The notes beneath the pieces were generated by a model that had not been told where the DNA came from, did no database searches, and saw only the letters and a program-made list of their open reading frames with translations. The translations under genes were made by a program, and so were the position numbers. From the NCBI GenBank assembly GCA_039583875.1, contig CM077153.1, forward strand, positions 112,960,568 to 113,024,567: DNA of 64,000 nucleotides. The letters run 5' to 3'. Shown in pieces: positions 1-64,000 of the stretch. This DNA is from Platanthera guangdongensis (taxonomy: Eukaryota; Streptophyta; Magnoliopsida; Asparagales; Orchidaceae). Within the stretch, counting starts at the first letter, position 1. Each line of letters starts with the position of its first letter.

Positions 1-8
1 AAATTCCT

Positions 9-212
9 ATGGAAGATCTTTTTATAATCATTCAGGGAATGCCTGAGTTCAAGAAGCCTCGGCGTATGAAATCCAAAATCAAGTATCGGCACGAGCAACT
101 TTTTTGCAAGTATCATAAAGATATTGGTCATCTAGCAGAAGATTGCATAGCTCTCAGGGAATTGGCTAATCAACTTGTAAGAGCTGGAAAGTTGCAAGAA
201 TATGTTATTTAG
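9..212 (+). CDS. Gag C-terminal fragment of element A
   Basis: Open to the left edge, so the start is missing. This is the C-terminal tail of a Ty3/gypsy Gag. It carries a C-x2-H-x4-H-x4-C zinc-knuckle-like motif (CKYHKDIGHLAEDC) that fits nucleic-acid binding by Gag. The same tail, nearly residue for residue, ends the Gag of element R at 59246-59449, which supports the assignment and the frame. The stop TAG is at 210-212. Only about 67 residues are visible. Base composition is AT-rich, unlike the GC-rich antisense genes and LTR downstream. The match to R is clear; the general Gag assignment rests on the R copy, which includes the core Gag domain. Confidence 0.75.
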   Translation: MEDLFIIIQGMPEFKKPRRMKSKIKYRHEQLFCKYHKDIGHLAEDCIALRELANQLVRAGKLQEYVI

Positions 213-496
213 TAACTCTCTAAGGCAATCTTCCATTTCTTGCTCAATAATTCAAGCAGTGATTCCTCTTTCTTTCTATAAAGAAAAGTGCTTATGTTCA
301 GAATAGTACATAACATCTCCTTCACAATCGGTATTAATGAGGCATTTTAAAACTATAGATATATATCCTTTGTCACTTCCTTAACATCATGCAAATGTTA
401 CTTTTTCATTTGAAGCTTATTTTTAGCTTTACTCTTTATGCCAATATGCATGCATATAGGGGCAAGAGCCCCTTTCGAATTCTTAAGCCCTCCACA

Positions 497-780
497 TCCC
501 GCTTGACTTCAGTCACAGACAGTCATTACGTACTTGTCCCGCTTGACCTTCGTCGTAGACATTGCGTACTTGTACTGCTTGACTTCAGTCGCAGATGTGT
601 AGTGGGTTTTCTGCTTGGCCTTCAGTCGCAGACATTGCGTACCCGTCACGCATGACTTCAGTCACAGACAGGCATTACGTACTTGTCCCGCTTGACCTTC
701 GTCGCAGACATTGCGTACTTGTCCTGCTTGACTTCAGTCGCAGACGTTGCGTACTTGTCCCGCTTGACATCGGTCATGGA
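497..780 (+). repeat. 36-bp tandem repeat array, element A
   Basis: About seven imperfect copies of a unit near 36 bp. Each unit contains CTTGACTTCAGTCGCAGAC followed by ATTGCGTACTTGTCCCG; some copies carry a few extra bases. The array lies just after gag and just before the conserved hairpin. A shorter array of the same unit sits at the equivalent place in element R (59737-59940). It has no spacer diversity and no coding function that I can see. Confidence 0.75.
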
Positions 781-800
781 TTTTAAGAATTTCGATCCCG

Positions 801-860
801 CTTATGTGTTCTTTGTGTGGAAAGCAATGCCACACGCACCTGCCCACATTGACACATAAG
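801..860 (+). other. Conserved hairpin, element A copy
   Basis: A perfect 9-bp outer stem (CTTATGTGT at 801-809 with ACACATAAG at 852-860) encloses the apical motif GGAAAGCAATGCC and GCACCTGCC. An inner TGTG/CACA pairing adjoins the loop. This is one of 14 related hairpins in the window; see the arrays in elements C, T and D. Confidence 0.6.
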
Positions 861-1790
861 TGCATGTCTTCACCTATTTTTGCAGGACAACACGCGCCTA
901 TCCGTTATCTCGCGGCTATACTAAGCGGCCTGTGCAGGTTGTATAATTATTACACAAGCCGCCCGGTTTCATATTCCGGCTTAAGTTTTTTAACTTTCCT
1001 GTTCCTACCTGCCGGATTATCATTAATACATTTGGGAACTCGGCCGACTTACGTCCGCCTATCCGCTATTCAGTATCTTATTTGGCTCAAATATATCAAT
1101 TGCCGGTTTGTTATTCATATGGAAAGGAAGTCGCCCGACCTGCGTCTGGCACTTAATTCCTGGCTTTGATCTGCCGACTTATGGTATTAATTATATTAGC
1201 TAATCAGCGAACTGTCGTCACAACAATTCCCGGCTTCCATATGCCTATATCGGCCTGTATTATCGGAAGCCGAAGCTTGTTTCTCTATTCTTGTTCCTTT
1301 AATCGAATGGGCAATTCGTTTCAGAGTTCGCCCTAGCCGCAATCTAATATTTCAATGTTATGGATGTCTGCCGACTGCGACAAGTGGCCGCGCGGCTTAG
1401 CGGTCACGGTTTATGTATGAGCAAGCCGCGGCAATTCAGCCCTTCCAGCAGATAACGTTGAATAATTCATTAAGGAAAATTGCGGTTTAGGTTATTAGCC
1501 GCTCGGCTTATCGTCGACGTGCACTCCGGTATAAACTGCAGGAAAATATCTCTCTCTTGCGGTTAGCTTTGTTGAAGTCGCAGCGCAAACTCAGCCGGTT
1601 TACATACTTATATTTTAAATCGGAAGCTAAACTGAGACCGCGCGGACTTAGTCAAGTAAGAAAAGTGAGATGTAACAAAAAGAAAGGTAAAAATGCCTTC
1701 ATTTCCATTTCATTAAATATTACAAAGTCCTAATCGCGCGGTTACAAAAACAATACCGCCGATTTCAAAAAATTCAAAATACAAAAATAA
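861..1790. other. Non-coding interval of element A, aORF2 3' flank
   Basis: No gene seen. The interval has degenerate short repeats rich in GCCGACTT, CCGGCTTA and ATTCATATGG. Its second half (about 1270-1660) resembles the sequence downstream of aORF2 in elements R (60330-60700), D (50100-50430) and C. Since all four aORF2 copies run into this block, it may hold their 3' UTR and polyadenylation signals; that is inference. Confidence 0.5.
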
Positions 1791-1802
1791 GTTATAGATT
1801 TT

Positions 1803-3602
1803 CTAATCGTCCGGTTTGAGCTTCTTAGTCACAGGAGAATCCAAATCACTGTCATCGCCAATGTCGACGGATGATAGAGAGTATCCGCTGCTAGTTGCGG
1901 AGCTCGCTGAACCGTCAGAAGTTGTCGAGTCTGGCCGCGCGGTCTCCGATTCTTGGCCGCCGGACTCAGGCGATGTGCGTGGACTCCGGCTTCCCTGGCC
2001 GACCTCTTCCACCGCGTCTCCGACCACCTCGCCGACTTCTTCCCCGACCTTGGCCTTGCCCTTGATCGACCTATAGACGTCGGCCACCTGCTCTTTCAGG
2101 GAGGGGTAGATGTCGGCACATGTAAAGTCGGTGAAGCCGGTGGCCAAGCCGCCAAGGTCGCGGAGGCGGTTAAGCGCTCCATCAATCCCTTGGACGAGTT
2201 GGGGGAAGACTTGGTCTTGGAAGATGGGGTTGGCCGGGTTATACATTTCCTGCAAAGCAAAAGTAAAGGTAAGGTCGCGCGGTTACATAATGCTAACCGC
2301 ACGAGTATTGGTAATGACTTACCGCCTCCTTTTCCTTAAGCCGCTTGTTCTCTTCTTGTTGTTCGCCTAACTGTGTCTTCAGGCCGTTGTTCTCCTTCAT
2401 CAGCTGCGTGTAGGCAAGACCCATGAAGTGACTTGCCACGAAGCTCCTCGCGCCGACTTGCGCGGCTAGCCGCGACAGGTCGTCTGGAGGAACTCGCCGC
2501 ATCGCCTTCAAGTTGCGCTTACCGTACAGCGCACCGCCAACCGCGCTCGCGTGGCGGCTTACTTCTTCTTGCCCCCAGTAGGGGAGGGCGGTGGAGATCG
2601 TCACCGATTTGCCGTCCGGACTCCACCGCAAGGCCGGATCGCCGTGGACATCCTTCAAGCTGCTGCCGGTCCCTTGCAGAATGAACTCTCCAGAGGAGTC
2701 CGACTCCTCCTCCTCCGCAACCCGCGCCGGCTTGGCACGCCTCGCTCTCTTCTCTCGTTGAGTGAGAGTCAAGCCGCCAGGAGTTTGCGGCTTGTTCAGC
2801 GGGACCGCCACAGCAACTGCAAAGATAGAAGGCAAAGTTAGTTTCCAGTCCGTGCGGCTAAGATATCAGGTCGGCCGGCTTGGAGCTTACTGTCTTCCGC
2901 CTCTACTCCTACTAGCGACGGCAACAGCGGGATGTAGTGGTTTACATCAAGCCACTCGCCTTTGAAGAAGTTGTAAATCTCCTTCTCGACGCCGTCCAAG
3001 CCGCTGCTCCCAAAGGCGGCCTCTTCGCGGATCTGGGGGTCGACTGGCAGCAACCCCAGGTTTCCCTCAAAGATGAGAAACCGCTCCGGCCAGTTCGCAA
3101 TCTTGTTCGCCAGGTTCACTATCTTCAGCCCTCTACAGCCGAAGTAGAGGTGCCCCCGGAAGATCTTCGTCCCGGAGTCCGGGATAGACCGCACCGAAAA
3201 GGACTCTCGGAAGAGCCTCATAGAGAAGCGGATTCTTTCCGACCTGAGGTAGGAGATGAAGCTGTAGATGGCGGCTATCGAGTTTGGGGGTAGTTGTCCG
3301 GGCAAAACCCCGTAGTGGTCGAAGACCACTACGGCCTCTAGCAAGACCGGGAAGCTGAAGCCGCAGTCGAAGTGGTCGATGGGGACCGCGATCTGATTTA
3401 CATTGGAGGAGTTGATCCGCTCATCCTGTCGGGGAAGCCGCGCGATCAGCGGACTTCCTTGCATGTGTTTCTCGACAAAGTCATCCAGCTCGGCTTTTGT
3501 AAGCCGGCATTCTTTGTGGTCAGCTGAGTGAAAAGCGGAGGCCACGTCTGTCCTAACCGCAGTGGCCTTGTCAGACCGCAACGACTTGGACTTAGCCCGC
3601 AT
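1803..3602 (-). CDS. aORF2 of element A: antisense PF04195-like retrotransposon protein, three exons, intact
   Basis: Three open exons join cleanly: 3602-2891, 2816-2323 and 2249-1803. The total is 1653 nt, 551 codons with the stop. Donors are GTAAG in both introns and acceptors are TTTGCAG. Intron phases are 1 and 0, and the same phases recur in copies R and D. Residues about 75-235 resemble the plant family called putative gypsy-type transposon (PF04195), known as an extra ORF in Tat-lineage elements; its biochemical role is unknown to me. Exon 2 ends in a lysine/glutamate-rich coiled coil. Exon 3 is acidic and serine-rich and ends in KKLKPDD, a possible nuclear signal. It lies antisense to gag and the LTR. 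The start is the first ATG, about 37 bp after a TATA box. This is the only unbroken copy in the window. Confidence 0.8.
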
Positions 3603-3638
3603 CCTTCTTGATTTGTGATGAAATCTACGAGATCTGCT

Positions 3639-3647
3639 CTATTTATA
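3639..3647 (-). promoter_or_regulatory. TATA box of aORF2, element A
   Basis: TATAAATAG on the minus strand, 37-45 bp before the aORF2 ATG. Transcription would start only about 10 bp before the ATG, so the leader would be very short. The box is in the same place in D (52435-52443, plus its duplicate near 53163) and R (62699-62707). T has one farther from its ATG (33904-33912). Confidence 0.6.
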
Positions 3648-4062
3648 GAAAATCCGTGAAGCTACAGTGCCCAACGTCAAATCGCGGCTAGTCGTCACGC
3701 CGCGCGGCCTAAGTCCACTGGAAGTGCAGATCAGCTTAGTGACCAAGCCGTCGTTTAGCCCATCAGTCCGCACGGCTATTTCCCTGCACTTAGAAAAATT
3801 TCATGGCGTATCATGTGGATATCAAGTATTCAAGCCGGCGCTCTGTTCTCCAGACCGCGCGGCTACTATCCAAAACTTTAAATTTCTCAGAACAAAGCAG
3901 CAGACATGTGGATTATAAATTCAAACCGCATAAGCCGCATTCAGTTCGCAGCATAATAAAATACAGCAGTTTACAGCAATCAAATTGTTCAACATTCAGA
4001 GAAAAAATATATATTACAACATATTATTCAAATGTCCGCGCGGCTTAGTTCTCTCAAGTCGC

Positions 4063-6129
4063 TCAGGATCGCTTGTCGTCTTCCGGCCTGTCTCGTCCTA
4101 TGTGAGCGACCTGTTCACCGGTCTGCACAATCGCAACGTATACCTGGCTAACCAGATTGTGAAGCGCATGCAGAGACCGATGAACTCGCGCAGCGTCGCG
4201 CTCTACACTCGCAAACGGTATCATGGGGATCGCCTGGACCCCCAGACCGCTTGGAACTGCGACTTGGTTAGGCGCCGCGGCCACCGGCGGATGCGAAGTC
4301 TCGCCAGAGGCCGGGCGGCTAGTACCCGGCAACTCTGCAGGAGTTGGTTGTGCAGGCCGCTGTTCTCCGCCGGTCTCCGCCGGCAGGTCTTGGTTCTCGC
4401 CGCCTTCAGTATGAGGGATCTCTTCTCTGTCTCCTTCCAGCCGCGCGGCCATCAACAAGTACTTCTCCGCCCTTTCCTGCTCCAAGGCGACCTGCATCTC
4501 AGCAATCTTCGCCTCAGCGGTTTCAATCGCGGTCTGGAGCCTGGCGGTCTCTTCCTTCCTCGCGGTCTGGAGCCTGGCGGTCTCTTCCTTCATCGCGATC
4601 TGGATCCTGGCAGTCTCTTGTTCCATCGCAGTCTTCATCCTCGCGGTCTCCTGCTCAAGCGCAGTTTGCAACCTTGCGGTCTCTCGCTCCAGGGTGGTTT
4701 GCAGCTCTTGGATCCTTTTTTCCGCGGCCTCCTGGGCAACCCGCTGTTGTTCGTCTTTAATCCGCAGGGTTTCGGTGGCCGCATCCAAAGCCGCCTGCAG
4801 CGTGCCGACGTCCTTCTAGAAGTCGGCCATCTCCTTCTCGCGAACACTTGGAGGCGGAGGCGGTGGCAGCATAGACAAAAATGACGTCAAGTCACCTGGT
4901 TTCATCGCGGTCTCCGGTACACCTGCAGAAGAAAAACCGCAGTCAGGTTCAGCCGGATTGTTGCGACATTCTAGCAAGAAAATCGGTAGGATAAGACCGC
5001 CGGTTTGATGTTTATCTCCTCCAGAGGCCGCGGTATGGATTTTACTCACTGGCCGCCTGAGCCGCTCAGGATCTATCCTCTTCAGCTTTTCTTTCCATAG
5101 CCGCTCGGTTTCCTTTGCTCGGCTTTTCAGTTGAGCCGTGGTCAGGAAAAAGCTGGCCGGCGGATTGAATATAATATTCGCCCCCTTCTTCCTTGACCGC
5201 GACTTGTAGAATTTAATAATTCGCCTAACGTCCTGGTGTTTAACTTGCAACAATGGATGTGCGGTCGCCACCGGCTTCTCGGCGATCAGTTTCTTCATCT
5301 CCTCCATCTTCTCGCGAAGCTTCAGTTTCTCGGCTCCTTCAGAAGCCGCGGAAGCCGGTTCGCCAGGCTTCTCCCCAATAACCTGGATGTCCGGGCGGTC
5401 AACCTCCTCAGAGGCCGCTGGTGTCGACAATAGCGCGTCTTGCCGCTGGAGAGTCTCCATGCCCTTCAGGAGCTCGCTGAGCGAGTCGCTAACCGCTGGC
5501 GTACTCTCCAGTTCGCTCGGCTTGTACTCCGGTGTAGGCGGGTTCTCGAGTACCTCCTTCTCATGCGGCCTGTGTTGCAGACTGTCCGCGCCGGTCTTTT
5601 CAGAAATGTTCCGGTTTCTGGCGTGCAACTTCCTCATCTTTCTCTTCATCCTTTCTTCAAGGGTTTCGCTCCTTTCTTTATGCCGTTTCAGGGAGCCGAA
5701 CACCTTTTCAGTCCGCTTGCGCTGTTCGCCTACAATCTGTTCGGCCTCCAGTGCCTTCTCCGGCTCGTTGTCATCCACAACGATTAAGTCGACCTTGCCC
5801 GGCAATTCGGGCGGTTTCCCAGATTCAACACTCTTCTCCTCCGTCCCACCGATTTTTAGGAGTGGTTCTCCTGATGGAGAGAAAGTCAGGTCGAAGGATT
5901 TGGCAATTCCGGTTTGCAGTGGAGCAGCCTTCGAAACCGCTTTGGGATCTACTGTGGCCTGCGATGGTCCGCCGACGATCTCTGTCGGCCTCTTTTCAGC
6001 TCCAGAAGCCGCTGATGTCTCCGGCTTCCCAGTCTTCTTGGAAGCCTGACGGGCAGAATCATTTGAGTTCTCGCTCCGGCTCTGTTTCGTTTCTGGCGGT
6101 TTCTTGTTGCGGGCTAACATTGATGACAT
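4063..6129 (-). pseudogene. aORF1 of element A: antisense coiled-coil protein, one internal stop
   Basis: A long frame runs from ATG 6129 to the stop at 4063, broken by a single TAG near 4814. Copy R has CAG at that site, so a C-to-T change explains it. The N-terminal part is rich in lysine, serine and proline and I do not recognise it. The middle is basic (about 5050-5250). A proline run is followed by a long coiled coil built from 11-residue repeats (4527-4695). The last 70 residues, starting near MIPFASVERDAARVHRSLHA, are conserved in T, D and R, which suggests a real domain. An AG preceded by a pyrimidine-rich tract near 4920 suggests an intron acceptor, with its donor unclear. No known function; structural or binding roles are guesses. 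A TATA box lies about 110 bp upstream. Confidence 0.6.
4527..4695 (-). repeat. 33-bp repeats coding for 11-residue coiled-coil units
   Basis: Five tandem 33-bp units encode variants of EQETARLQTAL. Two neighbouring units near 4530-4595 are almost identical, pointing to a recent expansion. Copy R has about four units at 63590-63725. An 11-residue period fits a hendecad coiled coil. Confidence 0.7.
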
Positions 6130-6236
6130 TACATCCCTCGCTAGAGAAATCGCGTCGGCTTGCAAAATTCTGACCGCAAGTGGCGAGTAGCGACCCGTGG
6201 CTTGGCAGGAATCCTGAAGAATGTCAAGGGTCAGGG

Positions 6237-6245
6237 GATTTTATA
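6237..6245 (-). promoter_or_regulatory. TATA-like box of aORF1, element A
   Basis: TATAAAATC on the minus strand, about 110 bp upstream of the likely aORF1 ATG at 6129. Element T has an equivalent box upstream of its aORF1 (31388-31396). Confidence 0.45.
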
Positions 6246-6310
6246 GACGACGATGAGGCGGTCGTGGTCTCCGGCTTAGTTCTACATTTTCGAAGTTTTT
6301 TGGAAACTTA

Positions 6311-6324
6311 AAAATGTGCGGGGA
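6311..6324 (+). promoter_or_regulatory. Polypurine-tract candidate, element A
   Basis: AAAATGTGCGGGGA lies 3 bp before the 3' LTR. The same sequence occurs on the minus strand directly before the 3' LTR of T (31301-31314). It is the expected place for plus-strand DNA priming. Confidence 0.65.
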
Positions 6325-6327
6325 TTA

Positions 6328-6990
6328 TGATAAGACCGGAATCCGCGACCTGCCCGCGCAGTTTTCCAGACCGGGCGGTCTGATTATTCAAGCCGCCAAG
6401 CCTTCCAAGCCGGGCGGTCTCCATGTCAGGCCGCTGCCAACTCCGACCCTGCTCAGCGACAAGGCCCAAGGACTCAGCCGTCAGCTCGCCAGGAGGAATC
6501 CGCCAGGCCGCGCGGCTTCCCTCCTTTCTTGTTTCTCTCTCTTTTGCTTCCCCTCACCTCTGCCCGGTTCTCCTGTACCCCGGACAGCCGGTAACTTTAG
6601 CCCTGCCCGTTTGGGCAGGCCCCCGAGCCTTTAAATAGGGGGAGGGTGCACTCCCCAAGACACGCTGACTGGGATCCGGTAGCTCGCCTGTTAAGAGCTG
6701 CGGTCTCAAGTCTAGTGTATTGCGGCTTGTAGTCCGGCCGGCTTCTTCTTTTACTTGTTGTAACTGTTTCTCATTTTTAAGTAAAGGAAAGCCCGCCGCA
6801 AGAGTGGCATTTAAGCCGCGGCGGGCGAACTCTGCTGTTGCCGCTGCCAGCGGCCCCCCTTTTCCGGTCCTTTAGCCGCGACCGCTAGTAACCGATTGGT
6901 CGACAGTCTTCTCCTTTCCTCCCCTATTCCCCAGTGTTCGAACCGTTAGCTGGTGGTGCCCGACTCCCTATCCGTTTTCGTGCATCAACA
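6328..6990 (+). repeat. 3' LTR of element A
   Basis: 663 bp, TGATAAGACC to TGCATCAACA. A TATA-like box TTTAAATAG is at 6630-6638 (TATAAATAG in R). A palindrome, GCCCTGCCC facing GGGCAGGCC, lies just before it. A 9-bp hairpin stem is at 6791-6799 and 6818-6826. The 5' LTR of R (57403-58063) is the closest relative in the window. Confidence 0.85.
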
Positions 6991-7020
6991 ATAATGGACT
7001 ATCTTGCCACAGCACCAGCA

Positions 7021-8891
7021 CTAAAACTTATTGTACCTTTGTTTAGGTATAACTTTAGCTGAATTATTAGCAGCAGATCTATTGTTCTGTGCTGGGGCTT
7101 TGCCTCTAGAATTGAACTTAGCAGTACATGCCGTTTTCTTAAACCCTAATCCAGCCTTACCCTTTTGAGACACAAACTCATCAATCAAGGGTAATACAGA
7201 TTTTGGTTTAGAAAAACTAGCTACAATCTCCTTTTCTTTCTGAAGTCTATTCTCCAGACTTTTAATCTGATCATTTTTAAATGTGATAGTACTCATCAGA
7301 ATAACAGTAATGTTTTTCAGTCTGGCTATCTCATTCAACTTCTGATCCAACAACTTCTCTGAATCAGATGCAGCCATCTTAAGATCTGCAATTTCCTTAG
7401 TCTGAGTTTTGGCCAGGTTTTTGCTTTTCTTTAGTGCCTGCAATAAGTCACCATATTCATCTATCGGCTGATGAATATCACCTTCAGACTCAGACCCATC
7501 CACATCACTTGATGCAGATGTTGCCGACTCTGACCCAGTACTAAAATCTGAATTTCTAGAAAAACATTGTACCTTACTAGGACCAGGCTGATCCTGGCAC
7601 TTGTCATCTTCTGACACAGCCATCAGTCCCTTGCACTGAAGGTCTTCTTGTTCATAGATGGAGTTCAGCACTTGCAGAAACTCATCTTCTTCATCTGCTG
7701 CATATAGACCAATGTATGCCTCAGCTTCAGATTCTGACTCTAAAGATGATTGGTCTGTGAAGCTCTTCTCCTTCTTAGCAACAAAGGATTTCTCCTTCTT
7801 GCTCTGGTGTTGAATCTTCTTTTTATCAGAAAACTCTTTTCCTTTATCTGGACACTCAGCTACAACATGTCCAGACCTATTACAGCAGTAGCAAACTATC
7901 TTTGATGTTGTAGATTTGCTTGGATTAGACCTGCTCCTGTCCTTCTTGGATGACTTCCTCTTTTGATAATAGTCATCCTTAGTCTGAGATGTGGAGGGCT
8001 TAGACTTCCACTGCTTCTTCTTCAGGAATCTCTGAAACTGCCTTGTGAAGGCAGCAAAATCTTTATCTGAGTCATTGCTGTCTGAACTTTGGTTGTCTGA
8101 ATTATCTGAAGCAATTTCAGCAACTATCTTAGGATGTGATGGAGACATCCTCCTATTCTTCCTAGTGGCTTCAACCTTGAAGGCCACAGACTTTTCTCTA
8201 TGCTCCCCTTTTGCAATTTTCTATTCCTCTTTCCTAGCCATCAGCTGCATCTCATATGACAGCAATTTTCCAAACAAAGTTGGAGGAGAGATATCTGCAA
8301 GTTTGGCTACTTCCCTAATGGCACAAATCTTAGTGTCCCAATCATTTGTCAATGATCTTAGCAATTTATCATTCAGTTCATATGTACTGAATATTCTTCC
8401 ATAGGACATCAGCTCATTTACTATTCTATAGAACTTTTTATAATACTTAGTTATACTGTCAGACTTTCCTTATCTGAAACTCTCATATTCCTGGTTCAGC
8501 ATAGACTTTCTATCTTGTCTGACTTCTTTAGAACCCTCATGTAGATTATCAAAGTATCCCACATTTCCTTGGAGATCTTGCAGTGAATCAAATTTTTAAA
8601 GGTTGAGTCATCTATGACACTTACTATGATATTCTGGGCTCTTTTATCCATAGTTGCCAGGATGATCTCATCCTTAGTCATCTCAGAAAAATCCTTGGGA
8701 ATTCTTTGGTTTGCATCTAGAACTGACAACTTCAGTGGAATATAAGGACCTTCCTTTACTGTGATTTAGATCCTTGGATCAGAAGCCTCCATAAACAGCC
8801 TGACCCTTTCTTTCCATATTCCAAATATATCCTACCTGCATATGGGTAATTTCATAGAACCTAGTTCCTTATGATTTTCTCCTAAACCCAT
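7021..8891 (-). pseudogene. Copia Gag pseudogene, element K
   Basis: The frame starts near ATG 8891 and is carried on by pieces at 8729-8496, 8409-8221 and 8187-7021, separated by stops and a frameshift. The N-terminal half matches the UBN2-type Gag of plant copia elements (for example ISKEMWDTL and YELNDKLLRSL). The C-terminal half has a CCHC knuckle, CYCCNRSGHVVAEC, near 7900, flanked by lysine/serine-rich sequence, then a coiled-coil-like stretch to the end. Gag would coat the element RNA in virus-like particles. The primer site lies about 70 bp before the ATG, as expected for a Gag start. Too damaged to be functional as read. Confidence 0.7.
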
Positions 8892-8958
8892 TTTCTTGAT
8901 CTTGAATCTGCCTTATGGATCTAACTCAGACTGTTAAGTCCTTCTCTGAGTAACCTCT

Positions 8959-8970
8959 CTCTGATACTAC
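8959..8970 (-). promoter_or_regulatory. Primer binding site, element K
   Basis: Reads TAGTATCAGAGA on the minus strand, one base after the LTR end. It resembles TGGTATCAGAGC, the copia site complementary to initiator-Met tRNA. Confidence 0.65.
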
Positions 8971-8971
8971 T

Positions 8972-10706
8972 TGAAAGAATTAGCGACTAACCATCTAGAG
9001 GGGGGGGGTGAATAGGTGTAATTCCTTTTTCTTCCAAAGACAGAATATCTATGCAGTTAATTAAAACTGTTAATTCTACAGCTAACACAACACAGCATTC
9101 ATAGAAACATTCAATCACAGAGGGCACACAATTTTATAGTGGTTCCCCAAGGTCTGGGTTCATCCACTTTCCCCCTTCACCTATCTAGCAGTGTGCTAGA
9201 TTCGGCCTAACTTCTGCTTTTCACCTCAGATCCTCAGATCTTACAACTCAGAACCCAACAAGGCTCCTACAACTCAGAGTGAGTCCACACTCCTATAGCT
9301 CAGGCAATCTGCCCTACCTCAGCCTACACAAGGCCTACAACTCAGAGATATCAATCTCCTACCACTCAGGCTCACATCCCTACCTCAGCCTTCAATAAGG
9401 CCTACCACTCAGAGATCTAAATCTCCTACAACCCAGCCTTTATAAAACAGGCTTACAGCTCAGATCTAGAATAGATCCTACAGAAAATAGATTTAACAAA
9501 GTGTTTTACCACCACCCTGGTAGAGAGAGAATGAATGGATGGCTTCTTGATCAGTTCTTGGAAGAATCTGATGGCAGAGAACAACCACTTTTAGCTTTCT
9601 TCAAAGCTTCTTGAATCTGAACTCAGTAGGGTTGAATCTCCTATGAAGTTGATCTTCAATAAGCTTCTTTCTTAATATTCAGATCACAATCTGAATCCTT
9701 CTTAGCAGCCTGGTTCAACAACTGCACTTCAGTAGATGGAGCTCTCTCTCTCCAACTTCTTCTTTTTATTCTATATCTGTATCAGTATTTTTCTTCTATA
9801 TCAATCATTATAATCTGTTGAAGGAGAATGCCTTTATATAGACTTTCTCCATGGTAACTGGCTGATCCGGTCTCTAACAAACCTCTGACATCTCTTACAA
9901 TTGCAGTAGACTGGTTGGTAACGACAGTTGTCAAGTCATCCAGTCACTTCTTGAAATTCTGTTTGTCAGCAAAGTGTCGAGACTGAACTTCTATATGTGT
10001 CGACACAAGTAGACTAAGTGTCGACACAAGTGAACTAAGTGTCGACACAAGCCTTGGTGGTGTCGACACATCTCATTTGTTGTTGTTAATGCTTCCCGAC
10101 ACAGCCTTCTGTAGAATGTGTCGACACTGATTCTGTGTGTCGACACAAACACTTCTCTTCTTTAACTTCATTGAAACTTTGTTGTGTGTCGACACAAGTC
10201 CGGTATGTCGACACAGTTGATGTCGACATGGTTTTCTGTGTGTCCACACTGCCTCTTGGTGTCGACACACTTGATGTCGACAAAGCTTCTGTGTGTCGAC
10301 ACTGCCTCTGTGTGTCGACACAGTTGATGTCGACTTAACTTTCTCTGTGTGTCGACACTGCCTCTATGTGTCGACACATTTGATGTCGACTATGCTTCTC
10401 TATGTGTCGACAGTGCCTCTATATGTCGACACATCTTCTTCTGGTCTCGACACAGCCTTTCCAAGTGTCGACACAATTAACTCCAATTGTCGACACAGCT
10501 TTTCTCCAGTGTCGACACAGGCCTTCATAAGTGTCGACACAGCTTCTCCTTGTGTCGACACATGGACTTAGAAATTTTTCTGCATTCCTGCATTTACTTA
10601 ACCTGCACATATAAACTCAAAACAACATCAAATACACCTTGATTCATATCATTGAGTAAGGTGAGGCTTCTTCAAATCTGGTACACATTTTCAAATGTAC
10701 CCAATA
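8972..10706 (-). repeat. 5' LTR of element K
   Basis: About 1.73 kb. It ends in CTTTCA next to the primer site. The start reads TATTGG, probably a decayed TGTTGG. It contains short GC-poor repeats with CTACAACTCAG (about 9240-9480) and the GTCGAC array (9976-10565). No gene seen. The outer boundary is the less certain one. Confidence 0.55.
9976..10565. repeat. Array of the palindrome GTGTCGACAC
   Basis: About two dozen copies of GTCGAC in under 600 bp, most within TGTGTCGACACA, spaced about 15-45 bp apart by variable T-rich sequence (GCCTCT, GCTTCT, TTGAT). The palindrome is perfect over 10 bp in many copies. It lies in the U3 part of the K LTR, where promoter elements are expected. The short frames in it are repeat artefacts. 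Confidence 0.8.
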
Positions 10707-12048
10707 GGGCACTTGTACTTCGGCTGCAGGGGGCTGAAGATCGTCAACCTGGCGAACAAGATCGCCAAATGTCGGAGCGGTTTCTTATCTTCGAGGGAAA
10801 CCTGGGGTTGCTGCCAGTCAACCCGCAAATCCGCGACGACGCCGCCTTCGACAGCGGCGGCCTGGATGGCGTGGAGAAGGAAATGTACACCTTCTTCAAT
10901 GGCGAGCAGCTTGATGTAAACCATTACATCCCGCTGCTGCTGTCCTTAGAAGGAATTGAAGCGGAAGATAGTAAGTTACAAACCGGCTGAACTAATCTTT
11001 TAGCCGCGCGTCCTGGAAACTGATTTTGTACTTTGTCTTTGCAGCTGCAGTGGCGGTTCCGCTGAACAAGCCGGTGACACCTGGTGGCCAAATGCTCATG
11101 CAAAGAGAGAAGCGCGCCAGGAAGGCCAAGCCGCAGCGGGCTGAGGAGGAGGAGTCGGCCTCCTCCGATGAGTTTATGCTGCAAGGAATGGGCAGCGACT
11201 TGAAGGATGTCCATGGCAACCCGGATGTACTGTGGAGTTCGGATGGCGAGTCCGTGAAGGTCTCCACCGCACTCCCTTACTGGGGGAGGGAAGAAGTAAC
11301 CCGCCACGCGAATGTGGTTGGAGCTGCGCTGTACGACAAGCTCAACCTGAAGGCGCTGCGCCGAGTTCCCGCAGACGACCTACCGCAGTTAGCTACGCAG
11401 GTCGGGGCAAGGAGCTTCGTGACAAGCCACTTCATGGGTCTTTCCTATAGGTAGTTAATGAAAGAGAAGAGCAGCCTGGAGAGGCGGTTAGAGGAAAAAG
11501 AAGAAGATAACAAGAGACTGATGGAAAGGGAAGCGATAAGTTATCACTTAATACTCGTGCGGTTAACAAAATTAAACCGCGTGGTCTAAGCTTTACTTCT
11601 TTTGCAGGCGATGTACGATCCGGCCAACCCGACCTTCCAAGATAATGTCTTCCCGCAAGTCGTCCAGGGGATTGATGGAGCGCATAACCGCCTCCGAGAC
11701 CTTGGCGGCTTAGCGGCCGGCTTCACCGACTTCACCTGTGCCGACATATACCCCACCTTAAAAAAGAGGGTGGCCGATGTCTACAGGGCAATCAAAGGCA
11801 AGGGCAAGGTCGGAGAGGAAGATGGCAAAGAGGAGGAAGACGACGAGGAAGAGGGCGGTCAGGGAAGCTGGAGCGAAGGCACATCATCTTCGACCGGCAG
11901 TCAGGGCTCAGAGACCGCGCGGACAGAGGGGGCGACTTCTGGCAGCTCGTCAGCTACCAGCAGCGGGTACTCTGAATCTTCCGTCGACATCGAGGGTGGC
12001 AAAGATTCAAGTTCTCCTGCGACTAAAAAGCTAAAGCCGACCGATTAG
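10707..12048 (+). pseudogene. aORF2 of element C, 5'-truncated
   Basis: It begins inside exon 1 at GHLYFGCRGLKIVNLANKI, the point where K interrupts it. Exon 1 ends at 10970 with donor GTAAG. Exon 2 starts at 11045 after TTTGCAG. Exon 3 runs 11608-12048. The second donor, GTAAGT in the other copies, reads ATAAGT at 11536, so intron 2 should not splice normally. A TAG also interrupts exon 2 near 11454. The tail keeps the acidic/serine-rich region and the KKLKPTD end. Role as described for the intact copy at 1803-3602. The missing start and the broken donor make it non-functional. Confidence 0.75.
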
Positions 12049-12960
12049 GAACTTTTTATTTTTATCTTTTATTTTTTACTTGTACTTTATGATTTTTTGA
12101 GAAACCGGTGGTATGTTTTTGTAAACCGAGCGGTTAACATTTTGTAAACCTGTATGAAAAAGAAATTAAGTAAAACTTTTACCTTTGATGTGTTTCTTAT
12201 TTCACTTCTCATTTTTCTTACTTGTATAAGTCCGCGCGGTCTCAGCGTAACTCCCGATTTAATAGATAGTTAACATATAAACCGGTCTGAGGCCATACTG
12301 CGACTTTCATGGAGTTATCCGCAAGAGAGAAAGAGATATTCCTGCGGCTTATTTTAGAATACACATCGACTACAAGCCGTGCGGCTAACAGATTAAACCG
12401 CCATTAGCCTTAATGAAGTAATCGAGTTATCTGCTGAGAAGAGAGAAATGCCTGCAACTTAATTGAAGATAAACTATGACCAGTATGCCGCGCGGCTAAG
12501 AACCTTAGCCGCCGAAAAGCCTTAACAAGGAAGTATACGTTTGCGGCCAGGGCGAACTCTCATATAGATCGCGCTTATGATGAAAGAGACAAGGATAGAG
12601 AAATGGTTTGCGGTTTCTAATACGATAATACAAACCGACAACCAAAAACACTTAATCATACTTAGTCGGCAACTAATTTGCCCGAATAATAGTGATCAAA
12701 ACCGCATGAGAGCGGGTAGGTACATAGAAGCCAAATAATTTAAGCCAGAAATAGGTCGGCCGACTTTACGAGTATATGAGTAATAAGCCGGCAGATAGGC
12801 AGGCACATGGAAGCCAAATACTTTAAGCCAGAAATAGGTCGGCCGACTGCCCGATTATATAAAGAACAAACCGATATGTAGGTATATAGAAGCCAGCCAA
12901 TATAAACCGACATATAAAACCGCGTGGTCTATAACTGAATTGAAAATCTTTCTTTAGATC
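12049..12960. repeat. aORF2 3' flank and degenerate repeats of about 70-100 bp, element C
   Basis: No gene seen. At 12680-12930 there are two to three copies of a unit containing GGTCGGCCGACT, AGAAGCCAAATA and TTTAAGCCAGAAATAG. The equivalent block in D is 49790-50000, in reverse complement. The part next to aORF2 matches the aORF2 3' flank in A, D and R. Confidence 0.55.
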
Positions 12961-12967
12961 TGAGAAA

Positions 12968-13575
12968 GATGGGTTACAGACTTAAGCGACCAAGCGAGCA
13001 GTTGCGCACGAAGCCCATTACTTTCCACATAGGGTCGCGAAAACTGTAAATCACATCACTCGAGTAGGATCGACAGACTGAATAAACCAAGCTCTGCGGA
13101 TTAGCTGAATACCATAGCAAAGTCCAGCTGAATTAAAAATCGAAAGCTTGCGGACTTAGCGAACACTAATTTTAAGTCCACACCTTTGTCTGCTAAAAGA
13201 AATGATTCATAACCAATGTGACCAAGTGAGCCGGTGCATGAAGCATTGCTTTCCTCACAGGGTCACAAGAGTTATGCAATCAACCCACTTCAGACTTAGG
13301 TGACCAAGCGGGCAGGTGCGCGTGCAGTGCTTTCCACGCAAGGTCACAAAAGCTGCCCACTCAAAAAGAGGGGAAGGATTCACTGCCTCTTGCATGGAGT
13401 ACATCCCAAGTTGATCTTTCTGGCAGGTGCGTGTGGCATTTCTTTCCCATAAGATCAACCCAGTTGTGGGTCTCCTGCAGGCACTGCTTGAGGGTTCCAA
13501 AGAGTGTTCGAGGGTCACGAACTAAGATGATCGGTGGGAAGGTGCATATAGGATTGCTTTCCACATGCGATCATC
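12968..13575 (-). other. Array of five covarying hairpins, element C
   Basis: C5 12968-13057 (outer stem GATGGGTTACAG with CTGTAAATCACATC), C4 13204-13281 (inner TGTGACC/GGTCACA and GTGAG/CTCAC), C3 13291-13354 (TGACC/GGTCA and GCG/CGC), C2 13411-13458 (TTGATCTT/AAGATCAA), C1 13526-13575 (GATGATCG/CGATCATC). Each encloses a motif close to GGAAAGCAATGCC and GCACCTGCC in element sense. Counterparts in D keep the pairing, in places through G-U pairs. Confidence 0.65.
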
Positions 13576-13845
13576 AAAGTTGTAACGATATCCCTTAAAG
13601 TGGCATAGTAGAGCTTAACACCCACCCTGTCCCTCCATAATGCAAAGGTGGGGTCAGGTACTAGCCGGGATCCGAAATTCAGTTTCCTACCACACTAGAA
13701 CCTGCAAGCTCCCACTACACGGTGCGAAATCTCCCCGCAACACGTGGTCTTCGTGGTGTTACGCTAATGACAACGGTTCTAAGGGAGGTTTATGCTGAAC
13801 TCGGTGATGTCTCTTGGAGTCAGTTATCCCTTTTTCTCAAGCTGT
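13572..13845 (-). other. Conserved non-coding block, element C
   Basis: About 260 bp, very similar to 36795-37047 in T and 48880-49130 in D. No long frame is open in it. In all three it lies directly on the gag/pol side of the hairpin array. Confidence 0.6.
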
Positions 13846-14047
13846 TAGGAAAAGGAAAACGCTTGAAAAGGTGTTAGTATGAGGTTTTGAGATATGAAAT
13901 AAAAACATATTTGATATAGAATCTTTAGGAAATGAACTGTTAATAAAAAAAACTAACGCTTTTGCGTTTATTCCCAAGATTAAAGATGAGGCCTGTTGGG
14001 ACTGTTTATTTTAAGCCGGAGAGGATGTCCAGCGTGCCTTTGCCTTT

Positions 14048-14945
14048 TTAGGCACCGGAGTGGGATGTAAAGATCCTTTGGACGGCATCACCAAAAATTC
14101 CCTGCTTCATCATCCTCTCCACTAGTTGTTTAAGAGCTTTACAATCTTCCGTCAAGTGACCCTTTCCTTTGTGATATTCACAATATTGATTTGAGTCCCT
14201 AGATTTCTGGCCTAGAGGCTGAAAGGATTCCTTGGAATCTTCTTTGTTTTTCATGGCACGGTCAAAAGTGCCTCACCCAGCACAAGAGTACTGGTCAGCA
14301 AAACTGATTAGCTCCTGATATGTTTTTCCCTTCTAAGGGTGGCTTTGAACTTGAACGGTCCTTCCTTTAATCCCTCAATTAGAGCACTTTTGTACACTTC
14401 TGGATTGGATTCCCTCACTTCAAGAACCTCCTTCTGAAATCGTCCGATGAAATGAGAGAGAGTCTCCTTTTCACGTTGTATTAACTGGAATAAAACTGAC
14501 GCGTGCTTTTCCCTTTTCGCAGAAGCAGAAATAGAAGTGTCTTGTATTGTCCTCAAGTGATTAGCAGGGTAAGCGACGAACTGAGGAGCTGGCCTTTCAG
14601 TCTGCAGAGGGGCTGCGGACTGCACAGGCGAGTAGTATGCCGAGCGGTTGTGCGAGTCGGCGTGCAAATAGGGCCGCGGGTAGGCTTGTACTCCTTGCGG
14701 ACAAGCAAGTGGATTAACAGGCGGACTGTCTACTACTGGCACCGACTTGACTGAGGAGATCAGGGCCATGCGGACTGTGGGTCTAGCCACTTGACAATAG
14801 CTCCCAAGATGTCATAAATCGCTGCGAACTGCAAACCGACGACGTGAGAAATTTTGTCAGTTTCTTCAGCTAACCGCATGACTGCTTCCCAAAGGGGATC
14901 CTTGCCGGGTTGAAGGTCAGATTGAGCGGTTTGGCGATCTGACAT
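14048..14945 (-). pseudogene. Gag remnant of element C, internally deleted and frameshifted
   Basis: Starts at ATG 14945 (MSDRQTAQSDLQPGKDPLWE), 29 bp after the primer-site motif. A frameshift near 14770-14790 and another near 14310 split it into three pieces. The end carries CEYHKGKGHLTEDC, a Gag zinc-knuckle-like motif (14190-14150). Compared with the Gag of T and F, the first half of the Gag core, about 100 residues from the FREPRIPFY region to the LLLRF region, is missing, and a proline-rich segment joins directly to SASAKREKHASVLFQ. Element D has the same junction, so the deletion was inherited by this subfamily. Probably not able to form particles by itself. Confidence 0.65.
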
Positions 14946-14973
14946 TCTGTCCGCAAACTTCAAAAAATAGCTT

Positions 14974-14994
14974 GATCTGAAGGTCGCGTGTTGA
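14974..14994 (-). promoter_or_regulatory. Primer-site motif, element C
   Basis: In element sense AACACGCGACCTTCAGATC lies directly after the LTR. The same 19 nt follow the LTRs of F and R and, with one change, D, and T has them too. Sequence beyond it diverges, as expected for a tRNA-complementary site. See the finding on internal tRNA priming. Confidence 0.5.
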
Positions 14995-15709
14995 TGTTGA
15001 TGCAGAAAATGCGCCCTCAAATTCCAGCTAAAAAGAGAAAAAGAGAGAAGGAGACTGCAAGCAGCTATCTACTAAGTGGATGAGAGAAAAAGAACAGCAG
15101 ATCCGTGAACCATGGTGACACCCGACTTCTCCCGTCGTGAACTGAATGCCTCTCCTCCGACGAGCTTTCCTTTTATTAACAATGAAGCAATTACAAGAGG
15201 AAAAAATGTAAACCGCACAAGCCGGCCGGACTGCAAGCCGCAAGGCACTAGACTTGACCCCCTAGCTCATAACAAGCGAGCTCCTGGAGACAAGTCAGCG
15301 TATCTTGAGGAGTGCACCCTCCCACTATTTATAGGCTCGGGGGCCTGCCCATGCGGTCAGAGCTAAATTTACCGGCTGCCCGAGGTACAGGAGAACCGGG
15401 CAGAGGTGATGGGAAGCAAATGAGCAGAAAAGGAGAAAGGAGGGAAGCCGCACGGCTTGCCGGATTCCTCCTGGCGAGCTGAATTCCTGGGTCCTGGGCC
15501 TTGGCGTTGAGCAGGGTCGGAACTGGCTGCGACCTAGCATGGAGGTCGTCTGGCTTCGCTGAGGTCAGCCTACTTGGTCTAAGCGGCGGCTAGAAGTAGC
15601 AGGCCGACAGCCTCTGATGACCGGCTGACTTGACAAGCTTGGCGGCTAGAAGAACTAGGTCGCCTTGTCTGGAAAGCTGTGCAACCGGTCGCGTATTTCG
15701 GGCATAACA
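14995..15709 (-). repeat. 5' LTR of element C
   Basis: 715 bp; in element sense it runs from TGTTATGCCCG to GCATCAACA. TATA box TATAAATAG at 15325-15333 (minus). A weakened version of the LTR hairpin is at about 15130-15165. Closest relative is the D LTR (714 bp). Confidence 0.75.
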
Positions 15710-18606
15710 GAGGGCATCATTTCTTTGAGCAGGGATAAGGGTCCAGTCACCTTGAGGAGTGTTTATCACGTACCGAGCATGAAGAAGAACCTCTTCTCTG
15801 TGACTAATGTAGTGGATGCAGGCTATCACGTTCTGTTCGACCTGACATAAGTGAAGTTTTTCTGCAATATGACAGTAGTGAAGGCTGGTGTTTCCATGTT
15901 AGGAGAAGGGCAAAGTACTTGTTAGGTTATCAACAAGTTCCTATGTTGATTGAATAAGAGCCAACGATAGCGCTACTATATGGCATGAATGACTGGGACA
16001 TGTCGAGATGGACAAGTTGAAAGCTATTACAGTACGGAGTCTTGTGAAAGGCTTGTCTAGGTTTTCATCCTTCGGCGACGATCATGTTTGTACGTGATGT
16101 CAATATGGAAAGTCTCGTTGCCTTCTAATTGACAAGTCACAGAGCAGGTGTAAAGCAACATTAGAGTGCATCCATGGTGATCTGATGGGATCCACCATCA
16201 TCGCCAGTCTTGGAGGCAGTAGATACATGTTGGTGTTGATTGATGACTATATGAGGTACACATGAGTATACTTTATGAAGGAAAAGTTGGATGCATTCCA
16301 ATTGTTTGTGGATTTCAATGAGCATGTGGAGGGATGGCTTGGCCTGAGAATTAAGAAGGTGAGAACGAACAACGGAGATGAGTTTGTTTCAAATGAGTTC
16401 TCTAACTTCTATAGAAGCACGTAATCCAGAGAGAGCTCAGCTGTACAAATACTCTAAAAGAAAATGGAGTAGCAGAGTGGAAGATCCGTCATCCGACAGA
16501 GACCTGCAAGTTTTGGCATTATGCCAAAGGCATTCCTAGGGCCTTTAGGTAGAAAGGATGGCCTGCGTAGCATATGTCATCAATCAAATTTATCTGAGTC
16601 TGATCAATATGAAGTCTCCTCATGAGATGATGTTTAGGGAGAAGCCCAGCATTGAACACCTTAGAGTGATTGGGTTGACCTGCTATGCATAAGTTCCCGG
16701 GACTAAGATGGGTATGGATCCTGCCACAAAAAAGTTTGTCATTTCGTGTGATGTTGTCCTTGACGAATTAACGTCGCATCGAGGTAGCGCATTTGTGGAT
16801 CTACAAGAAAACAGGTCATACAGCGAGGAAAAGGAAGCTTCTAGGGATCTTTTGGTGGAGCTTCCTATGTCACTAGGAGCTACAGGTGTTTCTAGCTCCG
16901 GGGTGGAGGCTTTTTGTTCAGGAAGCAGGGTGAGCGATGCTCCAAGTATGCACGGGATCGGAGCTGGTTCAGAAGAAATAATGGAGGTGGTTAGCCAAGG
17001 TCAGGTTCTTCGGAGTTCGAAGAGGATCATCAAACCACCAGCTTGGTTTAGCGAAGGGAACATGGTGAGCTTCGTATCTTGTTTCTACATAGGCCCACTG
17101 GATGAGCGAGAGCCTTCAAGCTTTGAAGACATCCCTAGAGTCAAGGAGTGGGATGATCCCATGGATGAAGAGGTGGCTGCCCTCAGATGTAACAAGACTT
17201 GGGATCTTGTGCCCAAGGTCGATAGAATTACTCCTGTGATGTGCAAGTGGGTGTACAAGCTGAAGAAGAAGGTTGATGGAAGCATCAAGCGATACAACGC
17301 TCGCCTTGTAGCTCGAGAATTCTCTCAATAGTAGAAGAATACTATGAGGAGACGTTTAGTCTTGTTGCTAAAATGACTATAGTTTTGGTGGTGATTTCCT
17401 TGGTGGCTTACCAAGGTTGGAAGATGTGCCAGCTTGATGTGATGAATGTTTTATTTGTAGAGAGATCGATAAAGACATCTTCATGGTTCATCCACCGGGT
17501 TACTTATCTGAAAATCGTCCTGGATATGTTTGTAATCTCTGGATAATCCATTATGGCTTGAAACAAGCACCACAGGCATGGTATGGGAAGATCGCAGAAT
17601 ACCTTTAGTTCTGAGGTTATTTTGCCTCTAATTTTGATTCTAGCCTATTCATAAAGAAGAAGGTGGATCTGCATGTCTTGGTGTTATTCTACGTTGATGA
17701 CATGATCATCAAAGGGAACTCTGAGGAGGAGGTAGCTTTGCTTAGAGCAGATCTGGATATTCATTTCGAGATGAAGGATTTGGGTGAGCTCCTCCACTTT
17801 CTTGGACTCTACGTAGAGAGGAGAAAGAGCGGCATACTTGTTTCCTAAAGAAGCTTTGCAGAATGGATCATTCACCAATTTGGCATGCAGGAGGAAAAGA
17901 GTTGTTCTACTCAACTGGATGCTGGTCTCAAGCTTCTACGTGATGAAGGGAGGGTTCTTTCAGATCCCTTGGTGTTTTCGGATCTAGTTGGAATAATTAT
18001 TTACTTGACGATTACGAGGCCAAACTTTGCTTATGTTGTAGGCTGAGTAAGTCATTATATGGCGGAGCCTCGGAAGCCTCACCTGGTAGCGGCCCGGAAT
18101 TTCTTGAAGTATGTGAAGTCTACTTCTAATATGAGGCTCCTTTATGGGAGTGATACGCGCTTCAACCTATACAGTTATACCGAAGCTGATTTTGGTGGAG
18201 ACTGAGACGATTGGAAGTCGACGTCTAGCAATTTTATCACATGAGGATTAATAGTTATCTCGTGGTGCAACAATAATCAAGATTCGGTGTCCGTCTCTAC
18301 CACGGAAGTGAGTATAAGGCTTCGTCCTTGGGAGGTCGGGAAACCATTTGACTCAGGACGCTAGTAAAGGACGTCCATAAGGAATTGTGGAGTCCCACTC
18401 TGCTCTACGGTAACAATGAAAGTTCCCTTAAACTGGTTAACTATCTAGTTTGTCACGCGCGGACCAAGCATATTGAGATTGAGCATCACTTCATTTTGGA
18501 AAAGGTGTTGTATTGGTCTCTTATGGCTCTGTATGGAGTCAGGACAATTTTGTGGATATCTTCACAAAGCCGCTATTGAATGGGCCATTTGAACAGTTAT
18601 GGGGAC
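15710..18606 (+). pseudogene. Copia Pol pseudogene, element S
   Basis: Degenerate Ty1/copia polyprotein with many stops and frameshifts. Order: GAG-pre-integrase region (15710-16140, LRSVYHVPSMKKNLFSV), integrase core (16160-16700, HGDLMG; the usual TDNG reads TNNG, a lost catalytic aspartate), reverse transcriptase (about 17090-17900, NKTWDLVPK, CKWVYKLKKK, LKQAPQAWY, and YVDD at about 17690), and RNase H to DIFTKP near 18560. Its 5' part is missing because element C interrupts it at 15709. It ends 2 bp before the LTR that starts at 18609, so that LTR is probably its own. Once encoded the enzymes for copying and inserting the element; not functional now. Confidence 0.8.
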
Positions 18607-18608
18607 TG

Positions 18609-20607
18609 TGATAAGTTGTAAATATTCGTATTTTTATGTACACTAATTAAGTCGTTTTCATTAATTTTTGTTATTTTTACTTGATTTTATTCAATAAACG
18701 TTTTTTGTAATTATTTCTAACTTAACTTTATTTTTGTTTCCTGAAAATTTTAGGAAAAATGTCAAAATTAGCAAGTACACGCCCGTGTACTTTGGGTCAC
18801 GCCCGTGACCAGGGCGTGATACTCCAATTTCCCGTGAAATAAGCAATTTTTGAAGAAAAAGCATGACACGCCCGACCACACGCCCGGCCACACGCCCGTG
18901 TCAAATATGACACGCCCCGTGACTAAGCCCCGTGTCACCGCGCTCGATGTTTTGCGCTCGACGTTCGTCGCCCCGACCAGGACACACCCATGTCTAATGA
19001 TCCGACACGCTCGTGTCATTCCCAATCGACGACCAAGGCTTCCAGCTCGACGAAACCGCGTTCAATGTTCGTCGACCCGACCCGACATGCCCGTATGAAG
19101 ATGCCACACGGGCGTGTAATCCTCCACCTGGCCGACAAGACTGCGATGGACACTTTTCGACGCGACTCGCGCCCAGTTCTACCTCCCCGACAAGCCCACC
19201 GTCACGCCCGTGACCTGGGGTGTGACCGTCGCGATTTCAGCCAGAAGTCAAGTTTCCCGTCAAATCGTCGATCACCTCATGAATAGTGCTGACACGCCCC
19301 CCAGACATGCCCGTGTCAGAGGGTGTGTCCCATGAAAATTTTGTCTATAAGGGAATTTCTGTTCTTCTTTTCTTGAACCATTTTGTATAGGGTTATGCTG
19401 CTTAGATGAATCCTAATGCTATGTAAGGGAATTTCTCCCCCTCTCCTTTATTTTCTTAGCTTTGTAATCTCCTACTTAGATTAATAAAATTTATAGATTT
19501 TCTCTCTTTCTATGGATTTCGATTTCATCTATGTGGCCACTCTTATGCAATTATTTTTGCTTTTGTTTTAACCTTTGTTTTTCTGATCTTTAAAACGTGT
19601 TCGTGTGTGTATGAGATTAGTTTTCATATTTTTATGTTTAGTTATTTTCACTTAATTTAGACTTAGGATTTTTATAGACTTTATGACTTCCTATAGATCC
19701 GTAAAAGTATTTTCAAAGTGATTTTCATTTTCTCTAACTTAGATTTTCTTGTTTAGGTCGTAAAACTTTTCGTTCTTTTTACTTTATTTTCATTTTGTAA
19801 CCACTTTTACGGAGTTATAAGAATGAATATATAGTCGTTTTAATATTTCGTGCTCTTTGATTTTCTTTTAAACTTTTGCACTTTTAATTTTTTTCGTCTT
19901 CTCTTTATGCATTTCTACCACATTCTAGAGGTAGAAATGTATTCGTTTTAATTTTTGGAGAACTTTCATTTTGCGTTTATTTTCAAAAAGTTTCTCCGTT
20001 AATTTTTATTTTCACTTTTTATGCATTTTTACAGCATTCTAGCGGTAGAAATGCAGTTGTTTTAATTTTTCAGCAATTTAGTTATTCTTATTTTTTTGTA
20101 CGTGTGCGTGCGTGTATGAGTTAGTTTTTACAGCTTACTTTCAATTCATGTAGAGTGTGTGCGTATGCGCATTTATTTCCGCCTACTCGTTAATAGTTAA
20201 ATGGCGAATTGTTTTCCTTTAAGTAGAGTGTGGGTGTGTATTCCATTTCAAGTAGAGTGAGTGTGTGAGTTTTTAATTTGATGTCGAGTGTGTGGGTGTA
20301 TGCATTTATTTTCTCCTACTCGTTTGAGTAGGACCTGCTTTAATTTTTCGCGTACTCATTTGAGTAGGATGTACGTGTGCGAGTTTTCAATTTCAGTAGA
20401 GTGTGTGCGTGGGTGCATTTATTTTCTCCTATTCGTTTGAGTAGGACTCTCTTTATTTTGTCTCGCACACTCATTTGAGCCGGGACTTGCCTTTTATTGC
20501 TTTCATTTCAGCTCTACTCGTTTGAGTAGGACTTGCAATTTACTGCTTTCCTTTATAGTTTTCATTTACTGCTTTCTTTTACCGCTTTTTTTCCTGTTTT
20601 ATTATAC
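18609..20607 (+). repeat. S-type LTR, first segment
   Basis: Begins TGATAAGTT right after the copia pol end. It continues at 45096-45519 after the Athila insertion and is then cut by element F. The missing end can be read in reverse at 54865-55247. Total length would be near 2.8 kb, long for copia. Contents: a GC-rich part with repeated CACGCCCGTG (18780-19330), then AT-rich sequence with small hairpins: GCATTTCTACC/GGTAGAAATG near 19910 and 20021, and CCTACTC/GAGTAGG at 20315, 20352, 20428 and 20512. No gene seen. Confidence 0.65.
20603..20607 (+). other. Target duplication of the Athila element, left
   Basis: TATAC; the right copy at 45096-45100 is TTTAC, one mismatch. Confidence 0.5.
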
Positions 20608-22564
20608 TGATGGGCTAAAACCCGAACAGGCAAGTGTACCTGTCGAATTGTAGTATCAAGATCGTATTTAAATACGGGATTGTCAAATACTGCTACTCAC
20701 GCTCGAACTATTATCCTACCGAAAGAAAGTGAGTTTTGAGAATTTTTTTCGGAGAAAAACTAAAGATAATTTTTAGACGGAAAACTTATAATAAAAAAAT
20801 AGCATTTGATCAAAGATTCACCATAAAACGACATGAGAGGGATGAAAAGGTGTAGTTTTAAATTTGCAAATCATACTCGACCGTGACGGATCCGAAATTA
20901 GGAAATAATCTCGCTAGAGCATTAAATCCCCTGACTTATAGACGTTTTGACCGAAATCTCTTTCAAGTCAAAAAGGCCTAAAGCCGCATTATCGAGGTGA
21001 CCGCACTATTGGATTTGACTCCAATCCGGAAGATTTACGTCTTCCTATCTTTAGGGTTGCGTTCAACTCCTTCCTTCTTTGAGTTTTCACATTCACGAGC
21101 CTCTCGGCTACTCAAATATGAGATCCCAAGCCTACTACCGTATACCGGAAATACAGAGTCGACAAAATAAAAATAAAAGAAGGATCGAGTAAAATTAAGC
21201 AAGAATAAAACTATGAAATAAAAGAAACCATCATCTCATTTTATGGATCCTCATGATCGAAGGCTAAGAGAAATTAGCTACTCATAATTGAAAGGGAAGA
21301 AAAAACAAGATAAGAGAGGAACATTTGCATTACTTGAAAAAAGGAAAAGTACACAAAATAATAAAAAGACAAGACTTTGTTATGAAGAAAACTTGCAATA
21401 ATGAAAAATCTTATACAATAATGAAACTAACAATAACAACTCACAAGCACTCTCCACTCTCAAACTCAACACTCAAATTTAACTTAAAACTTCACTTCCC
21501 AAAATTCCTTCCTTGGCTTGAGGGATGGGGTGGCTTTTATAGGAGATGGAGAAGCTTCTAGATGATAGGAAATGAAGGGGACATGAAGGGTGGCCGGCCA
21601 TAGGCTTTGGAGAGGGGGAATGCATTTCATTTAATGAGGGGGAGAGAGGGAGGTGGGTTCAATGCATTGACTTTATGGAAATGAGAGTGGAAAATATAAA
21701 ATAGAGAGGGGGATGGATGTGGATTAAATGAAGGAAAAAAAGAAATAAAAGTGGGGGGAGAGAGAGGGGTGTCCGGCCATGTGCTGGGGAGGTGCATGAA
21801 TGAATTAAATTGAAGGGAGAGGGGGAAAATGAGTGGCCGGCCTAGACATGAATGTAGTGGGCTGCATCTATATGGGCTCGGGTAGCTTGAAGAGGGGCTG
21901 AATGCATCATGTGGGCTTCAAGTGAAAGGGCCGGGCTGCTCCATACTTCAAGGGCTGCATGTAGGGGGCTGCATCATAAGTGGCCGGGTTGCTCCATTGA
22001 AGTAAAGGGATGCTGCACTTGGAAGGGGCCGGGCTGCACCAATGAAGAAGGAATGCATCATGGAGGGCCGGCCATGCACTTCAAGGGCTGCTCCAATGAA
22101 GAGGGCTGCATGGGCTCAGGTTTTCGCTTGGAGGAGGATTTGTTGTAGGCTCGGGTAGGGTGTGCTCTTGCAAATGTGGGCTGTTTTGGTGGAAGAGGGC
22201 TGCTCCAACATCAAGGCTCAGGTAGCTTGCATGGCAGGCTGCTCAATGAAGGCCCGGGTAACATCAATTTCAGGGGGCTGCACCTACAAAAGAAATATAA
22301 AACATACATTAGTTATGTTAAAAACATTAATAACAAAAATAAGGTAGCATAAGAATAACAAAAATGCAAAAACATGAAATGACAAACAACAAACAAATAA
22401 AACGCAAAATGCAACATAACGAACAAAAAAAGAAATAAATATTAAAACATATTATAAAAAATAATACAACATAGCATACATAAAAAAAAAATAAAAATAG
22501 CACCTAAACCTAGAAAATTTTAAACTAAGCTAACACAAAACGTGATGACTAAAATTAGTCATCA
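20608..22564 (-). repeat. 3' LTR of the Athila-like element
   Basis: 1957 bp. In element sense it begins TGATGACTAATTTTAG and ends GGGTTTTAGCCCATCA. The region 21840-22270 is rich in GGGCTGC and TGCATCA repeats that give spurious short frames. No gene seen. Confidence 0.85.
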
Positions 22565-22579
22565 AAATCCCCCATGCTT
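22565..22579 (-). promoter_or_regulatory. Polypurine-tract candidate, Athila-like element
   Basis: AAGCATGGGGGATTT in element sense, directly before the 3' LTR. Confidence 0.6.
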
Positions 22580-24534
22580 AGACATTTGCTTGCCCTCAAG
22601 CAAATAGAAATAAAAACTAGGGAAAAACTAAAAAGATAAGAAAGCAAAAGATATATTTTATTTTTTGTAAGTTCCATAGTTAAGAAAACCAAAACATGAA
22701 AAATTAAACTATCCTAATTTCTATGTTGACAACTAGTGGGGTGAAGTGCACAATAGAAAACTTGAAAGTGGAGACCTAAAAATATCATTAGAACATAAAG
22801 AAAATTTACATATTTCTAAATCTTAAAACAAGGCATCCATAACTATAAGAAAATAAGAAAAGCAAAAGTAAATGTTCTAATTAAACGGCGCATTAAACGA
22901 ACTACTAGATTACTAGAATAACAATTACCCCTAAGTCACCTCAAGATAACCTCCAAAGAAATCCAGCAATGACGGTGGCCATTGGGTTGTCCATTCTCAC
23001 TCTCTCCACTATGCAATTCACGTTCTAAAGATCAAAAGGACTTAAATAGGCGTAATGACTTGGCTTAGGCAAATGATTAGGAAGTCAAAAGCAAAGATAA
23101 AAATGATGGCTAAGACACACACTAAATCAAGGTTGAGCTCAAAATAAATAAACTGTAACCAAAATGAGAAATGACAAGTATGTTATTTCTCCAATTCAAA
23201 CTACAAAACAAGGCCATGAAATTCTTTTTTCTTTCTTTTAAAAATTTGGCCACAAATAAACTTTTTCTCTCGTTTTTTTGATTTGATAACATTTTGATAA
23301 TAACTCTTTTTTCTTCATAAAAGAGAGCTCCAAATGGAAACTAATAATTTTCCTTTTCATTTTCAAAGATAATAACCCTTCACAAACATAATATTCAAGC
23401 TCAAAGTTTAGTGTGAAATAGGAAAGGCATTTTGGCTTTGGCGAAATAATGAAATGAAAGGTGGAGCTAAAAATAAAGAAACATGGAAAAAACCCAAAAA
23501 TTGTTTTGCAACGGTGAAAATTTTTTGGTGGGCAAAAAGGCTCAAACGAATCAAATGGTGGCCTAAATCATTTCTAAAGTACGTGAAAAACGGCGCAAAT
23601 GCTTCGAAAGTAGCTAGGGACAAGTTCTAGACACAAAAAAAGTATTACCTCACAAATGAAAAAGAGGTAATGTTACCTCGCAACCATTCATACGCAACTA
23701 ACGGAATAAAAAGAAGACTACAAATTGCTAACTTATAACGTAAAAAACAGATGCCTATATTTAAGAACAAGAAATTAGTAAAACTAAGCTATGTAAGAAT
23801 GATAAATTTAGAAACCAAATCAAAGAAATCTAAATAAAACTAAGGAACCGCACGGGTCTATACATCACTAGAAGAAACATAAAAATAAAGATAGAAAATA
23901 ATTTTAGATTTTGATTTTCAAGTAGATTTTAGCAATTTTTTTTTGATTTTTGTTTTTATAGATTTTTTTCTTTTTTTTATTTCTGATAACAGTAAAATAA
24001 AAGTAATACTAAAGAAGTTTAACAAAATTATACTAATTTTTTAGATTTTGATTTTAAGAAAGCAAAAGAGTTTTCGATTTTTCAAAGAAAAAGGAAAAAA
24101 GAAACTAACTAAACCCTCCCCCAAGCTTAGATTCTTCATTGTCCTCAATGAAATAAACAAAAAGAAGAAAGAGAAGGAGACTGAGAGGGAGAGAAAAATG
24201 CAGGAAGTAAATAAAATAAAAAAACAGGACTTACCCGGGTTTGTGGGATGAAGGCGGATGTCGCTCCCCCATGCTTGCTTTTTAGTGCATTTGATCGTCA
24301 GAAGGTTTGACTTGATCCATCTTTATATCAGCAACATTGGAGCGGCGGTCAAGAACTTGCTTGGTTGGCCTCTGGAAGGAAGAGCAAAATAAACGCAGAA
24401 AAAATAGAGTTCGTGGGCAGGTACCCAAGATTGTTCTTTATTACAACAATTTAAAGTCCGAATAAAATTAAACGTTTCATAATAATAATAATAATAAGTC
24501 CAAAAATAAAAATGTTCCACAACAAGATAAATAT
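22580..24534. other. Non-coding tail of the Athila-like element
   Basis: About 2 kb, AT-rich, between pol and the 3' LTR. Many Athila elements carry an env-like gene here. I see none: only short frames and A/T runs. Confidence 0.6.
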
Positions 24535-25788
24535 TTAAGAGTCCAAGACAATATCCTCCGTTGCAGGAGAAACAGAATCATTTGAAAAATAAAGTTTAAG
24601 TCTATGCCCATTCACTTTAAAATCACCCTTATCGGGGTGCGAAAGAAACACAGTTCTATAAGGATAAACGTCCTTGACCGTAAATGGTCCAGACCATCTA
24701 GATTTAAGTTTGCCAGGAAAAAGACGTAGGCAAGAATTGAAAAGAAGAACGTGATCGCCAGGTTTAAACGTTTTAGGATGACGCAAGTTCTTATCGTGAT
24801 AAAGTTTCGTGCGTTTTTTATAAATTTTATTATTTTCATAAGCGTATGCTTGCCACTCGTCAAGCTCATTTAGTTAGGTTTTTCTATGCTCACCGACCGA
24901 GTGCAGATCAAAATTAAAAAACTTTAACGCCCAATACGCACGGTGCTCTACTTCTACCGGGAGATGACACGATTTTCCGTAGACTAGTCGGAAAGGAGTA
25001 CAACCAATAGTGGTCTTGTACGATGTTCGATATGCCCAAAGAGCATCGTCTAATTTTAAAGACCAATCCTTACGGGAAGTAGAAATGGTTTTTTCCAAAA
25101 TTCTTTTAAGCTCTCGATTGACTACCTCGACCTGACCGTTAGTTTGGGGGTGATAAGCAGTTGATAGTTTATGCGTAACGCCATATTTAGTTAAAGCTTT
25201 AGCGAGTTGATCGTTGCAAAAATGACTTCCCCTATCACTAACGATCGCTCGAGGAAAACCAAAATGAGAAAATATTTTTTTAAGAAAGGAAACTACGATG
25301 CGAGTATCATTTCTTGGTAAAGCTTGGGCCTCCGCCAACCTGGAAACATAATCTACTGCGACTAGAATATATTTATTTCCTAAACTTGAGGGAAACGGGT
25401 CTACAAAGTCAATGCCCCATAAATCAAAAACTTCGCATTCCAGAAAATAATTTTGTTCCATTTCATTTTTATTAGATAAGTTTCCAGTCCGCTGGCACCG
25501 ATCACACCCGCTCACAAAGAGTTGCGCATCTTTAAATATGCTTGGCCAGTAAAAGCCAGCACTAAGCACTTTGTGGGCGGTGCGGTTTGCTTGAAAATGC
25601 CCTCCAGTCGGACCTTCATGAACATGCTTTAAAATTTGTTGACCTTCTTCCCGGGAAACACATCTTCTAACCACCTGATCCACACAAATGCGAAATAGAA
25701 AGGGGTCCTCCCTAAAATAATACTTCAACTCCAAAAAGAATTTCTTCTTTTGGTGAGAAGAGTATTCTTTTGGAAGGGCCCGGGCCAC
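24535..25788 (-). pseudogene. Integrase region, Athila-like Pol
   Basis: Opens with RNase H/integrase linker sequence, then a zinc-binding HHCC domain (H-x3-H in [10 protein letters not shown], then CDRCQRTG) at about 25600-25490. The catalytic core has D in WGIDFVDPF (about 25410), D in SDRGSHF and E in [10 protein letters not shown] (about 25130). Reads open to 24874. The C-terminal module, FKPGDHVLLF to RWSGPF, continues at 24786-24535 in the same frame after a stop. Would insert the element DNA into the chromosome. The residues and the DVWGIDF-like motif are typical of the Athila clade. Broken by at least one stop. Confidence 0.8.
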
Positions 25789-25812
25789 AAGATGATTGGC
25801 TAGATCGGCAAA

Positions 25813-26256
25813 TCAGGGGGTAGAAGAAGAAATGTTTAAAAGTCGTTCATCCGGAAAAGAGTCATTAATAAAATTTTCATTTAAAATATCAAGTTTGGGA
25901 TTTTCAAGACGAGAAAGATGATCAGCTGCTAGGTTTTCCACTCCTTTCTTATCTCGAATCTCCAAGTCGAATTCTTGAGGTAAGAGGATCAAGCGAATAA
26001 GATGCGGCTTGGCATCTGGTTTAGAAAGGAGGTACCTCAAAGCGGAATGATCCGTAAAAACAATAACTTTAGCAAGAGTAACGTACGGTCGGAATTTATC
26101 AAAAGCAAAAATAACAGCTAAAAGTTCTTTCTTCGTCGTGGTGTAATTTTCTTGAGCAGAAGTTGGAGTTTTACTAGCATAGAAAATCGGATGAAAGTTC
26201 TTAGCAATTCGTTGTCCTAGAACCGCACCTACCGCATGACTACTCAACTCACACAT
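25813..26256 (-). pseudogene. RNase H region, Athila-like Pol
   Basis: Ty3/gypsy RNase H: AVGAVLGQR, then the conserved PIFYASKT and YTTTKKELLAVIFAFDKFRPY with the catalytic E, VIVFTDHSALRYL with D, and a C-terminal ADHLSR. In frame with the reverse transcriptase piece at 26967-26311 and the integrase after it; separated from both by stop codons. Would degrade the RNA strand during reverse transcription. Confidence 0.75.
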
Positions 26257-26310
26257 TATTTCGAATGGTAAATCTCAAACTGGGGCGATCATAATAGGAG
26301 CATTTATAAG

Positions 26311-27460
26311 TTAGGATTTAATTAATTCAAACAAAGCGAGACAAGATTCATCAAAAACGAAAGGCGTTTCTTTTTCGAGAAGGTGGGTGAGAGGCTTAGT
26401 AATTTTTGAAAAGTCTTTAATGAATCGTCGATAAAAACCCGCTTGCCCTAAAAAACTTCTAATCGTTTTAATATTTGTAGGCGGCGGTAACTTTTCAATT
26501 AATTCAATTTTTGTCTTGTCCACTTCAATTCCCTTAGAGGAAATCTTATGGCCAAGGACTAAGCCTTCACGCACCATAAAGTGGCACTTCTCCCAATTTA
26601 AAACTGAGTTGGTTTCTTCGCAGCGTTGTAAAACTTTTTCCAAATTTTCTAAACATAAGTCAAAGGAGTCGCCAAAAACAGAAAAATCGTCCATAAATAC
26701 TTCCATAATATTTTCTACGTATTTATCAAAAGTAGCAAGCATACACCGCTGAAAGGTAACAGGTGCGTTGCATAACCCGAAAAACATTCTACGATAAGCA
26801 AAAGTTCTGAAGGGGCAAGTGAATGCTGTCTTCTCTTGGTCCTCGGGTGCGATAGGGATTTGAAAATGCCCCGAGAGACCGTCGAGGAAGCAATAAAAAT
26901 TGTGCTCGGATAAACGTTCTAAAATTTGATCGATAAAGGGAGGGGAAGTGATCTTTTCGAGTGGCATCGTTTAGCTTACGGTAATCGATGCACATCCTCC
27001 ATCCCGTTATCGTCCTAGTTGGAATTAAGTCATTATTTTCGTTCGTTACTACCGTGATCCCACCCTTCTTAGGAACAACCTGGACCGGACTTACCCACTG
27101 ACTATCGGAAATCGGATAAATTATCCCCGCATCTAATAACTTAAGCACCTCTTCCTTCAAAACCTCTTTCATATTCAGATTAAGACGACGTTGTGGTTGG
27201 ACTACACCCTTAGGATTATTTTCAAAAAATATTTTATGAGTACAAAAAGAAGGGCTTATGCCAGAAATGTCGGAAATTTGCCACGCTATAGCTCGGCGAT
27301 GCTTTTGTAGTACTTCGATCAACTGATCGTTTTCGGATTGAGAAAGATATGCCGAGATTATAACGGGCAATTTAGAATTTTTTTCAAGAAAGGCATATTT
27401 TAGATGATCAGGGAGTGGTTTTAAATCAAGATGGGGCGGTTCATCATAAGAGTTTTTCAA
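26311..27460 (-). pseudogene. Reverse transcriptase region, Athila-like Pol, frameshifted
   Basis: Two frames overlap here: 27460-26789 (linker and fingers, SQWVSPVQVVPKKGG, GWRMCIDYRKLNDATRKDHFP) and 26967-26311 (palm, FYCFLDGLSGHFQIPI, TFAYRRMFFGLCNAP, and VFMDDFSVF with the FMDD catalytic motif near 26690). The switch near 26960 marks a small indel. FMDD in place of YVDD is usual in Athila. Copies element RNA into DNA in the family; inactive as read. Confidence 0.8.
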
Positions 27461-27463
27461 ATT

Positions 27464-28263
27464 CTATTCTTTTTCAAAAATATGATTTTCATACTTTTTT
27501 CTACCAAAGACAGAATCATTTTCAAAATTTGCTTGTAATGACATAACTGTGTTTTCAAAATCATATGAAGAAATTTCAGAAAAAGAAGAGGAAAATTCAT
27601 TTGAAGAAATGTTAGAAAGAGAAAGTGAAGAATCTTCAATTAAAACATCAAGAAAGAAGCATGAATCATCATTTTTTAAAGAGTTTTTCATTGATTGATT
27701 GATAGAAAATGTGACCTCATCATCTCCCACACACAAAAACAACTTTTTGTTACTAAGATCGATGACCGCTCTAGAGGTGGCTAGGAAGGGTCGACCAAGG
27801 ATCAGAGGGACCTCGACGTCCTCTTCAATATCGAGAATGACAAAATCCACCGGGAAGATGAATTTGTCGACCTTTCTAGCACGTCCTCAATGATACCTAA
27901 AGGATACTTAATTGACCTATCAGCTAACTAGATACTCATTATTGTAGGGCTAAGAGTGCCCAATCCTAGCTTTTTGAATAAAGAAAAGGGCATCAAATTG
28001 ATGCTCGCTCCTAGATCCGCTAACGCATTTTTAACAAACAGATCACCAAAAACGCAAGGAATGGAAAAACTACCCAGATCGTTTATATTTTTAGGAAGAT
28101 TAGAGTTTTTAACGACCGTCGAGCATTCTTCATTTAAGGTTACATGCGATAAATTTTCCAATTTCGTCTTGTTCGTTAATAAATCCTTAAGATATTTTGC
28201 ATACTTAGGCATTTGACTAATTGCTTCATGAAATGGCAAATTAATATGAATTTGTTTGAACAT
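27464..28263 (-). pseudogene. Protease and N-terminal Pol region, Athila-like
   Basis: Pieces in different frames: 28263-27928 (FKQIHINLPFHEAISQMPKY, then ALADLGASINLMPFSLFKKLGLG, the Athila aspartic protease signature, with D-L-G in place of D-T/S-G) and 27850-27464 (DFVILDIEEDVEVPLILGRPFLATSRAVID). Together they match the usual Athila order Gag-protease-RT. The protease would process the polyprotein. At least one frameshift lies near 27900. Confidence 0.7.
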
Positions 28264-28339
28264 TTCAAGGAAGCGTTGGTACTGATCGTCTAGTTTTTCT
28301 TTTCTAAGTCGAGCCGGATAAGTAGGTGGCGGAAATTCT

Positions 28340-29956
28340 TTATAACAACCGGAGCATCATTTTGAACGTCATCATTTTCTTTTCCAAAATTAGAAAAACA
28401 GAAATATCTTTTTCTTTATCTAAAGTAGATTTTTCATTTCCAAAAGTTGATTTATCATTTTCCGTGGGGTTAATTGTTTCCACAACAGGAGGGACAATCA
28501 CCTTTGGCTCTTCCCTGGTGGTGGGCTCGTTAATAACCTTACCGCTCCGAAGGGAAATCGCATTTGCGTGCTCTCTTGGGTTAGGTTCAGTGTTCGAGGG
28601 AAGAGTTCCAGGTGGTCTCGCGAAAAAAGCCTTGGCAAGTTGCCCGACCTGGTTTTCTAAACTTTTCACCGACTCTGTTAAGTTTCTAATAGTAGCATCA
28701 TTCGAGCTTATATATTTAGAAAGTATTTCCTCCAAAGATGGAGTTTTTTTGAAAATTTTGGTTTTGATATTGTGGTGGTGGTGGTGGAGTGAAATCATGT
28801 GGTAGACGTGCAACATTAGCAGGGTTACTCCAAGAAAAATTAGGATGGTTACGCCATCCAGGATTATAAGAGTTCGAAGAAGAATTAAAACCAGGAGGTG
28901 CAGAAAAATTAGAAAAACATAAAAATTATTGGCAGAATTATTTTGAGCAGGCCTGGGTATGTTTCCCAGATAATCCACCTGCTCGGCAGCAGCAGCATTC
29001 GCATTTTCATATACCTTAGCGGCGGAGGAAGCAGTCATCCCCGAAATCTTCTTGTTCAGCATTTCCACTTGCAACGCTAGTTGCAAAATCGAGTCCACCT
29101 CATAGATACCTGCAGGTTTATTTGGGAGAGTCCTAGGCGAGTTCCACTGAAAAGTGTTCATCGCCATGTCCTCTATAAGCTCAAGAGCGACTTCTGGAGT
29201 TTTGCGGTCCAAAGAACCAGCGGAAGCGGCATCTATCATTTGCTTAGTTTCTTGATTTAGCTCATTGAAAAATGTCTGAACCTGTAACCATATAGGCAGA
29301 GCATGATGGGGGCAGCTTCTCAAAAGTTCCTTAAACCTCTCCCAAGTGTCATAGCGGGTCTCTGAAGCAATTTGAGAGTACGAAGTTATATCATTTCTTA
29401 GCTTACCAGTTTTGGCAGGGAGGGGGGGGGGGGGGGTATAACGAGAGAGAAACTTTTCAGTTAAAATGTTCCAAGTAGTGATTGATCCTCTTGGAAGAGA
29501 ACTCAACCACCGTTTGGCTTTAGTTCTTAAGGAGAACGGGAAGAGTCTTAGCCTTATAGCATTGTCTGAGACACCATTTATTTTGAAGGTGTCACAGATT
29601 TCAAGAAAATTGGCAATATGCAAGTTCGGATCTTCATCTTGTAATCCGTCGAACTGTACATATTGCTGCACCATTTGTATGATGCTAGGCTTAAGCTCGA
29701 AGTTATTGTTCGCAATTGCAGGTCGAACAATTCTTGTTTCACTCCCCTCCAGGTTGGGTCGAGCATAATCGGACATGGTCCTTTGCTGAGCCATTCTTGG
29801 GTTGGGATCTCCCATTTCAGAATTAAAATTACAATCACCGTCGGAATCCTGAACCACTGTTTGAGAAGTGGAACCACTGAATCGTAAGTTTCTCCGAAAG
29901 GAGCGTTCAATTTCTGGGTCTAAGTCAACAAGTAGCGACGGATTCGTGCGGGTCAT
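28340..29956 (-). pseudogene. Gag of the Athila-like element
   Basis: Starts at ATG 29956, about 155 bp after the primer site. It opens with DPEIERSFRRNLR; the Gag core follows (IANFLEICDTFKINGVS, LRLFPFSLRTKAKRWLSSLP, ITTWNILTEKFLSRY, about 29560-29410), then QVQTFFNELN and MIDAASAGSL typical of Athila. A run of about 15 C in coding sense near 29420-29440 encodes a proline run. A stretch near 28900 reads as hydrophobic residues out of family character, suggesting a local frameshift pair. Near-complete in length but likely damaged. Forms the particle in the family. Confidence 0.8.
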
Positions 29957-30110
29957 GCACTAAGAAAATTAGAAGGATAATAAAGGAAAGAAAAAAGAGA
30001 AAACCGGAAATAGAAACTTGGAGAAGAAAGTAGAGAAAGGTAAAATCCTTTTTTTATTTTTTTTGCAGAAGTAATAGCGTAAGCGCTTTCTTAATATTGA
30101 CGAAAAAAGC

Positions 30111-30129
30111 GTCCCCGGCAACGGCGCCA
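30111..30129 (-). promoter_or_regulatory. Primer binding site (tRNA-Asp), Athila-like element
   Basis: TGGCGCCGTTGCCGGGGAC on the minus strand, 6 nt from the 5' LTR. It is complementary to the 3' end of plant tRNA-Asp, as known for Athila and relatives. Confidence 0.9.
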
Positions 30130-30135
30130 AAAACT

Positions 30136-30546
30136 TGATGGGCTAAAACCCGAACAGACAAGTGTACCAGTCGAATTGTAGTATCAAGGTCGTATTTAAA
30201 CACGGGGTTGTCAAATACTGCTACTCACGCTTAAACTATTATCCTACAGAAAGAATGTGAGTTTTGAGAATTTTTTCGGAGAAAAACTAAAGATAATTTT
30301 TAGACGGAAAACTTATAATAAAAAAATAGTATTCGATCGAAGATTCACCATAAAATGAAATGAGAGGGATGAAAAGGCATAGTTTTAAATTTGCAAATCA
30401 TACTCGACCGTGACGGATCTGAAATTAGGAGATAATCTCGCTAGAGCATTAAATCTCTTTCAAGTCAAAAAGGTCTAAAGCCGCATTAGCGAGGTGACCC
30501 ACACTACTGGATTTGACTCCAATCCGGAAGATTTATGTCATCCTAC
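30136..30546 (-). repeat. 5' LTR of the Athila-like element, inner piece
   Basis: TGATGGGCTAAAACCC at 30136 matches the LTR end at 20608. Continues at 43570 beyond element T. Confidence 0.85.
30542..30546 (+). other. Target duplication of element T, left
   Basis: CCTAC, repeated exactly at 43565-43569. Confidence 0.9.
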
Positions 30547-31298
30547 TGTTGATGCACGAAAACACAAGAGGGGTCGAGCACCACCAGCTAACGGTTCGAA
30601 CACCGGGGAAAAGGGAGACTGCGAGTAGTGATCTACTAAGCGGATGAGGGCAGGAAGAAGAGCAGGGCCGTGAACCACGGCAACAACAGACTTCGCCCGT
30701 CGCGGCCTGAATGCCTCTCTTGCGACGGGCTTTCCCTTGATTGAAGAAGGATTTGGTTACAAGTGAAAAGAAAAGCTGGACAAGAGCAAAGCGAGGGGGA
30801 GTCCGCAAGGCACAAGATTCGAGTCCGCAGCCTGTAACAAGTAGGCTCCTGGGTCCGAGTCAGCGTGACTTGGGTGCACCACCTACCCCCTATTTATAGG
30901 ATAGGGGGCCTGCCCAAACGGGCAGGGCTAAAATAACCGGCTGCCCAGGGTGCAGGAGAACCGAGCAGCGGTGACGGGAAGCAAAAAGAAAGAACACGCC
31001 AGTCCGCGCAGAAGGGGCAGACTGGGCTCGCGGACTGGAGCTCCCACTGCTATTGGGCGCGATCCTGCTGGAGGGCGGCGGCCTGGGCGGACGAGACACT
31101 GCATCCGCCGCTATAGAGAATCTGATACCCCAAGTACTAGCAGACTGAGCGGACAGGTCCTTGTGTCCGCTACTGGGGTACCATCCTTGGTGTCCGATTG
31201 GTGACCTTGCCGGACTGGGCGGACTGACAAATCGCGTCCGCGCCTGTTGAAAGGGGGCTTTGGAATCTTGCAGGATGTTGCGGACTGAGGGATTAACA
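30547..31298 (-). repeat. 3' LTR of element T
   Basis: 752 bp, TGTTGATGCACG to GATTAACA on the plus strand. TATA box TATAAATAG at 30890-30898 (minus). A palindrome with arms GCCTGCCC and GGGCAGGGC lies beside it at 30908-30928. LTR hairpin stem GCCCGTCGC/GCGACGGGC at 30695-30703 and 30722-30730. Confidence 0.9.
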
Positions 31299-31300
31299 TA

Positions 31301-31316
31301 ATCCCCGCACATTTTT
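31301..31316 (-). promoter_or_regulatory. Polypurine-tract candidate, element T
   Basis: AAAAATGTGCGGGGAT in element sense, 2 bp from the 3' LTR, the same as in element A. Confidence 0.65.
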
Positions 31317-31387
31317 AAGTTTCCAGAAAACTTCGAAAATGTTTTCTTAACTGCCGAGTCCGCAAGCCTCGAAAATGTCGCCAACGC

Positions 31388-31396
31388 TATAAATAT
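31388..31396 (+). promoter_or_regulatory. TATA box of aORF1, element T
   Basis: TATAAATAT, 84-92 bp before the aORF1 ATG at 31480 and outside the LTR. Confidence 0.5.
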
Positions 31397-31479
31397 TGCT
31401 GGAGGGCCTGGAACTGTTGAGAATCTCGATCGACACGGGGCGCTACTCACCACATGTGGTCTCCACTTTCTAGTCCGGC

Positions 31480-33456
31480 ATGGCAAGGCTTGGAGCTTTC
31501 TTCTCTAGTCTCACTGCAAAAGGCGACACAGAACTGACAATGCCTATGAAGACCAAGAAGATAGCAAAGAGGTCGACAAAAAAGGATCTTGTCCGCCCCA
31601 CAGGAGAGAGTTCCCACAGCCAAAAGCCTGCAGAGAAAGCAGTCCGCCGAACCGACATATCTGCTCGCGAGGATGCCACAGTCGACGCTGAACCGTTGAG
31701 AAGTGAGAAGATGGTGACCCTGTCGGACTCTACCCCTTCCCAGAAAACTGCAACCTCGACGGACACCGTTGGTTAACACATTGAGGCTGTGATATCTTCT
31801 CCAAATGCCCAGGTGCCTATTGTTAACTTGGATGAAGAAGATAGGCGGACTGAGGAAGAGGACGACGCGCCCTCAAAGGCGTTGACTGCTGCGAACCCTG
31901 AGCCTGTCCGTGAAAACCAGCCCGACTTAGGGGGATCCGCAGTGGATTCTGCTGAGAAGACTGCTAAAAGAAAGAAGAGGAAGAGGGACGGGGCGACCGT
32001 CGCCGAGCGGGTTGAGAAGAAACTGCGCGCGATGAAGGAAAAGAACGTCTCCAAGCGGACTGGGGATGCAGACTTACAACACAGACCGCGCGACAAAGAA
32101 GTCCCTGACAGCGATCTGGTTACACCGGAGGCCCAAATCCAGGGAGATAATTCCCTTTCCACGGTCAGTCTAACCACTGATGAGATATTAGATTTGATAG
32201 ACGTCAACGAAGTAGATCTAATCAACGAATCCCTGCTGATTGTACATCAGCAATTTGATGCGGAGGCCACTGGGGATAAGGGTGACGAACTCCCTTCCTT
32301 GTCCGCTGCGGAGGAAGAGGAGAGAGAGAGGCTGAAGGAGAAGATAGAGGAGCAGAAGAAACAAATCGTTGCTCATGTTGCTGCGGTGGGGGCGGCCTCG
32401 AAGCAGGTCGCGACGGATAAAGCCGCTGAGGATCTGCGGATTGCTGCGGAGCTGCTGCGGTCAGGTAAACTTCAACCGCCGCCTAAATACTTTAAGCGTC
32501 AGTGGCTTTACAGGTCGCCGCCGCGGACGTCAAGACCAATCAAAATCATCACCAAGACAGACGATATTGTGGTTTCATCAAGTGCGGCTGCCGAGAAAAG
32601 AGCAAAGGTTCACCGTGAATGGAAGAAGCGGTTAAGCGCCTTTGACCCGGAGCGGTCAAGGCGGCCAATCATCTTCGATAGTCGGCAACTCGCTGCTGCT
32701 ATGTCTAAAAGTGATCTTTCATCCTTTCTTTGCGTCCGCCGCGAACTGCATTTGAATGTGAAATTGACTTTGTTTGTTGCAGGTAGAAAGTCGCCGCCGG
32801 GCTCCATCGAGAGTGACGAGATCGTGGTCACACCAAGTACTGGTGCTGACGCGGTCTCGCACGTGGAACCCGCGGGGGATGAGCCGCCCAGCCTGGATAT
32901 TATTAAAGAGTTAGAGAAGAAATTCCAAGCTGAAATGCAATGTGTTAAAGCAGAGTTAGAGAAGTCAGAGGAGCGCGAGAGGGCGTCCGCGGCGCGTGAA
33001 AAAGGGTCCGCTGAGCGCGAGAATGCCCTAAAAGACCAGATCGCCAGCATCTTGAGAGCGCTGGAGAGGTCTGAAAGGGAGAAGAAGAGGCTTGTGGATG
33101 ACGTCATATTCTATAAAGGCAAGCACTTGGCGTCAGCGCGCGAAGGAAAAGGGAAGCAGGCTGCTGAGGTCGTTGAGCAGAGGCCGCGAGTGTCAGATCG
33201 CGCTGCTCCAGAGATCGCCGCACCGGCAGGCGGTGTCCAACAATCTGCGGATGAGGAGCCGAGGTCGGCGACGGAGCCAATGGTGCCCCTCAGTCGGGTG
33301 GATCGGGAAGCTGCTCATATGCACCGGACCATAAATGTTATTCATCATCACCTCTGCCGCGTGTACAGCGAGATTCTACAGATAAGCGACCAAGCATCTC
33401 ATTTATGCAGAGACGGGGCAGAAAGGCCGGCGCGGACCGATAATAGGGACCGCTGA
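31480..33456 (+). pseudogene. aORF1 of element T: antisense coiled-coil protein, one internal stop
   Basis: One frame from ATG 31480 to TGA 33456, interrupted only by TAA at 31774-31776. The N-terminal 100 residues are basic and serine/threonine-rich. A segment near 32040-32110 (KRTGDADLQHRPRDKEVP) matches the A copy (EKTGADSLQHRPHEKEVL), proving homology. A charged coiled coil (about 32290-32420), a basic block ending ERSRRP, then a second coiled coil (about 32930-33110) follow. The last 65 residues (MVPLSRVDREAAHMHRTINV onward) are the conserved C-terminal domain. An AG acceptor-like site at 32782 may end an intron that is translated in the long frame. No match to a known enzyme. It runs convergent to gag-pol. 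Confidence 0.65.
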
Positions 33457-33903
33457 GTCCGCAATGCAACGAGCTCTTGTTTAATTGTATACTTGTTTGT
33501 ATGTGTGCTTCAAACAATGCTGTGTTGTAAACTGAACTCTATTTGATCTGTGCGGACTCAGATTATATATCCGCAAATTATGTAGCTTAATCCTTATGAT
33601 GTGGCGATTTGTGCGGACTAATGCTGTGTCCGCTTCTCGTTATTTAACCTGCAGGTGGGAGATACTGCAAACTAAGCGGATTGAAAATGTATCCGCTCCT
33701 TGTGCCTTGCCGGGAGAAAAAAGCGCGATCTGGGCGGACAACAAATTGTGTCGGCCACAACTTTTTGCTTTGAATTTTCCTTGGCATGTGAATCTGTGTT
33801 TGTATCCGCGTTATTGTTTGGCTGTGCTATAATTGTTTGCGGACTGTGCGGATTGGAATTGCGAGCTCTACGGCCTGGTCAAAAAGGTGTCAGACTCTTT
33901 AGC

Positions 33904-33912
33904 TATAAATAG
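33904..33912 (+). promoter_or_regulatory. TATA box of aORF2, element T
   Basis: TATAAATAG, 63-71 bp before the ATG at 33975, in the 500-bp gap between aORF1 and aORF2. Confidence 0.55.
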
Positions 33913-33974
33913 GGCCTTCTGCTTTCTCTTATGCAGGAAACAGCTGAAGTAAAAGGAACCCTACGGCCTGCAAA

Positions 33975-35832
33975 ATGGTCTCCGCGCGGACTGATGCTGC
34001 TGTCGCCTTCCACTCCGCAGATCAGCGGAAATGCACATTGATAGAGGCCGACCTGGATGCCTTTGTCAAAAAGTAGATGGCCAACTGAAATATCCTTGTC
34101 TGCCTTCCCGCCCATCAAGAGATGTTAAACTTCTCAACCGCAACCCAGATCGCCATCCCAGTGGACCATTTTGACAGCGGATTCAAGTTTCTGCTTCTAT
34201 GGGAACTCGCTACCATCTTCAAGCACTATGGAATGGTGCCTGGCCAGCTTGCGCTGAATACACTCGCTGCGATCTGCAGCTTTGTCTCTTACTTGCGATC
34301 TGAAAAGATCGCTTTTTCGATGAATGTCTTCCGCAAGATATTCTCTGTCCGCTCCATCACCGCTTCCGGAGGCCGCCCCTACAAGGGGGTGATATACTTC
34401 TACTGCAGCGGGATGAAGGTTGTGGGCCTTCCCAACAAAATCCACAACTGGACCTCTAGGTTCCTGATCTTCGAGGGCGACCTAGGGTTCGCGCACACCT
34501 ATCCGCAGGTGCGCGCGGACTCCGCCTTCAAAAGTGTGCAACTGGATGACTTAGAGTCCGCCATTGTCGAGTTTTTGGCCAACGCTAGGCTTGACATCGA
34601 GCATTATATTCCGCTGCTGGCGAGCTTAGCGGATGTCCTGCCTGAAGAGAGTAAGTGGCTTCCGAACTCAGCTTTTGCATCCGCCGCGACCATGGTGTTT
34701 AACCCATTTGATTTTTGAAGCGACCTTGGCGGTACCCGCCAACTTGCCGCAGACGCCTAGCGGCTTCGTCCCTTTACAGAAAGAGAAGAAAGAAGCAGTC
34801 ACGAGAAAGAGGAATGAGGAAGGGGATCCCGCAGCGGATTATTCATCCTCCGAAAGCTTCACCATGAGTGGCTTCGGCATCAGCCAGAAGGATCTTAGGG
34901 GGAACCCTATGGTCCACTGGCACAGCAAGAATAAACACGTCCGCCTATCCACCGCGCTTCCTTCGTGGAAGAGTCCGCGGATAACACGCCATGCCCACAA
35001 TGCGATCTCCGCGCTTTGCGGAAAGTGCAAATTGAGCGACCTTAAGAAGGTGCCCGCCGCCGACCTCCCTCTGCTAGCCTCTCAGGCCGCTGCGAACAGC
35101 GTGGTAACAAACTACTATGTTACCACCCTGGCCAGAGACCTGTTGAGGCAGAATGAACAACTTCAAAAGGATAATAAAGCGCTAAAGGAAAGGAATGTGC
35201 GGTTGGGAAAAAGGGTTGCTCATCAAAGAGAAGAGCTTGGGATTAGTTGAATTCGCAGCGGCCTTAGTTTGCTATCCGCCGCGATCTGTCTGACGTTTGC
35301 TTTTTGTTTTGCGCAGGTCGCCTATGACTTGGAAACCAACAACTTCCAGTCTGCCATGCTCCCTTTCGTGAAGGAGACCGTCGAGGTCGCCATTGAGCGA
35401 CTTGTCCGCGACGGCTTCATAAAGGAGGGAGTGGATGGCGTCCCTTTTTTGGAAATCTTCCCTGAGCTGGCTCCGCAGGTCGCGACGATGGAGAGGGCTA
35501 AAAAATGCAAGGATATCATTGAAGAAGAAGGCGAAGAAGAGGAAGAAGAAGACGAAGAAGAAGAAGTAGAAGTTGAAGAAGAAGACGGAGGGCAGGGCAA
35601 AGGGCAAAGTGACAAGGAAGACAATGCTGCCTCAAGACAGCGAGTAGAGGAACTGTCCGCCGAGTCCGACACCTCTGCATCCTCCTCTACTACCGGGAGC
35701 TCGCATAGCGGGTCCGCCTCGAGTACAGGATCAGATAGCAGTGGGAGCGGCTCGGGGGGCTACTCTCCAGAAGTTGATATTGTTGGCGACAGCCCTGCAC
35801 CTCCAGAAAAGAAACAAAGGACTACAGATTGA
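33975..35832 (+). pseudogene. aORF2 of element T: PF04195-like protein, two internal stops
   Basis: ATG 33975 (MVSARTDAAVAFHSADQRKC aligns with the A copy). Stops TAG at 34074-34076 and TGA at 34086-34088 break exon 1. Exon 1 ends at 34650 with donor GTAAGT (phase 1, as in A). Exon 2 starts at 34721 after TTTTTGAAG and reads to about 35250. Exon 3 starts at 35317 after GCGCAG. The donor of intron 2 is not clear. Conserved core: IAIPVDHFDSGFKFLLLWEL to SFVSYLRSEKIAFSMNVF. Tail: a long glutamate run, then a Ser/Gly-rich stretch ending EKKQRTTD, so acidic tail and terminal basic motif persist although the sequence has diverged. Same role as the intact copy at 1803-3602. Confidence 0.7.
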
Positions 35833-36485
35833 TTAATGTATTTTGATCATTTTTGGTTTTTGTAAAAGGGGCGGAAGAAGATCGCAGTCCGCCGAACATA
35901 TAGAATGATGTAAACAGTTTTTGATGAAATAGAAAGAAAGGATATTTTTGGCATGTGTGCTTCATGCAATGTTTTTTTTCCACGCTCACCGCACCGACAC
36001 TTAGCAGCCTGCACGACACGCTGATAAATCCCACAGCTTTTTATCTTGCTGATTAGAGACAATTATTGTCCGTCATTGGAATGAGAAGAATTTGTCAGGT
36101 GGACTCTGTTGAGTTTCAATTGCAGTCCGCACGACACATCATTTATAACGAATCTTGCTGATTAGAGAATTCAACTTATCAATCCATTCAATCAATATCC
36201 GCCTTAAAAAATGACGAAAATAGCCAGCTGATAACAATGTCAGGTGGTACTTCATTGAGTTCTAGTAGAGTCCGCAATTCTCTTTATTAACTTATCAAAC
36301 TATATGAAAACCATTCGGCGGACTGAGCGCATACAGAAAACCAATCCGCTCATAATAGAAATGGTCTATATAGCTCGTGCTCTCAAGAAAACCGTCGGAC
36401 TGAGTGTATAAAGAAAACCAGTCCGCCAAAGATAGAAATGATCTATAGCGATATAGAGAACCAATCCTCTCATAATACAAGAAAT
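35833..36485. repeat. aORF2 3' flank and degenerate repeats, element T
   Basis: No gene seen. At 36295-36480 there are about three copies of a unit with GAAAACCAGTCCGC and ATAGAAATGATCTATA; a further partial copy follows at 36575-36620. Confidence 0.55.
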
Positions 36486-36808
36486 GATTTATAGCTTGCG
36501 ACCAGGTGGGCAGGTGAGCCGGAGTGGCATACTTTCCTCACCGGGCTACAAGCTATAAAATCAACCCAAACAGGCGGACTGAGCGGATAGAGAAAACCAG
36601 TTCGCACATAATTCCCTGCGAAGAGCAAAATGCTCACTTGGCGGAACGGTTCCCTGCCCTCTTGCCTGGAGTACAGTCTAAGCTGTGGGTCTCCTACAGG
36701 CACTGCTCGAGGGTACCATGGAGTGTTCGAGGGTTACAAGCTAAGATGACCCGCGGGCAGGTGAGCCGAAATGGCATACTTTCCTCACGCGATCATCGAA
36801 GTTGTAAC
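36486..36808 (-). other. Two conserved hairpins, element T
   Basis: T2 36486-36562: TATAGCTTG pairs with CAAGCTATA (9 bp), extended by GATTT/AAATC. T1 36733-36808: outer GTTACAA/TTGTAAC, inner GATGA..CG/CG..TCATC. In element sense both loops read GGAAAGTATGCC and GCTCACCTGCCC, a variant of the motif in C and D. A decayed third copy may lie at 36600-36660. Confidence 0.65.
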
Positions 36809-37047
36809 GATATCCCTAATGCGGCATGGTAGAGCTTTACTCCCACCCAGCCCTCCATAATGCAGTGGTGGGGTCAGGTACTTGCCGAGATCCGAAGTCC
36901 AGAATCCAACCGCACTAGAGCCTGCAAGCTCCCACTACGCGGTGCGAAATCTCCTCGCAACATGTGGTCTTTGTGGTGTTATGCTAATGACAACAGCTCT
37001 AGGGGGGTCTTGCTGAACTCGGTGATGTCTCCTGGTATCAGGGAACC
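36795..37047 (-). other. Conserved non-coding block, element T
   Basis: Matches 13572-13845 (C) and 48880-49130 (D) closely, while gag and LTR sequence of these elements differ much more. No open frame runs through it. Confidence 0.6.
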
Positions 37048-37297
37048 GTTATAGGTATTTGTGAGAGAGAGGAAACACTAGAAAAAGGTGTCAGTATGGA
37101 TCCTTTAATTAATAAAATATATTTACAAAGCAAACATAAGAAAGAAAAGGGAGTTCAGGCGCAGAACCGTTTTTGGAATCTTTCTTAGCGTTTCATCTGT
37201 TATGATTACATAAACAAAACACTTGAAGAAGCGTTAGCAGACAGTTTCTATTCATAATAACTCTTGAAGAGGATACACAAAGTAGAGAAAAGGAGGT

Positions 37298-40200
37298 TCA
37301 AGAATAGAACCGTTTGAGATCATCCCCGCTCCATGTGTGTGGTATATCCTCTCCTTCGTATGTCTGCAAGCGGTAAGCGCCGCTCTTTAACGCTTCTTTG
37401 ATAACAAAAGGGCCGGCCCAATTTGGATTAAGCTTTCCAGTTGAACCAGCTCTTGCAGCAGCATCTATCTTCTTTAGAACGAGATCTCCCACTTGGAAGT
37501 GTTTGATCCTCACGTTCTGATCAAAGTAGCGGGCCATCCTTCTTTTGACCTCCTACTGCCTTATGACTGCTTGATCTCTGATGGCCTCGATGTGTTCCAA
37601 GCTGAACCTTGTCTCTTCATTGTTCAACTCAAGCCAGTCCTCAACGCCTTCTCTTGCAAGCAGAACTCTGGGTGACGGGACTTCAACCTCAACTGGGATA
37701 AGTGCCTCTGAGCCATGAGAAAGTTTGAATGGAGTCTCCCCAGTTGCGGATGATGGTGTTGTCCTAAGGGACCATAGGACTGATGGAAGCTGATCATCCC
37801 AACTGCCCTTGAGATTCTGCACTTTCTTTTTGAGCAAATTGAGGATCTGCTTGTTGGCTGCTTCTACTTGGCCATTGCTTCTGGGATGATGAACTAATGC
37901 AAACCGCAGCTCTGTTCCGATCTGCCTGCAAAAATCTATCATCTCGGAGTTGTTGAATTGTGGCCCATTATCAGTGATTATAGCCATTGGAATTCCATGC
38001 CGACAGACAATCTCCCCCCAAATGAAGTTTCTGACGACCTGAGTAGTTGTCTTAGCCAATGCCTTGGCTTCGATCCACTTGCTGAAGTAGTCGATCATTA
38101 AGATGATGAAACGCCGCTGACTGCTTGCTATGGGAAAAGGACCGAGGAGGTCCATTCCCAAAACTGCGAAGGGCCAAGTAGTTGCAATCGATCTGAGGGA
38201 CTGAGCTGCTTGGTGCTGAAGTGGAGAAAACTTTTGGCACTGAACACACTTTCTGGCATAGATCTCAGAGTCTCTCTTCATAGTGGGCCAGAAATATCCC
38301 TGCCGCAGGATTCGTTTTTCAAGAGTTCTTGCTCCCGAGTGGCTTCCACACTCTCCTGAATGAACCTCTTGCAAAACAGTGAAAGCCTCTTCTTCTGAAA
38401 CACACAGGGCCATGGTAGAGTGGAAAGTTTTTCTGTAAAGGACTCCCGCCAATAGGAAATAGTGAGCTGCTTTTATTCTAAACTTTTTCTTATCTCTGAC
38501 TGTATGATGATAATCTCTCGTTGACAGATAGAAGATGAATGGGTCCATCCAAGAGGTACGTTGGTCTACTTTCATCAAATCTCCTTCCACCACTGCCGGG
38601 CGGAAGAGCTCGGAAGTTGTTCCTCCTGAAGGCATCCCATACTTGGAAAGAAAATCGGCCTCCTCATTTTCTGTTCTGGGGATGTGCTCGATGGTAAAGC
38701 TCTTGAACCTACCGACTTCTACTTTCACAAGAGCTAGGTATTTCTTCAATATCGGCTCTCTTGTTTCGAAGTTACCGAGGACTTGTGACGCCATCACCAG
38801 AGAATCGGTTTTGATGTGAACATGATCGATTCCTAGTTCTCTTGCGAGCCTCAAGCCTGCTAGCAAAGATTCATACTCTGCCTGATTATTGGTTACTGGA
38901 AAGTAAAATTTGATGGCCTGCTCTAACTTGACTCCGTTTGGATTGATGAGAACTACCCCTGCTCCGGAAGAACTTCTGCCTGAGGCACCATCAACATAGA
39001 TGGTCCAAGCCAAAGGTGACCTTTCTGCCCGATCAGGACTGGACTCTGGCATGTCGATTAGAAAATCTGCTAGGACCTGAGCTTTAATGGCTGTCTTGGG
39101 CACATAAGAGATTTCAAATTCACTCAACTCTATTGCCCACTTAGCTAGTCTGCCGGAATGTTCTGGTTTTTCTAACACACCCTTCAAAGGCTGATCGGTG
39201 ATGACTTGAATTGAATGTGCTTGGAAGTACGGACGGAGCCTGCGAGCTGACATGACTAGCGCCAAGGCTAACTTCTCCAAAATTTGATACCGTGTCTCAA
39301 CACTCTTCAGGATATGGCTAACATAGTAAATTGGGAATTGCTTTCTGCTCTCTTCCCGGAGAAGAACGGAGCTGACGGCCTCAGGGCCAACCCCTACGTA
39401 AAAGAAAAGAATCTCTCCTGGCCGAGGAATCTGAAGCAGGGGTGCTGAGGTCAGTTGCATCTTCAACTGCTCAAAAGCTTGGGAGCATTCTTCCGTCCAC
39501 TCAAATTTGGAGGCTCCTCGGAGAGTTTTGAAGAACGGAGCACTCCTATCTCCAACTCGAGAGAGAAATCTCGCAAGGCCTGCCATCCTCCCCCCTAACT
39601 GTTGAGCTTCTTCTGGCGAACGAGGGGCAGGCATATCAAGGATGGCTTTTACTTTATCAGGATTGGGGGCAAGTCCTTCCGGAGTAAGGAGATGACCAAG
39701 AAACTTCCCCTTACTCGCCCCAAACGTACATTTCAAAGGATTGAGCTTCATTTTGTACCTACGCAGAGTAGCGAACGTCTCTGCTAGGTCTCGCAAGTGC
39801 AGCGAAAATGACTTACTCTTAATCAAGAGATCGTCTACATACACTTCTAGGTTCCTCCCCTTCTGATGGTTAAACACACGGTCCATCATCCGTTGGTAGG
39901 TTGCACCGGCATTCTTAAACCCAAAGGGCATCACAAGGTAGCAATAACAACCATCATTAGTAATGAACGACGTGTGAGGAACGTCGGGCTTATGCATTCT
40001 AATCTGGTGATAACCCGAAAACGCATCTAAAAAACTCATATAAGAGTATCCTACCGCGGAATCAAATAAAGAATCTATCTGAGGCAAGGGGTAGCAATCT
40101 TTAGGGCATGCTTTATTAAGTTTGGTAAAATCTATACACATTCGTCATTTTCCCCCTGGTTTCTTAACCATTACAACATTAGAAATCCAAGTAGAATATT

Positions 40201-41230
40201 GAATCTCTTTGATAAAATTTGCTTTGAGGAGCTTTGCGACTTCCTCCCTTATCGGCTCTGCAAGCTTTGTGGCTATGTCCCTCTTCTTTTGTTGTATAGG
40301 CTTGCAGCCGGGATCAACATTCAAGTGGTGGCATGCAACATCAGGATCCACTCCTGGCATGTCTTCTGCTGACCAGGCGAAGACATCTAGGTTATTCAGC
40401 AAGCAGGAAATCAACTCAGCCTTTTGATCTTCGGGTAGCTCCGAGTTGATGGAGAGCTTCATCTCCTCCCCCTCAGCAATGGGGACTCCTTGCGTCACCT
40501 GGGCAGGTTCCAGGTGAGCGCCTTCATCGGCATCAGCTTCTGTTGGAGCAAGGGAAGGGCTGGCTTCAACCATGTTGACAGTGCGGACGTAGCACTCCCT
40601 TGCTCTTCTTGGGTCACTCCTGACCCGGCACATCCTTCCATCTGCAAAGAACTTGATGGCATGGTGGTAATTGGAAACCACCGCTTGATACTTGTTTAAC
40701 AGGGGCATGCCGAAGATGGCATGGTAGCTGCTGGGGGCGTCAACAACTATGAATTGTATTTGCTTAGTCGCCCCTCCAAGTTTCATGGGCAGGATGATGC
40801 TGTCCTCCACTTCCTTTCTCTCTCCCGAGAAACCATAGAGTGGCCCCTCAGTGGAAAGCAGAGGCTTTCCGGTCCTCAGGGCCTCAAAGGTAGACTTGAA
40901 CATGAGGTTGACCGAGCTGCCTGTGTCAACAAGAATTCTATCAACTCTAAAGTCTCCCACTATAGCCTTGAATACTACAGCATCATCAAACGGGTTGGCT
41001 GTTTGAGATAGATCTTCTGGACCAAAGGTGACAACCTCACTTGGAGGAGCAACGGAAGAAGAGGCCACCTCTGCCTGGGTGACCCTTGAAATTGACGATT
41101 TCCGAGTGGACTCGGTTCCTGCTCCACCATGGATGAAGAAGAGGCGTCCCAGGACCCCTTCATCATCTGCATCGAAGCACTCCACCGGGACGTTGATCGG
41201 CCCCAGACGGCCTTCGTCCTCTACATCCAC
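37298..41230 (-). pseudogene. Pol of element T: protease, RT, two RNase H regions, integrase
   Basis: A single frame from 41230 to 37298, in register with gag, with stops at 40142-40144 (TGA where the family has Trp) and near 37550 (TAG). Domains: aspartic protease (DTGSS at about 40927), RT (LDAFSGYHQIRM, MPFGFKNAGATYQR, YVDD at about 39841), a Ty3-type RNase H whose first catalytic aspartate is absent (YVGVGPEAVSSVLL), then a second RNase H (WTIYVDGASGRSSSGAG, NNQAEYESLLAGL, TDSLVMASQV) as known for the Tat lineage. Integrase has the HHCC finger (HSGECGSHSG, CVQCQKF) and D, D, E in GMDLLGPF, TDNGPQF and NGQVEAANK. The C-terminal DLVLKKI and NWAGPFVIKEA close it. Tat placement is firm. Confidence 0.9.
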
Positions 41231-41236
41231 ACATTC

Positions 41237-42760
41237 CTAGTATGCCTCAGCTACTTCTTTGCCCTTTGAGGTGGATGGCTTCGAAGAAGAAGGAGAATCC
41301 TTCTTGGCTAAGTCGATCTTGCCCTCGGCAAGCAACTTCTCTATCAGCGTGCGAAGGGCCTTGCAGTCCTCAGTCAAATGGCCCTTTTCTTTGTGGAACT
41401 GGCAAAATTGTGCATTATTCCTTGGTTTCCACATTTTCTGAGGCTCTTGCCTCTTTTCTTCTGATCTCCTTTGCAAGATCTGGATGACTTCGTCCAGGTC
41501 CAGATCTGCAATGTCATCCATGGGGCTTGCATCCGATTGGATCGGAGCAGGCAAGGATGCTTGTTGGAGCATGGGTAGAGCTTGCAATGGAACGGAGGGA
41601 GTGGCGGCCAACGACAGTCTCTGCTCATGAAACTGTTGATGGCCTTGGAATGGTTTCTTGTTGCGGAAGTTCCTGCCTCTTTGAGACGGAGGCTGGAAGT
41701 CTGGGCGAGGGGGCTTGCCACGAGAGGAAGAAGAGGAGGCATCCCTTCCTTCAGCCTTAGCTGTCAGGGATGAGACATAAGTTGGATTGGCATTTTCTCC
41801 TTCAATGAAACAGTTGACCATGGCGATCAACTCTTGATAAGTCTCAGGTGCCTTGGTTGTTGCTCTAAACTTCAGAGGGCCTTCCCGGAGGCCATGGATC
41901 AAGGCGACCTTATAATAATTGGGGTTTACATTCCTGACCCCTTGGATCTCTCTATAAAAGCGATCAACGAATCGCGCCACTAATTCATTATCCCTTTGCT
42001 TGATTTCAAATAGGGCAGCTGGCCCATACTTCCTCTTCCTTGAGTTAGCAAACCTCAGCAACAACTGGCTACGAAGCTCTACGAAAGAAGAGATTGTGAC
42101 CGAAGGCAGCTCGTAGAACCACTCTCTCGCTTGCCCTTCGAGAGTGGTAACCAGGAGTTTACACTTGATAGCATCTGAGAGGCATCTCAAAGCAACTGCC
42201 CCCTCAAATGCTTGGAGGTGAGAGACTGGATCAGTCCCTCATGAATAGAATGGGATGCGAGGCTCCCTGAAGTTGCTCGGAGCCGATTCCCATCGGATTC
42301 GGTCAACAAAGGGAGACGGGGTCTCGAACTCTGCGGGGTAGATGGGGCGGACTGGAGCCGTGGAGTCCACGGGCTCGGCGGACTGGCGGTCAGCAAAATG
42401 AAGCTTGCGGGCAGGAGTGCCCCTGGCAGCTTCTCTGAAGAAATTTATGAAAGCAAACTGCTACTCCTGAGGGCGCAGAGGGGCGGCGGACTGAGCAGGG
42501 TTCCGAGGAGTTGTTGGCGACTGCCGAAGAGGAGTTCGGCGAGCTGGGGTCTGGCGGACTGGCGAGTCCGCTGGGTCCGCTGCAGCCTGAGGAGCAAGCC
42601 GCTGGGCCAGCGCGAGCAGAGCTTGGCTGATTGCGTCAAGACGCTGGTCGGTCTGCTGGCGGGACTGCTCGGCCTCAAGGCGAGCTAGCTCAATTGCGTC
42701 CCAAAGAGAGTCCTCTGAAGAGCTGGAGCGGTCTGAGGAGCGGGCTCTGCGGTCTGACAT
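41237..42760 (-). pseudogene. Gag of element T
   Basis: Frame from ATG 42760 (MSDRRARSSDRSSSSEDSLW), 30 bp after the primer-site motif. Stops: TAG at 42461-42463, TGA near 42240, and TAG at 41237-41239 at the gag/pol junction. The first two look like mutations of Gln and Arg codons; the last may be natural, since pol continues in the same frame. Gag core: HLQAFEGAVALRCLSDAIKC, AREWFYELP, LRSQLLLRFANSRKRK, FVDRFYREIQGV, ALIHGLREGPLKFR. Zinc-knuckle-like CQFHKEKGHLTEDC at about 41390. Forms particles and packages RNA in the family. Related to the gag pieces in F, D, C, R and A. Confidence 0.85.
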
Positions 42761-42789
42761 TTACGTCCGCTGATTTCAAACACCACTCG

Positions 42790-42811
42790 GATCTGAAGGT
42801 CGCGTGTTAAC
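42790..42811 (-). promoter_or_regulatory. Primer-site motif, element T
   Basis: Element sense GTTAACACGCGACC then TTCAGATC, directly after the 5' LTR. The rest is as in the other Tat-like elements. Confidence 0.55.
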
Positions 42812-43564
42812 TATTGATGCACGAAAACACAAGGGGGGTCGTGCACCACCAGCTAACGGTTCGAACACCGGGGAAAAGGGAGACTGCGAGTAGTGATCTA
42901 CTAAGCGGATGAGGGCAGGAAGAAGAGTAGGGCCGTGAACCACGGCAACAACAGATTTTGCCCGTCGCGGCCTGAATGCCTCTCTTGCGACGGGCTTTCC
43001 CTTGATTTGAGAAGGATTTGGTTACAAGTGAAAAGAAAAGCTGGACAAGAGCAGAGCGAGGCGGAGTCCGCAAGGCACAAGATTCGAGTCCGCAGCCTGT
43101 AATAAGTAGGCTCCTGGGTCCGAGTCAGCGTGCCTTGGGTGCACCACCTCCCCCCTATTTATAGGATAGGGGGCCTACCCAAACGGGCTGGGCTAAAATA
43201 ACCGGCTGCCCAGGGTATAGGAGAACCGGGCAGCGGTGACGGGAAGCAAAAAGAAAGAACACGCCAGTCCGCGCAGAAGGGGCGGACTGGGCTCGCGGAC
43301 TGGAGCTCCCACTGCTGCTGGGCGCGATCCTGCTGGAGGGCGGCGGCCTGGGCGGACGAGACACTGCGTCTGCCGCTGTAGAGAATCCGATACCCCAAGT
43401 CTTGGCGGACTGAGCGGACAGGTTCTTGCGTCCGCTGCTGAGGTACCATCTTTGGTGTCCAATTGGTGACCTTGCCGGACTGGGCGGACTGACAAATCGC
43501 GTCCGCGCCTGTTGAAAGGGGGGCTTTGGAATCTTGCAGGATGTTGCGGACTGAGGGGTTAACA
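42812..43564 (-). repeat. 5' LTR of element T
   Basis: 753 bp. Inner end reads TATTGATGC, where TGTTGATGC is expected. TATA box at 43155-43163 (minus). Outer end GGGGTTAACA, followed by the target duplication. Confidence 0.9.
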
Positions 43565-43569
43565 CCTAC
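43565..43569 (+). other. Target duplication of element T, right
   Basis: CCTAC, an exact match to 30542-30546. Confidence 0.9.
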
Positions 43570-45095
43570 CTCTTTGGTTGCGTTCAACTCCTTCCTTCTT
43601 TGAGTGATCTTTCACATTCACGAGCCTCTCAGCTACCCAAATATGAGATCCCAAGCCTACTACCGTATACCGGAAATACGGAGTCGACAAAATAAAAATC
43701 AAAGAAGGATCGAGTAAATTTAAGCAAGAATAAAACTATGAAATAAAAGAAACCCTCATCTCATTTTATGGATCCTCACGATCGAAGGCTAAGAGAAATT
43801 AGCTACTCATAATTGAAAGAGAATAAAAAACAAGATAAGAGAGGAACATTTTCATTACTTGCAAAAAAGAAAAGTACACAAAATATTAAAAAGACATGAC
43901 TATTTTATGAAGAAAACTTACAATAATGAAAAATCTAATACATTAATGAAACTAACAATAACAACTCACAAGCACTCTCCATTCTCCAACTCAACACTCA
44001 AATTTAACTTAAAACTTCACTTCCCAAAATTCCTTCCTTGGCTTGATGGATGGGGTGGCTTTTATAGGAGATGGAGAAGCTTCTAGATGATAGGAAATGA
44101 AGGGGACATGAAGGGTGGTAGGCCATAAGCTTTGTAGAGGGGGAATGCCTTTCCTTTAATGAGGGGGGAGAGAGGGAGGTGGGTTCAATGCATGGACTTT
44201 ATGGAAATGAGAGTGGAAAAATATAAAATAGAAAGGGGGATGGATGTGGATTAAATGAAGGAAAAAAAGAAATAAAAGAGGGGGAGAGAGAGGGGTGGCC
44301 GGCCATGTGCTTGGGGAGGTGCATGAATGAATTAAATGAAAGGGAGAAGGGGAAAATGAGTGGCCGACCAAGACATGAATGGAGTGGGCTGCATCTATAT
44401 GGGCTCGGGTAGCTTGAAGAGGGGCTGAATGCATCATGTGGGCTCAAGGGAAAGGGCCGGGCTGCTCCAAACGTCAAGTGCTGCATGTAGGGGGCTGCAT
44501 CATAAGTGGCCGGGTTGCTCCATTGAAGTAAAGGGTTGCTGCACTTGGAAGTGGACGGGCTGCACCAATGAAGAAGGAATGCATCATGGAGGGCCGGCCA
44601 TGCACTTCAAGGGCTGCTCCAATGAAGAGGGCTGCATGGGCTCGGGTTTTCGCATGAAGGAAGGAGGCTTTGTTGTAGGCTCGGGTAGGGTGTGCTCTTG
44701 CAAATGTGGGCTGTTTTGTTGGAAGAGGGCTGCTCCAACATCAAGGCTCGGGTAGCTTGCATGGTGGGCTGCTCAATGAAGGCCCGGGTAGCATCAATTA
44801 AAGGGGGCTGCACCTACAAAAGAAATATAAAACATACATTAGTTATGTTAAAAACCTTAATAACAAAAATAAGTTAACATAAGAATAACAAAAACGCAAA
44901 AACATGAAATGACAAAACAACAAACAAATAAAACACAAAATGCAACATAACGAACAAAAAAAGAAATAAAATATTAAAACATATTATAAAAAATAATACA
45001 ACATAGCATACATAAAAATAAATAAAAAAAGCACCTAAACCTAGGAAATTTTAAACTAAGCTAACCCAAAAAGTGATGACTAAAATTAGTCATCA
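43570..45095 (-). repeat. 5' LTR of the Athila-like element, outer piece
   Basis: Continues the LTR cut at 30546 and matches 21050-22564 throughout. Ends TAGTCATCA. No gene seen. Confidence 0.85.
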
Positions 45096-45519
45096 TTTAC
45101 TGCTTTCTTTTTATCGTTTTCATCGCAAGCCATTCACATTCCGATGAGTGGCTAACCGTTCTCAGCACTCAGTATCGAAGAGCATTGGGACAGATAAAAT
45201 AACTTTAAATAATGAAAGGTCCTGTTTTTCTAATTAATTAAAAATTACTTAAGGTTTGCCTAGGGTTTACGAAGTGTAGGACCACATAATCGATGTCTGG
45301 GCTCTATTTCTGTAGTCCATATGCTAGCTAGCCGAGAGGGCATGCGTATGGGCCGATCGCCCCTGGGTAAAGAGAGCTCCGCACTAACCCTCGAGGGAGG
45401 AGGCACCCAAATTCTACCGGATTGGTTTCCCCACCCAATAGCGGGGTTCTTATCATAATACGGACATTAAGAGGAATCCTTCGTCGGACTAACGTTCGGT
45501 CGAATAGTCTTAGCGTTCA
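45096..45519 (+). repeat. S-type LTR, second segment
   Basis: Continues the S LTR after the Athila element (TTTACTGCTTTC). Matches 55247-55660 in reverse complement. Interrupted by element F at 45520, after GCGTTCA. Confidence 0.7.
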
Positions 45520-46218
45520 TGTTAACCCTTCAGTCTGCAACACCTACAAGATTCCAAGGTCACCTATTTCATTAATCGCGGACTCAATTTGGCAGTTCGC
45601 CTGGCCCGGCGATGCCTCAGCATAGTTCCAAGGTCCCTGGATTGTGATAGGCGGACTCGGTTTGGCAGTCCGCCAAGCTCGGCATAGCGGCGGCATTCAG
45701 CCATCCCAAGTATGATCCCCAGCGGCAGACTCAATGCTCTGTCTGCCCAGTTCGCCATGCCTTTGGATCTCTGGATTGATTCCACTTTGGCGGACGCAAT
45801 GCCCAGTCCGCCCACGCCGCCGTCCTCCAGTAGGATCGCGCCTAGAAGCAGTAGATGGAAGCTCCAGCCCGCGATCCAAGTTCGTCACTTTTGCGTGGAC
45901 TAGCGTGTTCTTTCTTTTTTGCTTCCCGTCACCGTTGCCCGGATCTCCTGTACCCCGGGCTGCCGGTTATTTTAGCCCTGCTCGTTTGGGCAGGCCATCA
46001 TCCTATAAATAGGGGGGAGGTGGTGCACCCATGGCACACTAACTCGAGTCCAGAGGCGCATTTAGTGAAAGCTGCGTACTCGGATCTCGGACCTTGCGGT
46101 CTCGAATCTGTCGTGATCACCCTTTTCCCTTGTTCCATTAATAAACGGTTGCTTACAGTTTCCTTCTCTCTTTTTCCCCTTTTTACCGGAATTTGAGGGC
46201 GCATTTTTTGCATCAACA
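45520..46218 (+). repeat. 5' LTR of element F
   Basis: About 699 bp, TGTTAACCC to GCATCAACA. TATA box TATAAATAG at 46004-46012. The hairpin found in the other LTRs is missing, apparently lost with part of the region after 46090. Confidence 0.7.
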
Positions 46219-46239
46219 TCAACACGCGACCTTCAGATC
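46219..46239 (+). promoter_or_regulatory. Primer-site motif, element F
   Basis: AACACGCGACCTTCAGATC, preceded by TC, directly after the LTR. Confidence 0.5.
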
Positions 46240-46268
46240 CAAACTATCGTTGAAACTCGCGGACCGAG

Positions 46269-46995
46269 ATGTTAGATCGCTGATCATCTCATTACAATGC
46301 CCGTTCAGGTCGCTCTAGCACCTCCGATGACCCGCGGGACGCGCTCGACCGATGCCGAAGAGAGGCCGAACAGTCCCGGAGAGAGATCGACTAGCGCCTC
46401 GACGCAATCAGCCAGGCCCTGGTCGCACTTACTCAGCGACTCGATCAGCCTAGAACGGCCTTCGCGGATGAGGCAGTCCGCCAAACCCCAACCCGCCAAG
46501 CGCCTGCTGCGACGCCACTGCCAGCCAGCACGTCCATCCATCCCGCAGTTCCACCGAGGCCGCAGACTGACGAGCTCGCTCCACTTATGGATTTTTTCCG
46601 AGTAGTAGCTAGAGAGGCTCCTTCCCGCAAACTTAACTTTACTAAGGATGACCAGGTCGAGCGGCCTCCTATGATTTCTACTGTAGCTCAAGCCGGGGAG
46701 TCCCCTTTTGTTGATAAGATCCGTCAGGAGCAGGCTCCTAATAACTTCAGAGAACCTCGCATCCCATTTTACACTAGAGAAACAGACCCGATCGCTCATC
46801 TACAAGCCTTTGAAGATGTTGTAGCAATGAGGTGCTTGTCAGATGGTTTGAAGTGCAAGTTCTTATTAACCACTTTCGATGACCAGGCGCGAGAATGGTT
46901 TCTTGAACTATATCCCAGATCCATCGCCAGTTTTGTCGAGCTACGCCAAGAGCTCCTGCTAAGGTTTTCCACTTCAAGGAAGAGGAAGAGTGGAC
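46269..46995 (+). pseudogene. Gag fragment of element F
   Basis: ATG 46269 lies 30 bp after the primer-site motif. Early stops: TGA at codon 5, and a TAG where T has CAG (DQRLDAIS). Then open from 46587: NNFREPRIPFYTRETDPIAH, LQAFEDVVAMRCLSDGLKC, AREWFLELYP, LLLRFSTSRKRK. This is the first half of the Gag core, closest to T. Cut at 46995 by the LTR of D. Non-functional. Confidence 0.75.
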
Positions 46996-47709
46996 TGTTA
47001 AGCCTAGAATCCGCGACCTGTTCGCGCAGCTTTCCAGACCGGGCGGCCTGTGCGGCTAGCCGCATTTTCAGATCAGCTCATCTAGTTATCACCGAAGCCG
47101 GGCGGTCTCCATGTCAGGCCGGCGCCAGCGCCGACCCTGCTCAGCGGCAAGGCCCAGGACCCAGACCATCAGCTCGCCAGGAGGAATCCGCCAGGCCGCG
47201 TGGCTTCCCGTCTTTCCGTTTTTCTGCTCATTTACTTCCCCTCACCACTTCCCGGTTCTCCTGTACCCCGGGTAGCGGGTAACTTTAGCCCTGCCCACTT
47301 GGGCAGGCCCCTAGGCCTATAAATATGGGGAGGGTGCACACCCCAAGACGCGATGACTTGTCTCCAGGAGATCTCTTGTTAAGAGTTGTGGTCTCAAGTC
47401 TAGTGTCTTGCGGCTTGCAGTCCGGCCGGCCTGTTCGGTTTCCTTTTTCTCTTCTTGTAACTGCTTCACTTTTAATAAGGAAAGCCCGTCGCAAGAGAGG
47501 CATTCAGGTCGCGACGGGCGAAGTCGGGTGTTGCCGTGGTTCACGGCTCGACTGTTCATTTTTCTCTCGTCCTCTTAGTAGATAACTGCTTGCATTCTGC
47601 CTCTTTCCCCTTCCTTCCTTCCCCCGTGCTCGAACCGTTAGCTAGTGGTGCTCGACCCCCTATCCGTTTTCGTGCATCGACAGTGAGGGCGCATTTTTTT
47701 GCATCAACA
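46996..47709 (+). repeat. 5' LTR of element D
   Basis: 714 bp, TGTTAAGCCTAG to GCATCAACA. TATA box TATAAATAT at 47318-47326. Hairpin stem GCCCGTCGC/GCGACGGGC at 47484-47492 and 47511-47519. Confidence 0.85.
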
Positions 47710-47731
47710 GTTAACACGCGGCCTTCAGATC
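47710..47731 (+). promoter_or_regulatory. Primer-site motif, element D
   Basis: GTTAACACGCGGCC then TTCAGATC, directly after the LTR; one base differs from the other copies. Confidence 0.5.
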
Positions 47732-47759
47732 CAGTCATTTTTTGAAGTCTGCGGACAGA

Positions 47760-48659
47760 ATGTCCGATCGCCAGACCGCTCAACCTGACCTTCAACCCAG
47801 CAAGGATCCTCTTTGGGAAGCAGTCGTGCGGTTAGCACAAGAAACTGACAAAATTTCTCATGTTGTCGGTTTGCAGTTCGCCGCGCTGTACGCCGTCTTG
47901 GGAGCTATTGTCAAGCGGCTAGACTCGCAGTCCGCACCAACACAGGTCTCCTCCATCAACTTGGCGCCCGCAGTGGAAAGTCCTCCTGTTAATCCACTTT
48001 CTTGTCCGCAAGGAGTACAAGCCTACCCGCGGCCCTATCCGCGCTCCTACGTGCAAAACCGCCCGGCATCCTACTCGCCTGTGCAGTCGGCAGCCCCTCT
48101 GAATGCTGAAAAACCAGGTCCTCAGTTCGTCGCTTATCCTCCTAATCACTTGAGGAAAATGCAAGATACTTCTGCTTCTGCTTCTGCGAAAAGGAAAAAG
48201 CACGTGTCAGTTTTATTCCAGGCAAAACAGCGTGAAAAGGAGACTCCCTCTCATTTCATCAGACGATTTCAGAAGGAGGTTCTTGAAGTTGGGGAAGCCA
48301 ATCCAGAAGTGTAAAAAATTGCACTAATTGAGGGATTAAAGGAAGGACCGTTCAAGTTCGAAGCCAGCCTCAGAAAATAAAAAACATATCAGGAGCTAAT
48401 CAGCCTTGCTGATCAGTACTCTCGTGCTGGGAGAGGCACTTTTGACCGTGTCATGAAAAGCAAAGCAAGTTCCAAGGAATCATTTCAGACTCTGTGCTAG
48501 AAATCCAGGGACTCTAATCAATATTGTGAATATCACAAAGGAAAGGGTCATTTGACGGAAGATTGTAAAGCTCTTAAGCAACTAGTGGAGTGGATGATGA
48601 AGCATGGAAAGTTTGGTGATGCCGTCCAAAGGGTCTTTACATCCCCCTCCGAAACCTGA
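47760..48659 (+). pseudogene. Gag of element D, internally deleted
   Basis: ATG 47760 (MSDRQTAQPDLQPSKDPLWE), 28 bp after the primer-site motif. One frame to 48659 with a TAA at 48312-48314 and further stops near 48377 and 48498. A proline-rich middle (PRPYPRSYVQNRPASYSP) joins directly to SASAKRKKHVSVLFQAKQRE, so the first half of the Gag core present in T, F and R is absent. The second half (FIRRFQKEVLEV, ALIEGLKEGPFKF) and the zinc-knuckle-like CEYHKGKGHLTEDC remain. The shared junction with C shows that the deletion predates both insertions. May rely on Gag supplied by relatives. Confidence 0.7.
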
Positions 48660-48879
48660 AAAGACAAAGGCATGCTGGACACCCTCTCCGGCTTGGAATA
48701 AATAGGCTAAAAGGGCCTCATCTTAAATCATGGAAGTAAACCCAAACGCGTTAGTTTGTTTTTATTACAATTCATTTCCTAAAGTTTCTATATCGAATAT
48801 GTTTTTAAATCATATCTCAAAACCTCATACTAACATCTTTTCAAGCGTTTCTCTTTTCTTAACAGCTTGAGAAATAGGG

Positions 48880-49130
48880 ATAACTGACTCCAAGAGACAT
48901 CATCGAGTTTAGCGTAAACCTCCCTTAGAACTGTTGTCATTAGCGTAACACCACGAAGATCACGTGTTGTGGGGAGATTTCGCACCTTGTAGTGGAGCTT
49001 GCAGGTTCTAGTGCGGTAGGAAACTGAATTTCAGATCCCGGCTAGTATCTGACCCCACCTATGCATTATGGAGGGACAGGGTGGGAGTTAAGCTCTACTA
49101 TGCCACTTTAAGGGATATCGTTAAAACTTT
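48880..49130 (+). other. Conserved non-coding block, element D
   Basis: Matches C and T in the same position. Includes CACCACGAAGATCACG, GGAGCTTGCAGGTTCTAG and GGAGGGACAGGGTGGGAG. Confidence 0.6.
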
Positions 49131-49738
49131 GATGATCGTGTGTGGAAAGCACTGCCGCGCGCACCTGCCCATCGATCATCTTAGTTTGTGACCATCGAAC
49201 ACTCTTTGGAACCCTCAAGCAGTGCCTGCAGGAGACCCACAACTGGTTGATCTTATAGGAAAGCAATGCTATACGCACCTGCCAGAAAGATCAACTTGGG
49301 TTGTACTCCAGGAAAGAGGGCGGTGAATCCCTCCCCTCTTTTTGAGTGGGCAGCTTTTGTGATCTTGCGTGGAAAGCACTGCCACGTGCACCTGCCTGCT
49401 TGGTCATCTAAGTCTGGAGTGGGTTGATTGCATAACTTTTGTGACCCTGTGAGGAAAGCAATGCTTCATGCACCTGCCCACTTGTTCACATTGGTTATGA
49501 ATCATTTCTTTTAGCAGACAAAGGTGTGGACTTAAAATTGGTGTTCGCTTAGTCCGCAAGCCTTCAATTTTCAATTCAGCTACACTTTTCTATGTTCTTC
49601 AGCTAATCCGCAGAGCTTGGATTATTCAGTCCGTCGAGCCTACTTGGGTGATGTGGGTTACAGTTTTCGCGACCCTGCGTGGAAAGCAATGGGCTTCGTG
49701 CGCACCTGCCGCTTGGTCGCTTAAGTCTGTAACCCATC
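49131..49738 (+). other. Array of five covarying hairpins, element D
   Basis: D1 49131-49180 (GATGATCG/CGATCATC), D2 49247-49294 (TTGATCTT/AAGATCAA), D3 49351-49416 (TGATC/GGTCA with one G-U pair, then GCG/TGC), D4 49426-49503 (CATAAC/GTTATG outer, TGTGA/TCACA inner), D5 49650-49738 (GGGTTACAG/CTGTAACCC outer, GCGACC/GGTCGC inner). Loops keep GGAAAGCA.TG and GCACCTGCC while stems change. Confidence 0.7.
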
Positions 49739-50601
49739 TTTCTCAGATCAAAAGAAAGATTTTCAATTCAGTTACAGACCGCGCGGTTTTATATGTCGGT
49801 TTATATTGTCCGGCTTCTATATACCTACATATTGGTTTGTTCTTTATATAATCGTGCAGTCGGCCGACCTATTTCTGGCTTAAATTGTTTGGCTTCCATG
49901 TGCTTATCTGCCGGCTTATTACTCATATACTCGTGAAGTTGGCCGACCTTTTTCTGGCTTAAATTATTTGGCTTCTATGTACCTATCCTCTCTCATGCAG
50001 TTTTGATCACTATTATTCGGTCGGCTTAATTGTCGACTAAGTATGATTAAGTATTTTTGGTTGCCGGCTTATGTTATCATATCAGAAGCCGCAGACCATT
50101 TCTCTATCCTTGTCTCTTTCATCATAAGCGCGATCTATATGAGAGTTCGCCCTGGCGGCAAACTTATACTTCATTGTTAAGGCTTTTCGGCGACTAAGGT
50201 TCTTAGTTGCGCGGCTTTCTGTTCATAGTTTATGTACAATTAAGATGCGGCTAATGGCATTTAATCTGTTAGCCGCACGGCTTGTGGTCGATGGGTATTC
50301 TAAAATAAGCCGCAGGAATATCTCTTTCTCTCTTGCGGGTGACTCCATGAAAGTCGCAGTATGGCTTCAGACCGGTTAATATGTTAACTATCTATTAAAT
50401 CGGAAGTTATACTGAGACCGCGCGGAGTTGAACAAGTAAGAAAAATGAGATGTAAAGTAAGAGACACGTCAAAGGTGAAGTTTTCCTTCATTTCTATACC
50501 TATTTCATTGAATGTTACAAAACGTTAATCGCGCGGTTTACAAAAAAAATACCGCCGATTTCCCAAAAATATCAAAATACAAGTAACAAATTAAAAAGTT
50601 C
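49739..50601. repeat. Degenerate repeats and aORF2 3' flank, element D
   Basis: No gene seen. At 49790-50000 there are two to three units of about 100 bp with GGCCGACCT, TTTCTGGCTTAAATT and TTTGGCTTCTATGT. From about 50100 to 50590 the sequence matches the aORF2 3' flank of A and R. Confidence 0.55.
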
Positions 50602-52398
50602 CTAAACGGCCGACTTGAGTTTTTTAGCCGCAGGAGAACCTGAATCACCGCCATCATCGATGTCGACAGAGGATTCAGAGTACCCGTTGCTGCTAGCCGC
50701 CAAGCTGTCTGAACCGCCAGAAGTCGCCGAATCTGTCCGCGCGGTCTCGGATTCTCGACCGCCGGACTCAGACGATGCGCCTCCGCTCCGGCTTCCCTCG
50801 CCACCCTTTTCCTCGTCGTCTTCCTCCTCTTCGTCGTCTTCCTCGCCGACCTTGCCTTTGCCCTTGATCGCCCTGTAGACGACAGCCACCTTCTTTTTCA
50901 TGGTGGGGTAAATGTCGGCACAGGTGAAGTCGGTGAAGCCGGCCGCCAAGCCACCAAGGTCTCGGAGGCGGTTAAGCGCTCCATCAATCCCCTGGATGAC
51001 CTGCGGGAAGACGTTGTCCTGGAAGGTGTGTTTGGCCGGGTCATACATTGCCTGCAAAAGAAGTAATGGTAAGACCGCGCGGTTTCATAATGCTAACCAC
51101 ACGAGTATCTGGTGACTACTTACCGCCTCCCTTTCTTTCAGTCGCATGTTTTCTTCTTCTATTTCCTCTAACCGCCTCTCCAGGCCGCTCTTTTCTTTCA
51201 TTAACTGCTTGTAGGCAAGGTCCATGAAGTGGCTTGTCACGAAGCTCCTTGCCCTGACTTGCGCGGCAAGCCGCGACTGGTCGTCTGCGGGAACTCGGCA
51301 CAGCGCCTTCAGGTTGCGCTTGCCGTACAGTGCAGCGCCAACCACGTTCACGTGGCGGGTTACTTCTTCCCTCCCCCAGTAATGGAGGGCGGTGGAGACC
51401 TTCACGGACTCGCCATCCGGACTCCACAACACAGTCGGGTTGCCATGGACGTCCTTCAGGACGCTGCCCATTCCCTTCAGCATAAACTCGCCGGAGGAGG
51501 CCGACTACTCCTCCACAGCCCGCGGCGGCTTGGCCCGCCTAGCTCGTTTCTCTCTTTGGGTGAGAGTCAGGCCGCCAGGCGTCAGCGGCTTGTTCTGCGG
51601 GACCGCCACAGCTGCTGCAAAGATAAAGTCAAAGTTAGTTTCCAGGCCGCGCGACTAAAAGTTCAATTCGGCTGGTTTGAAGCTTACTATCTTCCGCTTT
51701 AATTCCTTCTAAGGACGACAGCAGCGGGATGTAATGGTTTACATCAAGCCGCTCCCCCTTGAAGATGGTGTAGATTTCCTTCTCCACGCCGTCCAAGCCG
51801 CCGCTACCGATGGCGGCCTCTTCGCGGAATTGCGGGTTGACTGGCAGCAACCCCAGGTTTCCCTCGAAGATGAGAAACCGCTCCGAACAGTTGGCGATCT
51901 TGTTCGCCAAGTTGACGATCTTCAGCCCCCTGCAGCTGAAGTACAAGTGCCCCCGGAAGATCCTTGTCCCGGAGTCCGGGATAGACCTCACCGAGAAGCA
52001 TTCCCGAACAGCCTCATAGAGAATCGGACTCTTTCCGACCTTAAGTATGAGATGAAGCTGTATATAGCGGCTATCGAGTTTGGTGGCAGTTGTCCTGGCA
52101 CAACTCCATAATGGTCGAAGACCGCCACGACCTCCATCATGACCGGAAAGCGGAAACCGCAGTCAAAGTGGTCGATGGGGATGGCGATCTGATTTGCGTT
52201 GGATGTATTAATCCGCTCGTCCTGCAGCGGAAGCCGCGCGACTAGCGGGCTTCCTTGCATATGTTTCTCTACAAAATCGTCTAGCTCGTCTTTTGTAAGC
52301 CGACATTCTTTATGATATGCGGAGTGGAATGTGGAGGCCGCATCAGTCCTGACCGCAGAGGCCTTGTCAGACCGCAATGACTTGGACTTAGCCCGCAT
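50602..52398 (-). pseudogene. aORF2 of element D
   Basis: Exon 1 from ATG 52398 to 51688, with a frameshift near 52000 just after SERVRFSMRLF. Exon 2 51614-51124 with a TAG near 51505. Exon 3 51051-50602, open. Both introns keep GT donors and TTTGCAG acceptors at the same places and phases as the intact copy at 1803-3602. The tail has a Glu/Asp run and ends KKLKSAV, so the basic end motif persists. The first 40 codons and the promoter are duplicated at about 53006-53126. Disabled by the frameshift and stop. Confidence 0.75.
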
Positions 52399-53700
52399 CC
52401 TTTCTGTCTTGTGATGAAATCTCCGGAGTCGGCTCTATTTATAGAAAACCAGTGGAGGTACAGTACCCAACGTCAAATCGTGGCAAGCCATCAAGCCGCG
52501 TGACCTAAACCTGCAGGAAATACAAATCAGTGCAACGACTAAGCCGCAGTTTAGTTCGTTAGTCCGCACGGCTATATCCCTGCACTTAGAATAATTTCAT
52601 GGCAAATCATGTGGATATCAAACTTTCAAGCCGGCGTTCTGTTGGCCAGACTGCATGGTTACTTTCCTGTACTTGGATATTTCAGAACAAAACACATGTA
52701 TGGCGATCATAAAATACAAACCGCATACACCGCAAACATGTCGCAGCAGAGTAAAAATACAACAGTTTACAGCGACTAGATTGTCCAACATCCAGCATAA
52801 AAATATATTACAACATAATGTTCAATTCGTTCGCGAGGCTTAGATCGCTCAAGTCGCTCAACCTTACTTATCGCTGTCTAGTCTGTCTCGTACTATTCGC
52901 TCGACCTGTTCACCGGTTTGTACAATCGCAACGTACACCTGGCTAACCAGATTATGAAGTGAGTGCAGAGACTTATTCGCGCGACCTGCTCACCGGTTTG
53001 TACAATCGTCTAGCTCTTCTTTTGTAAGCCGACATTCTCTATGATCTGCGGAGTGGAATGCGGAGGCCGCATCCGTCCTGACAGTAGAGGCCTTGTCAGA
53101 CCGTAATGACTTGGACTTAGCACGCATCCTTTCTGTCTTGTGATGAAATCTCCGGAGTCGGCTCTATTTATAAAAAACCAGTGGAGGTACAGTACTCAAC
53201 GTCAAATCGCGGCTAGCCATCACGCCGCGCGACCTAAACCTACAGGAAATACATATCAGTGCAATGACTAAGCCATAGTTTAGTTCGTTAGTCCGCACGG
53301 CTATATCCCTGCACTTAGAATAATTTCATGGCAAATCATGTGGATATCAAACTTTCAAGCCGACGATCTGTTCGCCAGACCGCACGATTACTTTCCTGTA
53401 CTTGGATATTTCAAAACAAAACACATGTATGGTGATCATAAAATACAAACCGCATACACCGCAAACAGTTCACAGCAGAGTAAAAATACAACAGTTTACA
53501 GCGACCAGATTGTCCAACATCCAGCATAAAAATATATTACAACATAATGTTCAATTCGTTCGCGCGGCTTAGATCGCTCAAGTCGCTCAGCCTTGCTTAT
53601 CGCTGTCTAGTCTGTCTCATCCTATTCGCGCGAACTGTTCACCGGTTTGTACAATCGCAACGTACACCCGGCTAACCAGATTTAGAAGTGAGTGCAGAGA
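52278..53700. repeat. Tandem duplication of about 728 bp in element D
   Basis: 52278-53005 and 53006-53700 are near-identical. Each copy holds the first 40 codons of aORF2, its TATA box (52435-52443 in the first copy), the intergenic region and the end of aORF1. Joined at similar short sequences near ATCGTCTAGCTC. Confidence 0.8.
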
Positions 53701-54735
53701 CCGATGAACCCGCGCAGTGTCGCGTTCTACTCTCGCAAATGGGATCATTGGAATCGCCCGAACCCCAGCCTGCTTGAAACTGCGGCCTGCCCGGGCGCTG
53801 TGACCTCCAGTGGATTTAAAGTCTCACCAGAGGTCGGGCGGCCAGTAACCGGCAACTTTCCAGAAGGCGGCAGTGCAGGTCGCTGTTCTCCGTCGGTCTC
53901 CGCTGGCAAATCTTGGTCCTCGCCGTCCTCAAGATGTGGAATCTCTTCTCTGTCTCCTTCTAGCCGTCTGGCCATCAGCAAATACTTCTCTACCCTCTCC
54001 TACTCCAAGGTGGCCTGCATCTCTGCAATCTTCATCTCAGCGGCCTCCCGCGCGGTCTGCAGCCTGGCAGTCTTTTGCTCCGGCGCGGACTTCAACTTTT
54101 TGGTCTCCTGCTCCAGCGCGGACTACAACCTTGTGGTCTCTTGCTCCAGGATGGTTTGCAACCTTGGATCCTTTCTCGGCGGACTCTTGGGCAACCCACT
54201 TTTCTTTGTCTTTAACCCACAGGGCTTCGGTGTGCGCGCTCACAGCCGCATCCAGCGTGTCAACCTCCTTCTGGAAGTCGGCCATCTCTTTGTCGCGAAT
54301 ACTGGGCGGAGGTGGCGGCAGCATAGACAAAAGTGATGTCAAGTCCCTCGACTTCACCGCGGTCTCCGGTTCACCTGCAGAACATAAACCGCAGTCAGGT
54401 TCAGTCGGATAATTGCGACCTTCTTGGAAGTGAATCGGTAGGATAAGACCGCCGGTTTGATTTTTATCTCCTTCAGAGGTCGCGGTATGGTCTCTAAATA
54501 CTGGCCGCCTGAATCGTTCGGGATCTATCCTCTTTAGCTTTTCTTTCCATAGCCGCTCGGCTTCTTTAGCTCGGCCTTTCAGTTGAGCCATGGTCAGGAA
54601 AAAGCTGGCCGGCGGAATTAATATTATGTTCGCCCACTTCTTCCTTTACCGCAACTTGTAGAAGTTAACAATTCGCTTAAGTTAAATGTGTTTACCATGC
54701 AGCAAAGGAAGTGTGGTCGTCACCAGCTTCTGATT
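53587..54735 (-). pseudogene. aORF1 of element D, 5'-truncated and frameshifted
   Basis: Retains the basic segment TERLWKEKLKRIDPERLRRP-like (LWKEKLKRIDPERFRRP), the proline run before IRDKEMADFQKEV and part of the coiled coil, then shifts frame near 54040-54190. The C-terminal end with the stop is at 53587. Beyond 54735 similarity to the A copy stops abruptly. About two thirds of the N-terminal sequence is missing. A partial second copy of the end is part of the tandem duplication (52840-52980). Confidence 0.65.
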
Positions 54736-54864
54736 GATTAAAGCTCCAAAAATATTTACGGTCACGCGGCGACCTGGCAGTTTTATTTAAGTAGAAAAGC
54801 GGATTGTGATTTTTATTTAAGAAAACGGGGCGCGCGTATTTATTTATTTGGATATAAAAAGATG
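54736..54864. other. Unassigned spacer
   Basis: 129 bp between the truncation point of D and the S-type LTR. AT-rich with one CG-rich patch (GGGGCGCGCGT). I see no feature in it. Confidence 0.4.
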
Positions 54865-57095
54865 TGATCAAGTTTTAACGAAAGGAGACAAGTGCACCTA
54901 TCGTGAGTAGTACAGGATATTTCGGGTGGAATATCGAGGTCGTATTGTTCTCATGGTCAGTTCGATTATTTCTACTCTTCCCTGGAGGGGACTATTATTT
55001 TACTGATAATTATCTTGTCGGGAAATTTTATATATAATAAAAAAGCCAGAAAACATAAAATGAAAGCATACGAAGAAAGCAAGAAGGTGGAGCCGATGAA
55101 GTGCTTAGCTCGATGGCACTGAAAAGAATTTGAACTAAAATATACTTTTAATAAAAAGAGCTCCGAAGTTTCTAATTAATTAAGGCGGAGACTTGCCCGT
55201 GGAGGTTCCACTATAATGAGCTCACTTATCTCTAGTACTATCGCTCACCTGAACGCTAAGACTATTCGAACGAACGTTAGTCCGACGAAGGAATCCTCTT
55301 AATGCCCGCATTACGCTAAGAACCCCGCTATTGGGTGGGGAACCCAATCTGGAAGAGTTGGCGCGCCTCCTCTCTCGAGGGTTAGTGCGGAACTCTCTTT
55401 GCCAAGGGGTGATCTGTCCATACACACGGCCTCTCGGCTAGCATATGGAAAACAGAAATAGGGCCCACACATCGATATGTGGTCTTGCGCGTCGTTAACC
55501 CCGGGAAAACCATAAGTACTTTAATTAATTAGAAAAATGAGACCTTTAATTATTTTAAGCTATTTTATTTGTCCAAATGCTCTTCGATACTGAGGGCTAA
55601 GAACAGTTAGCCACTCATCGGAATGGGGACGACAGCGGTGAAAACAATAAAATAAAGCAGTAAATGAAAGCGATAAAGAAAGCAGGAAAGTGAAAGCAGT
55701 AAAATAAAAGCAGTAAAGGAAAGCTGAAAATTGCAAGTCCTACTCAAAGAGTAGAACTAAAATGAAAGCAGTAAAATGCGAGTCCCGGCGCAAATGCGTG
55801 GACGGGAGATAGAAAGCAGGTCCTACTCAAATGAGTAGGACTAAATAAATGCAACACACATACCCTCTCGACAGAAATTAAAACACACGCACACACTCGA
55901 CATGAAATGAAATACGCACGCACATACACTCTCGACATAAATGAAAATACACGCACACGACAGGAAATGAAACACACTCCACACACTCTATTGAATTGAA
56001 ATAAAGCGAAACACCATTTAACTCTTAACGAGTAGGCGGAAATAAATGCGTACGTACAAAAAAACTAAGTTACTCGAAAATTAAAACAACTGCATTTCTA
56101 CCGCTGGAATGCGGTAGAAATGCATAAAAAGTGAAAATAAAACGAGCAAAACGATTTGCAAATAAACGCAAAATGAAAACGTTCGAAAAATTAAAATGAA
56201 TACATTTCTACCGCTAGAATTCGGTAGAAATGCGCAAAAAGAGAACGAAAAAATTAAAAGAGCAAAAGTTTTAAATGAAAATGCAAGTGCACGAAAAATT
56301 AATACAACTATATTTCATTCCAATAACTCCGTAAAAGTTGTTAAAAAGTAAAAATAAAGTAAAAAGGAAGAAAAGTTTTACAACATAAAAATAAAAATCT
56401 AGTTTAAAGAAAAATGAAAAACACTTTGGAAACAGTTTTTACGGGTTTATAGGAATGCATAAAAGCTATAACAATTCCTAAGTTAACAAAACTAAGTAAG
56501 AAAATTAACTAAAACATAAAACTAAAAAGCTATACTCATAAACACACACACCCATTTAAAAGAGAACAAAAACTAAGTTAAAACAAGTAAAAATAAGATT
56601 GCATTAGGGAGAGGCACATAAATGAAATTTAAAACCATGTATGGAAGAAAAACTATATTTTTATTAATACTTGAGAGACGATTACAGAGCTAAAACAAAA
56701 CAAATAAAAGAGAGAGAGAAAGAAAATTCCATTACAAAGCTTTGAAACCCATCTAGGCAGCACCTCCCCATACAAAATGGAACCAAAAAAGTGGAACAGG
56801 ATTACATCCAGCAAGCTGGTTTAAATAGGCAAAAATTTCAGGTGACACACCCCCTAACACAGGCGTGTAGGGGGGGGGGTGTCAACACTGTACAAAATGC
56901 GGCCGTCGATTTGACGGGACAGTGGACTTCGGGCTGCACACGTGTCGGTCTCGCGTTGGTCACGCACCAGGTCACGGGCGTGACTCTGGGCATGTCGGAG
57001 AGGTAGATCTGGGCGCGGGTCTTTGAGCTGTTAGCGGGTCTTGTCGAGTTAAAAAATCGTCCAGCGTGAATGTCGAGGAGTTCGACGATCGTCGA
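54865..57095 (-). repeat. S-type LTR, second copy, reverse orientation
   Basis: TGATCAAGTT at 54865 is the inverted partner of the LTR start TGATAAGTT at 18609. Contents match 18609-20607 and 45096-45519 in reverse complement, including hairpins CCTACTC/GAGTAGG near 55740 and 55816 and the CATTTCTACC hairpins near 56091 and 56211. Cut by E at 57096 before its own end. No primer site seen beside 54865, so it may be a solo or 3' LTR. Confidence 0.65.
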
Positions 57096-57402
57096 TGTTG
57101 ATGCACGAAAACGGACAGGGAGTCGGGCACCACCAGCTAACGGTTCGAACACCGGGGGTAGGGAAGGAAAGGAGGAGGCTGTCGACCAATCGGTTACTAG
57201 CGGTCGCGGCTAAAGGACCGAAAAAGGGGGCCGCTGGCAGCGGCAACAGCAGAGTTCGCCCTCCGCGGCTTAAATGCCACTCTTGCGGCGGGCTTTCCTT
57301 TACTTAAAATGAGAAACAGTTACAAGAAGGAAGAAAAGGGGAAGCCGGCCGGACTACAGGTCGCAAAACACTAGACTTGAGACCGCGGCTCTTAACAGGC
57401 GA
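57096..57402 (-). repeat. LTR piece E (Tat-like, minus)
   Basis: TGTTGATGCACG at 57096 is the inverted end of an A/R-type LTR. 307 bp are present before element R interrupts it. It forms an inverted repeat with 57758-58063. Confidence 0.8.
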
Positions 57403-58063
57403 TGATAAGCCCGAAATCCGCCACCTGTCCGCGCAGCTTTTTAGACTGGGCGGCCTGCCTATTCAAGCCGCCAAGCCTCCCAAGCCGGGCGGTCTCCATG
57501 TCAGACCGCTGCCAACGCCGCCCTTCTCAGCGACAAGGCTCCAAGACCCAGCCATCAGCTCGCCAGGAGGAATCCGCCAGGCCGCGCGGCTTCCCTCCTT
57601 TCTTGTTTCTTTCTCTTTTGCTTCCCCTCACCTCTGCCCGGTTCTCCTGTACCCCGGGCAGCCGGTAACTTTAGCCCTGCCCGCTTGGGCAGGCCCCCGA
57701 GCCTATAAATAGGGGGAGGGTGCACTCCCCAGGACACGCTGACTTGTATCCAGGAGCTCGCCTGTTAAGAGCTGCGGTCTCAAGTCTAGTGTTTTGCGGC
57801 TTGTAGTCCGGCCGGCTTCCTCTTTTCCCTTTCGTGTAACTGTTTCTCATTTTAAGTAAAGGAAAGCCCGCCGCAAAAGTGGCATTTAAGCCGCGGCGGG
57901 CGAACTCTGCTGTTGCCGCTGCCAGCAGCCCCCTTTTTCGGTTCTTTAGCCGCGACCGCTAGTAACCGATTGGTCCACAGTCTCCTCCTTTCCTTCCCAA
58001 CCCCCGGTGTTCGAACCATTAGCTGGTGGTGTCCGACTCCCTGTCCGTTTTCGTGCATCAACA
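57403..58063 (+). repeat. 5' LTR of element R
   Basis: 661 bp, TGATAAGCCCG to GCATCAACA. TATA box TATAAATAG at 57704-57712, preceded by the palindrome GCCCTGCCC/GGGCAGGCC (57675-57697). Hairpin stem GCCCGCCGC/GCGGCGGGC at 57866-57874 and 57893-57901. Confidence 0.9.
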
Positions 58064-58085
58064 GTTAACACGCGACCTTCAGATC
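58064..58085 (+). promoter_or_regulatory. Primer-site motif, element R
   Basis: GTTAACACGCGACC then TTCAGATC, directly after the LTR; flanking sequence then diverges from the other elements. Confidence 0.55.
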
Positions 58086-58339
58086 TCGACTAATCGATGA
58101 AATCAGCGGCCTAGGTAGTCAGACCGCTCTATCCTCTAGAGTTCGGCGGCCTGTCAGGCAAGCCGCGACTTCGCCGGCTAAGGCTTTCAGCCTGCCTCCA
58201 GCGTTGTAGAACCTGGCATTCTACCCGCTCGGTTTTCCTCTCGGTCTTCTTGTCAGCTTGCTGCATCATCTAGCCGCCCGACAAGCCTCCGCTATTCTGC
58301 GGTCTCTTGAAAAACTTTAGCTATTTCCCTCTTTTCAAG

Positions 58340-59449
58340 ATGAATCCTGGAAAGGGTCAGAATAAATCCAGCAACATCTCAGTTACTACAGATCTCTCAG
58401 AAATGCAGGATTGTTCGTATTTTAATAGTGAGTTTGTTGACCCTCATAGAGAAATTTTTGCAAATAGTGTTGAGCGTGGACTAGAATCTGTTGCAAATGA
58501 ACCTCTTTATAAGGAATAAGAAGAGGCCCCTTCTCCATTCATTAATCGTATTCGGTGGGATACTGTCTCCGATAACTTCAGAGTACCGCGTCTCCCGGAG
58601 TATGCTGGATGTGATGATCCGTTTTCTCATTTGCAAGCTTTTGAACCAGCTATTTCACTGAGAAACGTGTCAAATGGAGTAAAATGCAAACTCTTTGTTA
58701 TATCTTTTGGCAATGTTGCAAGAGAATGGTTTTACGGCCTCCCACCTCGATCAGTAACCAGCTTTAAGGATCTTCGAAGTCAATTTATTTCTAGATTCAC
58801 TATTTACAGGAAGCAGAAAAGAGACGTTGGAGCTCTCTTCCGAATCAAGCAAGGAATTGACGAGTCTAATCCAGATTTTGTTGATCTGTTTCAAAAGGAG
58901 GTTCTAGATGTTTTTAGCGTCCATCAGGACTATTACTTGCTTGCTTTCATAAATGCACTTCAAGAAGGCCCATTGAAATTCAAGCTCACCACAAAGTATT
59001 CCAAAAGCTATGGAGATCTTATTGATATAGTTAATACATTCATAATAGGCGAAGAGGCAAATAAAGGTTACGTTTCGTTTCTGAATCAAATGGCTAAACA
59101 ATCTCAAGGGACTTCTGGTCAACAGCAATCTGTTTCCTCCCAAGATGTTTCGCAAGTTGAATTTTGCAAGTCTCCTCCTCTTCTCCAGGGTAAAACTCCA
59201 AAGTGTGGAAAAGGTTCAGGTATGTATGTTAAGTTCAAAATTTCTATGGAAGATCTTTTGATAATCATTCAAGGAATGCCTGAGTTCAAGAAGCCTCGGC
59301 GTATGAAATCGAAAATCAAGTATCGACACGAGAAGCTTTTTTGCAAGTATCATAAAGATATTGGTCATCTAGCAGAAGATTGCATAGCTCTCAGGGAATT
59401 GACTAATCAACTTGCAAGAGCTGGAAAGTTGCAAGAATATGTCATTTAG
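58340..59449 (+). pseudogene. Gag of element R, one internal stop
   Basis: ATG 58340 (MNPGKGQNKSSNISV). A single TAA at 58517-58519 breaks an otherwise open frame to TAG 59449, about 370 codons. Full Gag core: NFRVPRLPEY, HLQAFEPAISLRNVSNGVKC, AREWFYGLPPRSVTSF, LRSQFISRFTIYRKQKR, FVDLFQKEVLDV, FINALQEGPLKFKLTT. Zinc-knuckle-like CKYHKDIGHLAEDC near the end. Unlike C and D, nothing is missing from the core. Composition is AT-rich while the LTR and antisense genes are GC-rich, which hints at a different origin or history for this gag. Forms particles in the family; pol products would have to come from another element. Confidence 0.8.
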
Positions 59450-59736
59450 TGACTCTCTAAGGCAATCTTCCATTTCTTGCTCAATGGTTCAAGCAGGGAT
59501 TCCTCTTTCTTTCTATGATGAGAAATGCTTATGTTCAGAATAGTATATAACGTCCCCTTCACAATCGGTATTAATGGGGCGTGCTAAAACTGCAGACATA
59601 TATCCTTTGCCACATCCTTAACATCATGCAAACGTTATTTTCATTTGAAGCTTATTTTTTAGCTTTACGTTTTATGCCAATATGCATGCATGTAGGGGCA
59701 AGAGCCCCTTTTGAATTCTTAAGCCCTCCACATCCC

Positions 59737-59940
59737 GCTTGACTTCAGTCGCAGATGTGTAGTGGAAATTCCGCTTGGCCTTCAGTCGCAGACATTGCGT
59801 ACCCGTCACGCATGACTTCAGTCACAGACATTACGTACTTGTCCCGCTTGACCTACGTCGCAGACATTGCGTACTTGTCCTGCTTGACTTCAGTCGCAGA
59901 CGTTGCGTACTTGTCCCGCTTGACATCGGTCGTGGATATT
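59737..59940 (+). repeat. 36-bp tandem repeat array, element R
   Basis: About five copies of the unit seen at 497-780. Confidence 0.75.
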
Positions 59941-59956
59941 AAGAATTTCAATCCCG

Positions 59957-60016
59957 CTTTTGTGTTCTTTGTGTGGAAAGTACTGCCGCACGCACCTGCC
60001 CACATTGACACATAAG
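59957..60016 (+). other. Conserved hairpin, element R copy
   Basis: CTTTTGTGT faces ACACATAAG with one mismatch around GGAAAGTACTGCC and GCACCTGCC. Equivalent to 801-860 in element A. Confidence 0.55.
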
Positions 60017-60864
60017 TGCATGTCTTCATCTATTTTTGCAGGACAACACGAGCCTATCCGCTACCTCGCGGTTTTACTCAGCGGCCTGCGCATGTTATAT
60101 AATTAATTACACAGGCCGCCCGGTTACATATTCCGGCTTAAGTTATTTGACTTCCGGCCGGATTATTATTAATATATTTGTGAACTCGGCCGACTTACGT
60201 CCGCCTATCCGCTATTCAGTATCTTATTTGGCTTTCATATATCAATTGCCGGTTTATTATTCATATGGACAGGAAGTCGGCCGATCTGCGTCCATATGCC
60301 TATATCGGCCTGTATTATCGGAAGCCAAAGATTGTTTCTCTATTCTTGTCGCTTTTATCAAATGGGCAATTCGTTTCAGAGTTCGCCCTAGCCGCAATAT
60401 CATACTTCAATTTTATGGATGTTTGGCGACCGAGACAGGTAGCCGCGTGTCTTAGCGGTCACGGTTTGTGTATAAGTGAGCTGCGGTCATTCAGCTCTTC
60501 CAGCAGATAACATTGAGTAATTCATTAAGGCAAGTTGCGGTTTAAATTGTTAGCCGCACGGCTTATTGTCGACAAGATTTCCGGAATAAAGCGCAGGGAA
60601 ATATATCTCTCTTGCGGATAACTTCGTTGAAGTCGTAGTGTGAACTCAGACCGGTTTATGTGCTTGCATTTTATTAAATCGGAAGTTATGCTGAGACCGT
60701 GCGGACTTAAACGAGTAAGAAAAATGAGATGTAGTAAAGAGAAAGGTAAAGTTGCCTTCATTTCTATTTAATTAAGTATTACAAAGCATTAATCGCCCGG
60801 TTACAAAAAATAATACCGCCGATTTCCAAAAATGTTAAAATACAAAAAACAAGATAAAGATTTT
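60017..60864. other. Non-coding interval and aORF2 3' flank, element R
   Basis: No gene seen. Matches 861-1800 in A with small deletions. Confidence 0.5.
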
Positions 60865-62662
60865 CTAATCGCCCGGTTTAAGCTTCTTAGTCGCAGGAGA
60901 ATCCAAATCACTGCCATCACCGCCATCGACGGAGGATAGAGAGTACCCGCTGCTAGTCGCCGAGCTCCCTGAACTGCCTGAAGTTGTCGAATCTGGCCGC
61001 GCGGTCTCAGATTCTTGACCGTCAGACTCAGTCGATACGCGTGCACTCCGGCTTCCCTGGCTGACCTCTTCCACGACGTCTCCCACCTCCTCGCCGACTT
61101 CTTCCTCGACCTTGCCCTTGCCCTTGATCGACCTGTAGACGTCGGCCACCTTCTCTTTCAGGGTGGGGTAGATGTCGGCACAAGTAAAATCGGTGAAGCC
61201 GGTCGCAAAGCCGCCAAGGTCCCGGAGGCGGTTAAGCGCTCCATCGATTCCCTGGACGAGTTGCGGGAAGACTTGATCTTGGAAGATGGGGTTGGCCGGG
61301 TTGTACATTTCCTGCAAAATAAAAGTAGAGGTAAGACCGCACGGTTACATAATGATAACCGCACGAGTAACGGTAATGTCTTACCGCCTCCCTTTCCTTT
61401 AGTCGCTTGTTCTCTTCTTGTTGTTCCTTTAACTGCCTCTTCAGGCCGCTGTTCTCCTTCATCAGTTGCTTGTAGGCAAGGCCCATGAAGTGACTTGCCA
61501 CAAAGCTCCTTGCCCCGACCTGCGCGGCTAGCCGCGACAGGTCGTCTGGTGGAACTCGTCGCATCGCCTTCAAGTTGCACTTGCCATACAGCGCGCCGCC
61601 AACCACGCTCGCGTGGCGGCTTACTTCTTCTTCCCCCCAGTAGGGGAGGGCGGTGGAGATCGTCACTGACTTGCCGTCCGGACTCAACCGCAAGGCCGGA
61701 CCGCCGTGAAGGTCCTTCAGGCTGCTGCCTGTTCCTTGCAGCATAAACTCTCCAGAGGAGGCCGACTCCTCCTCCTCCACAAGTCGCGCCGACTTGGCCC
61801 GCCTCGCTCGCTTCTCTCGTTGAGTAAGAGTCAAGCCCCCAGGAGTCTGCGGCTTGTTCAGCGGAACCGCCACAGCAGCTGCAAAGATAAAGGCAATGTT
61901 ATATTTCAGGCCGCGCGGCTAAGAATACAGTTCGGCCGGCTTGGAGCTTACTGTCTTCCGCCTCTATTCCTACTAACGACGGCAACAGCGGGATGTAGTG
62001 GTTTACATCAAGCCGCTCGCCTTTGAAGAAGTTGTAGATCTCCTTCTCCATGCCGTCCAAGCCGCCGCTGCCGAAGGCGGCCTCTTCGCGGATCTAGGGG
62101 TCGACTGGCAGCAACCCCAGGTCTCCCTCGAAGATGAGAAACCACTCGGACCAGTTCTCGATCTTGTTCGCCAAGTTAACTATCTTCAGCCCTTTGCAGC
62201 CGAAGTAGAGGTGCCCCCGGAAGATCTTCGTCCCGGAGTCCGGGATAGACCGCACCGAAAAGCATTCCCGGAAGAGCCTCATAGAGAAGCGAACTCTTTC
62301 CGACCTCAGGTAGGAGATGAAGCTATATATGGCGGCTATCGAATTTGGGGGTAGTTGTCCCGGCATAACTCCGTAGTGGTCGAAGACCGCTAGGCCTCCA
62401 TCATGACCGGGAAGCTGAAGCCGCAGTCAAAGTGGTCGATGGGGACCGCGATCTGATTTGCGTGGGAAGAATTAATCCGCTCGTCCTGTCGTGGAAGCCG
62501 CACGACCAGCGGACTTCCCTGCATGTGCTTCTCAACGAAATCCTCCAGCTTGGCTTTTGTAAGCCGGCATTCTTTATGATCAGCAGAATGAAAAGCGGAG
62601 GCCGTGTCAGTCCTAACCGCAGTGGCCTTGTCAGACCGCAAAGACTTGGACTTAGCCCGCAT
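60865..62662 (-). pseudogene. aORF2 of element R
   Basis: Exons at 62662-61952, 61878-61385 and 61311-60865. Donors and acceptors match the intact A copy, and exons 2 and 3 have the same lengths (494 and 447 nt). Exon 1 is broken by a 1-nt-scale deletion near 62390 and by a TAG near 62095, where A and D have CAG. Exons 2 and 3 are open. Acidic/serine-rich tail ends KKLKPGD. TATA box at 62699-62707. Very close to the A copy, so the damage looks recent. Confidence 0.8.
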
Positions 62663-62698
62663 CCTTTTTGATTTGTGATGAAATCTCCGGGGTCAGCT

Positions 62699-62707
62699 CT
62701 ATTTATA
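62699..62707 (-). promoter_or_regulatory. TATA box of aORF2, element R
   Basis: TATAAATAG on the minus strand, 37-45 bp before the ATG, as in A and D. Confidence 0.6.
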
Positions 62708-63123
62708 GAAAATCTGTGAAGGTACAGTGCCCAACATCAAATCGCGGCTAGTCGTCACGCCGCGCGACCTAGGCCTGCTGAAAGTACAATCAGCTTAATT
62801 ACCAAGCCGCAGTTTAGTCCGTCAGCCCGCATTGCTATATACCTGCACTTAGAATAATTCTATGGCGAATCATGTGGGCATCAAATATTCAAGCCGGCGC
62901 TCGGTTCGCCAGACCGCGCGACTACTATCCTATACTTTAAATTTTTCAGAACAAAGCAGCAGGCATGTGGATTATAAATACAAACCGCATAAGCCGCATT
63001 CAGTTCGCAGCATAATAAAATACAACAGTTTATAGCAATCAAATGGTTCAACATCCAGAGAAAAAATATATATATTACAACATAATATTCGATTGTCCGC
63101 GCGGCTTCGTTCTCTGAAGTCGC

Positions 63124-64000
63124 TCAGGATCGCTTGTCATCTTCCGGCCTGTCTCGTCCTATGTGCGCGAGCTGTTCACCGGTCTGCACAATCGCAACGT
63201 ACACCTGGCTAACCAAATTATGAAGCGCATGCAGAGACTGGTGAACCCGCGCAGTGTCGCGCTCTACTCTCGCAAACGGTATCGTTGGGATCGCCTGGAC
63301 CCCCAGACTGCTTGAAACTGCGGCCTGTCTAGCCGCCGCGGCCTCCGATGGATTTGAAGTCTCACCGGAGACCGGGCGGCTAGTAACCGGCAGTTGTCCA
63401 GAGGTCGGCAGTGTAGTCCGATGTTCTTCGCCGGTTTCCGCTGGCAGGTCTGGGATCTCGCCGCCTTCAGCATGGGGGATCTCTTCTCTGTCTCCTTCCG
63501 GCCGCGCGGCCATCAGCAAATACTTCTCCGCCCTTTCCTGCTCCAAGGCGACCTGCATCTCAGCAATCTTCGCCTCAGTGGTTTCCATCGTGTTCTGGAG
63601 CCTGGCGGTCTCTTCTTCCATCGCGGTCTGGAGCCTGACAGCCTCTTGCTCCATCGCTGACTTCAACCTCATGGTCTCCTGCTCAAGCGCAGTTTGCAAC
63701 CTTGTGGTCTCTTGCTCCAGGGTGGCTTGCAACTCTTGGATCCTTTTTTCCGCGGCCTCCTGGGCAACCCGCTGTTGTTCGTCTTTAATCCGCAGGGTTT
63801 CGGTGGCCGCGTCCAAAGCCGCCTGCAGCATGCCGACGTCCTTCTGGAAGTCGGCCATCTCCTTCTTGCGAATACTTGGAGGCGGAGGCGGTGGCAGCAT
63901 AGACAAAAATGACGTCAAGTCGCCCGGTTTCATCGCGGTTTCCGGTACACCTGCAGAAGAGAAACCTCAGTCAGGTTCAGCCGGATTGTTGCGAGGTTCT
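63124..64000 (-). CDS. aORF1 of element R, C-terminal part
   Basis: Continues past the right edge. Open from 63933 (MKPGDLTSFLSM) to the stop at 63124: proline run, MADFQKDVGMLQAALDAATE, hendecad coiled coil of about four 11-residue units, then the conserved C-terminal domain MIPF-like (TIPFARVERDTARVHQSLHA) ending DDKRS. Just upstream, at about 63965, a TGA lies in what may be an intron, directly before a pyrimidine-rich tract and CTGCAG; the A copy reads through here. R has CAG where A has the TAG stop. Function unknown; see the A copy. Confidence 0.6.

Follow-up and report, generated by a model that had tools for sequence, protein, structure and literature searches.

Elements and hairpins in the window

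The window, a stretch of 64,000 nucleotides from contig CM077153.1 of Platanthera guangdongensis, contains hairpins in elements A, C, D, R and T, which are listed in Table 1 together with the genes around them. The host elements are Tat-type LTR retrotransposons of the Retand lineage. A second RNase H (aRH) between RH and INT has been described as the mark of Tat elements (PMC6317226) and an antisense TRP28 (PF04195) ORF between pol and the 3' LTR as that of Retand elements (PMC11963269); in agreement with the original prediction of Tat-like hosts, both an antisense TRP28 and a second RNase H in pol were found. Pfam located RT_RNaseH at 255–342, RVT_3 at 384–501 and Integrase_H2C2 at 583–639 in the pol of element T, and we take RVT_3 as the aRH, a reading that is based on domains rather than on an RT tree and on an order that Ogre shares. 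Hairpins T1 and T2 lie downstream of this pol ORF on the same strand. In elements D and R, tblastn detected no pol match between the gag similarity and the hairpins. Structure prediction for TRP28 gave a useless model (pLDDT 36 from 8 sequences).

Table 1. Hairpins and coding features of the window (R1, covariance model score; z, fold energy relative to shuffled sequences)
Feature	Position	Strand	Evidence
Hairpin A, sole hairpin of pol-less element	787..877	+	R1 69.9 bits, E 2.6e-18; z -3.31
Antisense TRP28 ORF downstream of hairpin A	2838..3602	-	PF04195, E 2.8e-8
Antisense TRP28 remnant, element C	10707..11020	+	tblastn
Hairpin C5	12964..13058	-	R1 66.4 bits, E 3e-17; z -3.34
Hairpin C4	13197..13286	-	R1 80 bits, E 2e-21; z -5.17
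Hairpin C3	13287..13367	-	R1 64.4 bits, E 1.2e-16; z -1.03, alternative fold preferred
Hairpin C2	13390..13478	-	R1 60.3 bits, E 2.3e-15; z -3.55
Hairpin C1	13505..13594	-	R1 70 bits, E 2.5e-18; z -4.51
gag similarity, element C, upstream of C1	14099..14523	-	tblastn
Additional antisense ORF, element T, 555 aa, without Pfam match	31789..33456	+	
Antisense TRP28-like region, element T, downstream of hairpins	33972..34655	+	tblastn with the window's TRP28 ORF
Hairpin T2	36479..36567	-	R1 62.1 bits, E 6.4e-16; z -4.75
Hairpin T1	36724..36816	-	R1 63.3 bits, E 2.8e-16; z -2.84
pol ORF, element T: RT, RNase H, RVT_3 second RNase H, integrase	37553..40141	-	Pfam
gag ORF, element T	41237..42190	-	PF03732, E 2.6e-9
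gag similarity, element D, upstream of D1; merged hits	46827..48671	+	tblastn
Hairpin D1	49112..49201	+	R1 74.2 bits, E 1.2e-19; z -1.70
Hairpin D2	49228..49315	+	R1 63.6 bits, E 2.2e-16; z -2.90
Hairpin D3, model positions 13-78 only	49351..49416	+	R1 64.2 bits, E 1.5e-16; z +0.66, alternative fold preferred
Hairpin D4	49421..49510	+	R1 92 bits, E 4.2e-25; z -3.48
Hairpin D5	49649..49742	+	R1 70.4 bits, E 1.9e-18; z -4.81
Antisense TRP28 region, element D; hits merged across internal duplication	51638..53127	-	tblastn
gag similarity, element R, upstream of hairpin R	58658..59431	+	tblastn
Hairpin R, sole hairpin of pol-less element	59943..60033	+	R1 68.7 bits, E 5.9e-18; z -2.05
Antisense TRP28 region, element R	61911..62662	-	tblastn

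All 14 hairpins that had been predicted in the window are present. The core pattern matched 8 times, compared with 0 matches in each of 100 dinucleotide shuffles, and covariance model R1 returned the same 14 hairpins (E 4.2e-25 to 2.3e-15), partly by construction as the model was built from 42 hairpins including these 14; up to E=10, R1 found nothing else in the window. Folded as single-stranded RNA, 11 of the 14 reached z <= -2 (200 shuffles each). The remaining three, at 49112-49201 (-1.70), 13279-13367 (-1.03) and 49339-49428 (+0.66, where another fold is best), fold no better than chance. The words GGAAAG..TGCC, predicted for every hairpin, are not identical in each copy: the T hairpins read CTCACCTGCC and have a longer loop, the 3' cores of C1, C4 and C5 are altered, and the loops of D5 and C5 differ. 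At the curated (gathering) threshold of Rfam release 15, the only match in the window was snoR71, outside the hairpins. A loose pattern scan combined with duplex energy was dropped as a hairpin finder, being too noisy.

Constant core and covarying stems

Each hairpin unit consists of a long stem of variable sequence and a nearly invariant asymmetric internal loop, GG-AA-AG-CAA-UGC / GCA-C-CU-G-CC. The constant part is this internal loop together with a small apical hairpin, which refines the constant loop proposed originally. At AAAG, A41, UG and CACCUGCC, each column carries 1.5-2.0 bits of information, and the outer-stem columns carry 0.28-1.73 bits. The structure was assigned by hand because RNAalifold returned no pairs for the mixed hairpin alignment. 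With this structure, 85.9% of the cells were paired versus 79.8% in shuffles, with scores of 0.266 and 0.170, respectively (0 of 500 shuffles), and in slid registers 32-40% were paired. Among 98 exact-core hairpins, the alignment score of a hairpin's own arms exceeded that of swapped arms (30.6 vs 23.6).

On internal branches, 8 double compensatory changes were counted (0 of 1000 partner shuffles); a structure-blind alignment gave 6 (1 of 1000) together with 43 changes that kept pairing (0 of 1000). Among all changes on internal branches, a fraction of 0.57 left the pairing intact, a value that 142 of 1000 partner shuffles reached. As had been predicted, the stems change and still pair: in this genome, covariation of the outer stems goes further than the tree accounts for. 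The refutation test set beforehand concerned, in its first half, covariation beyond phylogeny in a larger alignment, and this half was therefore passed here. Several differences between elements C and D had also been said to keep pairing or to move to G-U. This is true of the 9 differences at paired sites, on a fold chosen to suit both sequences, but is nearly uninformative as evidence when taken alone, with 9 paired-site and 37 unpaired differences in 6 hairpin pairs of C versus D and A versus R. The informative covariation is that between hairpins and between families.

Genome-wide distribution and retention

In the 4.25-Gb Platanthera guangdongensis genome, the main core pattern matched 2207 times and the variant (T-type) core 1247 times, while reversed-pattern controls gave 0 matches. 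A near-identical core pattern had no match in IMG/VR and matched 11 stretches on contigs of a prokaryote collection, which were taken as chance. Twenty loci of ten kb contained 3-13 hairpins per array, compared with 1, 2 or 5 in the window, and certain arrays are tandem repeats with units of 142 and 137 bp. Over the fetched loci, the 178 model hits count 4 hairpins twice because one locus (L004) sits inside another (L050); only distinct rows went into the trees.

By hand tally, 16 of the 20 loci have an integrase, or the tail of one, 260-532 bases upstream of the array and on its strand, and 15 of 20 have an antisense aORF/TRP28 downstream of it. A seventeenth locus with an upstream integrase (L046) is doubtful. 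In all 16 clear loci, the core shares the strand of the integrase. The predicted location between convergent genes was borne out in element T and in 12 of 20 loci, where integrase and antisense genes were both seen nearby. The hairpins constitute one family with thousands of core matches, a common position and strand, and a constant core in covarying stems.

Hairpins persist in families that lack pol and in those that lack both gag and pol. The C/D and A/R families retain gag similarity, hairpins and TRP28 and have no pol match. In A/R, conservation of the hairpin does not clearly exceed that of its flanks, with 6 shared variants in 60 hairpin columns versus 204 in 1151 flank columns, the hairpin being partly fixed by the search. 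In the element of locus L043, which carries 13 hairpins, the leader is joined to post-pol sequence, and neither gag, pol nor aORF was matched at 1e-6. Of the 41 places listed, 26, on 11 chromosomes, match this junction along 290 or more of 301 bases; among four dispersed copies of this deletion family that were read, three had 3-6 hairpins and one had none. Retention in pol-less families is at most compatible with a packaging signal of the retroviral type, which Gag needs for encapsidating RNA.

Possible function and relation to known systems

The original prediction left open whether the structure is selected as RNA or as DNA. On internal branches, changes from Watson-Crick to G-U outnumbered those to A-C (24 vs 14), and on terminal branches the order was reversed (24 vs 43); the contrast was significant in 16 of 20 trees (Fisher p<0.05) but not in the other 4, and with the structure-blind alignment it was 21:13 versus 26:43 (p=0.035). 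Selection on the sense RNA is therefore moderately favoured, and these branch changes lend moderate support to the hairpins acting as sense-strand RNA. Some other measures showed no strand preference. In alignment A1, which contains misregistered and decayed copies, G-U and A-C were about equally depleted relative to shuffles (43 vs 78 and 36 vs 61). Lone mismatches in the 98 exact-core hairpins (19 G-U, 10 A-C) had the ratio of swapped arms (17:8), and of 48 cluster modal hairpins only 26 folded better as sense than as antisense RNA. Within families, 22 G-U and 29 A-C distinct variants revealed no asymmetry, which we read as post-insertion decay.

We propose, with a probability of about 0.55, that the hairpin arrays are a cis-acting, protein-docking element of the Retand sense (genomic) RNA with a post-transcriptional role. 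The 1-13 units lie in the untranslated stretch from integrase to the convergent antisense TRP28 gene, and the variable stem may serve as a scaffold presenting the internal loop. This loop could be the docking site for a protein, be it the element's Gag, a host factor or the protein encoded on the antisense strand, and multiple units might supply avidity. The step served would most likely be export of the full-length RNA, its stability or its packaging. Among the roles suggested originally, RNA packaging is a possible one; less favoured are 3'-end formation and a site for an aORF protein. A kissing or dimer interaction, for which the sense RNA would carry a sequence complementary to the core at another place, was considered and rejected, GGCAGGTG occurring 1 time in 200 kb with about 3 expected.

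An unlikely alternative, though the strongest of those considered, is an element at the DNA level, which could be a hairpin, a cruciform or a binding site of the TRP28 protein encoded on the antisense strand. The frequent TRP28 neighbour downstream, the DNA binding predicted for TRP28 (PMC11963269), the equal depletion in alignment A1 and the lack of a strand difference in mismatch ratio, within-family variants and fold energies all agree with it. Double-stranded recognition should, however, conserve the stem, but stem sequences vary; the asymmetric core keeps to the integrase strand, G-U is favoured over A-C on internal relative to terminal branches, and no aORF is recognisable in the L043 element. 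Slightly less probable is that the arrays form 3' ends or block transcription between convergent gag-pol and TRP28 units. This would suit the arrays placed between both genes, but the sense genomic RNA has to cross the array on its way to the 3' LTR, the strand signal is that of sense RNA whereas termination of an antisense transcript would require it on the antisense strand, and the 13 hairpins of L043 stand without a recognisable antisense gene.

A mutational origin appears improbable; here, imperfect palindromes would be corrected again and again by template switching during reverse transcription and multiplied by tandem duplication, with no selection acting on structure. In its favour, some arrays are tandem repeats, and one arm could conceivably be copied onto the other; against it, the core is near-invariant and non-palindromic, steps via G-U are indicated by 15-16 changes from G-U to Watson-Crick on internal branches, and the units of the C and D arrays have diverged, yet most of them pair. 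Least probable is that the hairpins feed small-RNA pathways as miRNA-like or siRNA sources, through targeting by the host or as decoys: in maize Sirevirus copies, regions of strong structure show a small-RNA excess (PMC10760457, citing Bousios 2016), but varying stems with a conserved inner loop are the opposite of a miRNA precursor, and the miRNA-family matches in the D array at loose Rfam thresholds were sub-threshold (E 0.29 and worse) and supported no family.

The proposed protein-docking RNA element would fall into a long region of Retand elements, known from monocots and eudicots, whose tandem repeats between pol and 3' LTR are of reportedly unknown function (PMC11963269). The arrays resemble these repeats in region, element lineage, tandem organisation and antisense TRP28 neighbour. 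As published, the repeats are family-specific and of unknown origin, in contrast to the single fold and core found here across families, and the words 'hairpin', 'stem' and 'secondary structure' have 0 occurrences in the main text describing them. We found no earlier report of these hairpins in the literature covered, which was mostly open-access. The conserved fold gives the Retand pol-3' LTR region a testable function, and the motif model can be used for searching other plant genomes.

The palindromic motifs of Sirevirus LTRs (PMC2829016) are likewise multicopy dyads in plant LTR retrotransposons; as described there, they are short, mainly in the LTR and suggested to be regulatory, with a constant symmetric CGG-CCG core, whereas the orchid hairpins have variable stems, a constant inner loop and a site outside the LTRs. 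The direct repeats (DR) of Rous sarcoma virus also lie outside gag-pol, and at least one of them is retained in replicating strains, with reported effects on RNA accumulation and stability; these are 115 nt long and flank src, and the account in PMC3856414 describes no constant-loop/variable-stem pattern for them. Cis-acting RNA structures that export full-length LTR-retrotransposon RNA are represented by IAP RTE and musD MTE, which unlike the present arrays belong to mouse elements; RNA export of plant LTR retrotransposons is stated in the same account to have had no direct study so far (PMC12786077).

A further related system is the constitutive transport element (CTE) of Mason-Pfizer monkey virus, a 3' untranslated stem-loop RNA with repeated identical internal loops as docking sites, which recruits NXF1 (PMC4377836) and exports unspliced RNA. 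Judged by sequence and position, the arrays would likewise form a structured RNA in the 3' untranslated region in which the same internal loop recurs, but the CTE has two loops in one stem and the arrays one loop per hairpin in one to many hairpins. Tentatively, they might be the plant counterpart of Rev/RRE or CTE, a multivalent array of docking sites carried by the full-length RNA. Its invariant internal loop would be bound by TRP28 protein or Gag, and the array would control export or packaging, with gag-pol-less relatives riding in trans. If so, the tandem repeats of Retand elements would be RNA docking arrays.

Hairpins in the window and in the genome

The hairpins of the window are real. 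All fourteen of the original prediction (one each in the Retand-type LTR retrotransposons A and R, five each in C and D, two in T) were found where it had placed them. A MAFFT alignment of 42 hairpins from the window and from loci fetched from the same genome was assigned a structure by hand, comprising 5 + 6 outer pairs, 3 inner pairs and then GG/CC, AG/CU and UGC/GCA. Pairing was present in 85.9% of its cells compared to 79.8% after shuffling, and in 32–40% in slid registers. The covariance model R1 built from these 42 hairpins, the 14 of the window included, retrieved exactly the 14 and no others when the window was searched up to E = 10. On 33 sources (300 kb) it yielded 178 hits at E ≤ 0.1, four of them counted twice as locus L004 lies inside L050. 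When folded singly, 11 of the 14 window hairpins reached z ≤ −2 and three did not.

The hairpins are also very common and specific in this genome, which was searched as a 4.246-Gb assembly of 274 contigs. A pattern of the core, the near-invariant asymmetric internal loop, with some positions left open gave 1061 + 1146 matches and the variant read from the hairpins of T gave 623 + 624; reversed patterns, used as control over the whole genome, gave 0. A slightly tighter core pattern (YA for NA) matched 11 stretches in a prokaryote collection about 60 times larger than the genome and none in IMG/VR.

Location of the arrays and defective elements

Twenty ten-kb loci (L031–L050), picked from listed places on contigs C1 and C2, were tallied by hand. 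In 16 loci, an integrase or integrase tail on the hairpin strand precedes the first hairpin by 260–532 bases; L046, with an integrase match about 3.4 kb off and past a foreign insert, is a doubtful case, and L043, L044 and L048 showed no integrase upstream of the array. Downstream, the antisense gene aORF/TRP28 (PF04195) was identified in 15 loci and was absent from L031, L033, L035, L040 and L043. Both genes were present in 12 of the 20 loci, with the array between them. Arrays comprised 3 to 13 hairpins as counted from R1 hits, and L043 carries a second array of seven close to the locus end. What is recognisably one and the same hairpin, with a GATGATC stem, stands first in many arrays. Some arrays consist of 142- or 137-bp tandem repeats; none were reported by the repeat search in the arrays of C and D. 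Among the window elements, only T has a pol match adjoining the hairpins; its domains follow one another as RT, RNase H, second RNase H and integrase, as is described for Retand and Ogre.

Further features of the window and the fetched loci
Feature	Location	Description
Window	contig C7, 112960568–113024567	
LTR-like stretch with hairpin array	L043:2125–4624; L043:7551–10000	two tandem copies, 95% identical, 5.4 kb apart
Sequence of about 2.3 kb	L044:438–2763; L046:5605–7919; L050:1265–3570; L042:89–2248	four different Retand positions; probably another mobile element
36-bp tandem repeats	A, 497–768; R, 59733–59932	adjoin the single hairpin on its upstream side
Tandem duplication of about 700 bp	52275–52972; 53004–53701	antisense region of D, 94% identical
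GTGTCGACAC-palindrome tandem arrays	9997–10562; L031:2350–2508	19- to 109-bp periods; both located on the side of the antisense gene in Retand elements
snoR71 match (plant C/D-box snoRNA family, RF00097)	29299–29404 (+)	51.2 bits (gathering threshold 40); lies within the gag ORF below, on the other strand
gag ORF of another retrotransposon	28340–29956 (−)	

The nearest description to these arrays is that of Vicient 2025 (PMC11963269), which gives tandem repeats in about half of recently active Retand elements, their origin and function being stated as unknown, and notes that 97% of clusters carry TRP28 in antisense. A word search of its main text revealed neither "hairpin" nor "stem" nor "secondary structure", and our literature search brought up no account of these hairpins. 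Since maize Ty3 elements are described as generally showing no obvious miRNA-like structure peak (PMC10760457), the motif is perhaps not a general one.

The related pairs C/D and A/R possess gag similarity, hairpins and TRP28, with no pol match between the gag similarity and the hairpins. The L043 element consists of LTR-like sequence and leader, a short gag-pol stub, the very end of the integrase tail and a post-pol region with 13 hairpins; gag, pol and aORF queries all remained without match at 1e-6, and its final 1.5 kb before a 500-base N run matched none of the fetched sequences. In a search that scored 40 of 1049 first-look candidates, 26 of 41 listed places, spread over 11 chromosomes, matched at least 290 of the 301 bases of its junction with 83–100% identity. 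In the 1.8 kb read from each of four dispersed copies, L063 contained six hairpins, L064 three (one weak), L065 three and L062 none. As the deletion ends of L043 differ from those of C/D, we infer that at least two separate deletions kept the hairpins. Such retention is consistent with the RNA requiring them in cis but does not prove it.

Stem covariation and the acting strand

With clusters equally weighted, AAAG, the A two columns on, UG and CACCUGCC showed conservation of about 1.5–2.0 bits. The core itself had served to find the loci, so part of this conservation is ascertainment, a bias that R1 model hits relax only in part. Outer-stem columns ranged from 0.28 to 1.73 bits, and their covariation goes further than the tree accounts for. 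In a tree built from 144 distinct hairpins, eight double changes on internal branches kept pairing at the 14 outer pairs, compared to a maximum of five in 1000 partner shuffles of the same columns. A structure-blind MAFFT alignment gave six double changes, a number reached by one shuffle in 1000; pairing was kept by 43 changes, a number that none of 1000 shuffles reached. In contrast, the fraction of changes on the 144-hairpin tree that kept pairing, 0.57, was reached by 142 of 1000 shuffles.

One transition turns any Watson-Crick pair into G-U or A-C in element sense, so that their ratio tests for sense RNA. Terminal branches, whose changes we take as mostly decay of inserted copies, carried 24 G-U and 43 A-C changes, and internal branches 24 and 14; among 20 trees, made up of the original and 19 bootstraps, 16 gave a Fisher's p of less than 0.05. 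The structure-blind alignment gave 21:13 internally versus 26:43 terminally (p = 0.035). Embedded mismatches in 48 cluster modal hairpins numbered 44 G-U to 8 A-C versus 45:20 in swapped arms, and three coarser clusterings gave 15:2, 8:1 and 8:2 versus 18:10, 13:7 and 10:6. However, isolated mismatches in 98 exact-core hairpins (19:10) resembled those in swapped arms (17:8), G-U and A-C were equally depleted in alignment A1, which includes misregistered and decayed copies, and the sense fold surpassed the antisense fold in only 26 of the 48 modal hairpins. Within-family variants showed no asymmetry between G-U and A-C. Action of the hairpins as sense RNA is favoured, not proven.

Possible function and known systems

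The array may serve as a site for TRP28, given that this gene is its usual neighbour; the L043 family would then need TRP28 in trans. The arrays have the appearance of protein-docking elements: an asymmetric internal loop stays constant while its stems can be replaced, and the units, mostly multicopy, lie towards the 3′ end of a retroelement RNA. We consider it somewhat more probable than an even chance (about 0.55) that the hairpins form a post-transcriptional docking array, for export, stability or packaging. Such arrays may be likened to the MPMV CTE, in which two identical internal loops recruit NXF1 (PMC4377836), to the RTE of IAP and the MTE of musD (PMC12786077), and to the DR, at least one of which is kept by Rous sarcoma virus (PMC3856414).
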